Shown here: piece by piece, positions 1 to 64,000 of the stretch
How positions within the stretch are numbered: position 1 is the stretch's first letter
How the letters are laid out: every line of letters begins with the position of its first letter
Source: Bosea sp. NBC_00550
GTDB taxonomy: Bacteria > Pseudomonadota > Alphaproteobacteria > Rhizobiales > Beijerinckiaceae
Length of the DNA: 64,000 nucleotides
Direction: 5' to 3'
Assembly: GCF_026020075.1 (NCBI RefSeq)
Contig: NZ_CP102772.1
Location: 1,054,001-1,118,000 of the forward strand
Program-made: the position numbers and the translations under genes
Notes under the pieces: generated by a model
What the model saw: only the letters and a program-made list of their open reading frames with translations
Databases searched by the model: none
Told to the model about the DNA's origin: nothing

Positions 1-500
1 AGGCCGGTGCCGTGATCATCGGCAGCCTGCTGCTGGCGCTGTCCTCGCAGATCAAGGTGCCGATGTACCCGGTGCCGATGACCATGCAGACCTTCGCGGT
101 GACGCTGATCGGCGCGCTCTATGGCTGGCGCCTCGGCGCGGTCACGGTGATCGCCTGGCTGGCGCAGGGCGCCATGGGCTTGCCCGTCTTCGCCGGCGCC
201 GTCGGCGGCGCAGCCTACTTCGCGGGCCCGACCGGCGGCTATCTGCTGGCCTTCCCCTTCGCCGCAGCCTTGACCGGCTGGCTGGCGCAGCGGGGCTGGA
301 ACGGCAGCCGCGTCGGCTTCGCCTTCGCGTCGATGCTGGCCGGCAATGCGCTCTGCCTGGTGATCGGCGTAGCCTGGCTCAGCCTGCTGATCGGCGTGTC
401 CAAGGCGATCGCCGTCGGCGCGCTGCCGTTCGTACTCGGAGCGATCCTGAAGTCGGCGCTGGCGGCGGCGACGCTCAAGGCCTTCGCTCGCCGCGGCTGA
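1..500 (+). CDS. bioY: Biotin transporter BioY, 5'-truncated by window edge
   Basis: The reading frame is already open at base 3 and runs to TGA at 498-500, so the true start lies left of the window; the GTG at 12 is internal. About 165 residues are visible, nearly the full BioY length. They are almost entirely hydrophobic, with the family pattern: an early motif KVPMYPVPMTMQTFAV, then YGWRLG, a glycine-rich GLPVFAG segment and GPTGGYLLAFP. BioY is the membrane substrate-binding S component of the ECF-type biotin uptake system. No ATPase (BioM) or BioN follows; the next gene is an insertion element, so the downstream neighbour may have been displaced. Confidence 0.93.
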   Translation, partial: AGAVIIGSLLLALSSQIKVPMYPVPMTMQTFAVTLIGALYGWRLGAVTVIAWLAQGAMGLPVFAGAVGGAAYFAGPTGGYLLAFPFAAALTGWLAQRGWNGSRVGFAFASMLAGNALCLVIGVAWLSLLIGVSKAIAVGALPFVLGAILKSALAAATLKAFARRG

Positions 501-539
501 CGCTGCGAACAATCCTCGGATTGCGACCCGGCGGGCCTC

Positions 540-1556
540 TGTTTGATCCCAGGTTTTGATGGTGCGATCTTTTCCATCGGATGGAAGGAGGCACTATGGG
601 CCAGGTTCTGCACGGGAGCGCCACAACGACGGAGGCGATCCGTCGAGCGATACAGCATAGTCAAGCGAGCCTGAGGGCTCTGGCAAAGCGCTACGGCCTC
701 AACCAGAAGACCGTCGCGAAGTGGAAGAAGCGGGCCTCGGTGGCTGATCTGCCGACGGGCCCGCAGCAGCCGGCTTCGACGGTTCTGTCAGCCGAGGAAG
801 AGGCGATCATCGTCGCCTTTCGACGACATACCCTGCTGCCTTTGGATGACTGCCTCTACGCGCTTCAGGCCACGATCCCGCATCTGACCCGTTCGTCGTT
901 GCATCGCTGCCTGCAACGGCACGGCATCAGCCGGCTACCGGAGATCGAGGGCGACAAGGAGCCGAAGAAGCGGTTCAAGTCCTATCCGATCGGCTTCTTC
1001 CACATCGACATCGCCGAGGTCCAGACCGCCGAAGGAAAGCTCTATCTGTTTGTCGCGATCGATCGGACGAGCAAATTCGCCTTCGTGCAACTGGTGGAGA
1101 GCGCCAACCGGGTGACGGCCTCAGCTTTCCTCGTCGCCCTGATCGCAGCCGTTCCCTACAGGGTCCATACGATCCTGACCGACAACGGCATCCAATTCCG
1201 CTTCCCGCCGCGCTACGCCAACGGTCCCACGGCCCGTTACATCACCCACATGTTCGCGATGCGCTGCCGCGAGAATGGCATCGAGCACCGCTTCACCAAG
1301 ATCAACCATCCCTGGACCAATGGGCAGGTCGAGCGAATGAACCGGACGATCAAAGACGCGACCGTCAAACGCTATCACTACGACAGCCACGACCAGCTCG
1401 ATCGTCACCTCCAGGACTTCGTCTCAGCTTACAATTTCGGCCGGCGCCTGAAGACCCTCAAAGGCCTCACGCCCTACGAGTTCATCTGCAAGCGCTGGAC
1501 TTCAGAGCCGGAACGATTCACCCTCGATCCAATCCACCAAATGCCGGGACTAAACA
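540..1556 (+). mobile_element. IS481-family insertion sequence
   Basis: The transposase gene is framed by imperfect 23-bp terminal inverted repeats at 540-562 and 1534-1556, both starting TGTTT outside and matching at 17 of 23 positions. A TG...CA terminus is usual for IS481. Immediate flanks (cctc and ccta) match only partly, so no clean target duplication is seen. The element lies between bioY and an orphan secreted protein. Confidence 0.8.
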
Positions 1557-1561
1557 CCTAG
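596..1561 (+). CDS. IS481-family transposase (DDE)
   Basis: The 321-residue protein has an N-terminal helix-turn-helix (residues 12-50, with LAKRYGLNQKTVAKWKKR) followed by an rve-type integrase core. The DDE triad is visible: D138 in HIDIAEV, D196 in LTDNGIQF and E246 in TNGQVERMNR. The start at 596 is preferred over the in-frame ATG at 581 because AAGGAGG sits 5 bases upstream of it. The stop codon (1559-1561) lies just outside the right inverted repeat, so flanking DNA supplies it. The gene is intact and could be active. Confidence 0.9.
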   Translation: MGQVLHGSATTTEAIRRAIQHSQASLRALAKRYGLNQKTVAKWKKRASVADLPTGPQQPASTVLSAEEEAIIVAFRRHTLLPLDDCLYALQATIPHLTRSSLHRCLQRHGISRLPEIEGDKEPKKRFKSYPIGFFHIDIAEVQTAEGKLYLFVAIDRTSKFAFVQLVESANRVTASAFLVALIAAVPYRVHTILTDNGIQFRFPPRYANGPTARYITHMFAMRCRENGIEHRFTKINHPWTNGQVERMNRTIKDATVKRYHYDSHDQLDRHLQDFVSAYNFGRRLKTLKGLTPYEFICKRWTSEPERFTLDPIHQMPGLNT

Positions 1562-1612
1562 CAACCTAGGCTCAACCGGTTCTGTTCGAGTTGGTTCAAG
1601 TGGGAGAAAGCG

Positions 1613-1969
1613 ATGGGCTTGGTCCGAGTTTTGATTGCGGCTACAGCAATCGCCATTCTCCCAAGTTTGGGCGCTGCGCAAACAGGCCCCCCGCAGGTTC
1701 ACCGTCTGAAACCGGAGTACGCCGCCTACTTTGAGACGAGTTTTGAAGGCTCGATCACCTGCCACATTCCACAGCACTACGCTTTCCGAAAATTCTACGA
1801 CCTCAATCTCCGGCTAAAGGACAACGGGGCAGAGCCTTTTCCGAAGGAATTTGTCGATCATCTCAACTCGGATGACATCTATTCGGTCTTTGCCATTCAC
1901 GAAGGGGGGGGCGTCTATTTTCGGTATTTCGGATATCGCTTCATAAGCAATGATGTCGCCTGCTTCTAA
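1613..1969 (+). CDS. Hypothetical exported protein
   Basis: The 118-residue product has a clear Sec signal peptide: a short N-terminus, hydrophobic core VLIAATAIAILPSLG and likely AxA cleavage after residue 22 (GAAQ). A GGAGAAAG ribosome site precedes the ATG. The mature part is about 95 residues, aromatic and acidic, with two cysteines (ITCHIP and the C-terminal ACF), compatible with a small periplasmic disulfide-bonded domain. I do not recognise the family. It sits alone, just after the IS481 element. Confidence 0.6.
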   Translation: MGLVRVLIAATAIAILPSLGAAQTGPPQVHRLKPEYAAYFETSFEGSITCHIPQHYAFRKFYDLNLRLKDNGAEPFPKEFVDHLNSDDIYSVFAIHEGGGVYFRYFGYRFISNDVACF

Positions 1970-2047
1970 GTCGCAGCCCCAATAGGACGATATGTCCGGG
2001 TTGGGTCGGGAGCGGACCGCACCGAGAGGCACCTCAGGAAGGCGCAC

Positions 2048-2200
2048 ATGGAAGACAAGCTGGCCTACTCGTTCTTTACCGCCGTCCTTGCATCGCCGCT
2101 TCTCATCGCTGCTTTCAGCGCGAACTTGTTAGTACGAGGCGTTGGCATTCTGGGGACCGCCGCCGTTACGCTTTGGATCGCGGCAATCCTCTTCTTATAG
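2048..2200 (+). CDS. Small membrane protein (50 aa)
   Basis: A short frame from ATG 2048 to TAG 2200 encodes 50 residues with two hydrophobic helices (about residues 8-28 and 30-50) separated by one arginine. The AGGAAGG sequence 5 bases before the ATG is a good ribosome site. Composition fits a small inner-membrane protein. It has no recognised family, lies 78 bp after the exported protein on the same strand and could share its transcript. Confidence 0.45.
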   Translation: MEDKLAYSFFTAVLASPLLIAAFSANLLVRGVGILGTAAVTLWIAAILFL

Positions 2201-2400
2201 CAGCGCGCCCGTCCGGCGAAGAATATGCAGGCGGCCTTGGCGATAATGGCCCGCAACGGGTGGAAGCAGGCGCCTGACCCGCATCCATCTCAAGGCAATG
2301 GGTTTCACCGCAGCATTACGCCCGCCGCCGCGAAACCACGACGCGGCAGATCAAATGCCAAGTAGCGGCGCGGTCGCCGCTTTAGCAGTGCCCCCCATCA

Positions 2401-2766
2401 TCAGGAGATCGGCTGTCCGAGCAGATAGAGATACGGCGCAAACAGCACTTTGAGATAAGGGATGTTGCGGCCGCCCATTGTGCTCGCGACATCGCCCCAG
2501 CGCGCAAGGCCGAAGGCGCAGCCGATCCAAATGATCGCTGAGAACTGCCAGAGCTCGAGCATGCGCCCGGTGCCCAGCGAGAGACCTAGCCGATTGAAGC
2601 AGGCGGCTAACAGGAGCAGAGGCGGCGCGAAATTCGCGACGATACCGATGGCCCCGAAGACGAGTATAGGGAAGACCACCATCGACGACACAAACGTCAC
2701 GAACGGAATTGCAAGAATGACCGAAAACACGGTCGCTCCGATCAACTGGCGGTGCGTCAGGACCAT
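2401..2766 (-). CDS. Hypothetical multi-pass membrane protein
   Basis: The leftward frame encodes 121 residues with about three hydrophobic segments (roughly 9-30, 32-55 and 65-85) and a C-terminal stretch rich in Tyr and Leu. A TTG/ATG pair at 2787/2784 would add seven residues, but only the ATG at 2766 has a ribosome site (GGAG, 7 bases upstream). The family is not recognised. The stop lies at 2401, and the gene is convergent with the small membrane protein to its left. Confidence 0.5.
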   Translation of the reverse strand: MVLTHRQLIGATVFSVILAIPFVTFVSSMVVFPILVFGAIGIVANFAPPLLLLAACFNRLGLSLGTGRMLELWQFSAIIWIGCAFGLARWGDVASTMGGRNIPYLKVLFAPYLYLLGQPIS

Positions 2767-2961
2767 ATCGGCTCCAGGGGGCATCAACCCAATTTGCAGC
2801 GATACGCTAACCAGAAGCGGTTCATAACTGATGAAAAGGGAGCGTCGGCGCCGATCGGCCCACTGCTACCAATGAGGCTTCATCACCGAGTCCGCAGCCG
2901 CGATGCCGAAACGCCCGGAGCCTAAACGTGACCCTAAGGATTGTTTTAGGCCGTGAACCCA

Positions 2962-2982
2962 CAACCCGGCGACGTCGGGTTG
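2962..2982. repeat. 7-7-7 inverted repeat
   Basis: CAACCCG (2962-2968) and CGGGTTG (2976-2982) are exact complements separated by 7 bases. It lies in an approximately 400-bp non-coding stretch between the membrane orphan and the IS3 remnant. It could be a hairpin at an RNA end; there is no T-tract. Confidence 0.4.
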
Positions 2983-3009
2983 GGTCAAGTCCGGTCCTGG
3001 CGGGGTCTC

Positions 3010-3025
3010 AAGCGGACGTCCGCTT
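3010..3025. repeat. 16-bp perfect palindrome
   Basis: AAGCGGAC followed directly by GTCCGCTT forms an uninterrupted palindrome, 28 bp after the inverted repeat at 2962-2982. No gene start lies close enough to make it an obvious operator. Confidence 0.35.
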
Positions 3026-3169
3026 CCGGGCGATAGCCCAATGTCTGGAAGTGGCGCATTTCGCCCTAGAGCGGGGAGGGCGGTTGTGCCCCACTGCTTA
3101 CGCTCAGTAGGTCCGGTTTCAGGCGGTTCAGGATAACGACTTGCTTCGCAAATATCGGACAAGCGTCGA

Positions 3170-3310
3170 TGCTCTGCCGATGCGTTCGATCATATTGAGC
3201 GGTTCTACAGCGCTGTTCGCAGGCATTTGACCATCGGCCACATCAGCCCGCTCAATTCGCAGAGAAGGTGGAACCTAAACGCCTCTCCACGAAACTGGCA
3301 GCAGGCCACA
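3170..3310 (+). pseudogene. IS3-family transposase remnant (C-terminal end)
   Basis: One frame over about 3175-3265 reads ADAFDHIERFYSAVRRH followed by LTIGHISPLNSQRR. This matches the conserved C-terminal tail of IS3-family OrfB (the ..YIE.FYN..RRHS.LG..SP pattern). The catalytic DDE region is absent and nothing upstream continues the frame. A sequence at 3288-3305 (TCCACGAAACTGGCAGCA) resembles the right terminal repeat typical of this family. This is a degraded element end, not a functional gene. Confidence 0.55.
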
Positions 3311-3381
3311 CTGCCTGCGTTTTCTCTCGTGAGTGAGAGATGGGGCAAGCTTTCGACGACCGCCGAAAGCTCCGCTTCACA

Positions 3382-3397
3382 TTTTTTTTTGGGGGGG
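3382..3397. repeat. Homopolymer run T9G7
   Basis: Nine T followed by seven G in non-coding DNA between the IS3 remnant and the heme membrane gene. Such runs are prone to slippage and to sequencing error. No reading frame that I trust spans it. Confidence 0.6.
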
Positions 3398-3660
3398 TAA
3401 TCGACGCGTCGCGTGCCAAGCGAGCCCAAGCCTAACGACGATGCCTAGCCCTCTCGGCTTCTCGATCCGGGGTTCAAAGGGCTTCGCAAATGATGATGAG
3501 CTTGTGTGTCTGCGTGTCCGTCGCCGGCTACGTCACGGGTGATTACCTCTGCGAGCGCCGATGGAAGCGGGCAGCTTTCGAGGGATTGGGAATCGTTGCC
3601 GAGGCAAGAGAAGTTAAGGAGCGCGCGGCGAACATAGCGGCGCGCTCGCCTACCGACGAA

Positions 3661-4290
3661 CTATCTTTGCGGAAGATCGCCTCCGCGAGAGGTTGCTCGC
3701 CTTCTCCAAACACGCCGGTCAATCATGACCTTTATGGCCGCCGCGAGAGCGAGTACGCACAGGGTCGCCTTCGACATCGTCTCCATCGTCCCCTCGATCA
3801 GGAGGCTATGGACGACGACGCCTACGACAATGATGACTGCGAGGACCATATGAGCGAGGCGCCACGTTCGCGGCGACAGTCCCACTTTCTGGCGGAGCGC
3901 GGCCAGAATCGTAACAGCGAAGATCGCCCACATGGCGATCACCCCCCAAGGGGAGAAGGGGGTTGGCGATGAGAACAGAAGGGCGTCGATCATGTCGGGC
4001 GGACTGCTGATCCACAGCCCACAGACATGGATTGCAACCGCTAGGGCAAGCACTCCTCCGATCCAGTGATGGGCGCGCCGTCCCCGATAACCCGAGAGTC
4101 CGGGGAGGTAGCCGCCGATCAGCAGAGGTTGAAGGAGAACCAGAGCTAGTGCGAGGATCCCTGCAAATCCGGCAATTATGTAGACCGAACCGCGCCATGC
4201 ATGCAGAGGACTCGCCGCCGCGAAGGCGATTGGCGCGCAGATGGCCGCCATAAGGGCTGCCCAGATCAAGGTCGCCCGGGCAGCTCTCAT
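3661..4290 (-). CDS. Ferric-reductase-like transmembrane (heme b) protein
   Basis: The 209-residue protein has about six membrane helices. Histidine pairs sit in helices as expected for heme b: RRAHHWIGGVLALAVAIHV (around residues 73-91) and LAHMVLAVIIVVGVVVHSLL (around 145-165). This is the pattern of the ferric-reductase-like transmembrane domain, shared with YedZ/MsrQ. No FAD or NAD domain is attached, so it would only pass electrons within the membrane. It is the second gene of a leftward pair, 17 bp after the Tat-exported protein, which suggests that protein is its periplasmic partner. An overlapping rightward frame (3490-3972) is treated as a shadow. Confidence 0.75.
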   Translation of the reverse strand: MRAARATLIWAALMAAICAPIAFAAASPLHAWRGSVYIIAGFAGILALALVLLQPLLIGGYLPGLSGYRGRRAHHWIGGVLALAVAIHVCGLWISSPPDMIDALLFSSPTPFSPWGVIAMWAIFAVTILAALRQKVGLSPRTWRLAHMVLAVIIVVGVVVHSLLIEGTMETMSKATLCVLALAAAIKVMIDRRVWRRRATSRGGDLPQR

Positions 4291-4307
4291 CCTTTTTCCG
4301 AGTCCGA

Positions 4308-4796
4308 TCAGACCGGCTGAAGGATGAAGTGCGCCTCGAGGCTCTTATCCTTTGCGCTTCGCATCACCGGGCGCAGGAACACAGTCTGAAACTCGCCGCT
4401 GTCATAGGCGAGGTGGCCATGCGGTTGGCCAAAAACGGGAACAATCTGAGGCATATCGAGACGGAACGCGCCGTTCTTATCGGTGAGAGTGGCGCCATGA
4501 CTTTGTAGTTCGTGCTCCTGGCCTTCGGTCGTGTGCGCCCAGATCTGGATGCGCTGCCCGGCAAGCGGAGCCCCGTCGCCTGCGCGGCGAACGGTACCGC
4601 TCATCCAGAAGCCGCCCTTGCCGATCCGATCCACGATCGGCGCCCCTTTGCGATAGTTGTTAGCCCCTCCCGACATCGATTGCGTAGGTGCGAGGCCATC
4701 AGCGCGGGCGGGCGACAGGAGCCCGGAAAGGCCGGTCGCCAGGATGGATCCGCCGGCCGCGATGAGGGTGCGACGGCATACCAGGATAGTGGTCAT
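4308..4796 (-). CDS. Tat-exported intradiol-dioxygenase-like protein
   Basis: The 162-residue protein starts with a twin-arginine signal (CRRTLIAAGGS, then ARADG at the cleavage site). The remainder resembles the beta-sandwich of intradiol ring-cleavage dioxygenases: FWMSGTVRRAGDGAPLAGQRIQIW, split here as FWMSGTVRRAGDG and APLAGQRIQIW, and a later HGHLAYDSGEFQTVFLRPV. The usual RPxHxH iron motif is not visible, so catalysis of that kind is doubtful. The start at 4796 has GAGGAG upstream; a longer frame to 4901 lacks one. It is followed by the heme membrane protein; a periplasmic redox pair is an inference. Confidence 0.65.
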   Translation of the reverse strand: MTTILVCRRTLIAAGGSILATGLSGLLSPARADGLAPTQSMSGGANNYRKGAPIVDRIGKGGFWMSGTVRRAGDGAPLAGQRIQIWAHTTEGQEHELQSHGATLTDKNGAFRLDMPQIVPVFGQPHGHLAYDSGEFQTVFLRPVMRSAKDKSLEAHFILQPV

Positions 4797-5111
4797 GCGA
4801 ACCTCTCCTCGCGGACCGCGGTTGATCCGCCGACGGTGGTGACAAGACCGACTAAGGATAGCGCATTTGCGACTGGTTTGCGAACAACTCTGGGCGATCA
4901 ACTAAACGCGTTGCAACACTGGGGGAGTGCAGCGTCAGGCCAGCTCTTGCGAACCACCTGGGAGCGGACCGTCGACGAGTCGGCTTTGGGCCACCCTCGG
5001 CTCCCCGATTGCTAGCCTCGGCAGCTGCCCCGAAGCAGACGTTCCATACGTCGGCTAGGGGCCAATTTCGATCGCCGCCCCAACGGGGGGCGAATGACCG
5101 CTTTGGGTGGT
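4797..5111. other. Non-coding stretch upstream of the Tat gene
   Basis: No convincing gene. It must hold the promoter of the leftward Tat/heme operon and ends at the left repeat of the IS30 element. I see no clear operator. Confidence 0.4.
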
Positions 5112-6332
5112 GGTCTCAATCGGTAATCGCAACACGCTACTTTTCCTTTGGAGATGGAGCGTGGGTGATGATGCAGCGGCGGCGGATCTACTATTCGGCG
5201 GCCCAGCGGGCTGAGATCTGGGATCGCTGGAAGGCCGGCGAGTCGATGAGTTCGATTGGGCGGCGGTTCGATCGGGAGTCCTCTTCGGTGTTCTCGGTGC
5301 TTTCGCCGACGGGCGGCATTCGGCCTCCAGACCGGCGGCGGGCGCCGCGGGCGCTCACTCTCAGCGAGCGGGAGGAAATCTCCCGAGGGCTCAGCACCCG
5401 CCGGTCGCTGCGCGTGATCGCTCGGCAATTGGGCCGATCACCGTCCACGGTCAGTCGCGAGGTTCAGCGCAACGGCGGGCCGGATCGCTACCGCGCGGCG
5501 CGCTCCGATCAGGCGGCCTGGGACCGGGCCTTGCGTCCCAAGCCGTGCAAGCTGGCTTGCCGACCCGGTCTGGCCCGGACAGTATCCGGCAAGCTGCAGC
5601 GGAACTGGTCGCCCGAGCAGATCGCCGGCTGGCTCAAGCGCACCTGCCCCCGGGAGCCACACAATCAAGTGTCGCACGAGACGATCTACCGCAGCCTGTT
5701 CATCCAGACCCGTGGGGTGCTGAAGAAGGAACTGCTGGACCACCTGAGGGCCCGGCGAACGATCCGCCGCTCCCGGCACGCCAGCCTGAAGCGGAACGGC
5801 CTGGGCCAGATCAGGGACGCCGTCTCCATCAGCGAAAGGCCGGCCTCCGTCGAGGATCGTGCGGTCCCTGGTCACTGGGAAGGCGACCTGATCGGCGGCT
5901 CCCGGAACAGCTACGTCGCCACGCTGGTCGAGCGGCATTCGCGCTACGTGATGCTGGTCAAGGTCGCCAACAAAGACACCGGGAGCGTCATCACCGCCCT
6001 GATCAAACAGTCGAAGAAACTGCCCGGCGAACTCTATCAGTCCCTGACCTGGGACCGAGGCAAGGAGTTGGCCGACCACAAGCGGCTGGCCCTCGCTTCG
6101 AACGTCGAGGTCTACTTCTGCGATCCCAGGTCACCCTGGCAACGTGGCTCGAACGAGAACACCAACCGGCTCCTGCGCCAGTATCTTCCCCACGGAACCG
6201 ACCTGTCCCTGCAAAGCCAGGCCCAGCTCAGCGCCATCGCCCGTCAGCTCAACGAACGGCCCAGAAAGACCTTGCTCTATCAAACCCCAGCCGAGAGGTT
6301 CGCCGAGTGTGTTGCGGCGATCAGTTGAGCCC
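5112..6332 (+). mobile_element. IS30-family insertion sequence
   Basis: Imperfect inverted repeats of 27 bp at 5112-5138 and 6306-6332 match at 19 of 27 positions (GGTCTCAA outside, CGCAACAC inside). The right repeat overlaps the 3' end of the transposase gene, as in other IS30 members. Partial similarity continues a few bases outward, so true ends may lie up to 6 bp further out. Its right end is 11 bp from the next element. Confidence 0.8.
5168..6328 (+). CDS. IS30-family transposase
   Basis: The 386-residue protein has two helix-turn-helix regions: one near residues 10-40, and a second, typical IS30 motif at 75-105 (LRVIARQLGRSPSTVSREVQ). The integrase core has D240 (GHWEGDLIGG), D296 (TWDRGKEL) and E330 (RGSNENTNRLLRQYLP), the family triad. 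The start at 5168 (ATGATG) has GGAG upstream; the open frame extends left to 5009 but that part lies outside the element. It appears intact. Confidence 0.92.
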   Translation: MMQRRRIYYSAAQRAEIWDRWKAGESMSSIGRRFDRESSSVFSVLSPTGGIRPPDRRRAPRALTLSEREEISRGLSTRRSLRVIARQLGRSPSTVSREVQRNGGPDRYRAARSDQAAWDRALRPKPCKLACRPGLARTVSGKLQRNWSPEQIAGWLKRTCPREPHNQVSHETIYRSLFIQTRGVLKKELLDHLRARRTIRRSRHASLKRNGLGQIRDAVSISERPASVEDRAVPGHWEGDLIGGSRNSYVATLVERHSRYVMLVKVANKDTGSVITALIKQSKKLPGELYQSLTWDRGKELADHKRLALASNVEVYFCDPRSPWQRGSNENTNRLLRQYLPHGTDLSLQSQAQLSAIARQLNERPRKTLLYQTPAERFAECVAAIS

Positions 6333-6343
6333 GCCGTCGATAC

Positions 6344-7867
6344 CGTTGAAAAAGTCGGCCCTGAGATCGGCGCTGGCGGGGAGCGGATTTAGCAGAGTAG
6401 GGCTTCGCTTGGTCAGGCAGGCCTGACCTGCGGCCCGTTTGGCTTGAGTTTGGCGAGCTTCCTGAGGTTCTGGGCTGCTGCGGCGAGGTGGAACTCGTCT
6501 CTGGCGCCATTCGGTCCGCGCAGTCGCAACCGGTCGAGCCGCAAGATGCGCTTGAGGTGAGCAAACAGCATCTCGACCTTTTTCCGTTCGCGCCGCGAGG
6601 TGACATAGGCGTCGGTCTCGGCGATGTCCCTGGCCATGTCGCGGGCGCCCTCATGGATCGAGCGCAGGATCTTGCGAGCGGGCATGTTGGGTGAGCACTG
6701 CGGCTTCAGCGAGCAGGCGTCGCAGTCGAACTTGCTGGCGCGGTAACGCATCATGCCCTCGTCATCGACGAGCGGCCGCTCGGTTCGATAGGCCTTCTGG
6801 CGCGGCCTCAACTCCTTCCCGCCCGGGCAGGTGTAGCGATCGCGCGCGTGGTCATAGGCGAAGTCGGAGCGGCTGAAGGTGCCGTCGCTGCGCTGGGATT
6901 TGTCGAAGACCGGGATATGCGGCTCGATCCCGCGCTTATGCACCAGCCAGGCGAGGTTCTCGGCCGAGCCATAGGCGCTGTCGGCGGCTAGCCTGGCCGG
7001 CCAGAGGCCAAAACGCTCCTGCGTTCGGTCGAGCATGGTCCGGGCCGAGCCGACTTCGGCCTGCCGGATGGCGCGGCTGGCCTCGACATCGACGATGACG
7101 GCGTGGTCGAGGTCGATCAGGTAGTTGGTGGCGTAGGCGAAGAAGGCATGCCCCTTCAAAGCGCCGGTCCATTGCGCGGCCGGATCGGCGCGCGACACGA
7201 ACTTCGGCTTCGCCTCGCTCGCCGCGCCCCAGGCGGCCTCATCGAGCGTATCGAGATATTCGCGCACCGAGCGACGCGTCCGGGCGAGATCGTGCCAGTC
7301 GACCAGCTCTGAGGCGTCCGCGGAACGTTGCTTGTTCGCATCGGCCTTGATCAGGCTGGCATCGACCGCGAAGCCTTCTCCGCCCACGAGCCCTTCTTCG
7401 ATGCAACGCCGGACGGTCGTCTCGAACAGCTCACGCAGAAGATCGCTCTCGCGGAAGCGGCCATGCCGGTTCTTCGAGAAGGTCGAGTGATCGGGAACGT
7501 CGCCCTCAAGCCCGAGCCGGCAGAACCAGCGATAGGCGAGGTTCAGGTGCACCTCCTCGCACAGGCGCCGCTCGGAACGGATGCCGAAGCAATAGCCGAT
7601 GAGCAGCATCCGGATCATCAGCTCCGGATCGATCGAGGGCCGACCCATCTCGCTGTAGAACGGCCGCAGATGTGCGCGGATCTCGGAAAGATCGACGAAC
7701 CGGTCTATCGACCGCACCCAATGATCGTCCGGCACGTGACGCTCAAGACTGAACTCGTAGAACAGCGCCTCCTGCGCCACCCGCCGTTCACCCATCATCG
7801 CGCCGCCCTCCGCCCAAGACGACTGAATCAGGACTTCACACCCGCAGCAACGACGACTTTTTCAACG
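6344..7867 (-). mobile_element. IS1182-family insertion sequence
   Basis: A perfect 14-bp terminal inverted repeat (CGTTGAAAAAGTCG) lies at 6344-6357 and, inverted, at 7854-7867, enclosing one transposase gene. Weak similarity continues outward (CGATAC versus CGATGT). The TTGAAAAAGTC end sequence is typical of this family. The target duplication is not clear. Confidence 0.85.
6413..7798 (-). CDS. IS1182-family transposase
   Basis: The 461-residue product has the N-terminal transposase domain (FVDLSEIRAHLRPFYSEMGRPSIDPELMIRMLLIGY, split: FVDLSEIRAHLRPFYS and RPSIDPELMIRMLL). The IS1182 core follows, with D in GFAVDASLIKAD, D in ADSAYGSAENLAWLV and a C-terminal E in RRERKKVEMLFAHLKRILR. A cysteine cluster (FDCDACSLKPQC) precedes the last block, as in this family. 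GGAGGGC upstream supports the ATGATG start at 7798. It is intact and oriented opposite to the adjacent IS30. Confidence 0.92.
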   Translation of the reverse strand: MMGERRVAQEALFYEFSLERHVPDDHWVRSIDRFVDLSEIRAHLRPFYSEMGRPSIDPELMIRMLLIGYCFGIRSERRLCEEVHLNLAYRWFCRLGLEGDVPDHSTFSKNRHGRFRESDLLRELFETTVRRCIEEGLVGGEGFAVDASLIKADANKQRSADASELVDWHDLARTRRSVREYLDTLDEAAWGAASEAKPKFVSRADPAAQWTGALKGHAFFAYATNYLIDLDHAVIVDVEASRAIRQAEVGSARTMLDRTQERFGLWPARLAADSAYGSAENLAWLVHKRGIEPHIPVFDKSQRSDGTFSRSDFAYDHARDRYTCPGGKELRPRQKAYRTERPLVDDEGMMRYRASKFDCDACSLKPQCSPNMPARKILRSIHEGARDMARDIAETDAYVTSRRERKKVEMLFAHLKRILRLDRLRLRGPNGARDEFHLAAAAQNLRKLAKLKPNGPQVRPA

Positions 7868-7926
7868 ACATCGGTCGGAAGCCGACCTAGTCTTCCCGCT
7901 TCCTTCTGCGGCCGATCGGATCGAAG

Positions 7927-8244
7927 TCACGAAATTACCCGCCTCCGAACGGCTCGCTCGATTCCCACTGGTATTGCCGCGATCACGGCGACCGGCAGGA
8001 CAATGAGATAGAGCAAACCCGGCAGTTTCGACCAGCCGTCTGCGCTATGCATGCTCATAAGGAACGCAAGCAGAATGCCAGCGGAAACTAAGAGCGCGAT
8101 GAAGTGAAATTTGTTTGGCAGCGAGGCGATCACGAAGCCGACGACGAGAGCGGGAATCCCCCAAAGTGCCAAACCAATCATCCAAGCGGCAATCACGATA
8201 ATTCCCCTGCGATCCTCGCCAAAGCGAAAATGCAGTTTGAGCAA
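7927..8244 (-). CDS. Hypothetical small membrane protein
   Basis: The 105-residue frame has three hydrophobic segments (about 15-40, 45-65 and 75-95) and a basic C-terminus (ERAVRRRVIS). Its longest start is a TTG at 8244 without a ribosome site; a GTG near 8196 preceded by AGGGGA is a credible alternative, giving about 89 residues. I do not recognise the family. It lies just right of the IS1182 end and left of another small membrane gene on the same strand. Confidence 0.45.
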   Translation of the reverse strand: MLKLHFRFGEDRRGIIVIAAWMIGLALWGIPALVVGFVIASLPNKFHFIALLVSAGILLAFLMSMHSADGWSKLPGLLYLIVLPVAVIAAIPVGIERAVRRRVIS

Positions 8245-8331
8245 TGCTGCTTAAAGGTCCGATAAGACGGATCGATGCCGAGCGTGACACAACGTCCGCA
8301 ACGGGGTCGGGAGCGGTCATCCGCGGCGCGG

Positions 8332-8832
8332 CTACTTGTCAGGAACGCCAGCGTCATCGCAGCGTGTATCAACAACCGACGCCTGATTGGTAAGCCGAAT
8401 TATTTTGTTTCGACAGGCGCCTCTAGTCAGCTCGGGGAGATAAAATGCCGGCCGCCGCTGGAGATCATCGAGCGCGGGAACATCGCCTTCAATAACAATC
8501 AATCGCGACGACGCCCTTAGGAAGCCGCTATTCAATAGATAATTGCCTCGCAGCGCGCCACCACCGACCATTTTGGCTTCTTCCAAGGGCAAAACTCGCG
8601 ACGCTGCCAGATCGATATAATACGGCAAGGGTGACCAGTATCCGATCAAAGCGAGCAAAAATATAAGACCGGCCGCCCAGGCTGATGCCCGGCCGATCAT
8701 GAAGGCTGTCAACGCGGCGGCTAGGCCAAGGGGGAGAGCGATCCAATTCAATCTGGAAACGAAATAGAGCGATAGCGCGGCCATAATCGAGCAGAGCAAT
8801 ATAGCGATTGCACGATACGTCGAGCGCTTCAT
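8332..8832 (-). CDS. Hypothetical membrane protein with soluble C-terminus
   Basis: The 166-residue protein begins at an ATG (8832) preceded by a purine-rich GGTGGAAAG. It has three helices (about residues 6-26, 30-52 and 55-75) and then a roughly 90-residue non-membrane part. The latter includes ALRGNYLLNSGFLRASSRLIV, written here as ALRGNYLLNSG and FLRASSRLIV, and two cysteines. It may be periplasmic. No recognised domain. The upstream ATG at 8868 has no better support. Confidence 0.5.
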   Translation of the reverse strand: MKRSTYRAIAILLCSIMAALSLYFVSRLNWIALPLGLAAALTAFMIGRASAWAAGLIFLLALIGYWSPLPYYIDLAASRVLPLEEAKMVGGGALRGNYLLNSGFLRASSRLIVIEGDVPALDDLQRRPAFYLPELTRGACRNKIIRLTNQASVVDTRCDDAGVPDK

Positions 8833-9028
8833 CACCAGCTTTCCACCCCCGGAACGTCCTTTGCGCATGCAATTACACGATCATGGCGGGATGACCGAAA
8901 AGTCCGCAACCGGTCGACATGCGAGATACGGCAGTACCGCCCGGTCAACTGCGGAGGCTGCGGTTCCTCATCCTGTCATGGAGCGCCGGGAACGCTCTTC
9001 GTCGCCAGAACGAACGCGGTCAGTTCGC

Positions 9029-9238
9029 TCAGAAGCACTGCACGCCTTTGCCCTTCATCTTGCACGAGGTCGTCAGTCGCTCTTCTGCAGGCGGCGGCTC
9101 GTAGCTCCCTGCCGATCCCTGCGCATAGCTCTGTCCATCGCTTTGCATCGGATCAATGCGCGTGGGCTCGGACAAGCTGCCGACGGCAGCGCATCCCGTT
9201 AGCAGAAGACCGCACGCGGCCACGAAAAGCATCTTCAT
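9029..9238 (-). CDS. Small lipoprotein (69 aa)
   Basis: The signal MKMLFVAACGLLLTGCAAVG has a classic lipobox (LLTGC), so the product should be lipidated at Cys16 and held in the membrane. The mature 54 residues are Ser/Gly/Pro-rich with two more cysteines near the C-terminus (TSCKMKGKGVQCF). GAGGG upstream supports the ATG at 9238; a longer frame to 9397 is not supported. Function unknown. Confidence 0.6.
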   Translation of the reverse strand: MKMLFVAACGLLLTGCAAVGSLSEPTRIDPMQSDGQSYAQGSAGSYEPPPAEERLTTSCKMKGKGVQCF

Positions 9239-9617
9239 CCGGAGGCCCTCTTTCGAGAGCCGATCCTGCCGCGAAGCTGGGGCGAAGTCACGGCTTCTTG
9301 CGATGATCCTGTCCCTGGTCGCGACAACGACGCCCAGACGGTCGCTACGCCGATCGAGACAGGGAAGGCACGAGGGGCTGAATGCCTGTCGACCCATCCC
9401 ACGGCTCCCGCGCTTGTTCTCGGCAGATGCATCCCGCGTTTCGGTCCTGACGGACGCTGGCAGGACTGGATGTGGCCACGCCGCGCTGATTGAGCGATGC
9501 TTCCCGAACGAGAGGCCGCTGCATGGATCAATCGGCCCGGTCCGGCGTTACAGAGCGAGCCTTGCCAACGATCCTGCTCATGGCCTTTGTCGCAATCTTG
9601 ATCGGGGAGCGATCACG
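9239..9617. other. Intergenic stretch before proX
   Basis: No gene that I can support. It separates the leftward lipoprotein gene from the rightward proX gene and should contain both promoters. Open frames crossing it have no ribosome sites or recognisable products. Confidence 0.35.
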
Positions 9618-10610
9618 ATGAAATCCCTTCTTGGAGTCGCCTCCCTTGCCCTCGGTCTGGCGCTCAGCGCCCCGGCCACGGCTTGCGAGCTCGACAGGCC
9701 GTTGAAGATGGCGGGGCTCGACTATGATTCCGCTGCCTTCCACACCGCCGTCGCAAGCGCGATCGCCGAGCGCGGCTTCGGCTGCAAGGTCGAGCGCATT
9801 CCCGGGGCCATCGCTCCGCTGGTCAACGGCGTCGCGCGCGGCGATGTCGACATCGTCATGGAAATCTGGATGGCGAACCCGGTCGAGGCCTGGGTGAAGG
9901 CTGCCGAGGCCGGCAAGGTCGAGCCGCTCGGCACGGCGTTCCCGGACGCAAGCGAAGGTTGGTTCGTGCCGCGCTATCTGGTGTCCGGGCCCGATGCCAA
10001 GGCTCCCGATCTCAAAACGGTCGAAGACCTCAAGCGCTACAAGGCGCTGTTCGCCGATCCGGAGGAGCCGGGGAAGGGCCGTTTCTACAACTGCGTCGCC
10101 GGCTGGGTCTGCGAGGGCATCAACACCAAGAAGCTCGCGGTCTACGGGCTGGCAGAGGATTTCAGCAATACGCGCGGCGGTTCGAGTGAGGCGCTGGTCG
10201 CCGCCATCGAGGCCTCGCTGAAGCGCAAGCGGCCGGTCCTGTTCTATTATTGGGGGCCGAGCTGGCTGCTGGGCGCCTATGATCTCGTCAAGCTCGAGGA
10301 GGCGCCCTTCGATCCGGCCGTCTGGGCCGAGCTCAAGGCGAGCGACAACCCCAAGCGCGCCACGGCATATCCGACCAGCAAGGTCGTCATCGGCGCGAAT
10401 ATCGACCTCGCCAAGAAGGCGCCGCAGCTCGCCACTTTCTTCAAGAGCTACGGCACGACCAGCGACATGACCTCGAAGATGCTGGCCGAAGCCCGCGAGA
10501 AGGGCGTCACTCCCGAGCAGCAGGCGCTCGTCTTCCTGAAGACGCAGCCGGACATCTGGCGCAAATGGCTGCCGGGCGACATCGCCACGAAGGTCACTTC
10601 CAGCCTGTGA
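9618..10610 (+). CDS. proX: Glycine betaine/proline-type ABC substrate-binding protein
   Basis: The 330-residue protein has a Sec signal (LLGVASLALGLALSAPATA) and an OpuAC/ProX-type type-II periplasmic binding fold. Family features include GVARGDVDIVMEIWMANPVEAW, given here as GVARGDVDIVMEIW, the paired cysteines in NCVAGWVCEG, and RPVLFYYWGPSWLLG with aromatic ligand-cage residues. It binds a quaternary amine or similar compatible solute for uptake. Start 9618 has GGGAGCGATC upstream. Its stop overlaps the permease start (GTGA). A second ProX-like protein is at 54157-55194. Confidence 0.88.
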   Translation: MKSLLGVASLALGLALSAPATACELDRPLKMAGLDYDSAAFHTAVASAIAERGFGCKVERIPGAIAPLVNGVARGDVDIVMEIWMANPVEAWVKAAEAGKVEPLGTAFPDASEGWFVPRYLVSGPDAKAPDLKTVEDLKRYKALFADPEEPGKGRFYNCVAGWVCEGINTKKLAVYGLAEDFSNTRGGSSEALVAAIEASLKRKRPVLFYYWGPSWLLGAYDLVKLEEAPFDPAVWAELKASDNPKRATAYPTSKVVIGANIDLAKKAPQLATFFKSYGTTSDMTSKMLAEAREKGVTPEQQALVFLKTQPDIWRKWLPGDIATKVTSSL

Positions 10611-11476
10611 CGGCCGGTTTCGTCCCGGAATTCGGCAAGGCGCTGCAGAGCTTCGTCAATCGCGCCGTGGATGCCGTCGTCACCGGCTATGGCGACAGGC
10701 TCGACGGCCTCGGCGCCTGGCTGACCGCGCCTGTTCGATGGGTCGAGACGGGCCTTTTGCTCGTCCCGGTGCCGGCTTTCATCCTCGTCGTCGCGGCGGG
10801 CGCCTGGCTGGCCAGCAGGCGCATCGGCTTCGTGCTGGCGATGGCCGCGCTGCCTGCGGCGCTGTCCGGGCTGGGCGTCTGGAACGAGGCGATGCAGTCG
10901 CTCGCTTTGGTCGTCGTCGCCGTGCTGTTCGTGGTGCTGCTCGGATTGCCGCTCGGCGTGGCGGCGGCGCGGCTGCCGCGCCTCGGCCGCGCGCTCACGC
11001 CGCTCTACGACCTGATGCAGACGATCCCGAGCTTCGTCTATCTGATCCCGGTGGCGATGGTGCTCGGGCTCGGCCGGGCGCCGGCTCTCGTGGCGACGCT
11101 GATCTATGCGCTGCCGCCATTCGCAAGGCTGACGGAACTCGGCCTGCGCGGTGTCGATGCCGGGGTCGTCGAGGCTTCGCGCGCGCTGGGTTTGCGGCCA
11201 CGGCAGGAGTTCTGGCTGGTCGAGCTTCCGCTCGCCCGGCCCACCATCCTGCAGGGACTGAACCAGGCGATCATGATGGCGTTGGCGATGGTCGTCGTCG
11301 CCTCGATGATCGGCGCCAAGGGGCTCGGCGAGATCGTCCTGCTCGGGCTGCAGCGGGCCGATCCCGGCCTCGGCTTCGTCGGCGGGCTCGCCATCGTGCT
11401 GCTTGCGGTGCTGCTGGACAGGATGGCGCAGGCCGTCCTCGGTGCGCCGCCCCCATCGGAGGCAGAGCGGCCGTGA
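10607..11476 (+). CDS. proW: Glycine betaine/proline-type ABC permease
   Basis: The 289-residue protein starts with GTG at 10607, overlapping the proX stop by 4 bases, which indicates translational coupling. It has about six membrane helices and the permease EAA-like loop (VVEASRALGLRPRQEFWLVELPLARP, seen as EASRALGLRPRQEFW), as well as a PSFVYLIPV helix typical of ProW/OpuAB. The usual ATPase (ProV) is absent: the next gene is ssb. The transporter therefore needs an ATPase encoded elsewhere, or this is an incomplete system. Confidence 0.86.
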   Translation: MTAGFVPEFGKALQSFVNRAVDAVVTGYGDRLDGLGAWLTAPVRWVETGLLLVPVPAFILVVAAGAWLASRRIGFVLAMAALPAALSGLGVWNEAMQSLALVVVAVLFVVLLGLPLGVAAARLPRLGRALTPLYDLMQTIPSFVYLIPVAMVLGLGRAPALVATLIYALPPFARLTELGLRGVDAGVVEASRALGLRPRQEFWLVELPLARPTILQGLNQAIMMALAMVVVASMIGAKGLGEIVLLGLQRADPGLGFVGGLAIVLLAVLLDRMAQAVLGAPPPSEAERP

Positions 11477-11654
11477 TCGCAATCCGTCCGCTTTTCGATC
11501 AGCAGGGCGTCACCCGAATCAGCGGGGGAAAACCTCGCCTTGGGCCCTTGAACAAAACAGGAACATCGTTGATAATGGATTTGTGGGTCGATAGGGTTCG
11601 GCTCCCGGTCATTCGGCCGGTCGTGTGTTTAGTGCGCAGGAAATGGAGCCTCTC

Positions 11655-12206
11655 ATGGCTGGCAGCGTCAACAAGGTCATCATCGTCGGCAATTTGGGGC
11701 GGGACCCTGAAGTGCGCCGCCTCGGCAGCGGCGAACCCGTCGTCAATCTGCGCATCGCCACCTCCGAGACCTGGCGCGACAAGCAGAGCGGCGAGCGCAA
11801 GGAGCGCACCGAGTGGCACTCGGTCGTGATCTTCAACGAGAATTTGGCGAAGGTGGCCGAGCAGTACCTGAAGAAGGGCTCCAAGGTTTACATCGAGGGC
11901 CAGCTTCAGACCCGGAAATGGCAGGACCAGTCCGGCGTCGAGAAATACACCACCGAGATCGTGCTGCAGCGCTTCCGCGGCGAGCTCACCATCCTCGACA
12001 GCCGCCAGGGCGGCTCCGAGGAGTACAGTGAGGGCGCCGGCGCGAGCGGCTACGGGGAAGAGCGTTCGGGCGGCAGCTCCTTCGGCCGCTCCAGCGCGAT
12101 GGGCGGCGGTAGCAGTGGCGGCGGCGCGCGTCAGCCGGCCATGTCGGGCGGCGGCGGTGGCGGGCGCTCCTCGTCGAGCCATCTCGACGACGACATCCCG
12201 TTCTAG
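11655..12206 (+). CDS. ssb: Single-stranded DNA-binding protein
   Basis: The 183-residue protein has the OB-fold of bacterial SSB at residues 4-110 ([42 protein letters not shown]). A flexible Gly/Ser-rich linker follows, then the acidic DDDIPF tail that recruits repair and replication partners. GGAG seven bases before ATG 11655 decides the start over ATGs at 11625 and 11643. It protects single-stranded DNA in replication, repair and recombination. A strong hairpin follows the gene. Confidence 0.97.
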
Positions 12207-12238
12207 CGAACGCCTGCCGTAATTTGTAAAGCATTGGC

Positions 12239-12268
12239 AATAAGGCGCTGTTTTTGCAGCGCCTTATT
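12239..12268 (+). terminator. Rho-independent-type terminator after ssb
   Basis: A perfect 12-bp stem (AATAAGGCGCTG / CAGCGCCTTATT) with a 6-base loop starts 32 bp after the ssb stop. The stem ends in A/T pairs rather than a long T-tract, so it could also act in the opposite direction. Confidence 0.8.
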
Positions 12269-12578
12269 CGTTGACAAGTGGACTGCCGCCAGCAGCTTCG
12301 GGTTTCGTTAGTGCGGAGCTTTGGATTCCGTCAGAATCTCGGCAAATCCGTTCGCTGGTCGAAATTCTCTGGCGGCGGTATCGTTTCATTTTGCCCCGCC
12401 GTTTAGGAATTATGCATAGGCGAAGCGACGCGCCCTGAACCGCGTCGCTCCTGGATGGGCCGCATAATAGCGTACAGACACAGCCTTATCCTCAGTCGAA
12501 TTCCGGTTGAGCTCGGTCGGTCTGGTCAATCATGGCGCGCCTCCATCAACCGGGACACGACCCCGGCCGATTTCGAGC
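12269..12578. other. Intergenic stretch between ssb terminator and the catabolic operon end
   Basis: About 310 bp with no supported gene, convergently flanked. I see no second clear terminator for the leftward operon. Confidence 0.35.
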
Positions 12579-12866
12579 TTAGCCCTGGCGCCTGATGAAG
12601 CCGGTGATCGAGACGCGATCCCAGATGCCTGCGCTATGAAACGGATCTGCTGCATTGAAGCGTTCCACCGCTTCGCGATCCGCGGCTTCCACCACAAAGA
12701 GACTGCCGATCATGGTCGAACCGTCGTCGGCGACCAGTGGTCCGGACATCACGATTTTCACGTTCAGTGCGGCGGTATCGGAGAGAAACGCCTTGTGCGC
12801 ATCGTAGTTGGCGAGACGGGCGTCGAGCGCGCCGGGTTTGTCGAGGGCGTGGATCACGAACAGCAT
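12579..12866 (-). CDS. YciI-family protein
   Basis: The 95-residue protein is a single YciI-type ferredoxin-like domain: MLFVIHALDKPGALDARLA, a central VMSGPLVADDG and a late RFNAADPFHSAGIW that matches the family AGPF/DPf..agvw pattern. A histidine (HALD) and Asp/Ser residues occur where the family has its proposed active site. In catabolic operons YciI-like proteins can act as small isomerases or lactonases. It is the last gene of the leftward operon, 63 bp after the binding protein gene. Confidence 0.75.
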   Translation of the reverse strand: MLFVIHALDKPGALDARLANYDAHKAFLSDTAALNVKIVMSGPLVADDGSTMIGSLFVVEAADREAVERFNAADPFHSAGIWDRVSITGFIRRQG

Positions 12867-12929
12867 GCGGCGAGGCTCCTATCGGCGGCCGGATGACGTG
12901 CCGGCCGCCGCGGTGAGTGAGGTTCCGAT

Positions 12930-13898
12930 CTATTTGCTGGCCATGGCGGCGGCATCGCTCCAGCTCGGGCAGGCTCGCGATTCCAGCGGTGAGTCATAGG
13001 GCTGGTAGTTCGAGGCGTTCACCACGGTCGGCTTCAGCACCACTTCCGTCACGGTGGCTTCCTTCCGCAAGGCCCGGATCGCGACCATGGTCCCGATGCA
13101 GCCCTGCAGGAAGCCGTTATAGTCGCCCGATGCCAGCAGCTTGCCGGATTTGATCGCGTCGACTGCCTCCTGCGTGCCGTTGATGCCGACGATCTTGGCC
13201 TTGCGGTTGGCTCCGTCGAGAGCCTCGATCGCGCCGATCGCCATCGCATCGTTGGCGGCGAGCACCCCGTCGATCTGCGGATGGGACTGCATCAGGTTCT
13301 CCATCACCTGCAGGCCCTGCAGGCGCTGGTAGTTGGCCGGCTGGCTGGCGAGCAGCTTGACGTCCTTCGTCTCCTTGATCGCGTCGTTGAAGCCGCGCAC
13401 CCGGTCGATATTGGTCAGCGAGCCCTTGACGCCTTCGAGGATGACGACATTGCCCTTTCCGCCCATCGCCTTCAGCAGGTAACGCCCGGTTTCGAGGCCG
13501 AGGCTGTAGTCGTCAGCACCGACGAAGGCGAGGAACTTGCCGCCGGCGCTGCGGTCGGTGACGTTGACGATCGGGATCTTGGCATCGTTGATCTGCTCGA
13601 CGCCGGGCACCATCGCCTTGTAGTCGACCGGCACGAAGACGATGGCGCTCGGCTTCTTGACGATCACGTCCTCGACCTGGCTGAGTTGCTCGGGGATCGA
13701 GTCCGGCTTGGTCGGGATGTAGTGCACCACCTTGGCGCCGAGCGATTTCGCCGCGGCCTCGGCGCCCACCCGCACAGTCTGGAAATAGGGGTTGGTCTGG
13801 TTCTTGGTGAAGACCGCGATGGTTTCGCCGGCGGCGAGCGCCGCGGTCGACATCAGGATGGCGGGCAGTGCTGCAACGAGAAGTTTCGACTTGGACAT
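12930..13898 (-). CDS. CUT2-type ABC transporter substrate-binding protein
   Basis: The 322-residue protein has a Sec signal (LLVAALPAILMSTAALA) and a type-I periplasmic binding fold like RbsB. Markers are IAVFTKNQTNPYFQTVRVGA, DVIVKKPSAIVFVPVD, PIVNVTDRSAG, GVLAANDAMAIGAIEALD and VGINGTQEAVDAIKSG, each typical of this family. It would capture a sugar or polyol-like solute, or here perhaps an aromatic or heterocyclic compound given the neighbours. Start ATG 13898 has GGGAGGGAACCC upstream. The two permeases and the ATPase are encoded immediately before it. Confidence 0.9.
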   Translation of the reverse strand: MSKSKLLVAALPAILMSTAALAAGETIAVFTKNQTNPYFQTVRVGAEAAAKSLGAKVVHYIPTKPDSIPEQLSQVEDVIVKKPSAIVFVPVDYKAMVPGVEQINDAKIPIVNVTDRSAGGKFLAFVGADDYSLGLETGRYLLKAMGGKGNVVILEGVKGSLTNIDRVRGFNDAIKETKDVKLLASQPANYQRLQGLQVMENLMQSHPQIDGVLAANDAMAIGAIEALDGANRKAKIVGINGTQEAVDAIKSGKLLASGDYNGFLQGCIGTMVAIRALRKEATVTEVVLKPTVVNASNYQPYDSPLESRACPSWSDAAAMASK

Positions 13899-13933
13899 GG
13901 GTTCCCTCCCTTGGGTTTCTCTTGGTTGGTTTT

Positions 13934-14908
13934 TTACGCGCGGCGGCGGCCTTGCATGTCGAGCCAGACGGCAAGGATGACGATCAGCCCGGTAACCAGG
14001 GGCTGCCAGTTGGCGTTGACGGCGAGCAGGTTCATGCCGTTCAGCACCAGCGTCAGGATGAGCGCGCCGATGAAGGTGCCGAACACGCTGCCGACGCCGC
14101 CGAACAGCGAAGCGCCGCCGATCAGCGCGGCGGCGATCGCCGGCAGAGTCATGGCCTCGCCGATGTCGCCCTCGGCCGAGTTCAGCCGGGCGAGGAAGAC
14201 GATCGAGGCCACGCCGGCCATGGCGCCGGAAAAGGCGTAGACCAGGATCAGGCGGCGATCGACCGGGATTCCGGTGAGGCGCGCGGCGACCGGGTTGGCG
14301 CCGATCGCGTAGATCTGCTGCCCCCAGATCGTGCGCTGGGCGAAGATCGTGCCCGCCAGCAGGAAGACCACCATGAGATAGACCGGGATCGGCACGCCGA
14401 GGAAATAGCCGGAGCCGATCTGGCGGAAGCCGGGTGGGAAGCCGTGAATGGTCTCGCCGGCCATGTAGTAATAGGTGATGCCGTGCAACACCCAGAGCAT
14501 GCCGTAGGTGGCGATGAAGGACGGGATGCGCAGCTTCGCCACCATCAGCCCGTTGCAGATGCCGATGGCGAGTCCGGTGGCGAGCCCCGCCAACGTCCCG
14601 AGCGCGGGCGAGCCGGTCGCCTTGATCACGGTCGCGGCAAAGCAGGCGGAGAGGCCGATATTGGCGCCGACCGAGAGATCGAGGCCGCCCGTCAGGATCA
14701 CCAGCGTCAGCCCGGAGGCCAGGAAGAACAACAGGCTCGCCTGCCTGAGCACGTTGAGGATGTTGTTGGCGGTGAGGAAGGCCTCCGTCGCGAAGCTCAA
14801 TGCAGCGCACAACAGCGCAACCGCCAGCAGCCGGTAGACAAGCTGTTGCACCTCACGAGAGACATGGAAGCCGGACGGACGGGCGGAGGCGTCGCTGGCG
14901 ATGCTCAT
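13934..14908 (-). CDS. CUT2-type ABC permease (second)
   Basis: The 324-residue RbsC-like protein has 8-10 membrane helices and the family signature GLTLVILTGGLDLSVGANIG. Its EAA-equivalent cytoplasmic loop reads IYAIGANPVAARLTGIPVDR. The start at 14908 overlaps the stop of the first permease by 4 bases (ATGA). It forms a heterodimeric channel with the neighbouring permease. Confidence 0.9.
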   Translation of the reverse strand: MSIASDASARPSGFHVSREVQQLVYRLLAVALLCAALSFATEAFLTANNILNVLRQASLLFFLASGLTLVILTGGLDLSVGANIGLSACFAATVIKATGSPALGTLAGLATGLAIGICNGLMVAKLRIPSFIATYGMLWVLHGITYYYMAGETIHGFPPGFRQIGSGYFLGVPIPVYLMVVFLLAGTIFAQRTIWGQQIYAIGANPVAARLTGIPVDRRLILVYAFSGAMAGVASIVFLARLNSAEGDIGEAMTLPAIAAALIGGASLFGGVGSVFGTFIGALILTLVLNGMNLLAVNANWQPLVTGLIVILAVWLDMQGRRRA

Positions 14909-15858
14909 GACCGGGGGCTCCGCAGGCTGTCGATGAGAAGGGCGGCGATGACGAGGGCGCCGATGCAGGCGACCTGGACGGAGGAGGGCACGGCCATCAG
15001 GTTGAGGCCGTTGCGCAGCACGCCGACCGTGAGCACGCCGAGCAACGTGCCGAAGAGCCAGCCATTGCCCTTGTCGAAGGAGGTGCCGCCGAGCGCCACG
15101 GCGGCGATGGCGTCGAACTCCATGCCGATAGCAGCTGTCGGGTGGCCGGCATTGATGCGCGCGGTCATCAGCAGGGCCGCGACCCCGGCCATTGCGCCGC
15201 CGAGCATGTAGACGGCGACGAGCAGGCGCTTCCAGGCCACTCCGGCGAGCGTCAGCGCATCGCGATTGCCGCCGAGCGCGCAGACATAGGTGCCGAAGCG
15301 GGTATGGTAGAGCAGGATGTGGAAGAGAGCGTAGAAGCCCGCACCGATCAGGATCGGGGTCGGGATGCCGAACGTGGTGCCGGAATAGATCAGCCGCACG
15401 AAGCGCGGGATGCCGACGACGCTCTGGCCGTCGCTGACGACGAGGGCGAGGCCCTGTGCGGCGCCCAGCGTGCCGAGCGTGGCGACGAAGGGCGGAATCG
15501 ACAAGCCCGCAATCAGCCAACCATTGACGAGCCCGAACACGAGCCCGACGCCGAGTGCGCCCAGCAGTGCCAGCACGAGCGATTGCGTCGAGACCACGAT
15601 CAGCGCCAGCACCAGCGAGGCCAGCGTCAACACCGCACCCATCGAGAGGTCGAGCCCCTCGGTCATGATGATCAGCGTCATCGGCAGGGCCAGCATCAGC
15701 AGGATGACCGACTGCACCAGCACGTTGGAGAGGTTTCCGGCGCTGAGGAAGCCAGGGCTCGCCACGGCGAAGAACAGCGAAAGCCCGGCGAGTGCGACCG
15801 CCACGCCCGGCACTGCCGGGACGCGCGGGGACGGAGAGGAGACGGCCTGATCACTCAT
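14905..15858 (-). CDS. CUT2-type ABC permease (first)
   Basis: The 317-residue RbsC-like protein carries the same markers: MTLIIMTEGLDLSMGAVLTL and YVCALGGNRDALTLAGV. The start MSDQAV at 15858 overlaps the ATPase stop by 8 bases; the frame extends to 15942 but that part is inside the ATPase gene. It pairs with the downstream permease. Confidence 0.9.
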   Translation of the reverse strand: MSDQAVSSPSPRVPAVPGVAVALAGLSLFFAVASPGFLSAGNLSNVLVQSVILLMLALPMTLIIMTEGLDLSMGAVLTLASLVLALIVVSTQSLVLALLGALGVGLVFGLVNGWLIAGLSIPPFVATLGTLGAAQGLALVVSDGQSVVGIPRFVRLIYSGTTFGIPTPILIGAGFYALFHILLYHTRFGTYVCALGGNRDALTLAGVAWKRLLVAVYMLGGAMAGVAALLMTARINAGHPTAAIGMEFDAIAAVALGGTSFDKGNGWLFGTLLGVLTVGVLRNGLNLMAVPSSVQVACIGALVIAALLIDSLRSPRS

Positions 15859-17407
15859 CGTGCATCCCCATTCTGACGATGTTCTCTTCGGAGAGTTCGG
15901 AGCGGGAGAGTTCCCCGACGATGCGCTTGCCGCGCATGACATAGGCCCGGTCGCAGACGTGGACGATCTCGGCCTGCTCGGAAGAGATCATCAGCACCGC
16001 CGCACCATCCGCGACGAGTTGGTCGATCAGCGCGAAGATCTCGGACTTGGCGCCGACATCGATGCCCCGCGTCGGCTCGTCGAAGATGAACAGCCGCGTG
16101 TCGGCCGCGAGCCATTTGCCGATCACCACCTTCTGCTGATTGCCGCCGGAGAGCACCCCGACGCTCTGGCTGGGCGAGGGCGTCGCGATACGCAGCCGCT
16201 TGATCAGCTCCTCGGCCGAGCGGCGGGCGCGGGCGGGCGAGAATAGCTTGTGCGGGAACAGCTTCGGCAGGCCTGCGGCGGCGAGATTGTCGCTGACCGT
16301 GCGGATCAGTGCGAGCCCCTCCGTCTTGCGGCTTTCCGGGATGAGGCCGACACCGGCGAAGGCGGAGACGTCCGGTCCACCGCGCTTGGCCTGGCCGAAG
16401 ACCCGCACTTCGCCGGCCGTGATCTCGTCGGCGCCGAAGATGGCGCGCGCGACCTCGGTCCGGCCGGAGCCGACGAGGCCGCACAGCCCGACGATCTCAC
16501 CGGCGCGCACGGTCAGATCGATGTCGCGGATGCCGTTCTTGGCGCTGAGGCCCCTGACCTCCAGAGCGATCTCGCCCGGCTTCTCCGCGAAGTTGCGCGG
16601 ATAGCTCATATCGACATTGCGGCCGACCATCATCCGCACGAGCTCGTCCGGCGTGGTCTCGCCCGGCTGCGCCCGGCCGGCGAGCTTGCCGTCGCGCAGC
16701 ACGGTGATGCGGTCGCCGAGCGCGAACACCTCCGCCATGCGGTGCGAGATGTAGACGATGGCGACGCCCTTGGCCTGAAGCTGGCGCATCACCGCGAAGA
16801 GACGTTCCGTCTCGCGGTCGGAGAGCGCGGCGGTCGGCTCGTCCATGACGAGGATGCGCGCATTCTGCGAAAGCGCCTTCCCGATCTCGACCATCTGCTG
16901 CTGCGCGACGCCGAGCGTGTGGACCTTGGTCCTCGGATCGACGTCGAGCCCGATCAGGTCGAGCACGGCCTGCGCCTCGCGATAGAGCCGCCGGCGGTCG
17001 ACGAGACCGGGCATGCGCGAGGGAAATTCGCGGCCAAGGAAGATGTTCTGCGCGACGTCGAGATATGGGACGAGCGAGAATTCTTGGAAGATCACGGCCA
17101 TGCCGAGCTTGCGGGCATCCGCCGGGGTGCGGATCTCGACGGTCTCGCCCTTGTGGAAATACGTGCCGGCATCGGCCTGGTAGGCGCCGCACAGCACCTT
17201 CATCAGCGAGGATTTGCCGGCGCCGTTCTCGCCGAGCAGCATGTGGACCTCGCCCGGCCAGACGGTGAAGGAAACGTCGTCGAGCGCCTTCACACCGGGA
17301 AAGCTCTTGCAGATGCCCTTGAGCTCGAGGAGAGGCTTGCCCTCGGCCGCGCGGGGCGGTGGGAGTTCCGCTTCGATGCGGGGCTTGGCCGCGGTCATCG
17401 CGTTCAT
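15851..17407 (-). CDS. CUT2-type sugar ABC transporter ATPase (two-domain)
   Basis: The 518-residue RbsA/MglA-type protein contains two ATP-binding cassettes. The N-terminal one has Walker A GENGAGKSS (about residue 62), LGVAQQQMVEIGKAL in place of the canonical LSGGQ, and Walker B ILVMDEPTAAL. The C-terminal one has GLVGSGRTEVARAIFG, LSGGNQQKVVIGKWL and LFIFDEPTRGIDVG. The degenerate first signature and second Walker A are normal for this class. It overlaps the oxidase stop by 4 bases at its start, coupling transport to the catabolic enzymes. Confidence 0.93.
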   Translation of the reverse strand: MNAMTAAKPRIEAELPPPRAAEGKPLLELKGICKSFPGVKALDDVSFTVWPGEVHMLLGENGAGKSSLMKVLCGAYQADAGTYFHKGETVEIRTPADARKLGMAVIFQEFSLVPYLDVAQNIFLGREFPSRMPGLVDRRRLYREAQAVLDLIGLDVDPRTKVHTLGVAQQQMVEIGKALSQNARILVMDEPTAALSDRETERLFAVMRQLQAKGVAIVYISHRMAEVFALGDRITVLRDGKLAGRAQPGETTPDELVRMMVGRNVDMSYPRNFAEKPGEIALEVRGLSAKNGIRDIDLTVRAGEIVGLCGLVGSGRTEVARAIFGADEITAGEVRVFGQAKRGGPDVSAFAGVGLIPESRKTEGLALIRTVSDNLAAAGLPKLFPHKLFSPARARRSAEELIKRLRIATPSPSQSVGVLSGGNQQKVVIGKWLAADTRLFIFDEPTRGIDVGAKSEIFALIDQLVADGAAVLMISSEQAEIVHVCDRAYVMRGKRIVGELSRSELSEENIVRMGMHDE

Positions 17408-18825
17408 GCTGCGCCTCCCATCCGCGGCGAGGAGCGGAAGATCTTGCCGGGGTTCATGATCCCGAGCGGGTCGAGCGCCTGCTTCACGAGGCGCATCGCA
17501 TCGACGGCGTCGCCCAGTTCCAGCTCGAGGAAATCCATCTTGCCGAGGCCGATGCCGTGCTCGCCGGTGCAGGTGCCGTCCAGCGCGATCGCCCGCCTGA
17601 CGAGGCGCCCGTTGAACGCCTTCACCCGCGCGAGGTCCTCGGCACTGTCGGGGTCGTGCAGGACGAGAAGATGGAAATTGCCGTCGCCGACATGGCCGAC
17701 GACCGGGGCGACGAGGCCGCTCTCCGCGATGTCGGCGGCCGTCGCGACGAGACATTCGGCCAGGCGCGAGATCGGCACGCAGACGTCTGTGACCAGGGCG
17801 CGCGCGCCGGGCCGCAGGGCGAGCCCGGCATAGAGCGTGTTGTCGCGGGCCTGCCAGAGGCGGCTGCGCTCTTCCGGCGAGGTCGCCCAGGCAAAACCCT
17901 GCCCGCCGAACTCGCCGGCCAGCGCCTGCGCCGTCTCGGCCTGCTCGGCGACGTAATTCTTCGAGCCGTGGAACTCGAAGAAGAGATGCGGCTCTTCCGG
18001 CAGGCCGAGTTTTGCGTGCAGGTTCATGCCGCGCATCATCACCGCGTCGAGAAGCTCGATCCGCGCCACCGGAACGCCCGATTGGATGACAGCGATCGCG
18101 GTGTCGACCGCGGCTTTGAGATCGGGAAAGGCGCAGACGGCCGAGGAGATCGCTTCCGGCTGCGGATGCAGCTTCAGCGTCACCTCGGTGATGACGCCGA
18201 GCGTTCCTTCCGCGCCGACGAGCAGGCGGGTCATGTCGTAGCCGCCCGCGGATTTGCGGGCGCGCCGGGCCGTGCGGATCATGCGGCCATCGGCGAGCAC
18301 CGCCTCGAGCGCCAACACATTGTCCTTCATGGTGCCGTAGCGCACTGCCATCGTGCCGGAGGCGCGCGTCGAGGCCATGCCGCCGATCGAGGCGTCGGCG
18401 CCGGGGTCGATCGGGAAGAAAAGGCCGGTGTCGCGCAACTGCGCATTGAGCTGCTTGCGGGTAATGCCGGGTTGGACGCGTACATCCATGTCCTCGGGGC
18501 TCGCCGACAGAACCTTGTCCATGCGGGACATGTCGATGCACACGCCGCCTTGGGGCGCCGAGGCGTTGCCCTCGAGCGAAGTGCCCGCGCCGAACGGCAC
18601 GATCGGCAGCCGCAGCTCGTGGCAGAGCGTCACAATGCTGCGCACCTCCTCCGTGGATTCCGGAAACACCACGAGATCGGGAGGCGAGGGCGCGTGATAG
18701 GCTTCGCTGCGGCCGTGATCGGCTAGGACGCCGGGAGCTCGGCTGGCGCGCGGGCCGAGCGTTTCGGTCAGCCGCGCCACCGCCGTCTCCACGGCTCCCT
18801 CGTTGGATGAGGGTCTGGTCAACAT
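17404..18825 (-). CDS. FAD-linked oxidase, GlcD / D-lactate dehydrogenase type
   Basis: The 473-residue protein has an FAD_binding_4 domain (about 50-190, with PIVPFGAGTSLEGNASAP and GGMASTRASGTMAVRYG) and an FAD-oxidase C-terminal domain (about 225-468, with VGHVGDGNFH and GTCTGEHGIGLGKMDFLE). These resemble D-lactate dehydrogenase (cytochrome) and glycolate oxidase GlcD, which oxidise alpha-hydroxy acids and pass electrons to the respiratory chain. GGGAG upstream supports ATG 18825. It lies between the dioxygenase remnant and the ABC ATPase. The actual hydroxy acid is unknown. A distant paralogue lies at 56951-58360. Confidence 0.88.
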   Translation of the reverse strand: MLTRPSSNEGAVETAVARLTETLGPRASRAPGVLADHGRSEAYHAPSPPDLVVFPESTEEVRSIVTLCHELRLPIVPFGAGTSLEGNASAPQGGVCIDMSRMDKVLSASPEDMDVRVQPGITRKQLNAQLRDTGLFFPIDPGADASIGGMASTRASGTMAVRYGTMKDNVLALEAVLADGRMIRTARRARKSAGGYDMTRLLVGAEGTLGVITEVTLKLHPQPEAISSAVCAFPDLKAAVDTAIAVIQSGVPVARIELLDAVMMRGMNLHAKLGLPEEPHLFFEFHGSKNYVAEQAETAQALAGEFGGQGFAWATSPEERSRLWQARDNTLYAGLALRPGARALVTDVCVPISRLAECLVATAADIAESGLVAPVVGHVGDGNFHLLVLHDPDSAEDLARVKAFNGRLVRRAIALDGTCTGEHGIGLGKMDFLELELGDAVDAMRLVKQALDPLGIMNPGKIFRSSPRMGGAA

Positions 18826-18908
18826 GGTTTCTCCCTTCGCGTTGGCCCGCTGACCGGGCTCTCTGGATGCGATTGTCGGTGGCGTTCCCCGGTGGCGCAG
18901 GCGGCTGC

Positions 18909-19746
18909 CTAGAATGCGGGGTTGAGCTGGAAGTCGTAGGTCAGGCGGCACCACGGTCGGTCGAGTGCCCGGCCGTCCGGAGCGGTGCCCGCCGGCTGCT
19001 CGGTGAATTCGCTGATCAGCGAATCCTTCACACCGAAGACGGCATCGGAATCGAGATACTGGTCGCCGGAGACGAAGACATGGGTGACGAGCTTCTCGTG
19101 GCCCGGCGCCGCGATCATGAAATGGACATGCGCCGGCCGCCAGGGATGGCGGCCTTGCGCCTCCAGCATCTTGCCGACCGGGCCGTCATGCGGGATCGGA
19201 TAGGCGGCGGGCTTTATCGACCAGAAGTGGAAGCGGCCCTGGACATCGGTGCGGAAGCGCGCCCGGGCGACGAGATCGACCGCGTCGTCTCGTCGGAATG
19301 CCAGACATCGACGATCGCTCCCGCGAGCGGGCTGCCATCCGCCGCGGCGACAGTGCCGGAGACATACATCGGCTCACCCGGCAGCTCGCCGGAGATGTCG
19401 CTGCCTAGCGCCGCTTCCGGCGGGCCCTCGACATAGAAGGGGCCGAGCACGGTGCTCTCGGTGACGGCGCCTTGATGGTCGTGATTGATCGCGTCGACCA
19501 GCATGGAAACGCCGAGCGTGTCGGAGAGCAGGATGAACTCCTGCCGCGTGCCGGTGCACACTGGCCGGTATCGGTCAGGAAGGCGATGCCCTTGGCCCAT
19601 TCCTCCTGCGTTGGGCGGACCTCGCGAATGAAATCGTGCAGGTGGCGGACGAGTGCTTCGCTGATCTGCTTGGTGCGGGCATCCGGCGCGCCGGCGACGC
19701 GCTCCAGTACCGCCTGGGTGATACTGTTCTGGTCGAAGTTCCTCAT
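18909..19746 (-). pseudogene. Hydroxyquinol/catechol 1,2-dioxygenase family gene with two frameshifts
   Basis: From ATG 19746 (overlapping the upstream stop, GGGAGG before it) the frame reads an intradiol-dioxygenase N-terminus up to FLTDTGQ, then must shift near 19558 to continue TGTRQEFILLSDTLGVSML, LGPFYVEGPP and VDVWHSD. It must shift again near 19285-19295 to continue RFRTDVQGRFHFWSIKPAAY, YPIPHDGPVG, RPAHVHFMI and DAVFGVKDSL. Both shifts equal one missing base; adding two bases to 838 gives 280 codons, the family's length. The iron ligands Tyr (AAYPIP) and two His (RPAHVH) remain. No Tyr codon is present in any leftward frame between VDVWHSD and RFRTD, where the other Tyr ligand normally lies, favouring real decay over sequencing error. 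An intact enzyme would convert hydroxyquinol to maleylacetate, the substrate of the reductase upstream. Confidence 0.8.
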
Positions 19747-20660
19747 CCGAGCCTCCCTGCGTTGGTGTCGAGACCGGGCTCGCGAAGCCCGGCGAGCCAT
19801 TCGGCAAGGCGCACGGTCGAGATGAAATCGGCCTCGCCCTCGCCGCGTCCGATCAGGGCGCCGTAAGTTTCGCGCGTTAGTGTCGCCAGGGGCAGCGCCA
19901 TCTCGGCGGCATGGCCCGCGCCGATGATCAGGTCGAGATCCTTGGCCATCTGCCGGCATGAGAAGGTCGGGGCGAAATCGCGCGTCTCCAGGCTCTTGGC
20001 CTTGTAATGCACCATCGGCGAGCCGACCGCGCTGTTGGTCAGCACGTCGAGAATATCCTGCCACGCGAGATTGCCCTTGCGGGCAAGCACGATGCTCTCA
20101 CCCATCATCGCGGCAGAGACCGCGATCATCAGGTTGACGGCGAGCTTGGCGAAGCGTGCCTCCTCAGCCTCGCCGAGATATTTCTGGGCGCGAGTGAAGT
20201 CCTGCGCGATCGGCAAGAAGGCGTCGAAAGCCGCGCGCGGTCCCGATACGAAGCAGGTCAGATTGCCGGTATGGGCGATAGCGGCGTTACCGGAGACCGG
20301 CGCACGCAGATAGGCGATGCCGCGCTGCGCGGCTGCCAGCGCGACCTCGGCCGAGATAGCGGGACTGACGGTCGAGGTTTCAACCAGGATCGCGCCCTTG
20401 CGCATGGCATCGAAGAGCCCGCCTGAGAGAGTGACGGCGGCGAGCACCTTGTCGTCCGGCAGTGAGGTGAAGACGATGTCGCGTCCGGCTGCGTCGGCAA
20501 GCGTCGTGGCAGGCGTGACGCCGCCACGCGAGGCCTCGGCGATGCGCTGCTGGTCGCGATCAAAGCCTGCGACGGCATGCCCGGCTGCCGCGAGGCGGGT
20601 GGCGATGGGCAGCCCCATCTTACCGAGCCCGATCCAGCCGATGGTTTGTGTGTCCATCAT
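19743..20660 (-). CDS. NAD(P)-binding beta-hydroxyacid dehydrogenase
   Basis: The 305-residue protein belongs to the 3-hydroxyisobutyrate / tartronate semialdehyde reductase family. It has an N-terminal Rossmann motif IGWIGLGKMGLPIATRLA (GxGxMG), then SLPDDKVLAAV and a substrate loop with APVSGNAAIAHTGNL, followed by the helical C-terminal domain with KLAVNLMIAVSAAMMGES. The catalytic lysine is expected in the KLAVN helix, as here. Two ATGs (20660, 20657) are possible; GAGG lies upstream. It would interconvert a hydroxy acid and an aldehyde or keto acid within the pathway. It is coupled to the dioxygenase by a 4-bp overlap. Confidence 0.87.
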   Translation of the reverse strand: MMDTQTIGWIGLGKMGLPIATRLAAAGHAVAGFDRDQQRIAEASRGGVTPATTLADAAGRDIVFTSLPDDKVLAAVTLSGGLFDAMRKGAILVETSTVSPAISAEVALAAAQRGIAYLRAPVSGNAAIAHTGNLTCFVSGPRAAFDAFLPIAQDFTRAQKYLGEAEEARFAKLAVNLMIAVSAAMMGESIVLARKGNLAWQDILDVLTNSAVGSPMVHYKAKSLETRDFAPTFSCRQMAKDLDLIIGAGHAAEMALPLATLTRETYGALIGRGEGEADFISTVRLAEWLAGLREPGLDTNAGRLG

Positions 20661-20670
20661 TCTGTTGTCC

Positions 20671-22035
20671 TCAAGCTGCTCGCTGCGAGCGGCGAAGCTC
20701 CTCGACGATTCTTGTGCCGGAAGCAGCAAGGCGTTCGAGCTTCTCGTTCAGTCCATCGGCTAGCAGCCGGCCGTCCCGTTTCGCAAAACGTCCTGCGATC
20801 AACACGGCTTCGATGTCGCCGCGCCCAGCCTGCATGATGACGGTGGCGGCGGGATCGTGCACCGGCTGTAGATGCAGCGCCCGTGCGTCGATCAGGGTGA
20901 TGTCGGCTTGCTTGCCGGGCGCAAGCGAGCCGATGCGGTGATCGAGGCCCAGCATCTTCGCGCCCTCGATGGTGATCCAGGAGAGCGCCTGCCGCACGCG
21001 AATTGTCGAGGTCGGCGGAATGGCGCTGGTCCGGCGGCGGCTTTCGGCGTTGTCGAGCGCACGCTGCATGCCGAGCGCGATGCGGGCGACGCCCATCATG
21101 TCGCCGGCGAGAACGGATTCGAGATCGACGCCGAGCGATGGTGCGACGCCGCGTGCGAGGAGCCGGCCGGTGATCGGGAAGCCATGGCCCTGCGTCATCT
21201 CGTTCTCGGGCGTGACCGAGAAGGAGGCGCCGAGATCGACCAGTTGCCCGAACAGCTCGTCGGAGAGGTCATTGCCATGCACGATGTTGATGCCCGGCCC
21301 AACCAGTTCCTCGGCGATCAGCTTTTCCCATCCGCCTGGCGTCTTGGCTTCGCCGCCGCCCTGATGCATCGAGGCGACGAGGCCGAATTCGCGCGCGAGG
21401 CGGAAGTCGGCGCGGGCTACCTCCAGCGTCGCATAGTGGGGGCCGAGGATGGCGAGGCCGAGCGTCAGCAAGCCGTCATCGCTGGCGAAGCGGCCGCGCC
21501 GCAGGCGCTCGATTTCGGCGCGCGGATGCGGCACCTCGGAGAAATGCGGTTCGCCGGGGTTCGGATCGGGCTTGGGCGAGCCGTGGAAGAAGGCGGCGCG
21601 GATGCCGCTCTCGGCCAGCGCCTCGACGGCGGCATCGGTATGTTCGGGCGTGGGATTGTTGTGGCACCAGTCGACCAGCGTCGTGGTGCCGGCATCGATC
21701 TGGCCGAGCGCGCCCATCAGGGTCGCGATGCCGATGTCCTCCGGCCTGAACAGCGTGGCGAGACCGGCATGGACCCAGCGGAAATATTCGAGCAGCGTCC
21801 AGTCGGCCGCGAGCCCGCGCAGGCCCGTCTGCCAGCTATGCATATGGGCGTTGACGAAGCCCGGCACGGCGATCCGCCCGGCCACGTCGAGACGCTCGGC
21901 ATCCCCGGCCTCGATGCGCGGCGCGATGGCGGCGATCTTGCCGTCCGCGATAAGGATGTCGCCGCGAGGCAGGTCGCCCACGGCCGGATCCATCGACAGG
22001 ATGGTGGCGCCCGAGAGGAGGATGCGGCGAGCCAT
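20671..22035 (-). CDS. Metal-dependent amidohydrolase (TrzN/AtzA/SsnA-like)
   Basis: The 454-residue protein is an amidohydrolase-superfamily member of the 8-oxoguanine deaminase / triazine hydrolase branch. The metal ligands are visible: H64 and H66 (VNAHMHSWQTGLRG), H224 (SMHQGGGE), H253 (NIVHGNDLSDEL) and D304 (LGVDLESVLAGDMMG). The C-terminal beta domain ends the barrel (GSLAPGKQADITLIDARAL). Such enzymes hydrolyse C-N or C-Cl bonds on N-heterocycles. Its place between the maleylacetate reductase and the dehydrogenase suggests it acts on the operon's substrate; the real substrate cannot be read from the sequence. Confidence 0.85.
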   Translation of the reverse strand: MARRILLSGATILSMDPAVGDLPRGDILIADGKIAAIAPRIEAGDAERLDVAGRIAVPGFVNAHMHSWQTGLRGLAADWTLLEYFRWVHAGLATLFRPEDIGIATLMGALGQIDAGTTTLVDWCHNNPTPEHTDAAVEALAESGIRAAFFHGSPKPDPNPGEPHFSEVPHPRAEIERLRRGRFASDDGLLTLGLAILGPHYATLEVARADFRLAREFGLVASMHQGGGEAKTPGGWEKLIAEELVGPGINIVHGNDLSDELFGQLVDLGASFSVTPENEMTQGHGFPITGRLLARGVAPSLGVDLESVLAGDMMGVARIALGMQRALDNAESRRRTSAIPPTSTIRVRQALSWITIEGAKMLGLDHRIGSLAPGKQADITLIDARALHLQPVHDPAATVIMQAGRGDIEAVLIAGRFAKRDGRLLADGLNEKLERLAASGTRIVEELRRSQRAA

Positions 22036-22038
22036 GGC

Positions 22039-23124
22039 TCAAGCCGCCTCGTCTTCGACGATAGCGGCGCGTGGCCGCTCGCCGGCGTAGGCATTGGCGA
22101 GCAGGTCGCGGATGCCGTCGCGCGTGATCGGGCGCGGATTCCAGTAGGGGTTCTCGACCGCGATATCCGCCGCTGTCTCGATGCCACTTTCCGGCATGCC
22201 GAGTTCGGCCAGCGAGAGCGGCACGCCGAGCGCGCGCACCAGATCGAACAGGCCCTGCGCCGCGTCGGGTGCGCCGAGCGCCCGGCAGATCGCGGCCATC
22301 GCCTCCGGCGCGGCCGCGGCATTGTAGGCGACGGCATGCGGCAGGATGACCGTATGCGTCTCGGCATGGGGCAGGTCGAAGCTGCCGCCGAGCGTGTGGC
22401 AGAGCTTATGATGCAGCGCCATCCCGACCGCGCCAAGGCAGCAGCCGCAGAGCCAAGCCCCGTAGAGTGCGTTGGTGCGCGCCTCCAGGTTCCCCGGCTC
22501 ATGGACGAGGATCGGCAGGGCGGAGGACAGCGCGCGGATGCCGTCCTCCGCCATCAGGGAGATGATCGGATTGCGATCCCTCGCATAGAGCGCCTCGACC
22601 GCGTGGGCCATGGCGTTGATGCCCGAGGTTGCCGAGAGCAGCGGCGGCAGGCTGACCGTCAGATCGACGTCGTAGATCACCGTTTCCGGCAGCACATCGA
22701 GCGAGCGGATCGTCGTCTTCCGGCCGGCTTCCGTCTGGCCGAGGATCGGCGTCATTTCAGAACCCGCATAGGTCGTCGGGATGACGACCTGCGCCACTCC
22801 GGTGCGCAGTGCCAGAGCCTTGCCGAGGCCGGTGGTGGAGCCGCCACCCAGCGCCACGACGCAATCGGCCCCGGTTTCGCGCAGGGTGACGAGCGCCCGC
22901 TCGGTCACCTCGACCGGCGTGTGCATGGTTGCCTCTGTGAAATAGCCGGCGAGGGCTGGGCCGAGCAGAGCGCCGAGGCGCTGGCCCGCGCCGACCTGCT
23001 GCGGCGTCGTCAGCACCAGAGCCCGCCGGCCAAGCCGCTCGACTTCCGCCGCGACGTCGCTGATCGTGCCACGCCCGAAGCGGACCCGCGAAGGGAGAGC
23101 CTCATAAGTGAAGGTCTCGATCAT
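22039..23124 (-). CDS. Maleylacetate reductase (iron-containing alcohol dehydrogenase family)
   Basis: The 361-residue protein has the dehydroquinate-synthase-like/Fe-ADH fold: cofactor loop VVALGGGSTTGLGKALAL, PTTYAGSEMTPILGQTE and metal-site histidines in INAMAHAVEALYARDRNP, HHKLCHTLGGSFDLPHAETH. The specific GRKTTIRSLDVLPETVIYD block is typical of maleylacetate reductases, which use NAD(P)H to reduce maleylacetate to 3-oxoadipate. GGAGAGG upstream decides ATG 23124 over the longer frame to 23181. It supplies the step after intradiol cleavage of hydroxyquinol. Confidence 0.9.
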   Translation of the reverse strand: MIETFTYEALPSRVRFGRGTISDVAAEVERLGRRALVLTTPQQVGAGQRLGALLGPALAGYFTEATMHTPVEVTERALVTLRETGADCVVALGGGSTTGLGKALALRTGVAQVVIPTTYAGSEMTPILGQTEAGRKTTIRSLDVLPETVIYDVDLTVSLPPLLSATSGINAMAHAVEALYARDRNPIISLMAEDGIRALSSALPILVHEPGNLEARTNALYGAWLCGCCLGAVGMALHHKLCHTLGGSFDLPHAETHTVILPHAVAYNAAAAPEAMAAICRALGAPDAAQGLFDLVRALGVPLSLAELGMPESGIETAADIAVENPYWNPRPITRDGIRDLLANAYAGERPRAAIVEDEAA

Positions 23125-23167
23125 CGGCCTCTCCTTGTGGATCAGGATTGCGGTGGGTCTTGCCAAC

Positions 23168-23542
23168 TCATTCGCCGGCAACGACTTCGCGGCGACGGTG
23201 CGGCTGGCTCCCGGCGAGGGCAGGCGGCTCCTCGCCGGCGTGATAGTCGACCTGGAAGCGCGCGATCCTCAGATCGGCAAGTTCCTGCCGCACCCGCAGG
23301 TGCTCGGGATGGGTGGCATAGGCTTCCAGCGCGGCGCGATCGGTGAATTCGCTGACCAGCACGACATCGCAGGCATAGTCGACATCGCTGAAGTCGACGC
23401 CGATCTCGATGTGGCTGAGGCCGTCGATCAGACCCCGGAGTCCCTCGAAGGCGAACTTCACCTTGGCGCGCGCCGCGGCGCGCTCCTGCGGAGTGTCACC
23501 GCGCAAGCGCCACATTACGATGTGGCGGATCGGACCGGACAT
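23168..23542 (-). CDS. Dabb-domain (stress-responsive A/B barrel) protein
   Basis: The 124-residue protein has one Dabb domain over residues 3-100: IRHIVMWRLRGDT, a lysine-containing central helix, IDGLSHIEIGVDFS and VLVSEFTDRAALEAYATHP. Such small ferredoxin-like proteins occur beside aromatic-catabolic enzymes and may act as isomerases or cyclases on pathway intermediates. The roughly 24-residue tail is disordered. GAGGAAA precedes ATG 23542. It is the first gene of the leftward operon and faces the LysR gene. Confidence 0.82.
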   Translation of the reverse strand: MSGPIRHIVMWRLRGDTPQERAAARAKVKFAFEGLRGLIDGLSHIEIGVDFSDVDYACDVVLVSEFTDRAALEAYATHPEHLRVRQELADLRIARFQVDYHAGEEPPALAGSQPHRRREVVAGE

Positions 23543-23592
23543 GAGTGTTTCCTCGACCCAGGGTCGTTCTTGTTGCAACCAATTAAGGCTTG

Positions 23593-23649
23593 CGGAACGC
23601 GGAAATAAAGACGACTTCCAGGAAGTCTCTTTTACGGAAAGCGGAAATA
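23593..23649. promoter_or_regulatory. Direct repeats and palindrome in the LysR/operon intergenic region
   Basis: CGGAACGCGGAAATA (23593-23607) and CGGAAAGCGGAAATA (23635-23649) match at 14 of 15 positions and start 42 bp apart, about four helical turns. Between them lies a perfect 7-1-7 palindrome, GACTTCC-A-GGAAGTC (23613-23627). The last repeat runs into the LysR start codon. The arrangement fits a binding region for the LysR protein or a second regulator controlling both directions. Confidence 0.5.
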
Positions 23650-24563
23650 TGGATCGGCTCACGCAGATCGAGGTTTTCGTAAAGACGGCGGAGATGCGCA
23701 GCCTTTCACGGGCGGCGGAAGCGCTCGGCATGTCGAACGCGGCCGCCAGCCGGCACCTGGCCGCCTTGGAGGAGCGTCTCGCCGCCCGGCTTGTCGAACG
23801 CAATACGCGGCGTCTTTGGCTGACGGAGGCAGGCCAAGCCTTCTATCAGCGCAGCAGCGCACTGCTTGGTGAATTCGCCGAGGCCGAAGACGCCGTAAAC
23901 GCCCATACGCTTGCGCCACAGGGAGTGCTGCGGGTCACCAGCTCGCTCTCTTTCGCGACGATCTATCTGGCGCCGATGCTGCCGGCCTTCCGCTCGCTCT
24001 ATCCCAAGCTCAGCATCCATATCGCCGTCGCCAACCGCTATCTCGATTTCATCGAGGCCGGGATCGACGTCGCCATCCGCACGCGGCTGCATGAACCCGA
24101 TACGAACATCATCGTGCGTCGGCTGGGACGGATGCGGCGCGTGCTGGCGGCTTCCCCGGCCTATCTGCAAGAACGCGGCTGGCCCAAGGCGCCCGCCGAC
24201 CTCGCTCAGCACGAGATGCTGGTTTACAACCTCGCCGCCGATCCGTTTTCGCTACGCCTGACCAGGGGGGATACGGAGCGGGTCGTCCGAATCAGCGCAG
24301 CCCTCGACTGCAATGACGGGCAGGTGATCCGCCAGGCGGCCATCGCCGGCCTCGGTATCCTCATCCAGCCGCTCTACATCGTGCAGGAGGACATCGCGGC
24401 AAGGCGCCTGGTGCCTGTGCTGCTCGACTGGCAGCTCCCGATGCTGACGATGAACATCGCTTATCAGAACCGCGACCACCTGCCTGCCAAGATCCGGGTG
24501 TTCAACGAATTCCTCGTCAATCATGTCCGCTCGACCTCGAATAGCCAGATATGGACGGCGTGA
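23649..24563 (+). CDS. LysR-family transcriptional regulator
   Basis: The 304-residue protein has the N-terminal winged helix (residues 1-60: LTQIEVFVKTAEMRSLSRAA, MSNAAASRHLAALEERL). The type-2 periplasmic-fold effector domain follows (about 90-295: VLRVTSSLSFATIYLAPMLP, VAIRTRLHEPDTNIIVRRLG, GLGILIQPLYIV). This subgroup (CrgA-like) regulates neighbouring catabolic genes in response to a pathway metabolite. It is divergent from the catabolic operon with a 106-bp gap, the standard arrangement, so it is the likely local regulator. Confidence 0.92.
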   Translation: MDRLTQIEVFVKTAEMRSLSRAAEALGMSNAAASRHLAALEERLAARLVERNTRRLWLTEAGQAFYQRSSALLGEFAEAEDAVNAHTLAPQGVLRVTSSLSFATIYLAPMLPAFRSLYPKLSIHIAVANRYLDFIEAGIDVAIRTRLHEPDTNIIVRRLGRMRRVLAASPAYLQERGWPKAPADLAQHEMLVYNLAADPFSLRLTRGDTERVVRISAALDCNDGQVIRQAAIAGLGILIQPLYIVQEDIAARRLVPVLLDWQLPMLTMNIAYQNRDHLPAKIRVFNEFLVNHVRSTSNSQIWTA

Positions 24564-24649
24564 CCGCCCTTCGCGGCGCCTTGGCTATAGACGATCGTCT
24601 CGGATGGCTGGGAGGCGGCCGATACGGACGCGTGCCAGCCGGGGGCGGC

Positions 24650-24840
24650 GTGAATCAGAGACAACTCGACTGTTTCACCCGCATCGCCGAACTCGGGAGC
24701 TTCCGCAAAATTTCCGAAGCGCTGAGATCGCCCAACCCGCCCTCACACGCCATATGCAACACTTGGAAGAGGAATTGGGAGTCCAGCTTTTCTTCTTCCA
24801 CGGTTCGACCGCCATGCCATCGAAATCCGTGTTGCCGACA
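24650..24840 (+). pseudogene. Decayed LysR-family regulator (N-terminal fragment)
   Basis: A GTG at 24650 opens MNQRQLDCFTRIAELGSFRK and EALRS; a one-base loss near 24728 then moves the frame to IAQPALTRHMQHLEEELGVQ and LFFFHG. Together these form a normal LysR helix-turn-helix, but the approximately 240-residue effector domain is missing and the frame closes soon after. The fragment begins 87 bp after the intact LysR gene. It is a remnant of a different LysR protein, since the helix sequences differ. Confidence 0.75.
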
Positions 24841-25490
24841 CCTAGGAATGCATCGAAGCGGACCTCGCCATTGCCGCAGCAATCATCGCAGCGGTTAGGC
24901 AGCTGTATCTAAACGAAGCTGCCTTTCATGCGCCGTTGGATACCAGCCGCCTCGTCAGTATCGTCGCTGCATCGTACGGGCGGAAGACGCCCTCATCGAC
25001 GATCCGGATTATCTTTCCGCCCTCGGGCCGATCGGGAAACGCATGCACTGCTGGCGAGCTTGGCGCAATCTGCTCGGGCACGCGGCTGACGGAAACGGGG
25101 CATCCCATTGGGAGAGCCTCCTTCGGGCCGGCACGATTGCGAGCAGAATCGAGCACGCACTCGGAACTTGCCCTTCCAGAAAGCGGATCGCGTCAGTCTA
25201 TCGAGAATGTCTGACTGCCTCGCCAATGGACATCGTTCCGAGGCCAAACTTTTGCTCGCCACAGGGCGATAGACCTCGCTCGGTGCCTAGCTGGCCCCGC
25301 TTTCGGGCAGCGCGCCAATGGGCAGAACCGGCGCGCTGCGAAGGCCCACGTCTTTGAGCGAGGGGCGTCAGCTTACTTCATTTCAGGCGTTCGGGGCCGG
25401 ATAGCGAGCAGTCCGTCATGGGCGACTCGTATTCCAGCGGTTGATTCGTTAGCATAGCAGACGTGAGTTGCGTAGCGATGAGGTGGTGTC
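24841..25490. other. Non-coding stretch with no supported gene
   Basis: Small open frames exist on both strands (for instance 24926-25156 leftward and 24936-25214 rightward), but none has a ribosome site plus a recognisable product. The stretch follows a decayed gene and probably contains further degraded coding sequence. Confidence 0.4.
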
Positions 25491-25736
25491 ATGCCGAATG
25501 CCCACGCCGTGATGATCTCGTCTTATGAACAGCGGAAGGCTGCTGTGCTGCGAGCTGCACAGCTGATCTCGTCCTCAAGTGGCTCTGACGGGGAGTGGGA
25601 ATTCGAGATGCTGATCGAGGCTATCGCGGATTTCGACATCCGCCAGGAAGCTGTCGGCTTCATTGAGATCCCTACGGCTTTCATGCAATTCCTTTCCAGT
25701 GCGCATCAGAGCCGGGTTGCAAGCAGCCGTCGCTGA
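25491..25736 (+). CDS. Hypothetical small protein (81 aa)
   Basis: ATG 25491 is preceded by GAGGTGGTGTC, a reasonable ribosome site. The 81 residues are amphipathic: a helix-rich start (ISSYEQRKAAVLRAAQLIS), an acidic middle (GEWEFEMLIEAIADFD) and no membrane segment or signal. I recognise no family. It stands alone in a degraded region, so it may not be expressed. Confidence 0.4.
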   Translation: MPNAHAVMISSYEQRKAAVLRAAQLISSSSGSDGEWEFEMLIEAIADFDIRQEAVGFIEIPTAFMQFLSSAHQSRVASSRR

Positions 25737-26302
25737 GATAAAAAGCTGCTCGTTAGGCCGCGCGCCGCGGTTCCTGGCCGCCGCGGAGTACGCGTGACAT
25801 AGCCTTGCTGGCTCTATTCGCGTTCTCCCTCCAGGCCTTCGCGAGGCCCCTTGCCGAGTTGAAGCAGCGCTCGCTGCTGGTCTATGGGGCGAAAGCTACG
25901 CAGTTCTTCCGCGCAGATGAGTATCATGCGCTGGACGGCAATATTCTTGCGAGCTCAAGGGGCTGAGGGCTGGCGGTAACCCTTGCTGTTCCCCGGATGC
26001 CAATCGCACATTTCGAATAGCGGTCCTGAATGCGGAGAACGCGGCATTCTCCGAAATAGGCTTCTTCTTCCCGGAGCACCGTCGCCCATCTCACTCTTTT
26101 TCGCTGGGACCGCTGGGCCATGATGCTGTATTGATCTCGGCTCACGCACTTCAAACGCAATTCGGCTGATGAGAATGGTCCAGCAGGACTTGCGTCCGGA
26201 ATGTTAACAGCCGCTCCAGTATGCTAAGCGAAATCGAGGACAATAGAGCTGCACTTGGCAGTTCGAGTGCGCAAGTGAGTTCGATCGGTCAGGGTGAGTA
26301 GT
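25737..26302. other. Sparse region before the L,D-transpeptidase
   Basis: About 565 bp with no solid gene apart from a possible decayed PilZ-like frame at 25924-26121. It should contain the promoter for the rightward L,D-transpeptidase gene. Confidence 0.35.
25924..26121 (-). pseudogene. Possible PilZ-domain fragment
   Basis: From ATG 26121 the frame starts MAQRSQRKRVRWATVLREEE and then FGECRVL, resembling the basic RxxxR start and first strand of PilZ domains. The expected D/NxSxxG motif is not in the same frame; an adjacent frame gives SPHSGPLFEM at the right place. A frameshifted PilZ gene is possible but weakly supported. Confidence 0.3.
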
Positions 26303-26809
26303 ATGCGGAAGCAGCGGATTTTCTTGTCGACGCTCCTGGCGGCAATCCTGGCATCACCAGTCGTCAGCGCGCGAGAGGTCGTTTCCTATGCCGGCAATGA
26401 GGAGCCAGGCTCGATTGTTATCAGGACAAAAGACAGGAGATTGTATCTGGTTTTGGACGACGGCACGGCCATCCAATATCGCGTGGCAGTTGGCAGGTCG
26501 ACGAAGCAATGGATAGGCGCTGTTAGAATTGAAGGGAAGTATGTCGAGCCGGCCTGGTCTCCGCCCGATGAAATAAAGCGTGACAACCCAAGCATCCCTG
26601 ACGTGATTGCTGGAGGATCTCCACGAAATCCCATGGGCGCCCGGGCGATGACCCTGTCAGGGGGAGGGCAATATGCTATTCATGGAACGAATAGACCCGA
26701 TTCCGTCGGAACTTTCGCATCGTATGGATGCTTTCGCATGCTAAACGACGATATAATCGATCTTTTCAAGCGAGTTCCGGTTGGGACACCGGTTATTGTG
26801 CTGCGATAG
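26303..26809 (+). CDS. L,D-transpeptidase (YkuD domain)
   Basis: The 168-residue protein has a Sec signal (FLSTLLAAILASPVVSA) and a YkuD catalytic domain over the remainder. The active site HGTNRPDSVGTFASYGCFRM contains the conserved His, Ser, Gly, the nucleophilic Cys and Arg. It would form 3-3 peptidoglycan cross-links or attach proteins to peptidoglycan in the periplasm. The ATG at 26303 has AGGGTG upstream; a GTG at 26294 would add three residues. It converges with the exported protein at 26925-27602. Confidence 0.9.
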   Translation: MRKQRIFLSTLLAAILASPVVSAREVVSYAGNEEPGSIVIRTKDRRLYLVLDDGTAIQYRVAVGRSTKQWIGAVRIEGKYVEPAWSPPDEIKRDNPSIPDVIAGGSPRNPMGARAMTLSGGGQYAIHGTNRPDSVGTFASYGCFRMLNDDIIDLFKRVPVGTPVIVLR

Positions 26810-26924
26810 GACGGCAAACCGGTTGCGGCCGGGCTATTTTGCCAACATCGAAGGAAAGGCTGTCGGCCGTAGAATCGCCAATGCCGTCGCGAATCAAGCA
26901 GGAGCAGCCGGCGGCCAGCTTGAT

Positions 26925-27602
26925 TTACCGATAGCGATGAGCCGAAAACTGTGGCTCGATAAACTTACGACTGTTGAGAGAACGAAGGCTAGATATATAC
27001 TCTGCAGGATATAGAAGCGTATTATCCGGGGCCTTCATTCCCATGAATGTAGCAACCTCACCCACCCAGCGATTGCAATTATATAGGACAGCATGCCACA
27101 TCGTGGCAGTCCTTTGTTTGCGCTTGATGTAGGCTGAAACTCTCCGATATTGCGCTTCATCCAGTACGACGCGGAATCTATTGGAAATGTACTGGTCTTC
27201 CAAATCACCATCGCTCGGACCCGTTTCTGCCGGCACCGGAACGACGTGTCCTACCGACCAGAGTTGCGGTCCCTCGCCTGCGGGATGAAGGCCGGCGACT
27301 TGATCTGCCGTTACAGAGCCCACTTCGCCTCTCGCGTTAAGGCGCCCATGGACCAAGAACGTGTGGCCATAGCTTAGAGCGTACCGGGAACGAAACTCGA
27401 CGAAATATAGCGCTTTCTCGCGCGACAACTGTGGCGACGCAGGTGCCGAAGCCGTTGCCGCCGACGGGGAGGTTTGGCCGATATCGTGGTAACTGCCGCG
27501 ATCGCGCGCGCCCGCTCCATCGTGGCCGGATACGAGTAAAGCGCTCGACAGGCCGAACGCCAGGATCCAAGAGCGAGCCGAGGGTTTTTTGCCAAACCAC
27601 AT
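26925..27602 (-). CDS. Exported protein with conserved His and Cys, possible NlpC/P60-like fold
   Basis: The 225-residue protein has an N-terminal hydrophobic signal or anchor (WILAFGLSSALLVSG) and a compact domain from about residue 60. It contains YALSYGHTFLVHGRL, LHPAGEGPQLWSVGHVVPVP and MWHAVLYNCNRWVGEVATFM. An early YGHxxxxHG block and a late NC motif followed by a helix recall circularly permuted papain-like (LRAT/NlpC) proteins, where His and Cys are catalytic. That is an inference from the pattern, not an established assignment. GGGAGG supports ATG 27602. A hairpin and a small lipoprotein gene lie upstream. Confidence 0.55.
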   Translation of the reverse strand: MWFGKKPSARSWILAFGLSSALLVSGHDGAGARDRGSYHDIGQTSPSAATASAPASPQLSREKALYFVEFRSRYALSYGHTFLVHGRLNARGEVGSVTADQVAGLHPAGEGPQLWSVGHVVPVPAETGPSDGDLEDQYISNRFRVVLDEAQYRRVSAYIKRKQRTATMWHAVLYNCNRWVGEVATFMGMKAPDNTLLYPAEYISSLRSLNSRKFIEPQFSAHRYR

Positions 27603-27677
27603 CGCAGACCTCCCGATCAGGCAAACACCTAGCTGCGGAATCTCCGCACGCAAAATTGCGTATTGCTATTCCATGGA

Positions 27678-27705
27678 GAAAGCGGCCGATTACTCGGCCG
27701 CTTTC
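27678..27705 (-). terminator. Hairpin terminator after the small lipoprotein gene
   Basis: A perfect 12-bp stem (GAAAGCGGCCGA / TCGGCCGCTTTC) with a 4-base loop lies 13 bp beyond the leftward lipoprotein stop. It is GC-rich with a short T-run, adequate for intrinsic termination. Confidence 0.75.
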
Positions 27706-27718
27706 ATTATTAGCGAAG

Positions 27719-27844
27719 CTAGCCCTTAGTTACGATAGGGGCAGCGACCGGCGGGGGGGCTTTACCCTTCCCCTTACCGATAGAGGCGCATCCGCCAACG
27801 CTGATCAGTGCAACAGATACGGCCAACACTACGATTGTTTTCAT
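27719..27844 (-). CDS. Small lipoprotein (41 aa)
   Basis: ATG 27844, preceded by GAGGGCG, opens a 41-codon frame: signal MKTIVVLAVSVALISVGGC with lipobox VGGC at Cys19, then a Lys/Gly/Pro-rich tail (GKGKGKAPPPVAAP). The product resembles the short entericidin-like or spacer lipoproteins common in alphaproteobacteria, but the family is not certain. It is a monocistronic unit with its own terminator. Confidence 0.65.
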   Translation of the reverse strand: MKTIVVLAVSVALISVGGCASIGKGKGKAPPPVAAPIVTKG

Positions 27845-28091
27845 CGGTTCGCCCTCAGTTAACAAGCCCACTCTCAGCCCTGCGCAATTTTTATTCTAGT
27901 GCAATTGCGCAACACGGTGCCGAACAATTTAGCATCAAATCGTCGTGTGGCACACGCTAACGATCTCAGATGCTATTCGCAATTTCAACTGGCAAAAGAT
28001 CGATTGGCGGTCTTACGACGAATTAAGGTTGCCAAATGACACAGGTGGTGCGGCAACTCGGCGTCAATTTTGCCATCCTTCTGTCATTTCG

Positions 28092-28694
28092 TCAGCGTGG
28101 CGCGCGCGGGCGGTTCGCGCGTGGGATGATGCGGCCGGTTCGCTTTATGTAATCTGCGTACTCGTGCCCGAATGCTTCATTCATCAATTTTTCTTCCTCG
28201 CTCACGCGAAATAAATAAAGCGTACCAAACCCGACCAGGCCGGCGGGGCCGGCAATCCAGTTGGGTAAAAGGAGGGCCTGCGCAATCGCCCATAGCCAAA
28301 AAGCTGAATACATCGGATGGCGTACGTAAGTATAAACGCCATCGGTAACTAACTTGTGGCTCTCTCGAACGTCTAGAGAGACGGACCAGTTTCTCCCCAA
28401 GGAGCGGTGAGTGAGATAAAAAAGCAGCAAAGCCGCTGCTGACGCAGCTGCTCCCGCCCAAGCTAATGAGGGTTGGAACGCGTACGTTGCAAAACGCGGA
28501 AACCCAAAGGCTACATAGGCGAAAGGCAAAATCCCGAGGCCGGTAAAGGAAATGCAGAGCAAAATTCGCTCCTTACCCCCTCGCGCGGAACGGGAAATCG
28601 GTGTCCGACGAGAGCGCCGCTCATGAGGAATCCGAACGATGTACCAGCCAATCGCGAGAAAGAGGTAGATCGCTTTCGCTATCGAAAGGGTCAT
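28092..28694 (-). CDS. Isoprenylcysteine carboxyl methyltransferase-family membrane protein
   Basis: The 200-residue protein has about five membrane helices and the C-terminal ICMT/PEMT signature: LVTDGVYTYVRHPMYSAFWL and VSEEEKLMNEAFGHEYADY followed by RTGRIIP. In this superfamily the RHPxY and EE motifs bind S-adenosylmethionine at the membrane face. Bacterial members methylate varied small or lipid substrates; there is no prenylated protein here, so the substrate is unknown. The ATG overlaps the stop of the hydrolase gene by 4 bases, so the two are co-translated. Confidence 0.85.
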   Translation of the reverse strand: MTLSIAKAIYLFLAIGWYIVRIPHERRSRRTPISRSARGGKERILLCISFTGLGILPFAYVAFGFPRFATYAFQPSLAWAGAAASAAALLLFYLTHRSLGRNWSVSLDVRESHKLVTDGVYTYVRHPMYSAFWLWAIAQALLLPNWIAGPAGLVGFGTLYLFRVSEEEKLMNEAFGHEYADYIKRTGRIIPRANRPRAPR

Positions 28695-29938
28695 TTCCTT
28701 GCCGTCCCGCCTTTGAGATCGCAGGCAAAGTCACCCGAATCGATCAATTGACCCTCAGTATCGAAATAATCCATAGCGCCTCGCTCCGATTGCGCAATGC
28801 ACTCTGCCGGAAGCGGTCCGCAGGCTGTCATAAAGTAATCGTAGGGAGCCCGTCGATCGTTACCTCTCACAAATTGACAGTGCATCTTGTACCAGTTCTT
28901 CCGAATCCGCGGATAGCGTCCCGGTGCTATCATCCGTCTTATGCTGACATTCCGAACAAGCGGAGAGCTGGCCGGGCGAAGTTTCAGGTCTCGTAGCATC
29001 TCTGCGCCGAAAAAATTCATTACGTCGGAGCGAGCCCTGTAATCTACCCAAAGCACGTCAAGATTGGAGCTTACCCGCCCGATTGCAGCACGAAATCCAG
29101 ATGCCGCGCGATGGAGCCCGATTTTGAGGGTTGAAGCTCCGACGGAAAAGAAGGCTAGCCTGCGGGGGTTGCCCGATTGATCGAGTTGAATTTTCATCGC
29201 CCGATCGATGAGGTCGATGGCAAGAACGGCGCCCAGGCTGTGCCCTATGATAAGAACCTCGTCGGCCTGATCGGCTGGGGCATTGCGCGCGATTTCCTCC
29301 GCGATACGCTGTAAGCGGTCGCTGAGAATACTATCCCCTTTTCGTATGTATCTATGTGAGAATATCCAATCCTCAATCAGAATGTTAAGATATAGCAATC
29401 TGTCAGCTGCGTATAATGTAGCGTATAACGAAATCAATAAAGTCAGGATTGCTGCGAAGTAGCTTCCGGTGGAGTTCAGAGTGAATGCCGCCGCCGCTGC
29501 AGAGACAGAGCCGGCCAGCGCCAAAATCAAAATCGGATAGAGGAAAAACAGTGCATATCGCCAACTGGATCGGAGATATGCCGTGAACGCCCCTGCAACC
29601 AGAAAATCGCAGAATGCGATAACTGCGGGCACTAGACGGCGCCATGTTGGTTGCACGCCTGCGCCGACGATCACATCGTCCCACCTGACGAGACGCATCT
29701 CGATTTCGGTACGCCAGTTCAAGCCCGACGCGGAAACCTGCCACGAGGCGAGATCTCCGCTTACTTCGAGTTCGGTCGTTGATGCATGTGTTCCCCACGC
29801 GCGTTCGAAGCGTCGCAGCTCCCTGGTGAAGCGCTCGAACACTGCCGACGGGGGCGCCGGGTCGTAGCCGCCGATATGATAGACTCGGCGCCTTCGGACG
29901 TGAGTTTCGGTCGTTCCCGAAGTTCCGGTCAGTGCCAT
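28691..29938 (-). CDS. Membrane-anchored alpha/beta-hydrolase (lipase-like)
   Basis: The 415-residue protein has an N-terminal soluble part with HIGGYDPAPPSAVFERFTRE (oxyanion-type start), about four membrane helices (residues 110-210) and then a lipase-type nucleophile elbow DEVLIIGHSLGAVLAIDLID. The serine of GHSLG would be catalytic; the Asp and His partners are not obvious by eye. A TTG at 29989 would lengthen it, but ATG 29938 is preferred. With the methyltransferase it forms a two-gene unit, perhaps a methyl-ester make/break pair, though that is speculation. Confidence 0.65.
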   Translation of the reverse strand: MALTGTSGTTETHVRRRRVYHIGGYDPAPPSAVFERFTRELRRFERAWGTHASTTELEVSGDLASWQVSASGLNWRTEIEMRLVRWDDVIVGAGVQPTWRRLVPAVIAFCDFLVAGAFTAYLRSSWRYALFFLYPILILALAGSVSAAAAAFTLNSTGSYFAAILTLLISLYATLYAADRLLYLNILIEDWIFSHRYIRKGDSILSDRLQRIAEEIARNAPADQADEVLIIGHSLGAVLAIDLIDRAMKIQLDQSGNPRRLAFFSVGASTLKIGLHRAASGFRAAIGRVSSNLDVLWVDYRARSDVMNFFGAEMLRDLKLRPASSPLVRNVSIRRMIAPGRYPRIRKNWYKMHCQFVRGNDRRAPYDYFMTACGPLPAECIAQSERGAMDYFDTEGQLIDSGDFACDLKGGTARK

Positions 29939-30109
29939 AGCTTTACCGCTTCGTTCGATAACGGAGCTGCTTCCTTGAACCCAATTCAAAGCGCGGCAGC
30001 GATATAGCTAAGGGATCCGAGCCGGTGGGAGGCGTTCGCCGGCATAGCCCGAGTGCGAGAACCGATCATTTCCTGACCCAACGCTGTCTCCGAAAAACCG
30101 GCGGCACTT

Positions 30110-30874
30110 TCAAGAGTTGAACGCTGTCCCAGCGTTTAACCGGTTGAGTTCGCATGAAATCTGCTTGGCTGCTTCGAGGATATTCTCGGCCAGTTCCGAA
30201 ATAGATTCCGATTCTACCCAGTTTGATGGGCCCGATATACCGATCGCAGCCTCGACAACTCCACCGCTGTATCGAATCGGCGCGGCGATTTCGCACCTCA
30301 TTTTTCCCGTTTCGTCGAAATTAACAGCGAATCCTCGCGCGTGAATCATCTCAAGTTCGCTCCGGAACGATTCAGCATCGAATTGCCCCCGTGCCTCGCC
30401 AACAGTCCTAGCCTCCACTTCACTGATAACTTGTGGAGATTGAAATGCCAGGATCGCCATTCCGGCAGCGCAATTCTGAACTGGTACTTTGCTGCCAACC
30501 TCAAATTCAGTCACAGTTGGTCCTGGCGCGTTAATGCAGGCCGCGATAACGACTTCTAGATCAGCGATCACCGCCACGCATGCGGACTCGCGCGTTTCCA
30601 TCACCAGCTTTGAAAGATGTCGTTCCGAAACACGTTTCAGATCAGCTGCGTCCTTGAGGCAAAACCCCAAGCTCCACAGTTTGGGTGACAGCGCTACGCG
30701 AGAAGAATGTCGCGATATCGAGACGTATCGCGACATTTCAAGAATCTTCAGCGTATTCTGGACGGTGTCCTCGTCGAAGTGAGTTTGAGAGCTTAACTGA
30801 CTGACAGTGCTGGGGCAATTACTGCTGGCTAAAGCCTCAAGGACCGCCAAACCTTCTTCGAACGTCACGTTCAT
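30110..30874 (-). CDS. IclR-family transcriptional regulator
   Basis: The 254-residue protein has an IclR winged helix (residues 1-65: NVTFEEGLAVLEALASSNCP, FDEDTVQNTLKILEMSRYV) and a GAF-like effector domain (about 75-245) with VPVQNCAAGMAILAF and ARGFAVNFDETGKMRCEIAAP, the latter with the family G.a...E pattern. ATG 30874 and GTG 30886 are both possible. No partner gene is adjacent; targets may be in the amino-acid/peptide island to the right or elsewhere. Confidence 0.85.
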   Translation of the reverse strand: MNVTFEEGLAVLEALASSNCPSTVSQLSSQTHFDEDTVQNTLKILEMSRYVSISRHSSRVALSPKLWSLGFCLKDAADLKRVSERHLSKLVMETRESACVAVIADLEVVIAACINAPGPTVTEFEVGSKVPVQNCAAGMAILAFQSPQVISEVEARTVGEARGQFDAESFRSELEMIHARGFAVNFDETGKMRCEIAAPIRYSGGVVEAAIGISGPSNWVESESISELAENILEAAKQISCELNRLNAGTAFNS

Positions 30875-32389
30875 GGCTGAGCTCACGATCTTACGGTGGT
30901 TGAGAATTCATGTCCGTTTCACCGGAAAGGCCAGGCACAGCGGATGCGTCCTCCAGGGCGCTCGCTCGCATCGGTTGTCAGCACATCGTCGCGTATTGGG
31001 TGCACTCGCAAGGAGTGTGATCCGATCGACAATCCGGGGCTAGAGCAATTTGAACCGCTCCCCAGCTTTATGACGGCCGGCGGGCCCCCCTTCTGCTTCT
31101 AATTCATTGTAATTGAATAGAATTGTCTCGCATACTCGACATGGCAGTTATTGAATTTTAAAAGCTTGAAAACGGCGTCGCGCCACGCGAAGAGCCTAAA
31201 TCCATTTATCGAGGAGACTTGGACGGCGATCCTCGTCGTCGATTTTGGAGCCACAGCGAATCAAATCCAAGATTGTCTACCGTTCTCCGCCTAACAGTGA
31301 TGTGCGCGGCCGTAAGCTGAGGCCGCGGTATTACGTATCTTCTCCTTGTGGCTCAGGACGTTCAAAAGATCGCACGCCATATGAAACGGCATCCTTGCGT
31401 GGATCGGCGGTAGGATGAGTGTTGCCCAAATTGACCCGAGGAACTGCTCTGCCTAAGGCGCCGGTACCTCCTACGATGCGCTGGGCCCAGGGCCGACGGT
31501 CATCTCACTGTGATTGACCTGAGCGCTCCGGAAGAGAACGCTTTTTCAGAATGGCCAAGAAAGGCCGAGCTGATAGCACAAGCAGAACAGGCGGAAAGCG
31601 GACCTTGCCGACGTCCGCAACGGGCTAGCTGGAGAATCTCTCGGGTCTAGCCAAGTTTGATCCGCTCGGCCTCGTCCCGCCGACAAGGAAAGCGGTGAGA
31701 GCGCCGCAACACTATGCCTCAGCTCTTCAGCTGACGCGCCGTGTAATCAACTGTAGCCGGTTGTGGATCCGCAGATATTGCACTTCCGCCAGGTGCGGGC
31801 GCGCGAAAGGTGGCGTTGCCGCATCGCCGCAGCTCGCACGGTACGCTGTCTATTTCCCTCTGATGAGGGGTTAATCTCGCTTTGGGCGATTGAAGAAGCC
31901 GTTCACGCAGAGGCGGCATCTTGAGCCGCTCGGCAAAGAGCGCTCCGAGCTCTTCGTACAGGTGTTCAACGATCTCGCCGCGGCTCACTATGAAATCGGC
32001 CACCTGCCTATGAAACGAGCGACTGAAGAGTGAGAGGGAAGGCTTTGGAGGTCTCCAGCGTCGATTCCCGGCAGGGCCGAAATCTAAAAAACTGATCGCA
32101 AAAAGTGCAAGGAGCCGCTGTTGTTTACACAATGCCAGTTAGTCGGCAGCCAAGGGAATGCTAAGCCCTTGAAAACTTGCCCTCTATCGCTCTCTTTACG
32201 GTTTTCCGTTCGTCTCTTTCCGTTCTAGCTCGACCTGTGGATTCATCGTCTCCGAGTCGCTGTAATAGCGCTTGAATGGCGCACTCCTGCGGCCATTTTT
32301 GCGATGAGGAGCATGTTCCGAACGGGTCAGTGTGCTCGATCGTCGGCCGGGTCGTCTTGGACCGGATGTGATCCGGGTGCGTTCGACCG
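30875..32389. other. 1.5-kb gene-poor stretch
   Basis: Between the IclR gene and the end of the amino-acid ABC operon I find no gene with a ribosome site and recognisable product. The longest frame (31719-32132 leftward, 137 codons) has a composition unlike its neighbours and no known motif. A GTTTC-N4-GAAAG palindrome at 30915-30929 may belong to the IclR promoter. The stretch probably contains old, degraded coding DNA. Confidence 0.4.
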
Positions 32390-33166
32390 TCAGTTCCGAG
32401 TATTGCGCAGAAATTCCGCCAGCCGGGTGCTCCGGGGATTGCCGAAGATATCCGCGGGCGGGCCGTCCTCGACGATCCGCCCCTGTTCCATGAAGACGAC
32501 GCGGCTGGAGACGTCACGGGCGAAGCGCATCTCATGCGTCACGATCAGCAGCGTCGCTCCGTCGTCTGCGATGCTCTTCACGGTGTTCAGCACTTCCTGC
32601 ACCAGTTCCGGGTCGAGCGCCGAGGTCACCTCGTCGAGCAGCACGAGCTTGGGGTTCATCGCGAGCGCGCGGGCGATGGCGACGCGCTGCTGCTGGCCGC
32701 CGGAGAGCTGGCTCGGATGGTGATCGGCCCGCGCCGCGAGACCGACGCGGGCGAGCCACGTCTCCGCGATGGCGCGTGCCTCGGCCCTGGGACGCTTCTG
32801 CACCTTGCGCAGGCCCAGCATGATGTTGCCGGCCGCCGTCAGATGCGGGAACAGGTTGAAGCTCTGGAAGACCATGCCGGTCATCGAGCGCTGGCGCGAA
32901 AGCTCGCGGTCGCCCAGCCGATGGCGGCGCTCATTCGCCGAGCGATAGCCGATCGTCTCGCCGTCGAGCACGATGTCGCCGCCCTGATATTCCTCCAGCA
33001 GGTTGACGCAGCGCAGCAACGTGGTCTTGCCCGAGCCGCTGGAGCCGATGATCGAGACCACCTCGCGCTGGTTGAGGTCGAGGTCGACCCCCTTGAGCAC
33101 TTCGACGGGGCCGAACCGCTTCGTCAGGCCACGGATCGCGAGAAGGGGCTGCCGATTGTCGTCCAT
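32390..33166 (-). CDS. Polar amino-acid ABC transporter ATPase
   Basis: The 258-residue protein is a GlnQ/HisP-type ATPase: Walker [18 protein letters not shown]-loop [14 protein letters not shown], signature [17 protein letters not shown], Walker [15 protein letters not shown] and the H-loop in [12 protein letters not shown]. The start at 33166 overlaps the permease stop (TGATG). It powers uptake through the two permeases encoded before it. The gene is last in a leftward four-gene operon. Confidence 0.93.
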
Positions 33167-33819
33167 CAATGCTGCCCCACGCGTCTTTCGACGATCTTGC
33201 CGATCTGATCCAGCAGGATGTTGATCGCCAGATAGAGGATGCCGGCGAAGAGATAGAACTGGATGGTCATGAAGTTGCGGCCGATGATCTCCTGCGTCTT
33301 GAGCAGGAGTTCGCCGACGCCGATCATCGACAGCAGGCTCGAGCCCTTGATCAGCTCGACGCCGGTATTGATCCAGGGGGGCAGCGCGCTGCGGGCCGCC
33401 TGCGGCAGGAGCACATAGGCGAGGAGCTGCGGGAAGGTCAGTCCGATGCTGCGCCCGGCTTCAGCCTGCCCGGGCGGGATGGCCTGCAGCGAGCCGCGCA
33501 GCAACTCGCCGATATGCGCGCCCGCGAACAGCGACAGAGCGAGAATGCCGGCCTGCGTCGGGCCGAGGCTGAGGCCTGCCACGGAGGGAATGTAGAACGC
33601 GGCGAGGATCAGCACGAGCACGGGGGTGCCGCGCATGATGTCGACATAGAGCCGGAACGGCAGCCGCAGCCACCAGGGTGCATAGGAGAGCTGGATGCCG
33701 ACGAGCCCGCCCAGCAGCGTGCCGAACAGGATCGAGGCGGCCGCTATCGCGACGGTGAGGAGAAAACCGTCCCAGAGCGGCCAGCGGGCTATCCAGAGCT
33801 GATCGAGGAAAAGCTGCAT
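33166..33819 (-). CDS. Polar amino-acid ABC permease (second)
   Basis: The 217-residue HisM-type permease has five helices and the inner-membrane loop EAGRSIGLTFPQLLAYVLLP (EAA motif). A DIMRGTPVLVLILAAF segment is typical of this class. It pairs with the permease 7 bp upstream. Confidence 0.9.
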   Translation of the reverse strand: MQLFLDQLWIARWPLWDGFLLTVAIAAASILFGTLLGGLVGIQLSYAPWWLRLPFRLYVDIMRGTPVLVLILAAFYIPSVAGLSLGPTQAGILALSLFAGAHIGELLRGSLQAIPPGQAEAGRSIGLTFPQLLAYVLLPQAARSALPPWINTGVELIKGSSLLSMIGVGELLLKTQEIIGRNFMTIQFYLFAGILYLAINILLDQIGKIVERRVGQH

Positions 33820-33826
33820 GGCGCGC

Positions 33827-34486
33827 TCAGAACTTGGGGAAGCGGCGTTCGAGGCCGCGCAGCAGCATGGCGATGACCACGCAGGCTGCGATGTAGAGCC
33901 CGCTCGCGACGGTCCAGGTCTCGATCACGCGGAAGGTGTCGACATTGATCTTGCGGGCTTCGAAGGTCAGTTCCGGCACGGCGATGGCGGCGGCGATGGA
34001 GCTGTCCTTGAACATGCCGATGAAGGTGTTGCCGAGCGATGGCAGGACGTTGCGCAGCATGATCGGCGCGACTACCGAGACATTGGTCTGCAGCCGTGTC
34101 AGGCCGATGGAACGCGCGGCCTCGATCACGCCCTTCGCCACCGAGATCAGCCCGGCCCGGAACACTTCGGTGAGATAAGCGCCGGAATAGAGCGCGAGCG
34201 CGCCCGCAAAGCTCTGGTATTTGTCGAGCGTGATGCCGGCCTGGGGCAGGGCGAAATAGGCGAGCAGCACCAGCACGAGCAGCGGCAGGTTGCGGATCAG
34301 CGCGACATACAGGGCGGAGACGCTGCGCAACGCCCGATAAGGCGCGACGCTGGCAAAGGCCGACAGCAGCCCGAGAACGGTGCCGATCGCCACGGCGACG
34401 ACGGCCAACGCCAGACCGAGGGCGAGCCCCGACAGAAGCCTGTCGAAGCTCGCCCAGACGGCGCCGAAATGCAGCGAATACTCCAC
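33827..34486 (-). CDS. Polar amino-acid ABC permease (first)
   Basis: The 219-residue HisQ/HisM-type permease carries ALIRNLPLLVLVLLAYF and the EAA loop EAARSIGLTRLQTNVSVVAP. Helices alternate as in the partner permease. It follows the binding-protein gene by 18 bp in the same transcript. Confidence 0.9.
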   Translation of the reverse strand: MEYSLHFGAVWASFDRLLSGLALGLALAVVAVAIGTVLGLLSAFASVAPYRALRSVSALYVALIRNLPLLVLVLLAYFALPQAGITLDKYQSFAGALALYSGAYLTEVFRAGLISVAKGVIEAARSIGLTRLQTNVSVVAPIMLRNVLPSLGNTFIGMFKDSSIAAAIAVPELTFEARKINVDTFRVIETWTVASGLYIAACVVIAMLLRGLERRFPKF

Positions 34487-34504
34487 GGAGCAGCGACCTG
34501 GGGC

Positions 34505-35350
34505 TCAGCGGAACTCCTGCGGGAAGCCGATCTTGGGCTCGGGCGGCGTCTCGCCGAACCAGCGCTCATAGGCCGCCTTGTAGATCGGGAAAGTCGTACC
34601 GGTCATCGACTCGCGGAGCGCCACGTTGACGAAGTTGAGCCAGTCCGGATCGCCCTGCTTCACGATGCAGGAATAGGTCTGCGGGTTCCAGCTGTAACCG
34701 GAATCCACATAGCGGTTGGGGTTCTGCTTCATATAGTACCGCAGCGAAGAGGAATCCGTCGCCGCAGCCTGGGCGCGGCCCGAGTTCAGCGCCTGGTACA
34801 TCAGGTCGACGCTCTCGAACTGGTCGACCTTGGCGTCGGGCAATGCATCCCTGACCATCTTCTCTGCGAACACATTCTGCAGCACGGAGATCGTGACCTT
34901 GCTGCCGGCCGCCTTCAGCGCCGCATAATCGGCAAAGGGGCCGCCGGCGACCATCATCAGGCTGACGCCCTCGCGATAGTACGGCACCGTGAAGGCGACC
35001 TGCTGGGCGCGCGCGGCGGTCACGGTCACGAACTGGCAGGCGATATCGACCTTGCCGGTGGCGATGTTCGGGATGCGAGCGTCCGATGCCTGATTGACGA
35101 ACTCGATCTTGTTGGGATCGTCGAACAGGCCCTGTGCGATGATCTTGGCGATCTCGATGTCGAAGCCGACCAGCTCGCCCTTCTCGTTGCGGAAATGCCA
35201 GGGCGGGTTGGTGCTGCCCGTGCCCACGACGAGCTTGCCGCGGCTCAGCACCTCCTTGAGCTTGCCCTGTGCCGAGGCACCGGTGGCGGGCAGGAGCACG
35301 CAGGCGGCGACTCCGAGCCCTGCGGCGATCTTGATGAGATTCTGAAACAT
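34505..35350 (-). CDS. Amino-acid ABC substrate-binding protein
   Basis: The 281-residue protein has a Sec signal (LGVAACVLLPATGASAQG) and a family-3 periplasmic binding fold: LVVGTGSTNPPWHFRNEKGE, ELVGFDIEIAKIIA, the ligand-binding arginine in NQASDARIPNIATGKVDI and FTVPYYREGVSLMM. It would bind a polar or modified amino acid. GGAGGGGAAG precedes ATG 35350. An operator-like palindrome lies 89 bp upstream (35439-35461). Confidence 0.92.
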   Translation of the reverse strand: MFQNLIKIAAGLGVAACVLLPATGASAQGKLKEVLSRGKLVVGTGSTNPPWHFRNEKGELVGFDIEIAKIIAQGLFDDPNKIEFVNQASDARIPNIATGKVDIACQFVTVTAARAQQVAFTVPYYREGVSLMMVAGGPFADYAALKAAGSKVTISVLQNVFAEKMVRDALPDAKVDQFESVDLMYQALNSGRAQAAATDSSSLRYYMKQNPNRYVDSGYSWNPQTYSCIVKQGDPDWLNFVNVALRESMTGTTFPIYKAAYERWFGETPPEPKIGFPQEFR

Positions 35351-35438
35351 GGCTTCCCCTCCGCCTTTTGCTGAAAACCGCTCGATGGCCGGCGCAGCGG
35401 CAAGCAGACGACGCGCCGCCCTCCCCAAGCAAGATGCG

Positions 35439-35461
35439 CCTGTTTCGTGAGAGGAAACAGG
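35439..35461 (-). promoter_or_regulatory. Operator A: palindrome upstream of the amino-acid ABC operon
   Basis: CCTGTTTC and GAAACAGG flank 7 bases in a perfect 8-7-8 palindrome. Reading leftward, TTGCTT, a -35-like hexamer, starts after exactly 9 bp (35432-35427). This is the same geometry as four other sites in the island. Confidence 0.65.
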
Positions 35462-35502
35462 ATATTCGCGGCCACGCTTCCCAGGCGCAGCTGCCGTCCG
35501 CA

Positions 35503-37008
35503 CTATCGATGCGGCGCGTCAGCGTGGATCGGAAAGACCGGCCCGCGCAAACGCGTATAGGGCAACCCGGCGATCTTGCTGGTGCAGGGGCCGGGCGTCG
35601 TCACCGTGAAGCTGCCCTTGGCGATCTTGTCGTAGGCTCGCCGATGCGCCACCGCCGCCTTGACGCCGATCGCCTTCAGCATCTCGGGATGGATGCCCTG
35701 CGAGCGGAACTGGCCGAGGTCGAAAGGCGGGGTCTTGCGGCTGGTCAGCAGGATGGTGACGCCGCGGGCCTCGACCACCACGCTCAGCCCCATGCTGAAG
35801 CGCGAGCCCTGCGAGGCGGCGAGGTGGCTATTCAGGTCCTCCAGCGCGAATTCCCCGTCGCTGGCGCTGACGAAGCGGGCCTCGATCTCGACCGGCCCTT
35901 CGGCAACGGCGCTGCCCTTGCCGCCGATCGAGAGCTTGCGGGTTTCTCCGGGTTTCGCGCCGGTCATGGTCGCGACGGCCGCCGGATCGGCGATGGCGAC
36001 CGCGCAATTCTCGACACGGTGGCGCAGGAAGGCCCGCAGCACCGAGGTGCCGTCTCCCGGCGCGCCGCCGCCGATATTGTCGGCCGGCTCGACCACGAGA
36101 TACGGGCCGCCCGGAGACCGCAGGATCTCCGCGACCGCGTCGTCGATGTCCCATTCCGCCGGCAGGCCGTGATCGCGCAAGGCGACGGCCGTCTCGGTCA
36201 GTTGGGCGAGAGCGTCCCGCGCTTCCGCTTCCGAGCCGGTGAAGGCGACTGAGAAGGCGACGCCGGCCTCGGCCACATCGGAGAAGGAATAGCCGCCGAT
36301 GACATTGGCGACCAGGATCGCCGGGTTCTGCTGCTCGATCAGCCGGGCCAGCGCCTCCAGGTCGCGCATGGGCCGGTCGGCGGTTCCGGTGCCGGTCGGA
36401 GGCCACATCACGGGCGCGTTGCAGGAGAGCATGCGCGGCAGGACGCCCTCCTTCAGGGCCTGCGCCAGCAGACGGGCCGAACGCACGGCGGATTCGCGAG
36501 CGTCCGTATGTGGGTTCTCGCGGTAGGCGACGAGGGCGTTGGCATGCTGTGCCATCGCCGCGGTGAAATTGGCATGCAGGTCGAAGACGCCGAAGACCGG
36601 CAGGGTCTCGCAGTCCGGCACGGAGCGGATACGGGCGAGCAGCGCGCCTTCGGGATCGGGGCAGGCGGTCGTGACCATAGCACCGTGCAGCGCGAGCCAG
36701 ATGCCATCGAGGCCTCCGGAGCTGAGCGCTGCCTTCAGCCCGGCATCGAATTCCGACAGGAAGCGCTCGAAGACGGCGTGATCGACGGTTCCGGCCGGCA
36801 GCGCCGTGTAGTCAACCGTCGGCACGACCTGCCACCCCTCGGCTTCGGCCACTTCGAGGAAGCCGTCGACCGTCGAGCCGTCGCCGCGCCGGCGCAACAG
36901 TTCCTCGCCGGTGCGGATGGTGAAATCGGCCAGCCCGGTAACCTCGTCGACGAAGCTATGCGTCTCGTGGAAGAGGGACCCCAGCAGGATCCGGCGAGGC
37001 TGCGGCAT
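35503..37008 (-). CDS. M81-family (MlrC-like) metallopeptidase 1
   Basis: The 501-residue protein has the MlrC N-terminal metallopeptidase domain (about 6-300) and the C-terminal MlrC domain. The putative zinc set is conserved: E15 (FHETHSF), H108 (LALHGAM), D143 and H145 (FDLHANFT), H167 (NPHTDARE), with the usual 22-residue spacing between the last two His. MlrC of microcystin degraders cleaves linear peptides containing the Adda beta-amino acid; other M81 members are largely uncharacterised. No signal peptide, so cytoplasmic. ATG 37008 has GGGAG about 10 bases upstream; the frame extends to 37086. It is divergent from a second M81 gene. Confidence 0.9.
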   Translation of the reverse strand: MPQPRRILLGSLFHETHSFVDEVTGLADFTIRTGEELLRRRGDGSTVDGFLEVAEAEGWQVVPTVDYTALPAGTVDHAVFERFLSEFDAGLKAALSSGGLDGIWLALHGAMVTTACPDPEGALLARIRSVPDCETLPVFGVFDLHANFTAAMAQHANALVAYRENPHTDARESAVRSARLLAQALKEGVLPRMLSCNAPVMWPPTGTGTADRPMRDLEALARLIEQQNPAILVANVIGGYSFSDVAEAGVAFSVAFTGSEAEARDALAQLTETAVALRDHGLPAEWDIDDAVAEILRSPGGPYLVVEPADNIGGGAPGDGTSVLRAFLRHRVENCAVAIADPAAVATMTGAKPGETRKLSIGGKGSAVAEGPVEIEARFVSASDGEFALEDLNSHLAASQGSRFSMGLSVVVEARGVTILLTSRKTPPFDLGQFRSQGIHPEMLKAIGVKAAVAHRRAYDKIAKGSFTVTTPGPCTSKIAGLPYTRLRGPVFPIHADAPHR

Positions 37009-37059
37009 GTTCTGCGAGGCTCCCTGAAGCCTCCTCATCTCGGCCGCTGCGCTGTTCCG

Positions 37060-37130
37060 AATCAAGCTGGCATTGTTCCGCTCCAAGGAACGCGAGTGCT
37101 TTGACAGGTTGCGCCAACTCCCCGTTTCAT
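37060..37130. promoter_or_regulatory. Operator B: shared palindrome between two divergent M81 genes
   Basis: GTTCC-N7-GGAAC occupies 37075-37091. Exactly 9 bp to the right is a perfect -35, TTGACA (37101-37106), with TTTCAT 18 bp further as a possible -10. Exactly 9 bp to the left, on the other strand, is TTGATT (37065-37060). One symmetrical site could thus control both M81 genes. Confidence 0.65.
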
Positions 37131-37187
37131 GGTGCCGGCCGGCGCGCCGGAGAGAGCGATGCCGGCGCAGATCGGGACTAGAGGCAG

Positions 37188-38648
37188 ATGCGCGTCTTCA
37201 CTGCGTCGCTGGCGACGGAAACCAACACCTTCGCGCCGCTCTTCGTCGATCGCAGCGCCTTCGAGGGAGCCTTTTATTGCCCACCGGGAACCCACCCGGA
37301 AACGCCGACCCTGTGCTCGGCGCCGATCGTCGCGGCGCGGCGTCGCGCCGCCAGCGAAGGCTACGAGCTGATCGAGGGAACCGCGACCTGGGCCGAGCCG
37401 GCTGGGCTTGTCTCGCAGGAGGGCTATGAAAGCCTGCGCGACGAAATCCTCGGGCAGCTCGTGGCGGCACTGCCGGTCGACATCGTCCTGCTCGGCCTGC
37501 ACGGCGCGATGGGGGCGCGCGGCTATGACGATTGCGAGGGTGACCTGATCGCGCGGGTGAGGGCGCTCGCCGGGCCGGATTGCGTGGTCGGAGCCGAGCT
37601 CGACATGCATTGCCATCTCACCGCGCAGATGGTCGAGGGTGCCGACATCATCGTCGCCTTCAAGGAGTTCCCGCACACGGACTTTCTCGCGCGGGCCGAG
37701 GACCTGCTGGAACTCTGCCTCCGGACGGCGCGCAAGCAGGTCAGGCCCGCCAGCGCAGTGTTCGACTGCCGCGGGCTCGCCGCCTTCATGACCAGCCGGG
37801 AGCCCGGCCGCAGCTTCGTCGACCGGATCATGGCGCTGGAAGGGAGGGACGGCATCCTGTCGATTTCGGTCGCGCATGGTTTTCAGGCCGCGGACGTCGC
37901 CGATGTCGGGACGAAGGTGCTGGTCATTACCGATGGCGACGAAGCGAAGGCGGCGGCGCTCGCCAGGGAACTCGGTCTCGAAATCCTGCGCTGGGGGAAC
38001 GGCGCCTCGCCGAAGCACTACAAGCCGGAGGAGGGCATCGCGGCGGCGCTCGAACTGGCGCAGCCGGGAAAACCCGTGGTCCTGGCCGATCGCTGGGACA
38101 ATCCGGGCGGCGGCGTGGCCGGCGATTCCTCGGTGATGGTCGAGGCGCTGCTGCGGCACCCGGACGTGCCCGCCGCGATAGGGGCGCTATGGGACCCCGT
38201 CGCGGTCGGCCTCTGCAGAGCCGCCGGCGTCGGGACCGAAATCCCGTTGCGGTTCGCCGGAAAGGCGGCGCCGTCCTCCGGCAAGCCGATCGATGCGACG
38301 GTCCAGGTCATCGGGACGACCGAAGACCTGCTGATCCCGTTCGCGCAGAGCTGGGTCTCGCTCGGCCCGGCCGCCGCGATCCGGGTCGGCCTGCTCGACA
38401 TCGTGCTCGCCTCGACACGGGCGCAGACCTTCAGCCCGCCCGTCTTCACCGATCTCGGCGTCGATCTTGCCGCCAAGAAGCTGGTCGTGGTGAAGTCCTC
38501 GAACCACTTCCACGCCGCCTTCGCGCCGATCGCAGCGAGCGTGCTCTATCTCGACAGCGGCGGGCCTTATCCGCCGGATGCGAGCAAGATCCCCTATACC
38601 AAGGTCAGGCGCCCCTTCTCTCCGCTGGATCCGAACCCATGGCTGTAA
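37188..38648 (+). CDS. M81-family (MlrC-like) metallopeptidase 2
   Basis: The 486-residue protein matches the M81 layout. Candidate metal ligands are E11 (ATETNTF), H105 (GLHGAM), D139 and H141 (ELDMHCHLT) and H163 (FPHTDFLARAEDL), again with 22-residue spacing. The C-terminal domain has ADRWDNPGGGVAGDSS, the block found in all three homologues here. It is cytoplasmic. GAGGCAG supports ATG 37188. Its end overlaps the start of the D-serine-dehydratase-like gene by 10 bases, so these two are coupled. Confidence 0.9.
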   Translation: MRVFTASLATETNTFAPLFVDRSAFEGAFYCPPGTHPETPTLCSAPIVAARRRAASEGYELIEGTATWAEPAGLVSQEGYESLRDEILGQLVAALPVDIVLLGLHGAMGARGYDDCEGDLIARVRALAGPDCVVGAELDMHCHLTAQMVEGADIIVAFKEFPHTDFLARAEDLLELCLRTARKQVRPASAVFDCRGLAAFMTSREPGRSFVDRIMALEGRDGILSISVAHGFQAADVADVGTKVLVITDGDEAKAAALARELGLEILRWGNGASPKHYKPEEGIAAALELAQPGKPVVLADRWDNPGGGVAGDSSVMVEALLRHPDVPAAIGALWDPVAVGLCRAAGVGTEIPLRFAGKAAPSSGKPIDATVQVIGTTEDLLIPFAQSWVSLGPAAAIRVGLLDIVLASTRAQTFSPPVFTDLGVDLAAKKLVVVKSSNHFHAAFAPIAASVLYLDSGGPYPPDASKIPYTKVRRPFSPLDPNPWL

Positions 38649-39934
38649 CCGCTTCTGCCGCCGCCCTGCCGCGCCTGTCGTTGGGCGAAATCGGGGACCA
38701 GCACCTCGACGATCTGATGAAGGGACTGCCGCCGGGCGCGAAGCTGCGGCTTGGCGATAGCTGGAGCGTTCTCGGCGGCGACATGCCGATGCCGCTCGCG
38801 GTGATCCGCGAGAGCGTCCTGCAGGCCAATAGCGCCTGGATGAGCGCTTTCGCCGGCGCCAACGATTTGCTGATCGCGCCGCATGGCAAGACGACGATGG
38901 CGCCGCAGCTCTTCGACCTGCAGATCGCCGACGGTGCCTGGGCGATCACCGTGGCGACGATGCAGCAGCTTGCCGTTGCCCGGCATTTCGGCGTGAAACG
39001 CGTCATCCTCGCCAACCAGCCGGTCGGCCCGCAAGAGATCGCGGCCTGTTTCGTCGCGCTGCGGGAACCTGGCTTCGAACTTTACTGCCTCGCCGACAGC
39101 GTCGCCGGGGTCGGGTTGCTCGCCGAGGCCGCGAAGGAGCATGCGGACGCCAACCCCCTGCGCATCTTCGTCGAGATCGGTTTCATGGGCGGGCGCACCG
39201 GCGCGCGGACCCGTGAGGAGGCACTGGCCGTGGCGCGCGCCGTCGCAGGCGCGCCGGGCTTGCGGCTCGCCGGCTTCGAATGTGTCGAGGGCCTGCACAG
39301 CGACACCGCCAATGCCGACAGGCTGCTCGGCGAAGTGGTCGCGGTTGCGACGGCTGCCGAGGGCGAGGGGCTCTTGGGGCCGGAACCGATAGTGCTCTCG
39401 GCCGGCGGGACCTCGCTGTTCGACCGGGTCGGCGAGGCGTTCAATGCGGCTTCGTTCAGCCGGCCGATCGTCAAGGTGCTGCGCTCGGGCTGTTATCTGA
39501 CCCATGACTCCACCGTCTATTCTGCGGCGTTCCGGCGGATCACGCTGGAGACCAGCCTGAAACTGCCGCCGGGCGGACTTGAGCCGGCTTTGGAGGTCTG
39601 GGCCTATGTCCAGTCGCGGCCGGAGCGCGGGCGCAGCCTGCTCACTGTCGGCAAGCGCGACATCAGCTTCGATTCCGGGATGCCGGTGCCCTTGCGCTGG
39701 TACCGGCCGGGCGGGGCGATGGCGCGGCCGGAGCCGATGCCGGCCGGGCATAATGTGCTGGCGCTCAACGACCAGCACTGCCATCTCGGCACGCCGGAGG
39801 AGAGCCCGCTGCAGGTCGGCGACATGGTCGCCTTCGGCATCGGCCATCCCTGCACGACCTTCGACAAATGGGCGCTGCTGATGCTGGTCGACGACGACTG
39901 GCGCGTGACCGGCGCCATCCGGACCTTCTTCTGA
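38639..39934 (+). CDS. D-serine dehydratase / D-threonine aldolase-like PLP enzyme
   Basis: The 431-residue protein has an alanine-racemase-type barrel with the PLP lysine K84 in LIAPHGKTTMAP. A C-terminal beta domain has zinc ligands H380 (LNDQHCHL) and C405 (GIGHPCTTFDKW), the hallmark of the DSD1/D-threonine aldolase family. These enzymes act on D-3-hydroxy amino acids or related D-amino acids, either by dehydration or retro-aldol cleavage. The overlap with the M81 gene suggests the peptidase releases its substrate. I cannot tell dehydratase from aldolase by eye. Confidence 0.85.
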   Translation: MAVTASAAALPRLSLGEIGDQHLDDLMKGLPPGAKLRLGDSWSVLGGDMPMPLAVIRESVLQANSAWMSAFAGANDLLIAPHGKTTMAPQLFDLQIADGAWAITVATMQQLAVARHFGVKRVILANQPVGPQEIAACFVALREPGFELYCLADSVAGVGLLAEAAKEHADANPLRIFVEIGFMGGRTGARTREEALAVARAVAGAPGLRLAGFECVEGLHSDTANADRLLGEVVAVATAAEGEGLLGPEPIVLSAGGTSLFDRVGEAFNAASFSRPIVKVLRSGCYLTHDSTVYSAAFRRITLETSLKLPPGGLEPALEVWAYVQSRPERGRSLLTVGKRDISFDSGMPVPLRWYRPGGAMARPEPMPAGHNVLALNDQHCHLGTPEESPLQVGDMVAFGIGHPCTTFDKWALLMLVDDDWRVTGAIRTFF

Positions 39935-39950
39935 AGGGAGCGTGCGGACT

Positions 39951-40005
39951 GTTCCTTCTGATGAAACCGGTGATCCTTGACGCGAATTCGGGCGCTTCCT
40001 AGCCT
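39951..40005 (+). promoter_or_regulatory. Operator C and promoter of the first dipeptide-type operon
   Basis: GTTCC-N7-GAAAC (39951-39967) is followed after 9 bp by TTGACG (39977-39982), a 17-bp spacer and TAGCCT (40000-40005). The first 30 bases align closely with operator D at 45419. The gene start is 151 bp downstream, leaving a long leader. Confidence 0.65.
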
Positions 40006-40155
40006 GCGTTCGAGAGCGGGAAGGCCGTCACCAATCCAATGGTAAGGCGGCCAAAGCATCGAGATCAGGAACCCGACGATGCCGCCCGCCCCTTGGAGCG
40101 GCAGGCAAGGATCGGGCCGGATGCGCCGGCAAGCGTCATTGTGGGAGGATCGTTC

Positions 40156-41748
40156 GTGACCGCACCGTCATTCCTCGGGGTCGATGGCGAAGGCGAGCAC
40201 GCGCCGTCGCGACGCAGTCTGCTGCAGCTGTTGACGGCCGGTGGCGCGGCCTTTGCCACGCCCGCCTTCTGGAGCGCGTTGGCGCACGGCCAGACCCCGG
40301 CCGCGGGCGGCACGCTGACGATCGGCGCCGATGCCGATCCGATCGGGCTCGACCCGGTCACGGTCAACGCCTTCTCGTCCTACGACTTCACCAGTCTGCT
40401 CTATACCGGCCTGCTGCGCTGGAACGCTCAGATGAAGGTCGAGCCCGATCTGGCGACGGGCTATCAGCAGCCAGATCCAAAGACTTACGTCTTCAAGCTC
40501 AGGCAGGGAGTGAAGTTCCATAACGGCAAGGGCTTCAGCGCCGAGGACGTGAAGCACACCTTCGACCGGATCATGAACCCGGCCACAGGCAGCCGCCTGC
40601 GCGCTTTGTATTCCAGCATCGAATCGGTGACGGTCGTAGATCCCTTGACGGTCAGGTTTCAGCTCAACGCGACCGATGCGGCCTTCCTCAGCAATCTCGC
40701 CAGCAACCCCAATGGCGCGATCGTCCCGGCCGGGGTAGACAACCTCGTCACCCAGCCGGTCGGCACCGGGCCCTTCGCTTTCGAGGCCTATCAGCCGAAC
40801 CAGCAATTCTCGCTGACGCGCTTCGGCGACTATTACGAGAAGGGCGAGCCCCATCTCGCGAAGGTGGTGTTCAAGTTCTACAAGGACCAGGCGACGCTGA
40901 CCTCAGCGCTGCGCTCCCGCGCCATTGACATGACCTGGGTGAAGGACCCGAAGGTGGCGACCGCCATCTCGCGCGCTTCGCCGAATTTCGTCTCTGCGCC
41001 GGGGCAGACATCGCGCACCTTCCCGATCTGGCTGAACATGAAGGCCAAGCCCCTGAACGACGTGAAGGTGCGGCGCGCGCTCAGCCTGGCAACGGACCGC
41101 AAGGCCTGCCTCGACACCGTGCTCGGCGGCTCCGGCAAGGTCGGGGCGATGATCCCGGAAAGCCACGTCGGCGGCTATGACGGTACGGGCGAATTGCCGT
41201 ACTACAAGCACGATCCGGCTGCTGCGAAGGCGCTTCTCGCCGAAGCCGGCTATCCCGGTGGCATCGATCTCGGCGACTATATCGTCGTCGCCGCCAATCC
41301 GCTCGACGTCGCCTGCGCCCAGATCCTGCAGCAGCAATGGCAGGCGGCCGGGATCACCGTGAAGCTGGTGCCGATGGAGACCGCGCCGCTCCTCGCCAAA
41401 TGGGCGAGCGGCGACTGGCCGACTCTGCTTTCCGTCGCGCTGTCCTGGACGCCCGATCCCGACGGGGTGTTCCAGTACATCACCTCGACCAGCGGCTACG
41501 GCAGGGCGATGGGCTCGAACGATCCCGACCTCGACAAGATGATCGCCGAGGCGCGGGCCGAACTCGACACGGGCAAGCGCGCAGCGAAGAATCTCGATAT
41601 CCAGCGGCGCATCGCCGACAACGCTTATGTCATCCAGGTCTACCAATACCCGCTGCGTTGGGAGATCTGGTGGAACTATGTCCAGGGCTATGTGCCGCTG
41701 GCGGCGAACATCCGCTCCTTCGTGCGCACGACATGGCTGAAGAAGTAG
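40156..41748 (+). CDS. Family-5 (dipeptide-type) ABC substrate-binding protein 1
   Basis: The 530-residue protein starts with GTG 40156 (GGGAGG 8 bases upstream; the open frame reaches 40039). It has a twin-arginine signal (SRRSLLQLLTAGGAAFATPA). The SBP_bac_5 fold follows: GGTLTIGADADPIGLDP, LLYTGLLRW, YVFKLRQGVKFHNGKGFSAE, DVKHTFDRI and NMKAKPLNDVKVRRALSLAT. Such proteins bind oligopeptides, glutathione or other large polar ligands. Tat export suggests it folds in the cytoplasm. It leads a five-gene transporter operon. Confidence 0.92.
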   Translation: MTAPSFLGVDGEGEHAPSRRSLLQLLTAGGAAFATPAFWSALAHGQTPAAGGTLTIGADADPIGLDPVTVNAFSSYDFTSLLYTGLLRWNAQMKVEPDLATGYQQPDPKTYVFKLRQGVKFHNGKGFSAEDVKHTFDRIMNPATGSRLRALYSSIESVTVVDPLTVRFQLNATDAAFLSNLASNPNGAIVPAGVDNLVTQPVGTGPFAFEAYQPNQQFSLTRFGDYYEKGEPHLAKVVFKFYKDQATLTSALRSRAIDMTWVKDPKVATAISRASPNFVSAPGQTSRTFPIWLNMKAKPLNDVKVRRALSLATDRKACLDTVLGGSGKVGAMIPESHVGGYDGTGELPYYKHDPAAAKALLAEAGYPGGIDLGDYIVVAANPLDVACAQILQQQWQAAGITVKLVPMETAPLLAKWASGDWPTLLSVALSWTPDPDGVFQYITSTSGYGRAMGSNDPDLDKMIAEARAELDTGKRAAKNLDIQRRIADNAYVIQVYQYPLRWEIWWNYVQGYVPLAANIRSFVRTTWLKK

Positions 41749-41782
41749 GCTCCGCCTGCCGCCTCGCGGCGGAGGCCTGCCG

Positions 41783-42724
41783 ATGACGCGTTTCGTCCTC
41801 GGGCGCCTTGCCTGGATGGCGGCGATCCTGCTCGGCGTCTCCTTCGTCGCCTTCATGCTGATGCGCGCGATTCCGGGCGATTTTGCCATCGCGGCGGCCG
41901 GTTCGCAGAGCGTGGCGCCGGATGTACTGGCGACGATCCGCCGCGATCTCGGGCTCGAGCAGCCCTTGATGACGCAATATCTGTCATGGCTCGGGGCTGC
42001 GCTCACCGGCGATCTTGGCATTTCCTTCGTGACGCGCCGGCCGGTGCTGGGCGAGCTGCTCGATCGGCTCGCCGTTACCTTCCAGCTCACGTTGATCGCC
42101 GCCATCATGGCCGTCGTGATGGGCATCGCCACAGGGCTGGCCGCGGCGCGGCTGCGCGGCGCGGTCGATTGGCTGGTCCGGCTCTGGAACGGGCTGATGC
42201 TGGCGGTGCCGAACTATGTCGTCGCGACGCTGATCGTGCTGCTCTTCGGCCTCTACTTCCCCGAGATCACGGTGCTCGGCTACACGCCCTTTCTCGAAAA
42301 CCCGCTCGCCAATCTCTGCAGCATGCTGCTGCCTGCCTTCGCGCTGGCGCTCGCCGTCTCGGTGACCATCGCCGAGAACACGCGCGCCGCCGTGCTCGAG
42401 GTCGCCAATCAGGACTTCGTCATGGTCGCCCGCGCCAAGGGGCTGAGACCCGGCGCGATCCTGCGCGATTACCTGATGCGCAACGCGCTGACGCCTGTGA
42501 TCACCGCCGCGGGCCTCAAGATCGCGGCGCTGCTCGGCGGCAGCATCCTGGTCGAGACCATCTTCGCCATTCCTGGCATGGGGCAGTACCTCTTCGATTC
42601 CATCAACAGCCGCGACTACCCGGTTATCCAGGCGATCGTGCTGGTCGCAGCCGGCATCGTCGTGCTGGTCAACACCATGATCGACATCGCCTATGCGCGG
42701 GTCGATGCGCGGGTGCAGATGTGA
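41783..42724 (+). CDS. Dipeptide-type ABC permease (DppB-like) 1
   Basis: The 313-residue permease has the N-terminal helix GRLAWMAAILLGVSFVAFML, LGLEQPLMTQYLSWL and FGISF-like GDLGISFVTRRPV. Its EAA loop reads VARAKGLRPGAILRDYLMRN, and it ends in VETIFAIPGMGQYLFDSI. It is coupled to the next permease by a GTGA overlap. Confidence 0.92.
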   Translation: MTRFVLGRLAWMAAILLGVSFVAFMLMRAIPGDFAIAAAGSQSVAPDVLATIRRDLGLEQPLMTQYLSWLGAALTGDLGISFVTRRPVLGELLDRLAVTFQLTLIAAIMAVVMGIATGLAAARLRGAVDWLVRLWNGLMLAVPNYVVATLIVLLFGLYFPEITVLGYTPFLENPLANLCSMLLPAFALALAVSVTIAENTRAAVLEVANQDFVMVARAKGLRPGAILRDYLMRNALTPVITAAGLKIAALLGGSILVETIFAIPGMGQYLFDSINSRDYPVIQAIVLVAAGIVVLVNTMIDIAYARVDARVQM

Positions 42725-43602
42725 GCGGCGCCGTGCAGGAGAACATGCCGGCTGCCGCGGCGGCCCCTCCGAGCGAACGCAAGGCGGCCGGGATCACACA
42801 GGGCTGGCTGCTGCTCGGCCTGGGGCTGGCCATGCTGGGGGCGATGCTGATCGTCACCGTCTTCGCGCCGCTGGTCGCGCCCTATGCTCCCTCCGCGACC
42901 TCGCCGGATTCGCTCGCTCCGGCGAGCGCCGCCCACTGGCTCGGCACGGATTCGATCGGGCGCGACGTCCTGAGCCGCCTGATCGTCGGCGGCCGCACGA
43001 CGCTGCTGATCACGGTGACGGCGGTGTTCATCGCGCTGGTGGCAGGGCTGATCCTGGGGCTCGCTGCCGGCTATCTCGGCGGGTTCGTCGACGAGATCGT
43101 CATGCGGCTGCTCGATGTCGTCTTCGCCTTTCCGGTGCTGCTTCTGGCAATCGCTGTCGTCGCCGCACTCGGGCCAACGGTGCCGAACCTGATCCTGACC
43201 ATAGCCATCGTCTACACGCCGGCGATGGCGCGGGTGGTGCGGGCGCCGGTGCTCAGCGTCAAGCAATGGGACCATGTCGAGGCGGCGCGCAGCGTCGGCA
43301 TGAGCGAGATAAGGCTGGTGCTGCGCCATATCCTGCCCATCGTGGTCTCGCCCATCCTCGTCGCGACGAGCCTGACCTTGTCGCAGACGATCTTCACGGT
43401 GACGGCGCTCTCCTTCCTGGGGCTCGGCCCGCCGCCTCCCGATCCGAACTGGGGCGGCATGCTCTCGGAAGCGCGGCAGTTCATGGAGCTGGCGCCGCTG
43501 ACGGTGATCGGCCCGGCCGCCGCGATCGTCTTCGCGACGCTGACCTTCATCATCATCGCCAACGGCCTGCGTGAAGTGCTCGACGTGGGGAGCGTGCGAT
43601 GA
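42721..43602 (+). CDS. Dipeptide-type ABC permease (DppC-like) 1
   Basis: The 293-residue permease begins at GTG 42721 inside the stop of the DppB-like gene. Markers are HWLGTDSIGRDVLSRLIVGG, GRTTLLITV, EAARSVGMSEIRLVLRHILP and LSFLGLGPPPPDPNWGGML. It forms the channel with the DppB-like protein. Confidence 0.92.
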   Translation: MSGAVQENMPAAAAAPPSERKAAGITQGWLLLGLGLAMLGAMLIVTVFAPLVAPYAPSATSPDSLAPASAAHWLGTDSIGRDVLSRLIVGGRTTLLITVTAVFIALVAGLILGLAAGYLGGFVDEIVMRLLDVVFAFPVLLLAIAVVAALGPTVPNLILTIAIVYTPAMARVVRAPVLSVKQWDHVEAARSVGMSEIRLVLRHILPIVVSPILVATSLTLSQTIFTVTALSFLGLGPPPPDPNWGGMLSEARQFMELAPLTVIGPAAAIVFATLTFIIIANGLREVLDVGSVR

Positions 43603-44411
43603 AAGGGCCGCTTCTCCGGGTGCGCGACCTGACCGCGACGGTAACGACACGGCGCGAGATCATACAGGCCGTGCGCGGCATCTCCTTCGACATCAACGCC
43701 GACGAGGCGGTCGGCTTCGTCGGCGAATCTGGCTGCGGCAAGAGCGTCACCGCCAAGGCCCTGATGCGGCTGGCACCCGAGGGTGCCTCGATCGGGCTCG
43801 GCGGCTCGGTCGCGTTCTGGGGGCAGGAGCTTCTCGGGCTGGGCGAGGAGGAGATGCGCGATTTGCGCGGCCGGCGCATCGCCATGGTCTTCCAGGACCC
43901 TATGACCTCGCTCAACCCGGTGATGAGCATCGGCGCGCAGATGGGCGACATGCTGCGCCGCCATCTCGGCTTGTCGGGCAAGGCAGCGCGCGAGCGCAGC
44001 GTCGAACTGCTCGATCTCGTCGGCATTCCCGATCCGGCTGGTCGCATCGAGGATTTTCCGCATCAGTTCTCGGGCGGACAGCGCCAGCGCGTGCTGATCG
44101 CCATCGCGATCTCCTGCGAGCCGGACTTGCTGATCGCCGACGAGCCGACCACGGCGCTCGACGTCACCGTGCAGGCGCAGATCCTGCGGCTCTTGCTGCG
44201 CCTCAGGGAAGAGCGCGGCATGGCGCTCATGCTGATCACCCATGATTTCGGGGTCGTTGCGGGCATGGTCGACCGCGTCAACGTGATGTACCGCGGCGAG
44301 ATCGTCGAGGCCGGACCGGTGGACGAGATCTTTGCAGCGCCGCAGCACGCCTATACCCGGGCTCTGCTCGATGCCGTGCCGCGCCTGCAGGATGCGAGGG
44401 CGGTCCGATGA
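43599..44411 (+). CDS. Dipeptide-type ABC ATPase (DppD-like)
   Basis: The 270-residue ATPase has Walker [21 protein letters not shown]-loop [20 protein letters not shown], signature [15 protein letters not shown] and Walker [21 protein letters not shown]. It lacks the roughly 50-residue C-terminal oligopeptide/iron-sulfur extension seen in many DppD proteins (it ends soon after [13 protein letters not shown]). It overlaps both neighbours by 4 bases. Confidence 0.92.
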
Positions 44412-45412
44412 CCGCGGCACCCGGGCTTCGCGACCTGACTGGGGAGCTCTCGATCGAGCCCGTGCTGCAAGTCCGCGACCTCTCTGTGCAGTTTCCGGGA
44501 CGGCGCGGCGCGGCGCCGGTCACCGCCGTGGAGCGCCTCTCCTTCGATATCGCGCCGGGGCAGACGCTCGGTCTCGTCGGCCAGTCCGGCTCAGGCAAGA
44601 CGACGGCAGGCCGCGCCATCCTGCAACTCCAGAAGGCGAGCGGGGGCTCGGTCAGGCTGCTCGGGCAGGAGTTGACCACGATGCGCGCCGGCGAACTGCG
44701 CCGGATGCGCCGGCACATGCAGTTCGTCCTGCAGAACCCCTATTCGAGCCTGCATCCGCGCATGACCATCGGCCAGATCCTGAGCGAGCCCCTGCAGGTC
44801 CACCGCAGCGTACCGGCGAACCAGATGCGCGCGCGGGTCGCGGAGCTGCTGGAACTGGTGAACCTCGATCCGGCGATGGTGCGGCGCTATCCGCACGAAT
44901 TCTCCGGCGGGCAGCGGCAGCGTGTCGTCATCGCGCGGGCGCTGGCGGTCAATCCGGATTTCGTCGTCTGCGACGAGCCGGTCTCGGCACTCGACGTGCG
45001 CACGCAGGCGCAGATCGTCGCGCTCCTGCAATCGCTGCAGGAGAAGCTGGGGCTGTCCTATCTCTTCATCGCGCACGACCTCGCCATCGTCAGGGAGATG
45101 GCGCATCGGGTCGCCGTGATGTTCCGTGGCCGCATCGTCGAGATGGGTAGTGCGCGCCAAGTGTATGACAGCCCGGCTCATCCCTATACGCGATTGCTGC
45201 TCGACGCCGTGCCGGTGCCCGATCCTGCCCTTCAGCGCGAGCGTCTGAGGCGGGTCCCGCCGGATCTGCGCTTCCTCGAAGGCAATGGTGGTGGCTGCGT
45301 CCACGGGGTCGATCACAGTCGCGCCGGCACGCCCGAATGGCACGAGGTCTCGGAAGGGCATGGCGTCTCCTGCCGCTACTGGCCGGCGGCGAGAGCGCAG
45401 GCTGTTGCCTGA
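44408..45412 (+). CDS. Dipeptide-type ABC ATPase (DppF-like)
   Basis: The 334-residue ATPase has Walker A LVGQSGSGKTTAGRAILQL, Q-loop FVLQNPYSSLHPRMTIGQIL, signature [15 protein letters not shown], Walker B FVVCDEPVSALDVRTQAQIV and a C-terminal oligopeptide-transporter extension from about residue 270. With the DppD-like ATPase it energises the permeases. It may also serve the second, ATPase-less system at 47143-50550. Confidence 0.92.
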   Translation: MTAAPGLRDLTGELSIEPVLQVRDLSVQFPGRRGAAPVTAVERLSFDIAPGQTLGLVGQSGSGKTTAGRAILQLQKASGGSVRLLGQELTTMRAGELRRMRRHMQFVLQNPYSSLHPRMTIGQILSEPLQVHRSVPANQMRARVAELLELVNLDPAMVRRYPHEFSGGQRQRVVIARALAVNPDFVVCDEPVSALDVRTQAQIVALLQSLQEKLGLSYLFIAHDLAIVREMAHRVAVMFRGRIVEMGSARQVYDSPAHPYTRLLLDAVPVPDPALQRERLRRVPPDLRFLEGNGGGCVHGVDHSRAGTPEWHEVSEGHGVSCRYWPAARAQAVA

Positions 45413-45418
45413 CGTCAT

Positions 45419-45474
45419 GTTCCTTCAGGTGGAACGTTGAATCCTTGACGTGAAATAGTTGCCGCACCTACGCT
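45419..45474 (+). promoter_or_regulatory. Operator D and promoter of M81-3 and second dipeptide-type operon
   Basis: GTTCC-N7-GGAAC (45419-45435) is followed after 9 bp by TTGACG (45445-45450) and, 18 bp later, TACGCT (45469-45474). It begins 6 bp after the dppF-like stop, so a new transcript probably starts here. Start codon 45601 lies about 125 bp downstream. Confidence 0.65.
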
Positions 45475-45600
45475 TTTCGAAGATTTCGCGGGCTCGTCTG
45501 CTTCGTGACCGGGACCGGCGCAGCCGATGCCTGCAAGCTTCTGACAAGCCGTTCGCCCGGCGTGGCCCGGGTGCTCGAAGCCGCTATCCGGGAGGTCGCT

Positions 45601-47109
45601 GTGCGTCTGGCGTTGATCCACATCGTTCAGGAAACGAACGACTTCAATCCGGTGCTGACCACGCTCGATGATTTCGAGGCGTTCGGCCTCTATGAAGGCG
45701 AGGACATCGCCCGGCACTTCGGTGAGATCGGACAGATCGGCGGGCATTTCGCCGCGATCCGCGAATCCGGGCTCGATATCGAGACGGTCCCGATCATCCG
45801 GGCCTGGGCGGTGGCCGGCGGGCGCATCTCGCGCGAGGCCTTCGACTTCTTCCAGGCGAAGATCCGGGCCGGCCTCGAGAATGTCGGGCCGATCGACGGG
45901 CTGGTGCTGCACCTGCACGGCGCCTGCGCGGCGGAGGGGGTAGACGATGTCGAGGGTGAACAGGCGGAGCTTTGCCGCCAGATCCTCGGGCCGGACGTGC
46001 CCATCCTGCTCGGGCTCGATCACCACGCCAATGTCACCCACAAGATCATGGCCAACTGCACGGCCATCGTCGGCCACCGCACCCAGCCGCATGACGTGTT
46101 CGACACCGGCAAGGTCGGGACCGAGGTGCTGCTGCGCATCCTGACCGGCAAGCTCAAGCCCGTCATGGCCTGGCGCAAGATCCCGCTGCTCTCGCATCAG
46201 GAGCAGTTCCTGACCTCGAAAGGGCCGATGAAGATCTGGTTCGACCGGGCGCGGGCACTGGAGGCCGACCGCCGCGTGCTGCAGGCCTCGAACTATCCGA
46301 TGCAGCCCTGGCTCGATGTCGCAGAGGGCGGGTGGTCGACGATCGTCGTCACCGATGGCGATAAGGCTTTGGCCGAGACGCTGGCGGACGAGCTAGCCGA
46401 CCTCGCCTGGTCGATGCGCGATGACTTCCAGATTCGTGAAGCCGTCTCGGTCGATGACGCCGTGCGCAAGGCCGATGCGGCCGAGCGCGGCATGGTCGTG
46501 GTCAGCGATACCGGCGATACCGTCTTCGGCGGCGCGGCCGGCGACAGCAACCTGCTGCTCGAAGCGATGCTGCGGCTCGGCATCAGGAGCAAGGCGCTGA
46601 TCCCGCTGATCTCGCCCAAGGCCGTCGCGACGCTGACCGCGGCGGGCGAGGGCGCCGAGGTGACCCTGCCGCTCGGCGGCGATGCGGCGACCGCCTTCTT
46701 CAAGCCGCTGACGGTGACGGGCAGGGTGCGGAAGCTCGGAGGCGGGTCGATCCCGCTGAACTTCAATCATCAGCCCGAGGTCGACATGGGCCGGGTCGCC
46801 GTCTTCGATGTCGGGCCGGTGACGCTCCTGATCTCGGAATTGCGCGGCGTCGCGGGCAATGTGCCCGACGTTTACGAGGCCTTCGGCATCGACCTCTCCG
46901 ACTACAAGATGGCCGTGCTCAAGACGGCCTCGAACTTCCAGTATTTCGACCGTATCGCCTCCGGCCTCGTGCGTGCCGACACGCGCGGGCCGGGACAGTC
47001 GGATGTGTTCACCCTGCCGTGGCAGCGGATTCCGCGCCCGGTCTATCCGTTGGAGACAATAAGCGACTGGCGGGCGCATTCGTCCCAGCCGGGAGCGGGG
47101 ACGAGCTGA
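45601..47109 (+). CDS. M81-family (MlrC-like) metallopeptidase 3
   Basis: The 502-residue protein is the third M81 homologue. Candidate metal ligands are E11 (IVQETNDFN), H106 (LHLHGACA), D140 and H142 (GLDHHANVTH) and H164 (TQPHDVFDTGKVG), spaced as in the other two. In place of the NPGGG block it has DTGDTVFGGAAGDSNLLLEAM. This divergence suggests a different substrate from copies 1 and 2. Start GTG 45601 has GGGAGG 5 bases upstream; the frame extends to 45505. It is followed by a family-5 binding protein. Confidence 0.9.
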   Translation: MRLALIHIVQETNDFNPVLTTLDDFEAFGLYEGEDIARHFGEIGQIGGHFAAIRESGLDIETVPIIRAWAVAGGRISREAFDFFQAKIRAGLENVGPIDGLVLHLHGACAAEGVDDVEGEQAELCRQILGPDVPILLGLDHHANVTHKIMANCTAIVGHRTQPHDVFDTGKVGTEVLLRILTGKLKPVMAWRKIPLLSHQEQFLTSKGPMKIWFDRARALEADRRVLQASNYPMQPWLDVAEGGWSTIVVTDGDKALAETLADELADLAWSMRDDFQIREAVSVDDAVRKADAAERGMVVVSDTGDTVFGGAAGDSNLLLEAMLRLGIRSKALIPLISPKAVATLTAAGEGAEVTLPLGGDAATAFFKPLTVTGRVRKLGGGSIPLNFNHQPEVDMGRVAVFDVGPVTLLISELRGVAGNVPDVYEAFGIDLSDYKMAVLKTASNFQYFDRIASGLVRADTRGPGQSDVFTLPWQRIPRPVYPLETISDWRAHSSQPGAGTS

Positions 47110-47142
47110 CGCGAAACCGAAGCACAACAAGAGGGGAAAGCG

Positions 47143-48684
47143 ATGACAAAGCTGTCGCGACGTCAAATCTGCATGACCGGCCTTGCCCTTGCGGGGGCGG
47201 CCCCGCTGCTGGCGGCCTTGCCGGCTTCCGCCCAGCAGCTCAAGGGCGGCACTCTGCGTGTCGCCGTGCTGAACGAGCTGGCGAACTATGATCCGCAGCA
47301 GCTCTCCACGGTCAATTTCCATGTCATCAAGAACCTCTACGACAGCCTGATCGAGTACACGCCGGAGGGGAAGCCGGAGCCGAGCCTGGCGACCGGGTGG
47401 ATAATCGCGCCGGACAAGACGTCGGTGACGCTGAAGCTGCGCGACGGCGTGACCTTCCATAGCGGCACGCCGTTCAAGTCCGACTCCGTGGTCGCCACCC
47501 TGCAGAAGGGCGCCGATCCCAAGCGCGGCAAGAACGTCTTTTCGACCATGGCGATCGTGAAGGATTGGTCGGCGCCGGACGAGCGCACGGTCACGATCAA
47601 CTTCAAGGCGCCGGTGCCGGACCGGCAGATTCTAGACCTCCTGCAGTTCCTGATCCCGATTGACCCAAAAGGCATCGACACGGTCGAGACAGTTCCGGCC
47701 GGCACCGGCCCGTACACGCTGGTGAGCCGTGCGGTCGGGCAGGGGCTCGTTCTCAAGGCCAACCCGAAATACTGGCGCGAGAAGCAGCCGATCGCGCAGG
47801 ACCTCGTCTTCACCGTCTTCAGCGAGGATGCGGCGGCGACCGCGGCGCTGGAGTCGGGCGCCGTCGACATCGTCTACAACGGCTCTTCGCGCAGCGCGGT
47901 CAGGCTCAAGGGCGCCGGCTATCAGGTCTTCGCCGGCCCCGGCCAGCTCGTCCAGGTCTTCCGGATCAACTCGACGCGCGTTCCCTTCCGCAACAAGTCG
48001 TTCCGGCAGGCCTTCAATTATCTGATGGACCGCGGCAGCATCCTGCGCGTCGGTTATGCCGGCATGGGGCAGGTGGTCGCCTTGCCCTGGGCGCCGGCGA
48101 GCCCGGCCTTCGATGCCAGCTACATCAAGACCTACTCCTTCGATCTCGACAAGGCGAAGAAGCTGCTCGCGGCCTCCGGTCTTTCGGCGGACGAGATGAA
48201 GGGCTGGAAGATCCTGGTGGACGGCAGCAACGAGGCTTCCGTGACGATCAGCCAGATCGTCCAGGGCTCGCTCGCCAAGGCCGGTATCCCGATCGAACTC
48301 GATATGCGGCAGGGCGCGGAATACGTCACGGCGCTGCTCGGCGGCGATTTCGCCGCGACTTTCGGCGCTGTCGGCAACGTCCAGAAGTTCCCGTCGCGGG
48401 TCACGACCAACTCGATCTACCGGACGTCGCAGAACCCGGTCCTCAAGGACCCCCACCCGCACCCGGACTATGTCGCCGCGATCGCCAAGGTCGACGGTGC
48501 CGCGGGCGGAGAGGCCGAGGTCAAGGCCGCCTACGACAACCTCAACCGGGTCATGGTGGACGAGGCTTTCGCGATCCCGACCAACTCTTACGATGTCGGC
48601 CTGATCGCCGCCTCGGAGAAGATCGGCGGGGTTACGCTCGACATCGACAACCTGTTCGTCGCGCGCACCATCGGGTTCAAGTGA
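47143..48684 (+). CDS. Family-5 (dipeptide-type) ABC substrate-binding protein 2
   Basis: The 513-residue protein has a Tat-like signal (LSRRQICMTGLALAGAAPLL) and the SBP_bac_5 fold: GGTLRVAVLNELANYDPQQL, NLYDSLIEYTPEGKPEPSLA, VTLKLRDGVTFHSGTPF and RVPFRNKSFRQAFNYLMDR. GAGGGGAAAG precedes ATG 47143. It lies 33 bp after M81-3, so the peptidase and this binding protein are probably one transcript. Confidence 0.92.
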   Translation: MTKLSRRQICMTGLALAGAAPLLAALPASAQQLKGGTLRVAVLNELANYDPQQLSTVNFHVIKNLYDSLIEYTPEGKPEPSLATGWIIAPDKTSVTLKLRDGVTFHSGTPFKSDSVVATLQKGADPKRGKNVFSTMAIVKDWSAPDERTVTINFKAPVPDRQILDLLQFLIPIDPKGIDTVETVPAGTGPYTLVSRAVGQGLVLKANPKYWREKQPIAQDLVFTVFSEDAAATAALESGAVDIVYNGSSRSAVRLKGAGYQVFAGPGQLVQVFRINSTRVPFRNKSFRQAFNYLMDRGSILRVGYAGMGQVVALPWAPASPAFDASYIKTYSFDLDKAKKLLAASGLSADEMKGWKILVDGSNEASVTISQIVQGSLAKAGIPIELDMRQGAEYVTALLGGDFAATFGAVGNVQKFPSRVTTNSIYRTSQNPVLKDPHPHPDYVAAIAKVDGAAGGEAEVKAAYDNLNRVMVDEAFAIPTNSYDVGLIAASEKIGGVTLDIDNLFVARTIGFK

Positions 48685-48727
48685 TGCGGCTGGCGGAAAC
48701 GCGGCGGCGCCTCATCGGCGCCGCCTG

Positions 48728-49606
48728 ATGCGGGAGAGCCTGGCCTCGCTCGGGCGCGTGCTGCGCCGGCTGCTGGCCCGGCGTGGCGCGGCGCTGAGCC
48801 TCGCCTTCCTCGCCCTGGTCGCGCTCACGGCGATCTTCGCGGGCATGCTGCCGCTTGACCCGCTGAGGCAGAGCATCGCGGATTCGCTGCAGCCGCCTTC
48901 GCCGGAATACTGGTTCGGCACCGACGAACTCGGCCGGGATATTCTCGCCCGCGTCGTCTATGGCGCGCGAACCTCGCTGGTCACGGCCTTCGGCGCGGTC
49001 CTCATCGCGGCGCTGATCGGCGTGCCCGTCGGGCTCATCGCCGGCTTCTACGGCGACTGGCGGGACTCGCTCCTGATGCGCTGCATCGACGTGCTGCTCG
49101 CCCTGCCGAACATCCTCTTCGCCATGGCGCTGATCGCGGTGCTCGGACGCAGCCAGGGGGCGGCGCTGATCGCGGTCGGCGTCGCCGGCATTCCCGGTTT
49201 CGCGCGCATCGCGCGGGCGCAGGTCATGGCACTGCGCCAGCTCGATTTCGTCATGGCGGTGCGCGGCTTCGGCGGGCGCCCCGGCTACATCATGTTCCGA
49301 ACGATCCTGCCCAACGCCTTGAGCCCATTGGTAGTTCAGGCGATCGTGCTCGCCTCGATCGCGATCCTGCTCGAGGCGGCGCTCGCCTTCCTCGGAGTCG
49401 GCGTGCCGCCGCCAACACCGAGCTGGGGCGAGATGCTGCGCACCGGCAAGTCCTATCTCTACGAGGCTCCCACCTATGCGGTGCTGCCCGGCCTCGTCCT
49501 GACACTGACGATCCTGTCCTTCGACACGATCGGCCGGGCCCTGACCTCGCTGCTCGACCGCAACGAGACCGACGCCTCCGGCGAGACGATCGGGGCCAGG
49601 CGATGA
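48728..49606 (+). CDS. Dipeptide-type ABC permease (DppC-like) 2
   Basis: The 292-residue permease has YWFGTDELGRDILARVVYGA, RTSLVTAFGAVLIAALIGVP, a variant EAA loop (VMAVRGFGGRPGYIMFRTIL) and LAFLGVGVPPPTPSWGEML. It precedes its DppB partner, the reverse of the usual order. Its stop overlaps that gene by 4 bases. Confidence 0.92.
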   Translation: MRESLASLGRVLRRLLARRGAALSLAFLALVALTAIFAGMLPLDPLRQSIADSLQPPSPEYWFGTDELGRDILARVVYGARTSLVTAFGAVLIAALIGVPVGLIAGFYGDWRDSLLMRCIDVLLALPNILFAMALIAVLGRSQGAALIAVGVAGIPGFARIARAQVMALRQLDFVMAVRGFGGRPGYIMFRTILPNALSPLVVQAIVLASIAILLEAALAFLGVGVPPPTPSWGEMLRTGKSYLYEAPTYAVLPGLVLTLTILSFDTIGRALTSLLDRNETDASGETIGARR

Positions 49607-50550
49607 CGGCCTATATCCTGCGCCGCCTCCTGCAGATGCTGCCCGTGCTGCTGGCCGCCTCGTTTGCGATCTTCGCGATGATTTATGCGGTGCCAGGCGG
49701 GCCGGTCGCGGTCATCGTCGGAGAGAATGCGGGGCCGGAGGAGATCGCTGCGGCCATCCAGCGCTACGGGCTCGACCGCCCGATGGTCGTGCAGTATCTC
49801 GACTGGCTCGGCCGGGCGCTGACCGGCGATTTCGGCCTGTCGCTGCATAGCCGCCAGCCGGTGCTACAACTGATCGGCGAACGGCTGCCGGCGACACTGC
49901 AATTGGCGCTGGCGGCGATCGTCGTGGCCCTGGCGATCGGCATCCCCGTGGCGATCGCGAGCGCGGTCCGGCCGAATTCCTGGCTCGACCGGCTGCTCAG
50001 CGGCTGGAGCGCATTGGCGCTGGGCGTACCGACCTTCTGGCTCGGCATCCTGCTGATCCTGCTCTTCGCCGTGGAGTTGCGCTGGCTGCCCTCGGCCTCG
50101 CGCCATGTGCCGCTCTGGGAGTCTCCGGCTGACGCGCTGCGCAGCCTGGCGCTGCCGGCGATCACGCTCGGCACCTATGTCTCGGGCATCCTGGCGCGGT
50201 TCCTGCGGGCTTCGTTGATCGGCGAGGCGCGGGCCGACTATGTCCGCACCGCCCGCGCCAAGGGTGTGCCGGAAAGCCGCATCGTCGGGCTGCACATCAT
50301 GCGCAATGCGCTTTTGCCCTTCGTCACCATCGTCGGCTTGATGATGGCGAATTTCATCGGCGGGGCGGTGGTGACGGAGGCGGTCTTCACCTATCCGGGG
50401 CTGGGGCGCCTGCTGATCCAGGCGATCAGCACGCGCGACTATCCCCTGATCCAGGGTTGCATCCTGGTGATCCTGATCGCCTACATGCTGATCAACCTGA
50501 CGGTCGACGTGCTCTATGCCTGGATCGACCCGCGGATCGAATATCGATGA
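49603..50550 (+). CDS. Dipeptide-type ABC permease (DppB-like) 2
   Basis: The 315-residue permease has YILRRLLQMLPVLLAASFAI, YGLDRPMVVQYLDWLGRAL, GDFGLSLHSRQPV, an EAA loop (VRTARAKGVPESRIVGLHIM) and VTEAVFTYPGLGRLLIQAIS. No ATPase gene follows; the next gene is a convergent IclR regulator 8 bp away. Confidence 0.92.
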   Translation: MTAYILRRLLQMLPVLLAASFAIFAMIYAVPGGPVAVIVGENAGPEEIAAAIQRYGLDRPMVVQYLDWLGRALTGDFGLSLHSRQPVLQLIGERLPATLQLALAAIVVALAIGIPVAIASAVRPNSWLDRLLSGWSALALGVPTFWLGILLILLFAVELRWLPSASRHVPLWESPADALRSLALPAITLGTYVSGILARFLRASLIGEARADYVRTARAKGVPESRIVGLHIMRNALLPFVTIVGLMMANFIGGAVVTEAVFTYPGLGRLLIQAISTRDYPLIQGCILVILIAYMLINLTVDVLYAWIDPRIEYR

Positions 50551-50558
50551 ACGGGGCT

Positions 50559-51350
50559 TCAGCGCGCAGCGGCCGGCGGATGCGAACCGAGCCGGGTCGA
50601 GATGCCGGCAGCAACCTCGCGCAGACGCGTCCCGACCTTCGCCGCCAGCGAATGCGGCATGCGCATCAGGGGGGCGGAGACGCTGAGCGCCGCGACGGGA
50701 TAGCCGTCCTCGTCGAGGATCGGCACGCCGACACACATGGCGCCGTCCTCGTTCTCGCCCATTTCGGTGGCATAGCCGGTCCGCGCCACCTGACGGAGCT
50801 GGCGCTCGATCTCCTCGCGCTCCAGCAAGGTGCGCCCGGTGCGCTCTGTCAGGGGCAGGTCGAGCTGGCGCTGACGTTCGGCTTCGGGGAGGAAGGCCAG
50901 GATCGCCTTGCCGAGCGCGGTCGAATGCATCGGATGGCTTTCGCCGATGCGCGCCTGCATCCGCAGCGAACGATTGGCCTCGATCAGGTCGATATAAACG
51001 ACCGTGCCGTTGCCCTTCACGGCCAGGTTCACCGTCTCGTTGAATTCGTGCATCAGCTCGATCATGGCCGGGCGCGCAAGCTCGCGGACCTTGCTGACGC
51101 TGGCATCGGCACGGGCGATGGCGCGCAGCTGGGGGCCGAGATTGTAGCGGTCGGTAGCTCGGTTGTGGTCGAGAAAGCCGGCGGCGGTGAGCGTCTGCAG
51201 ATAGCGGAAGGTGGTCGTCTTCGGAATCCGCAGCTCCTTGCTGACGGCTGTGAGCGCGATCTCGTGCCCGTGGCGGGCCACCAGTTCCAGCACCTTCAGC
51301 GCCTTCATCACCGGCTGCACGACGTAGGGGTTGTCGGGTTTCCTGGTCAT
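50559..51350 (-). CDS. IclR-family transcriptional regulator of the peptide island
   Basis: The 263-residue protein has a winged helix (residues 10-70: VMKALKVLELVARHGHEIAL, LRIPKTTTFRYLQTLTAAGF) and an IclR effector domain (about 85-250, with HPMHSTALGKAILAFLPEAE and MGENEDGAMCVGVPILDEDG). It is divergent from the aminotransferase gene and an operator-like site (51402-51418) lies between them. Its central position among genes with the same palindrome makes it the best candidate for the island regulator. The operator location upstream of -35 would fit an activator. Confidence 0.9.
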   Translation of the reverse strand: MTRKPDNPYVVQPVMKALKVLELVARHGHEIALTAVSKELRIPKTTTFRYLQTLTAAGFLDHNRATDRYNLGPQLRAIARADASVSKVRELARPAMIELMHEFNETVNLAVKGNGTVVYIDLIEANRSLRMQARIGESHPMHSTALGKAILAFLPEAERQRQLDLPLTERTGRTLLEREEIERQLRQVARTGYATEMGENEDGAMCVGVPILDEDGYPVAALSVSAPLMRMPHSLAAKVGTRLREVAAGISTRLGSHPPAAAR

Positions 51351-51401
51351 GGCCGCTCCGGTCGTCCAGCTCGATCAGCTTCGCATAGCCAGCCCGACGG
51401 A

Positions 51402-51433
51402 ATTCCGCAAGACGAAACCAGCGTTCCTTTACG
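51402..51433 (+). promoter_or_regulatory. Operator E between the IclR gene and the aminotransferase
   Basis: ATTCC-N7-GAAAC (51402-51418) differs from the consensus at one position. TTTACG, a -35-like hexamer, starts after exactly 9 bp (51428-51433), pointing to the aminotransferase start at 51485. No clear -10 is seen. Confidence 0.5.
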
Positions 51434-51484
51434 CGGTGCGGAGGGTCTGGTCTGGTCGGGGCAATAGCAGCGGAGGCAACGCAC

Positions 51485-52816
51485 GTGGCAGGCAACGGCA
51501 CACAGCAGTCCGAGACACTGCGCTTCGAGGAATCGGCCCGTCAGGTCGCGGCGAACGCCCGTTTCGTCGCGGGTGGCGTGAACAGCAATTTCCGGCTCGG
51601 CATGGCACCGGGGCCGCTCGTCTTCGAGCGCGGCGAGGGCGCCTATCTGATCGATGTCGATGGCAATCGGATCATCGATTATTACTGCGGCATGGGCGCG
51701 ACCGTGCTTGGCCACTCGCCCAAGGCCGTGATCGAGGCGGCCCAGCGTCAGGCGGAGAAGGGCATCCTCTTCGCCGGGCAGGCGCCGATCGAATATGAAG
51801 CCGCCAAGCTGATCTGCGAGCGCATCCCCTCGGCGGAGCGGCTGCGCTTCGGCTCCTCCGGCTCGGAGGTGGCGCAGGCGGCGATGCGGCTGGTGCGTGC
51901 GGCCACAGGCAAGCGGACCATCGTCAAGTTCGAGGGGCATTATCACGGCTGGTTCGACAACATCCTGTGGTCGACGGCGCCGGGGCTGAACGCGGCCGGG
52001 CCAGACGAGGCGCCGACGCCGGTGATCGGCAGCAAGGGGCAGGACCCGGAGGCGGGCGAGGGGCTCTCGATCCTCGGCTGGAACGACCTCGCGGCGCTGG
52101 AGGCGCGGCTGGCCAAGGGCGACGTCGCCGCCGTGCTGATGGAACCGGCGATGTGCAACCAGGGTGCCATCGCGCCCGCGCCCGGCTATCTCGAGGGTGC
52201 GCTCGCCGCCTGCCGCAGGCATGGCGCGCTATTGATCTTCGACGAGGTCATCACCGGCTTTCGCCTCGGCCGCGGCGGGGCGCAGGAGCGCTTCGGCGTG
52301 ACGCCGGACCTCACCATCATGGCGAAGGCGATCGCCAACGGCTTTCCGGTCGCGGCGATCGCCGGTCGCGCGGAGCTTGTCGATATGTTCGCAGATGGCG
52401 TGCTGCATGGCGGCACCTTCAATGCGCAGCCGATCGCCATGGCAGCGATGGTCGCAACCCAGAAGGCGCTGACGCCGGAGCACTACGAGCGCAGCTCCGC
52501 CCATGGTCAGCGCCTGCAGGACGGCATCCGCAAGATCCTGGCCGAGGAGGGCATCAAGGCGCAGGTCGCGGGCTTCCCGCTGATGTTCCATGTCGCCTTT
52601 GGGCTCGATGCGCCGGCACGGAACTATCGCGATGTCGCCCGCTCGGACAAGGCGGCCTACAGCCGCTTCGCCCATGCGCTGCTCAAGCGCGGCGTTCGCG
52701 TGCTGGAACGCGGCGCCTGGTTCGTTTCGTCGGAGCATGACGCAGCGATCGTCGATCGAACCTTGGACGCGGTCCGGGCGGCAGCGCGCGAAGTCGCTGC
52801 CCCTCGACCGGCTTGA
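51485..52816 (+). CDS. Class III PLP aminotransferase (glutamate-1-semialdehyde aminomutase-like)
   Basis: The 443-residue protein is a class III aminotransferase: YLIDVDGNRIIDYYCGMGAT, SGSEVAQAAMRLVRAATGK, KFEGHYHGWFD, LIFDEVITGFRLGRGGAQE (D253) and the PLP lysine K281 in TIMAKAIANGFPVAA. The GHYHGW motif marks the GSA-aminomutase/beta-amino-acid transaminase subgroup. As heme genes are absent and peptidases surround it, catabolic transamination (possibly of a beta- or omega-amino acid) is more likely than heme synthesis; that is an inference. GTG 51485 has CGGAGG 10 bases upstream. Confidence 0.85.
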   Translation: MAGNGTQQSETLRFEESARQVAANARFVAGGVNSNFRLGMAPGPLVFERGEGAYLIDVDGNRIIDYYCGMGATVLGHSPKAVIEAAQRQAEKGILFAGQAPIEYEAAKLICERIPSAERLRFGSSGSEVAQAAMRLVRAATGKRTIVKFEGHYHGWFDNILWSTAPGLNAAGPDEAPTPVIGSKGQDPEAGEGLSILGWNDLAALEARLAKGDVAAVLMEPAMCNQGAIAPAPGYLEGALAACRRHGALLIFDEVITGFRLGRGGAQERFGVTPDLTIMAKAIANGFPVAAIAGRAELVDMFADGVLHGGTFNAQPIAMAAMVATQKALTPEHYERSSAHGQRLQDGIRKILAEEGIKAQVAGFPLMFHVAFGLDAPARNYRDVARSDKAAYSRFAHALLKRGVRVLERGAWFVSSEHDAAIVDRTLDAVRAAAREVAAPRPA

Positions 52817-52851
52817 TGCCGGGGCGCTGTCGGCCAGCCGCCATCGCAATG

Positions 52852-54054
52852 CTAGACCGCCGATCGTCCGTTGAGCATTTCGATGGCGGATCGGACGAGC
52901 ACCCGCACGCCTTCGGCAATACAGGACTCGTCGGGCTGGTAGTTCGAGTTGTGGACGCGGTCCTGACGGCCTGCTTGTCCGGAGCCGATGCGGATATGCG
53001 AGGACGGCACCCGCTCTGAGAAGAAGGCGAAATCCTCGGCGCCGAACCCGCCCTCGACTTCGATGGCATCGCCGCCCTGCAGCCTCACCGCCGCGATTGT
53101 GCGGTCGAGCAGTTTGTCGTCGCTCATCACCGGCGGCAGATTGCGGCGATGGTGGATCTTGCAGTCCACGCGATGGACGAGCGAGACGCCGGCGCAGATG
53201 CGCTTCATCGCCGCCTCGATAGTGTCGCGCGCCTCGGGCGAGCGGGTGCGGACCGTGCCAGCCATCGTGCAGCGGTCCGGGATGATGTTGTAGGCGTCGC
53301 CGCCTTCGATGCGGCCCACGGTGACGACGGCGCTGCGGATCGGGTTTAGCTCGCGCGAGACGATCGTCTGCAGCTGGGTCAGGAGGTAGCCGGCCGCCAC
53401 GATGGGGTCGACGGCTTCGTGCGGTTGGGCGGCGTGGCCGGAGCGACCCTCGACCACGATCTGGAAACTGTCGGCGGAGGCGAAGCTCGCGCCGCGAATA
53501 TAGGCGATCTGGCCGGCGGGTATGCCGGGCTCGTTGTGGAAGCCGAGCGCCATGTCGACACCGTCCAGCACGCCGTCGGCGATCATGGCGGCGGCACCGC
53601 TGTCGATCGTCTCCTCCGCCGGCTGGAAGACGAGGCGGATCGAGCCCCTCAGCTTGCCGGAGAGCTGGTTGAGGACGGCACCCACGCCGATCAGCGTCGC
53701 CGTGTGCAGATCATGGCCGCAGGCATGCATCCGGCCCGGAACGGTGCTGGCATAGGGCAGGCCGGTGGTCTCCTGCATCGGCAGCGCGTCCATGTCGGCG
53801 CGGATCACGAGGCGCGGGCCGGGAGCCCCGCCTTCGATATCGGCGACGACGCCGGTGCGGCCGACGCCGGTCCTGCATGCGATGCCCAGTCGCTCAAGCT
53901 CGGCGGCGACGACGCCGGCGGTGCGTTCCACCTCGAAGCCGATCTCCGGATGAGCATGGATGTCGCGGCGGATCGCGACGAGGCTCGGTTCGATCTCGCG
54001 GACGATGGCGTCGATGACGGGGCCGATATCGTTGCGGTCGGTGACGTGGTCCAT
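52852..54054 (-). CDS. M20-family amidohydrolase (hippurate-hydrolase-like)
   Basis: The 400-residue protein is an M20D aminoacylase: HAHPEIGFEVERTAGVVA, the metal motif MHACGHDLHTATLIG, the acid pair in FQPAEETIDSGAAAMI, SGHAAQPHEAVDPIVAA in the lid domain and a final His in VHNSNYQPDE. These enzymes remove acyl groups from N-acyl amino acids or cleave related amides in the cytoplasm. It converges with the aminotransferase and lies 102 bp after the ProX-like gene on the same strand. Confidence 0.9.
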   Translation of the reverse strand: MDHVTDRNDIGPVIDAIVREIEPSLVAIRRDIHAHPEIGFEVERTAGVVAAELERLGIACRTGVGRTGVVADIEGGAPGPRLVIRADMDALPMQETTGLPYASTVPGRMHACGHDLHTATLIGVGAVLNQLSGKLRGSIRLVFQPAEETIDSGAAAMIADGVLDGVDMALGFHNEPGIPAGQIAYIRGASFASADSFQIVVEGRSGHAAQPHEAVDPIVAAGYLLTQLQTIVSRELNPIRSAVVTVGRIEGGDAYNIIPDRCTMAGTVRTRSPEARDTIEAAMKRICAGVSLVHRVDCKIHHRRNLPPVMSDDKLLDRTIAAVRLQGGDAIEVEGGFGAEDFAFFSERVPSSHIRIGSGQAGRQDRVHNSNYQPDESCIAEGVRVLVRSAIEMLNGRSAV

Positions 54055-54156
54055 GGTGGAATCCGATCGAGAGAAGCTGCTTCGAAGGCGCGAGGGAGGT
54101 AGCGCCGGCCGAAAAACCGGCCGGGTTTCTGGGTCGCACTGCGGAATGCGGTCCCG

Positions 54157-55194
54157 TCAGCGCGCGGCTGCCAGCGAATCGGTGATCCAGCCGTCGAAGG
54201 TCGACTGGTTCTCCTTGATCCAGGCCTCGGCAGCCGCCCTGATGGCGCGCGGCGAGCTGTCGAGGGCGATCGCGCCTTCCCATTTCGCCCAGGTGTCGCG
54301 CGGGTAGCGGGACAGTTCGAGGAAGCGCTGGATCGCCGGATTCTTGGCGAGGAAGTCCTTGTTCGCGATCGGCATGTAGTTCCACTGACCGAGTGCCATC
54401 CGGCACGGATCCTGCCCCCCGGCGCAGCCCTTGACGCCGGGCACGAGGGCGCTCGCCGAGACCTTGATGTTGGGCGGCACGGCGTCGAACGGCGTGGGCA
54501 GCCAGACGACATCCTTGCCCGGCACCAGCTTGTCCATCACCCAGGACGGGCTCCAGGCGTAGTAAAGCGTCGGCTCGCCGCGCATCACCCGCGCGATCGC
54601 CTCGGCCATCAGCGCTTCGTATTTGCCGCGCACCGATTTGATGGTGCCCTTCAGCCCGAACTTGTCGATCTGGTATTCGACCACGTCACCGCACGACCAG
54701 CCGGGGTCGCAGTTGATCAGGTTGACCCTTCCCTCGGCGGAGAGCTTCGAGGCGATCTGGGCGTCCTTGAGTTGGTCCAGCTGGGTGATGTTGAGGGCGT
54801 CCGCCGTCTTCTTGTCGATCAGGTAGCCGTTGACGCCGCCCTCGACGATCGTGCCGTTGCCGATGGTCGCCAGCTGCTTTTCGACCGCCTTGAACTGCGG
54901 TTCGCGCTGCGGAAAGTTGACGCCCGAGATCATGTCGAGATCGCCGAGCGCGGACGCCTGGAAGAACAATGTCGGGTTGATCTGCGTCTCGACGGGCTTG
55001 TACCCCATCTTCTGGAAGGCGGTTTGAATGATGTGATCCTGCATCCGCGTCGCGCCCAGCGTGTCGCCGATCGCAATCCGCACCGCTTTTCCCGTGCCGG
55101 GCAGGGTTTCGGCGGAAGCGCCGCCTGCCCATGACCCCGCCAGGGCCAGTGCCAGGATCATCCCGGCATTGCGCGTCCAGAAAGCGGCCATCAT
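54157..55194 (-). CDS. Glycine betaine-type ABC substrate-binding protein
   Basis: The 345-residue protein has a Sec signal (GMILALALAGSWAGGASAE) and an OpuAC/ProX fold: VRIAIGDTLGATRMQDHIIQ, DPGWSCGDVVEYQIDKFGLK and PTLYYAWSPSWVMDKLVPGK with aromatic cage residues. It resembles the ProX at 9618-10610 only in general layout and has no permease or ATPase next to it. GAGGAG precedes the double ATG (55194/55191). It may feed a betaine-like or modified-amino-acid ligand to the ProW elsewhere. Confidence 0.86.
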   Translation of the reverse strand: MMAAFWTRNAGMILALALAGSWAGGASAETLPGTGKAVRIAIGDTLGATRMQDHIIQTAFQKMGYKPVETQINPTLFFQASALGDLDMISGVNFPQREPQFKAVEKQLATIGNGTIVEGGVNGYLIDKKTADALNITQLDQLKDAQIASKLSAEGRVNLINCDPGWSCGDVVEYQIDKFGLKGTIKSVRGKYEALMAEAIARVMRGEPTLYYAWSPSWVMDKLVPGKDVVWLPTPFDAVPPNIKVSASALVPGVKGCAGGQDPCRMALGQWNYMPIANKDFLAKNPAIQRFLELSRYPRDTWAKWEGAIALDSSPRAIRAAAEAWIKENQSTFDGWITDSLAAAR

Positions 55195-55278
55195 CGATCT
55201 CCTCGAATTCAGTCCCGTCGAAGGTTAGCGGGAGCCTGCAACTTTCACTTCCTGCCGCGAGGCGGAGAGCAAGCGGAC

Positions 55279-55294
55279 CGTTTCCATCGAAACG
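55279..55294. promoter_or_regulatory. 6-4-6 palindrome between the betaine-type SBP and gabD-like gene
   Basis: CGTTTC-CATC-GAAACG is a perfect palindrome in the 240-bp divergent region. It shares GTTTC/GAAAC half-sites with the island operators but has a 4-bp rather than 7-bp spacer, so it may bind a different IclR-type protein. Confidence 0.45.
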
Positions 55295-55434
55295 ACGCAT
55301 GTCGTGCCGGTGCCCGCGAAGCATAACCTGCTGGCAGGGGTCCAATTGCAGCAGGAAGTGGTGCTGGCCGTTCGCTGTCGGTATTCCCTGTCGCCGAACC
55401 GCACGATCATGGGCCATCTGCCCTGGAGGATATC

Positions 55435-56898
55435 ATGAGCATCGCAGCCCGCCTGAAGGACCCATCCCTGTTCCGTGAGCAGGCCTATGTCGGGGGCGAC
55501 TGGATCGGCGCCGCCAACGGCGCAACGCTCGATGTGGTGAATCCGGCGACGGGGGAGACAATTGGCACAGTGCCCGCGCTCGGCCGCGGCGAGACGCAAA
55601 GCGCGATCACGGCGGCAGAAGCGGCTTTCGCCAGCTGGCGCGCCCTGCCGAGCGCCGAGCGCGGCCGGCTGGTCGAGGCCTGGCACGACCTGATGCTCGC
55701 CAATCTAGAGGACCTCGCGATCATCATGACCGTGGAGCAAGGCAAGCCGCTGGCCGAGGCGCGCGGCGAAGTGCGCTACGCCGCCGGCTTCCTGAAATGG
55801 TTCGCCGAGGAATCGCGCCGCATCTATGGCGATACGATCCCCGCGCCGACCAGCGACCGTCGCATCATCGTGCTGAAGGAGCCCGTCGGCGTCGCCGCAG
55901 CGATCACGCCCTGGAACTTCCCGGCGGCGATGATCACCCGCAAAGCTGGGCCAGCGCTGGCGGCGGGCTGCCCGATCGTCATCAAGCCCTCGGAGCTGAC
56001 CCCCTATTCGGCGCTGGCGCTCGCGGTGCTGGCCGAGCGCGCCGGGATTCCGAAAGGCATCGTCAGCGTCCTCACGGGCCTGCCGCAGGAGATCGGCGCC
56101 GAACTCACCTCCAGCATGGCGGTCCGCAAACTGTCCTTCACCGGCTCGACCCGGGTCGGCCAGCTCCTGATGCAGCAATGCGCCGACACGATGAAGCGCA
56201 TCAGCTTCGAGCTTGGCGGCAACGCGCCCTTCCTGATCTTCGACGACGCCGATATCGACCTCGCGGTTGCCGGGCTGATGGCGAGCAAGTTCCGCAACAG
56301 CGGCCAGACCTGCGTCTGCGCCAACCGCGTGCTGGTGCAGGACGGCATCTACGACCGTTTCGCCGACAAGCTCTCAGCGGCCGTCTCGCAGCTCGTCGTC
56401 GGCAATGGCCTTGAGGAGGGCATCACGATCGGCCCGCTGATCAACAAGGCCGCCGTCGAGAAGGTCGAGCGCCATATCGACGATGCCCGCGCCAAGGGCG
56501 CAACGCTGCTGGCGAGCGCCAAGGCCGCGCAGGGCCAGCTCTTCGCCGCGCCGACCGTGCTCGGCGGCGCCAATGTCGGGATGGCGCTGGCGAGCGAGGA
56601 GACCTTCGGGCCGGTGGCACCGCTCTTTCGCTTCAAGGACGAGCGCGAGGCGGTGGAAATCGCCAACGCGACTCCCTATGGGCTGGCCTCCTACTACTTC
56701 ACCAGCAACCTGAACCGGGCCTGGCGCGTGGCCGAGAAGCTCGAATTCGGCATGGTCGGGCTGAATACCGGCTCGGTCTCGATCGAGGCGGCGCCCTTTG
56801 GCGGCGTCAAGCAGTCCGGCATCGGGCGTGAAGGCTCGAAATACGGCATCGAGGAGTATCTCTCGATGAAGTCGTTCCACATCGGCGGGCTCGGCTGA
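55435..56898 (+). CDS. gabD: Succinate-semialdehyde dehydrogenase family enzyme
   Basis: The 487-residue aldehyde dehydrogenase has PWNFPAAMITRKAGPALAAG, the cofactor-binding FTGSTRVGQLLMQQ, the general base in FELGGNAPFLIFDDAD, the catalytic Cys in NSGQTCVCANRVLVQDG and EETFGPVAPLFRF. The C-x-C arrangement and GGVKQSGIGREGSKYGIEEY end are typical of GabD-type succinate/glutarate-semialdehyde dehydrogenases. GGAGGAT precedes ATG 55435. It could oxidise the semialdehyde made by the nearby aminotransferase. Confidence 0.88.
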   Translation: MSIAARLKDPSLFREQAYVGGDWIGAANGATLDVVNPATGETIGTVPALGRGETQSAITAAEAAFASWRALPSAERGRLVEAWHDLMLANLEDLAIIMTVEQGKPLAEARGEVRYAAGFLKWFAEESRRIYGDTIPAPTSDRRIIVLKEPVGVAAAITPWNFPAAMITRKAGPALAAGCPIVIKPSELTPYSALALAVLAERAGIPKGIVSVLTGLPQEIGAELTSSMAVRKLSFTGSTRVGQLLMQQCADTMKRISFELGGNAPFLIFDDADIDLAVAGLMASKFRNSGQTCVCANRVLVQDGIYDRFADKLSAAVSQLVVGNGLEEGITIGPLINKAAVEKVERHIDDARAKGATLLASAKAAQGQLFAAPTVLGGANVGMALASEETFGPVAPLFRFKDEREAVEIANATPYGLASYYFTSNLNRAWRVAEKLEFGMVGLNTGSVSIEAAPFGGVKQSGIGREGSKYGIEEYLSMKSFHIGGLG

Positions 56899-56950
56899 CC
56901 GTCCGGCACGACCTGGGCCAACGGCTTGCCGCGGCCTGGGCCTTTGCCCG

Positions 56951-58360
56951 CTATGTCGCGGCCAGAACCACACCGGGATTGAGGATTCCCAGCGGATCGA
57001 ACGAGGCCTTGATGGCGCGCATCAGGGCGAGCTCATGCGCAGGCCGCGCCTTGCCGAGAGCGGCGACCTTGAGCCGCCCGATCCCATGCTCGGCGCTGAT
57101 GCTGCCGGCATCCGCCGTGACGGTGCCGTAAACGATTTCATCGACGAGCGGCCTGAGCGCCTCGATGCCGCCGGCTTGCTCCTGATGAACGGGGTCGGGG
57201 ACCACGTTCACATGCATGTTGCCATCGCCGAGATGGCCGACGAAGAGACGCCTGGCTGTCGGAAGCGCGACCGCGAGTTCTGCCTCGATGCTGTCGAGGA
57301 AGGCCGGGACGGCAGCCGTCGCGACGCTGACGTCATAGGAAAAACCTGGTCCGGTGCGGCGGTTCGCTTCGGATACGGCGAAGCGCAGATGCCAGATCGC
57401 GGCCGCCTGTCGGCCGTTCTGAGCAAGCACCGCGTCGGCTACCGTGCCGTTTTCGAGAGCCGCGGCCATGCCTGCGCCTAGGCTTTCGCGAGCGGCTTCA
57501 TCGCTGTCCCCCTCCGTTTCGACGAAGACGTACCAGCGATGGCGGTTCGCAAGGCCGGTCCGGGCAGCAGGCAGGAGGTCGAGGACGAGCTGCATCTCGC
57601 CCTCGCACATCAGCTCGAATGAGGCGATCGCGGCGAGGCCGGCATCGCGCAGGCGACCAAGCAGCGCGAGTGCATCTCGCGGGTGTCCGACGCCGCAGAG
57701 GGCTGTCGCGGTGCCGCGCGGCGCCGGCAGCAGGCGCAGCGAAGCGGCGGTGATGACGGCGAGGGTTCCCTCCGAGCCGATCAGCAGATGGCGCAGGTCA
57801 TAGCCGGTATTGTCCTTGCGCAGCAGCGACGGGGTCCGGCTGACGGTGCCGTCCGCCAGCACATATTCGAGGCCGAGGACGAGATCGCGCGTCATGCCGT
57901 GCCGGATCACATTGATGCCGCCGGCATTGGTCGCGACGATGCCGCCGATCTGGCACGAGCCCTCGCTGCCGAGGCTGATCGCCAGCAGGCGGCCGGCCGC
58001 GCGCGAGGCCTGTTGGACCGTTGCGAGCACGCAGCCGGCTTCCGCGACCACCGTATCGCCTTCCGTGTCGATCGCGCGGATGCGGTTCATCCTTTCGAGC
58101 GATAGAACCACGGCGCGGCCGGACGCGTCCGGCGTTGCTCCGCCGGAGAGGCCCGTATTGCCGCCCTGCGGCACGACCGGCGTCCGGGTTGCCGTTGCCC
58201 ATTCCATCACGGCCGCGACTTCGGCTGTATCACGCGGTTTCAGCACGGCTTGCGCGATGCCGCGATAACGCCCGCGCCAGTCGACCAGATAGCGTGCCAT
58301 CGCCTCGGGGGCGGTAACGATGCTCCCGGGTCCGAGCCGGTCTTGCAGCGCCTCCATCAT
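56951..58360 (-). CDS. FAD-linked oxidase, GlcD / D-2-hydroxyglutarate dehydrogenase type
   Basis: The 469-residue protein has the FAD-binding domain (PVVPQGGNTGLSGGATPDAS, SEGSCQIGGIVATNAGGINV) and the FAD-oxidase C-terminal domain (FVGHLGDGNMHVNVVPDP, SISAEHGIGRLKVAAL). This pattern is nearest to D-2-hydroxyglutarate/D-lactate dehydrogenases acting on 2-hydroxy acids. The start overlaps the SDR stop by one base (TGATG). It is last in the sugar operon and converges with the gabD-like gene 52 bp away. Confidence 0.88.
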   Translation of the reverse strand: MMEALQDRLGPGSIVTAPEAMARYLVDWRGRYRGIAQAVLKPRDTAEVAAVMEWATATRTPVVPQGGNTGLSGGATPDASGRAVVLSLERMNRIRAIDTEGDTVVAEAGCVLATVQQASRAAGRLLAISLGSEGSCQIGGIVATNAGGINVIRHGMTRDLVLGLEYVLADGTVSRTPSLLRKDNTGYDLRHLLIGSEGTLAVITAASLRLLPAPRGTATALCGVGHPRDALALLGRLRDAGLAAIASFELMCEGEMQLVLDLLPAARTGLANRHRWYVFVETEGDSDEAARESLGAGMAAALENGTVADAVLAQNGRQAAAIWHLRFAVSEANRRTGPGFSYDVSVATAAVPAFLDSIEAELAVALPTARRLFVGHLGDGNMHVNVVPDPVHQEQAGGIEALRPLVDEIVYGTVTADAGSISAEHGIGRLKVAALGKARPAHELALMRAIKASFDPLGILNPGVVLAAT

Positions 58361-59124
58361 CAGACCGTCCCCGCATCGACGATGAAGTTCTGGCCGGTGC
58401 ACATGCGCGAAGCGCCGGAACAGAGGAACAGGATCATCGCGGCGACGTCCTCCGGCTCGATCGCTCCCTTGATCGCCTGCTGCGCCTGCGCCTTCGCCCA
58501 GCGCTCCGCCGACATATGCTCGGAGCGCTGGCGTCGGGTCATCACCCAGCCGGGCGTGACGCAATTGACCCTGACGCCGTCTGGGCCGAGTTCCCGCGCC
58601 AGCGAACGGGTGAAACCGAGCACGGCGGATTTCGCGGTGGCATAGGCGATCAGGTCGGTCGCGCCCTTCATCCAGGACGTCGAGCCGAGATTGATGATGG
58701 AGCCGCCGCCGAGCGCCGCCATGCCGGGCGCAACCGCCTGCGCCAGGACCATCATGGGCCGCAGATTGACGGCGAAACGATCGTCCCAATAAGCGGGCGT
58801 GATGCTGGCGAAGCTGTGACGCTCATCGTGGCCGGCATTGTTGACGAGCATCGAGACGGGGCCGAGACGGGTCTTCAGCATTTCGGCGGCATCGCGCGCC
58901 GCATCGACGTCGCGCAGATCCGCGTGCTCGAAAGCGACGTCCAGCCCTTCCGCCATGAGCGCGGCGGCCAGTGCCTCGCCGGCATCGCGGGCGATGTCGA
59001 TGAAGCCGGTGCGGACACCCTGCCGGGCAAGCATCGTGACCGTGGCACGGCCGATGCCGTCAGCGCCGCCGCTGACCAGTGCGGCCTTGCCACGCAGGTC
59101 CGGATAGCTGGCTTCGACGCTCAT
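58360..59124 (-). CDS. Short-chain dehydrogenase/reductase
   Basis: The 254-residue SDR has the TGxxxGxG-type cofactor loop as SGGADGIGRATVTML, NNAG in MLVNNAGHDE, a catalytic Ser in INLGSTSWMKG and YATAK (YxxxK). An Asp after the second strand (FIDIARD) suggests NAD preference. Its start overlaps the stop of the regulator-lactonase gene by 4 bases. It would oxidise a sugar or sugar acid before or after the lactonase step. Confidence 0.9.
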   Translation of the reverse strand: MSVEASYPDLRGKAALVSGGADGIGRATVTMLARQGVRTGFIDIARDAGEALAAALMAEGLDVAFEHADLRDVDAARDAAEMLKTRLGPVSMLVNNAGHDERHSFASITPAYWDDRFAVNLRPMMVLAQAVAPGMAALGGGSIINLGSTSWMKGATDLIAYATAKSAVLGFTRSLARELGPDGVRVNCVTPGWVMTRRQRSEHMSAERWAKAQAQQAIKGAIEPEDVAAMILFLCSGASRMCTGQNFIVDAGTV

Positions 59125-60830
59125 CCCGCAAAGCCCGCGGCGGGCAGGCCGGGCGCCGGGGCCTGTGCGGCGAAGAGGCCGCCGGAGAAGGGGGCATCGG
59201 CCAGCACGCGCGAGGGCAGCCTGATTCGCGCGGTGGTGATGAAAAGCGTGGAGAGATCCGGGCCGCCGAAGGCGACGCTGGTCGGGCGCGGGACCGGCAG
59301 CCGGATATCGCGCTCGCGGCGGCCGTCGGGCGCGAAGCGGCGCACGCACCAGCCGTCCCAGAGCGCGCACCAGACGAAGCCCTCGCTGTCGACCGCAAGC
59401 CCGTCGGGGCGGCCCTCGCTCGGGTCGATCTCGGCGAAGATGCGGCGGCGGGCGACCGAGCCCGTGGCCGGGTCGAACTCATAGGTGTAAATCCGGCCGG
59501 GCGCGCTGTCGGTGAAGTAGAAGGTCCGCCCGTCGGGGCTCCAGTCGAGCCCGTTGGCCACACGGAATCCCTCGTCGACACGTCGCCAGCTCAGGTCGGC
59601 CTCGATGCGGTAGAGCGAACCGGTCGGCCTTGCCGCGTCGAGGCTCATCGTGCCGGCCCAGAGCCGGCCCTGCCGGTCGCATTTGCCGTCGTTGAACCGG
59701 TTGTCGGGCAGGTCGGCTTCGGGGTCGACAAGCGGGGTGAGGCTCCCGCTCGCGAAATCGAAGCTCTCCACCCCCTCCTGCGTCAGCGCGACGAGCCCGC
59801 CATTGCGCCGTTCGACGACGGCGCTGACGAGGCGAGGCAGGCGCACCTCCTGATTGGTGCGGGTGACGGGGTCGAAGCGATGCACGGCCGGGGCGAGGAT
59901 ATCGACCCAGTAGAGCCGCTGCTCGGCCGCCGACCAGATCGGCCCTTCCGCCAGATGCGCGCCCCAGGGCAGCACGCATTCGGCATCGCTGTCGCCGTGG
60001 CGGTGGGCGGGAGCCGGCGGGGCGATGTTGACCGGCATGGCACCGACATTGCCGGAAATCTGCCGGGCCGCCGCCATCAGATCGCGACCCGTCGTATGCA
60101 GCCGGTCGTTGGAGAGCCGCGCCGTCGGGCCGAAAATGCCGATCGCGGCAATGGCGCGGCCGGTATGATCGAAGATCGGGGCGGCGGCCGAGGACACGCC
60201 CGGCACATGCTCTTCCTGCGAGACGGCATAGCCCCGTGCGCGCACCAGGGCGAGGTCGGCGAGCAGCGCCTCCTCGTCGGTGATGGTATGGGGCGCGTGA
60301 TGGTCGAGCGTGATCTGGTCGAGCAATGCGCGCCGCTCATGCGGAGTGGCGAAGGCCAGCAGCGCCTTGCCGCCGGCCGTGCAGTGGAGCGGTGCCCGGC
60401 GTCCGGCCTCGATGCGGAAGCCGAAGGCTCCGCCGCGGCTGCGTTGGTCGATATAGAGCGCCTCTCCGCCATCGACGGCGCAGAGCGCGGCCGTCTCGCG
60501 CGATTCCTCGGCGAGACGCTCCAGCATCGGCGCCGCCGCGGCCCGCAGGTCGAAGGACTCCCAGACGCGATGGGCGAGCTCGAACAGCCGGTGACCCAGC
60601 CGGTAGGTGTTGTCGCTATCCTCGTGCCGGATCAGCCGGAACAGCAGCAGGGTGTTGAGGAGGCGCGCCAGTGTGCCCTTGGCGAGCTTCGTCGCTGCCT
60701 GCAGATCCTTGAAGCGCGGCGGCGTCGGGTGTTCGCCGATCACTTCGAGCAGATACAGGCCTTTGGCGAGGGCAGCCGCGCCCAGCGGCACGTCGCGCTC
60801 TTCCGGGGGCGGTACGCGCTCGGGCTGCAT
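59121..60830 (-). CDS. Fusion of IclR-type regulator with SMP-30/gluconolactonase
   Basis: One uninterrupted 569-codon frame encodes two proteins normally separate. Residues 18-80 form an IclR winged helix (ALAKGLYLLEVIGEHPTPPR, TKLAKGTLARLLNTLLLF) and about 90-265 the effector domain (APLHCTAGGKALLAFATPHE). After a short Pro/His linker, residues 285-560 form an SMP-30 beta-propeller. Its metal ligands are E296 (HLAEGPIWSA), N380 (RFNDGKCDRQGRLWAGTM), N426 (VANGLDWSPDG) and D441 (YFTDSAPG). Lactonases of this type open sugar lactones. The start lies 2 bp after the epimerase stop. Confidence 0.88.
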   Translation of the reverse strand: MQPERVPPPEERDVPLGAAALAKGLYLLEVIGEHPTPPRFKDLQAATKLAKGTLARLLNTLLLFRLIRHEDSDNTYRLGHRLFELAHRVWESFDLRAAAAPMLERLAEESRETAALCAVDGGEALYIDQRSRGGAFGFRIEAGRRAPLHCTAGGKALLAFATPHERRALLDQITLDHHAPHTITDEEALLADLALVRARGYAVSQEEHVPGVSSAAAPIFDHTGRAIAAIGIFGPTARLSNDRLHTTGRDLMAAARQISGNVGAMPVNIAPPAPAHRHGDSDAECVLPWGAHLAEGPIWSAAEQRLYWVDILAPAVHRFDPVTRTNQEVRLPRLVSAVVERRNGGLVALTQEGVESFDFASGSLTPLVDPEADLPDNRFNDGKCDRQGRLWAGTMSLDAARPTGSLYRIEADLSWRRVDEGFRVANGLDWSPDGRTFYFTDSAPGRIYTYEFDPATGSVARRRIFAEIDPSEGRPDGLAVDSEGFVWCALWDGWCVRRFAPDGRRERDIRLPVPRPTSVAFGGPDLSTLFITTARIRLPSRVLADAPFSGGLFAAQAPAPGLPAAGFAG

Positions 60831-60832
60831 GT

Positions 60833-61819
60833 TCAGGCCGCCTTCGCCCGCGCGGCCCGCGCCGCGGCGGCTTCCGCGATCATGCGCTCGATCGTCCATT
60901 GCGGCGCGAACCCCAGCTCCGCCCGAATCCGGGCATTCGAGGTCTCGTAAAACACGCCGCTGCCGGGCAGGTCGACCGTTTTCAACGGCAGGCCCGTCGC
61001 CCGCGCCATCGCCGGCAGCGCTTGCGCAAAATCGACCGGGGCGGTGGCGCCCAGATTGTAGGTCCGCCCGGCCGCCTTCTCGCTCTCCAGCGCGAGCAGG
61101 ATGCCTTCGACCATGTCGCGCGTATCGGTGATGTGCATGCGGAAGGGGCGGCCGCTTTCGTTGCGAGAGAGCACGAGCGCGGGCACCCCGTCGTCGATCG
61201 CCTTCAACGCGGCGACCGCCATCGCGTTGCCGAAGCCCTCCTGCTGGCGGATTTTCGGATGCAGGAAGAAACGCGGGCCTGAGAAGAAGCTGGTCTCATC
61301 GAGCAATTCACTCGCGTCCTGCGTATGCGAGAAGCGCAGGATCGTGGCCGGGATGCCGGCACTGCGCTCGGTGAAGCGGACGATCTCCTCGCCGACCTGT
61401 TTCGACAGGCCGTAGGCCGAACGCGGCTTCAGCGGATGATCCTCGTCGACGGGCAGATAATCAGGCACGTTCTCGGGATAGACTTCGCCGGAGCTGGCGA
61501 AGACGATGCGGCCCGCCCGGACCTTCGCCGCCTCTTCCAGTAGGACGCGCGTACCGTCCACATTGGCGCGGAAGAGCTTGTCCGCATCGCACGCGAGCCA
61601 GGACATGAAGGCGCCGAGATGCAGGATCTGCCGGGCGTCCTTCACCGCTTCGCGTGCCGCCTCGCGGTCGTCGAAGGCGCCGACGATCTCTCGGTAGCCG
61701 GCCTCTCGGCGCCCGGAGCCGCGCAGGTCGAAGCCGGTGACGGCATGGCCGGCGGCAAGGAGCAGATCGACGACGCGGGAGCCGATACGTCCTGCGCTTC
61801 CTGTGACGAGAATGGCCAT
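60833..61819 (-). CDS. NAD-dependent epimerase/dehydratase (extended SDR)
   Basis: The 328-residue protein has the extended-SDR loop LVTGSAGRIGSRVVDLLLAA (TGxxGxIG), an acidic NAD-binding DLRG, FASSGEVYPENVPDYLP and the catalytic YGLSK in RSAYGLSKQVGEEIVRF. The family includes sugar epimerases and uronate dehydrogenases. Its position beside a lactonase and sugar transporter suggests it oxidises a sugar or uronate to the lactone, but specificity cannot be read. Confidence 0.87.
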   Translation of the reverse strand: MAILVTGSAGRIGSRVVDLLLAAGHAVTGFDLRGSGRREAGYREIVGAFDDREAAREAVKDARQILHLGAFMSWLACDADKLFRANVDGTRVLLEEAAKVRAGRIVFASSGEVYPENVPDYLPVDEDHPLKPRSAYGLSKQVGEEIVRFTERSAGIPATILRFSHTQDASELLDETSFFSGPRFFLHPKIRQQEGFGNAMAVAALKAIDDGVPALVLSRNESGRPFRMHITDTRDMVEGILLALESEKAAGRTYNLGATAPVDFAQALPAMARATGLPLKTVDLPGSGVFYETSNARIRAELGFAPQWTIERMIAEAAAARAARAKAA

Positions 61820-61830
61820 GGCAGCGCTCC

Positions 61831-62940
61831 TCAGTTCAGGGCGAGATGCGTCTGCGCATCGAAGAGATGCAACCGGGCCGGGTCGAAGGAGAGCGGCATC
61901 GCCGCGCCCGCCGTCGCGCTGTCGGCATCCATGACGCGAGCGATGAACTGGTCGGCGCGCCGCTCGTCGGTCTCGGCGCCTTTGAGCGTCGCCCGGTTCT
62001 CCTCGACGAGATCGACATAGAGGTATTTCTCGCTGCCAAGGCTCTCGACCAGGCGGGGCGTGGCCTCGAAGCTGACCACCCCGGCCGCCCCGGCGGAGAG
62101 ATGCTCCGGCCGCAGGCCCAGTATGAGGTCGCGGCCGGCGATGTCGCTGGTGCCGGGCAATTCGATCTCCCGCCCGAACAGCCGCGCGATGCGGCCGTCC
62201 CGGACCGTCGCGCGCATGAAATTCATGCCGGGCGAGCCGATGAAACCGGCGACGAAGAGATTGGCCGGCCTGCGGAACATCGTGTCGGGATCGGCGATCT
62301 GCTGGATCGTGCCGTCGCGCATGATCACGATGCGGTCGGCCATCGTCATCGCCTCGGTCTGGTCGTGCGTGACGTAGATCGTCGTCGTCTTGAGCCGCTG
62401 GTGCAGGGCGGAAATCTCGGCGCGGGTGTGGACTCGCAGCTTGGCGTCGAGGTTGGAGAGCGGCTCGTCCATCAGGAAGGCCTGCGGCTCGCGCACGATG
62501 GCCCGGCCGAGCGCGACACGCTGGCGCTGTCCGCCGGAGAGCGCCCTCGGCTTGCGGTCGAGCAGATGCTCGACGCCGAGGATCCGAGCGGCGTCCCGGA
62601 CCTTGGCGTCGATCTCGGCCGAGGGCACGCCGCGCATCTTAAGCCCGAAGCCCATGTTCTTCGCGACGGAGAGATGCGGATAGAGCGCGTAGTTCTGGAA
62701 GACCATGGCGATGTCGCGGTCCCCAGGCGCAAGGTCGGTGACGTCGCGCCCCGCGATCTTCACCGTGCCGGAGGTCGCTTCCTCAAGCCCGGCCAGTATC
62801 TTGAGCATGGTCGACTTGCCGCAGCCGGACGGGCCGACGAAGACGACGAACTCGCCATCATCGATCTCCAGCGTGAAGTCCTTCAGAACATGCAGCGAGC
62901 CGTAGGATTTGGTGACGCGTTCGATGCTGATGCCAGCCAT
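61831..62940 (-). CDS. Carbohydrate ABC transporter ATPase (UgpC/MalK type)
   Basis: The 369-residue ATPase has Walker A FVGPSGCGKSTMLKILAGLE, Q-loop MVFQNYALYPHLSVAKNMGF, signature [19 protein letters not shown], Walker B FLMDEPLSNLDAKLRV and a C-terminal TOBE regulatory region from about residue 240 (LILGLRPEHLSAG). It energises the adjacent MalF/MalG-type permeases. Confidence 0.93.
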   Translation of the reverse strand: MAGISIERVTKSYGSLHVLKDFTLEIDDGEFVVFVGPSGCGKSTMLKILAGLEEATSGTVKIAGRDVTDLAPGDRDIAMVFQNYALYPHLSVAKNMGFGLKMRGVPSAEIDAKVRDAARILGVEHLLDRKPRALSGGQRQRVALGRAIVREPQAFLMDEPLSNLDAKLRVHTRAEISALHQRLKTTTIYVTHDQTEAMTMADRIVIMRDGTIQQIADPDTMFRRPANLFVAGFIGSPGMNFMRATVRDGRIARLFGREIELPGTSDIAGRDLILGLRPEHLSAGAAGVVSFEATPRLVESLGSEKYLYVDLVEENRATLKGAETDERRADQFIARVMDADSATAGAAMPLSFDPARLHLFDAQTHLALN

Positions 62941-62958
62941 GAATTGAAGACCCTTGGC

Positions 62959-63789
62959 TCACTTCTCCGCGCCGGCGGTGAGCCCGCCGACGAGGTAGCG
63001 TTCGAGGAAGAGGTAGATCAGGAGAACCGGCACGGCGACGATCAGCGACGCCGCCGAGATATCGGCCCAGTTCGAGACATACTCGCCCTTCATTGTCGTC
63101 AGGCCGAGATTGGCGGTCCAGTTGGTCTGGGCGTTGGTCAGGAACGTGCGCGCATAGGCGTAGTCCGACCAGGAGAGGACGAATCCGTAGAGCGCCGTCG
63201 CGGCCAGGCCCGGCGCCGAGACCGGCAGGATGACCCTGACCATCGCGCCGAGCGGCGAGCAGCCATCGACCATCGCCGCCTGCTCGAGCTCGCGCGGGAT
63301 GGTGTCGAAATAGCCCTTCAGCATCCAGGTCGTGAACGGCACGATCAGCGTGGCGTGGGCCAGGATCACCGACCAGAGCGAGCCGATCATCCCGGTCATC
63401 CGGAAGATGCCGAACAGCGGAATGACCAGCAGCGTCGCCGGCAGCATCTTTGCCGTGAGGATGAACAGGCCCAGCGACTGGCCGCCGCGCACGCGGAAGC
63501 GCGAGAGGCTGTAGCCGGCGAGCACCGAGACGAGCATCGAGAGTGTCACCGCCCCGGTGGCGGCGAGAATGGAGTTGCCGAGCCAGAGCAGGATCGGACG
63601 CTGCTGGATGATCTCTCCGAAGACGCCCCAGCGCGGCTCCGATGGCCAGAAGGTCGGCGGCAGGGCGCGCAGCTCGGCCGGGGTCGCGAGCGCCGTCACC
63701 ACGAGCCAGTAGATCGGGAAGACGAGGACCGCGCAGGTCAGGACGACCGCTGCGTACAGCAGGATGCGCGCGGAAAGGCTTCGTCTCAT
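62959..63789 (-). CDS. Carbohydrate ABC permease (MalG/UgpE type)
   Basis: The 276-residue permease has six helices, a start helix LYAAVVLTCAVLVFPIYWLV and the EAA loop LEQAAMVDGCSPLGAMVRVI followed by LPVSAPGLAATALYGFVLSW. GGAG seven bases before ATG 63789 decides the start over 63804, which lies in the preceding gene's stop region. It pairs with the truncated permease upstream. Confidence 0.92.
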   Translation of the reverse strand: MRRSLSARILLYAAVVLTCAVLVFPIYWLVVTALATPAELRALPPTFWPSEPRWGVFGEIIQQRPILLWLGNSILAATGAVTLSMLVSVLAGYSLSRFRVRGGQSLGLFILTAKMLPATLLVIPLFGIFRMTGMIGSLWSVILAHATLIVPFTTWMLKGYFDTIPRELEQAAMVDGCSPLGAMVRVILPVSAPGLAATALYGFVLSWSDYAYARTFLTNAQTNWTANLGLTTMKGEYVSNWADISAASLIVAVPVLLIYLFLERYLVGGLTAGAEK

Positions 63790-63800
63790 CGCGACGCTCC

Positions 63801-64000
63801 TCAAACCGTCTCGGGCGCGCGGCCCATCAGCAGGCGGCTCGCGATCACGCAGACGACCAGTGTGACGACGCCGACGGCCGAGGCGTAGCCCATCTTGAAG
63901 AAGCCGAAGGCCTGCTCGTAGGTCATGATCGAAAGCGTCTGGGTCGCCTTGAGCGGGCCGCCGCCGGTCATCACGTAGATGATCGAGAAGTCGCGGAAGA
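63801..64000 (-). CDS. Carbohydrate ABC permease (MalF/UgpA type), truncated by window edge
   Basis: The leftward frame is open at the window end and stops with TGA at 63801-63803. The visible 66 residues read FRDFSIIYVMTGGGPLKATQ, TLSIMTYEQAFGFFKMGYAS and then a final helix and RLLMGRAPETV. The IYVMTGGGP...TQTLSIMTYEQAF pattern is standard for the C-terminus of MalF/UgpA-type permeases. The start and the binding protein should lie right of the window. Confidence 0.88.
   Translation of the reverse strand, partial: FRDFSIIYVMTGGGPLKATQTLSIMTYEQAFGFFKMGYASAVGVVTLVVCVIASRLLMGRAPETV

Follow-up and report, generated by a model that had tools for sequence, protein, structure and literature searches.

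What coordinates the genes of a peptide and amino-acid island in Bosea sp. NBC_00550? The earlier note on this DNA had proposed that five GTTYC-N7-GRAAC palindromes, each with a -35-like hexamer 9 bp away, define a regulon of the IclR-family gene that lies among them. We followed up this proposal in the window (i.e., the whole 64-kb stretch of DNA that was analysed), in the complete genome and in related genomes.

Palindromes at a fixed distance from -35-like hexamers mark six promoters

A pattern search of the 64-kb window returned four exact copies of GTTYCN7GRAAC and a fifth copy with one mismatch, in which ATT replaces GTT (box 1, Table 1). As the earlier note had described, a hexamer starts exactly 9 bp from each of the five palindromes, and the site between the divergent M81 genes has one on either side. 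The weakest hexamer, TTGCTT, matches TTGACA at 3/6 positions. With up to one mismatch allowed, the window holds 10 palindromes against 4.29 expected, a count reached by 1 of 100 shuffles, and the five box 1 sites are the top five of the window when scored with a matrix of the aligned sites. All four exact copies fall inside 10 kb (Poisson P ~7e-8 from the genome rate, for a region chosen post hoc). The candidate -10 elements listed are weak and were chosen visually, with spacers of 17-18 bp.

Table 1 Promoter elements and genes in and near the island, in window coordinates

Feature	Position	Strand	Details
Permeases and ATPase after the SBP_bac_3 gene	33827-34486, 33166-33819 (permeases); 32390-33169 (ATPase)
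SBP_bac_3 amino-acid binding protein	34505..35350	-	start inferred
Box 1, SBP_bac_3 (polar amino acid ABC) promoter (SBP3)	35442..35458	-	-35-like TTGCTT 35432-35427
M81a, M81/MlrC-type metallopeptidase	35503..37008	-	start inferred
Box 2, M81a	37054..37070	-	single good half-site (GGAAC); centre 21 bp away from box 1
Box 1 common to divergent M81a (-) and M81b (+) promoters	37075..37091	.	TTGACA 37101-37106 (+), TTGATT 37065-37060 (-)
M81b, M81 metallopeptidase	37188..38648	+	best solved match microcystinase C, PDB 7ylq, 382 bits
D-serine dehydratase-like PLP enzyme (DSD)	38639..39934	+	start inferred
Box 1, SBP5a-dppBCDF operon	39951..39967	+	-35 TTGACG 39977-39982; candidate -10 TAGCCT 40000-40005 (by eye)
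Box 2, SBP5a	39972..39988	+	GATCC-TTGACGC-GAATT; p=0.0014 in window; 3-4 mismatches of 10
Peptide ABC operon: SBP_bac_5, dppB, dppC, two ATPases	40039..45412	+
Box 1, M81c-SBP5b-oppCB operon	45419..45435	+	-35 TTGACG 45445-45450
Box 2, M81c	45440..45456	+	AATCC-TTGACGT-GAAAT; p=0.0003; 2-3 mismatches of 10
Candidate -10, M81c-SBP5b-oppCB promoter	45469-45474	+	TACGCT; 18-bp spacer, by eye
M81c, SBP_bac_5, oppC, oppB	45505..50550	+	no ATPase of its own
IclR-family regulator, 263 aa	50559..51350	-	HTH_IclR and IclR_C
Box 1 between iclR (-) and aminotransferase (+)	51402..51418	.	-35 TTTACG 51428-51433
iclR -35-like element	51410-51405	-	TTGCGG, within the fifth box 1
Box 2, aminotransferase	51423..51439	+	GTTCC-TTTACGC-GGTGC; p=0.0010; 1-3 mismatches of 10
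Candidate extended -10, aminotransferase promoter	51451-51456	+	TCTGGT; by eye
Class-III aminotransferase (AT3)	51485..52816	+	glutamate-semialdehyde / D-phenylglycine / beta-phenylalanine aminotransferase group
Second IclR gene	60030-60794

The palindrome alone is not a genome-wide marker. The 6.27-Mb genome carries 23 exact copies, and a reversed-pattern control gave 20, so its frequency is at background level. Enrichment belongs instead to the combination of palindrome, 9-bp distance and hexamer: the composite RTTYCN7GRAACN9TTNNC without mismatches matches the genome at 4 places, every one of them within the island, whereas with up to two mismatches it falls to control level (220/222 versus 237/199). 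According to the earlier note, a motif common throughout the genome without the 9-bp offset would speak against the regulon. Taken literally, this is in part what we found (19 of the 23 copies are off-island, and 18 of these 19 lack a hexamer with at least 4/6 matches at 9 bp), but we do not count these copies as a refutation because their number is at background level. The single off-island copy with such a hexamer on either side compares with about one expected by chance. Furthermore, the pair Y7 and R11 occurs in 91/91 distinct promoter rows (Bosea and relatives) versus 3/19 off-island copies; the 91 rows represent 73 sites, the M81a and M81b rows being one site read both ways.

The genes behind these promoters appear to constitute a regulon of three M81 peptidases, DSD, the aminotransferase, two peptide ABC transporters and one amino-acid ABC transporter. 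Control of such a set of genes suggests that the island serves the use of peptides containing D- or beta-amino acids.

Box 1 and its offset are conserved in Bosea relatives

All six promoters retained the box 1 arms and the 9-bp offset in Bosea relatives, with a weak hexamer at SBP3, and the inner 7 bases varied more than the arms. For these comparisons identical rows were dropped (AT3, 29 to 21; M81c, 29 to 21; M81a and M81b, 19 to 18 each), while the 9 SBP5a and 4 SBP3 rows were kept; the locus sets L016-L032 and L035-L046 have genomes in common. The share of rows with a hexamer of at least 4/6 matches at 9 bp was 100% for AT3, M81c and SBP5a, 94% for M81a and M81b and 0/4 for SBP3; the next-best offset averaged 7% across the six promoters. 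SBP3 rows had an exact box and TTG at 9 bp in 4/4, with 3/6 matches to TTGACA in 4/4. On the M81b side, TTGACA was found at 9 bp in 17/18 distinct rows (8 bp in the remaining row, L024); on the M81a side, TTGA(T/A)Y was found there in 16/18 and TTGCYY in the other two. Box 1 and the hexamer were kept in 9/9 SBP5a rows and in 21/21 M81c rows (TTGACG in 18, TTGACC in 2, TTGAAC in 1); the TTGAAC row comes from G025, where the M81c box is exact but the boxes elsewhere carry one mismatch. The iclR/AT3 site was present in 29/29 rows, 21 of them distinct, with identical arms in 21/21 distinct rows, TTGCGG in 20/21 and an N7 more conserved (0.82) than at other sites. Thus, where the earlier note had named a lack of conservation in related genomes as grounds for doubt, we found arms and offset kept; with this conservation and no exact composite elsewhere in the genome, the candidate regulon holds up.

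Likeness among the promoters could in principle reflect descent from recent duplicates rather than function, and the SBP5a and M81c promoters are indeed alike around box 1, box 2 (see below) and the -35. However, pairwise identity per promoter set was 0.87-1.00 in the arms and 0.30-0.60 in the flanks (N7, 0.46-0.82; link, 0.44-1.00); we looked for arms conserved no better than flanks and found the reverse. Moreover, the promoters face both ways along the DNA, and the same layout recurs at distant loci whose targets are different. We consider this origin extremely improbable, and duplication alone was rejected because the flanks have diverged. Chance origin of the sites was likewise rejected, the exact composite being missing elsewhere in the genome and the arms being conserved.

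Among the relatives, GTCAA-N9-palindrome had 33 matches, 31 of which lay in the islands of 11 of the 12 iclR-bearing genomes. The two off-island matches (G002, G018) are within open frames and look like chance.

A second palindrome frames the -35 hexamer at three promoters

A second, weaker palindrome (box 2), overlooked in the earlier note, is centred 21 bp downstream of box 1. It is full at the AT3, M81c and SBP5a promoters, where its spacer holds the -35 hexamer, is a half-site at M81a and is absent from M81b and SBP3. The +21 offset was the best of 142 tested, using a matrix built solely from box 1 sites (box 2 was kept out) and AT3 rows anchored on box 1. Combined significance in the window was 1.3e-8 (Fisher, five sites); the M81b row (p=0.078) was dropped because it has its site in common with M81a. 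Only five pairs in the window have at most four summed mismatches, and these are the five island sites. The right arm of box 2 at M81c showed 95% pairwise identity and the half-site at M81a 98%, although the latter barely qualifies as a full site (window p=0.026; 2-4 of 10 positions mismatched across 18 rows).

The island iclR gene very probably encodes the regulator

The IclR protein scores 47.5 and 134.9 bits against its two Pfam domains (cut-offs 22 and 24), which places it in the family, whose members bind DNA as dimers or tetramers under ligand control, and the fifth box 1 lies between its gene and AT3. The gene and the island co-occur strictly among 41 Bosea genomes: iclR is present in 12, and an M81c orthologue (at least 84% identity) is present in the same 12. 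Ten loci of two other families encode distant iclR orthologues (47-56% identity). At 8/10 a site with at most one mismatch lies beside iclR, L034 and L050 having no such site, and in 7/10 the best tandem pair of the locus (at most four summed mismatches) lies in the iclR intergenic region. L050 is left out of the latter count because its best pair has 6 summed mismatches, which is no better than chance. Of these loci, L052-L055 (4/10) belong to one genus and L048 and L051 to another. The 9-bp offset is not universal among them, since in L053-L055 a -35-like TTGACC follows box 2 after 2 bp (ATGGCC in L052).

The sites also match a published class of IclR operators, as the earlier note had surmised from their shape. 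In the GTT-11-AAC subgroup (group 1), operators are 17-bp GTTYC...GRAAC palindromes that have Y in position 7 and R in position 11, and tandem sites with 18-22 nt between centres are common but not required (94/181 orthologous groups) (Suvorova and Gelfand 2021, PMC8222616). The Bosea sites follow this consensus (GTTYC.Y...R.GRAAC, the fifth with ATT), and their 21-nt tandem spacing is inside the published range. The same study reports that IclR proteins generally act on the regulator gene itself plus one or two neighbouring operons, and lists DdpA-DppBCD and HisJM-GlnQ transporter COGs among co-occurring sets. Unlike the AT-rich published centre, the three central Bosea positions are W in 25/60/25%. 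The M81/DSD/class-III aminotransferase regulon and the fixed 9 bp to the -35 are Bosea features that we did not find there; the terms 'MlrC', 'Bosea' and 'Rhizobi' are absent from its main text. No published Bosea or M81 regulon was among the matches listed in our literature search. The regulator-operator pair is therefore new and well supported, but operators of this kind were known for the IclR family before.

Could the sites instead belong to another regulator, with iclR a passenger? LysR-type operators follow the rule T-N11-A, which TTYC-N7-GRAA fits, but neither a LysR gene nor any other regulator family was found among 28 scanned ORFs (27 at 32-57 kb plus one at 60 kb, with some wrong-frame ORFs among them). 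Another IclR protein is a further candidate: the window holds a second IclR gene, and a tandem site of this motif type adjoins yet another IclR gene of the genome, so the regulator cannot be read from the motif alone. Nevertheless, orthologues of iclR with ~50% identity in two other families also have the operator nearby, where it stands beside other targets, and a site with at most one mismatch occurs in -300..+30 of 7/10 distant orthologues versus 0/8 placed IclR paralogues. The paralogue list (E <= 1e-8) supplied 8/12 loci, as L060, L061, L065 and L066 were unplaced by tblastn and left out; the IclR gene of L072 is absent from the list, though it has such a site. The second IclR gene of the window was rejected as the regulator (28% identity, a different recognition helix, no site with at most one mismatch upstream). 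Co-occurrence with the island, operators beside distant orthologues, a recognition helix common to these orthologues and the Bosea protein, and the published motif class all point to the gene named in the earlier note; control by a different regulator seems highly improbable.

Box 1 probably activates and box 2 may modulate

Our best joint explanation, which we hold to be probable on balance, is that an IclR dimer on box 1 activates, that box 2 tunes or blocks, and that iclR is autorepressed. The sites, their offset, box 2, the conservation, the co-occurrence and the operators beside distant iclR orthologues are observations, whereas IclR binding, a dimer of dimers, activation, a ligand and autoregulation are inferred. 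The palindromes would be operators of the IclR protein. One dimer would occupy the strong box 1, whose centre lies 18 bp before the first base of the -35, and a second could occupy box 2, two helical turns downstream, at the promoters of AT3, M81c and SBP5a. The fixed offset would put the box 1 dimer on a set face beside RNA polymerase. Catabolic promoters would be activated by IclR with a substrate-derived ligand bound; without ligand, box 2 would tune or block access to the -35. We read no particular ligand out of alignments of the protein with E. coli IclR and AllR. The probable iclR promoter is at the fifth site, and negative autoregulation is suggested there because box 1 covers the iclR -35.

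BhcR of Paracoccus denitrificans is an IclR-type activator with a divergent regulator gene and a candidate palindrome upstream of its target -35, and repression of its own gene was proposed by the authors (PMC11323563). The Bosea protein resembles it in family, gene arrangement and palindrome position, and in our proposal also in mode of action, and has BhcR as its best NCBIfam model (NF045644), but is not BhcR, scoring 171.8 bits against an equivalog cut-off of 350. BhcR also has one target cluster (glyoxylate) versus six Bosea promoters, and we found no fixed multi-promoter offset for it in the available part of that report. The models for KdgR, PcaR/PcaU/PobR, IclR and AllR were all below cut-off (158.3/275, 134.3/284.75, 113.3/380 and 97.4/406). 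Other activators of the family, MhpR and PcaU/PcaR, act in aromatic catabolism from sites upstream of or at the -35; the Bosea protein differs in falling below the PcaR/PcaU/PobR cut-off.

Activation of the targets is plausible because the relative BhcR is an activator and because the 9-bp phasing is kept without box 2 (M81b, 17/18; SBP3, 4/4 with TTG; L048; L051). On the other hand, near-consensus -35s (TTGACA/TTGACG) do not look activator-dependent. Such strong hexamers would suit a pure repressor acting through the same operators, a tetramer over box 1 and box 2 that blocks the -35 until ligand releases it. Box 2 frames the -35 at the three Bosea promoters and TTTACA in L034, L047 and L049, and E. 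coli IclR at aceBAK offers a precedent as a tetrameric repressor. Its site reportedly overlaps the aceBAK promoter, going by the title of Pan et al. 1996. The IclR_C domain of the Bosea protein matches the E. coli protein (PDB 2o99, 1td5), although the full protein is far below the IclR cut-off given above. Repression alone is possible but, in our estimation, doubtful: the 9 bp are kept without box 2 at M81b, SBP3, L048 and L051, a gap of 9 bp separates box 1 from the -35, which box 1 by itself would therefore be poor at occluding, and occlusion does not need fixed phasing.

Activation through box 1 could also be combined with outright repression in a two-way switch, in which box 1 activates at its 9-bp phase, box 2 blocks by bracketing the -35, and box 1 covers the iclR -35. 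The tandem plan is kept beside iclR in Bosea and two other families, and other targets keep box 1 alone, with its 9-bp phase. We regard this stricter version as rather unlikely; if true, the presence of box 2 would decide whether one IclR activates or represses.

The island, apparently uncharacterised and catabolic, with three M81 (MlrC-type) peptidases, thus gains a concrete candidate regulator-operator pair. Because its geometry is unusually fixed (9 bp, 21 bp, -35 in box 2) and box 2 is present or absent within one regulon, the promoters form a natural series on the choice between activation and repression by IclR proteins.

Box 1 and its -35 offset distinguish a cluster of island promoters

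The earlier note had described a candidate regulon of palindromes (GTTYC-N7-GRAAC, hereafter box 1; N7 denotes the seven inner bases) at a fixed distance from -35-like hexamers. A pattern scan of the window confirmed four exact palindromes and a fifth with one mismatch (Table). Every site has a hexamer starting exactly 9 bp away, on both sides at the divergent M81a/M81b pair. With a matrix derived from the site alignment, these five were the top five in the 64-kb window. The same note had seen such sites only in the island, and this view had to be divided. The bare palindrome is ordinary in this genome, with 23 exact copies (19 of them outside the island) versus 20 for a reversed control, a background number; the exact composite of palindrome, 9 bp and TTNNC is limited to the island, where all four zero-mismatch matches in 6.27 Mb lie. 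Allowing up to two mismatches brought the composite to control level genome-wide. Four of the 23 exact copies fall inside 10 kb, and the inner bases Y7 and R11 were found at 5/5 island sites versus 3/19 off-island copies. A hexamer matching at least 4/6 at 9 bp accompanied 1 of the 19 off-island palindromes, which is the chance expectation. The distinctive features of the sites are their clustering and the composite, rather than the palindrome itself.

Table. Features of the island and its promoters (window positions; rows are distinct promoter rows of Bosea relatives)
Feature	Position (promoters: box 1)	Box 2	Hexamer 9 bp from box 1	Box 2 p in window	Box 2 mismatches of 10, all rows
Polar amino-acid ABC operon	34505-35350 and downstream
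SBP3 promoter	35442		TTGTTC 3, TTGCTT 1 (n = 4)	0.038	4-7
M81a promoter	37075		TTGA(T/A)Y 16/18, TTGCYY 2/18	0.026	2-4
M81b promoter (shares box 1 with M81a)	37075		TTGACA 17/18; remaining one at 8 bp	0.078	5-8
dpp operon	39951-45412
SBP5a-dpp promoter	39951	39972-39988	TTGACG 9/9	0.0014	3-4
M81c promoter	45419	45440-45456	TTGACG 18, TTGACC 2, TTGAAC 1 (n = 21)	0.0003	2-3
iclR (minus strand)	50559-51350
Aminotransferase (AT3) promoter	51402-51418 (one mismatch)	51423-51439	TTTACG/A 21/21	0.001	1-3
Second IclR-family gene	60030-60794

Besides the polar amino-acid operon, the island holds two peptide ABC operons (one complete, the second without ATPases), three M81 metallopeptidases, a D-serine-dehydratase-like enzyme (DSD), the IclR gene and a class-III aminotransferase. 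The best structural match of M81b is microcystinase C (PDB 7ylq, 382 bits). The aminotransferase has glutamate-semialdehyde aminomutases as top matches and, lower, D-phenylglycine and beta-phenylalanine aminotransferases. We infer that the island serves the use of peptides containing D- or beta-amino acids. The second IclR-family gene is 28% identical to the first, and no operator of the box-1 kind within one mismatch was found upstream of it.

Arms and offset are conserved among Bosea relatives

A regulon of this kind implies conservation in related genomes, and in the loci of Bosea relatives the arms and the offset are indeed kept, with N7 and flanks more variable: pairwise identity of distinct promoter rows ranged over 0.87-1.00 for the arms, against 0.46-0.82 for N7 and 0.30-0.60 for the flanks. 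All 17 iclR loci compared (84-97% identity) carry both the one-mismatch site beside iclR and the exact M81c site, with TTTACR or TTGACS at 9 bp from each. Searching 41 Bosea genomes for GTCAA-N{0,25}-palindrome gave 48 matches versus 16 for the reversed control. As counted from the match list, the gap was 9 bp in 33 of the 48, and 31 of these 33 belong to the islands, in 11 genomes. The remaining 15 have various other gaps, and one of them is an additional GTCAA of an island site. iclR is present in 12 of the 41 genomes, and the same 12 hold an M81c orthologue with 84% or higher identity, a thirteenth having only a 32% match. In the twelfth iclR genome (G025), the M81c box is exact and stands 9 bp from TTGAAC, the M81a/b box has one mismatch and stands 9 bp from TTGACA, and the iclR box has one mismatch as well.

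Between the DSD gene and M81c, 10 of the 17 loci carry the dpp operon and 7 lack it. In the latter the DSD gene directly adjoins the M81c operator, which places the junction near an operator/promoter copy. One M81c orthologue (G038:C12:106552-108069) has a single in-frame TAG with its operator intact. In another relative's locus (L036), two RraA-like gene copies (10264-10932 and 14548-15216), identical over all 669 bases, lie near the iclR/aminotransferase pair.

A second palindrome frames the -35 hexamer

Further box-1-like sites were scored at 142 offsets between -60 and +82. The highest mean fell at +21, above its 1-bp register slips and far above the remaining offsets. In the window, the values for this weaker palindrome (box 2) are marginal at M81a and SBP3, and p is 0.078 at M81b (Table); nothing comparable was found there at the other offsets from 15 to 27. 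Among the published IclR-family group 1 motifs is GTTYCRYW3RYGRAAC, and 94 orthologous groups were reported to have tandem sites at a distance of 18-22 nt (PMC8222616). As far as that motif class is described there, the island sites match it in their arms and length, at Y7/R11 and in tandem spacing, but lack the AT-rich centre of the consensus. The words Bosea and MlrC are absent from the main text of that paper, and a limited search of the open-access literature, at the level of listings, returned no published description of the island regulon.

The spacer of box 2 is the -35 hexamer, so the 9 bp are made up of a 4-bp link and the left arm of 5 bp. The same 9 bp are kept without box 2 at M81b, at SBP3 and at two distant promoters (L048 and L051, with 9/10 mismatches at the box-2 place), so box 2 alone does not account for the offset.

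Distant orthologues associate the site with iclR

At E-value limits of 1e-80 and 1e-68 we collected ten distant iclR orthologues (47-56% identity) from two other families. Outside the genome's own group, one was found among 297 genomes of the order and one among 385 of the class; in the two families 5/199 and 5/23 genomes have one (the first two counted again). A site within one mismatch lies beside iclR at 8 of these ten loci; the one in L048 follows iclR and precedes an M81c homologue. Within -300 to +30, such a site was found for 7/10 distant orthologues versus 0/8 IclR paralogues, and the recognition helix [LIM]P[KR]T[TS]xFRYLxTL is common to the orthologues and not to the eight paralogues. 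In 7/10 (L034, L047, L049, L052-L055), the 21-bp tandem pair that scored best in the whole locus lay in the iclR intergenic region and had at most four summed mismatches. The best pair of L050 lies in that region too, with six summed mismatches, which is chance level (the 64-kb window has 15 pairs of six or fewer, the island's own included); the same scan found none in L048 or L051. L052-L055 belong to one genus and L048 and L051 to another, so the loci do not amount to ten independent cases. At 9 bp stand TTTACA in L034, L047 and L049, TTGACA in L048 and, before an SBP5a homologue, TTTACT in L051.

The Bosea genome under study has another IclR gene (IclR_C + HTH_IclR) beside a hydantoinase gene (locus L072, C1 ~3684392), and a 21-bp tandem of the GTT-11-AAC type adjoins it (L072 1501-1538; likewise L070 1517-1554). 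This is a possible source of cross-talk, and motif class alone thus does not name the regulator.

The sites may activate targets and repress iclR

Read in the iclR direction, TTGCGG occupies bases 9-14 of the aminotransferase box 1 (minus strand, 51410-51405) in 20/21 rows. YAT comes 17 bp after it in 18/21 rows and 18 bp after it in 2, and stands at neither distance in L035. TTGCGG is probably the iclR -35. This would account for N7 being better conserved here than at the other sites, and occupancy of box 1 may then shut off iclR.

At the targets, box 2 framing the -35, the strength of the -35 hexamers and the precedent of E. coli IclR speak for pure repression by the regulator, which we consider the less likely mode. 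We lean, with modest confidence, towards activation at the targets combined with autorepression of iclR, since phasing is near-constant with and without box 2, and since the nearest named relative, BhcR, is an activator, for which a candidate palindrome has been described upstream of the -35 and autorepression has been proposed. Activation is also favoured by L053, L054 and L055, whose TTGACC hexamer, starting 2 bp past box 2, has the two boxes upstream of it; the -35 offset differs in this clade.
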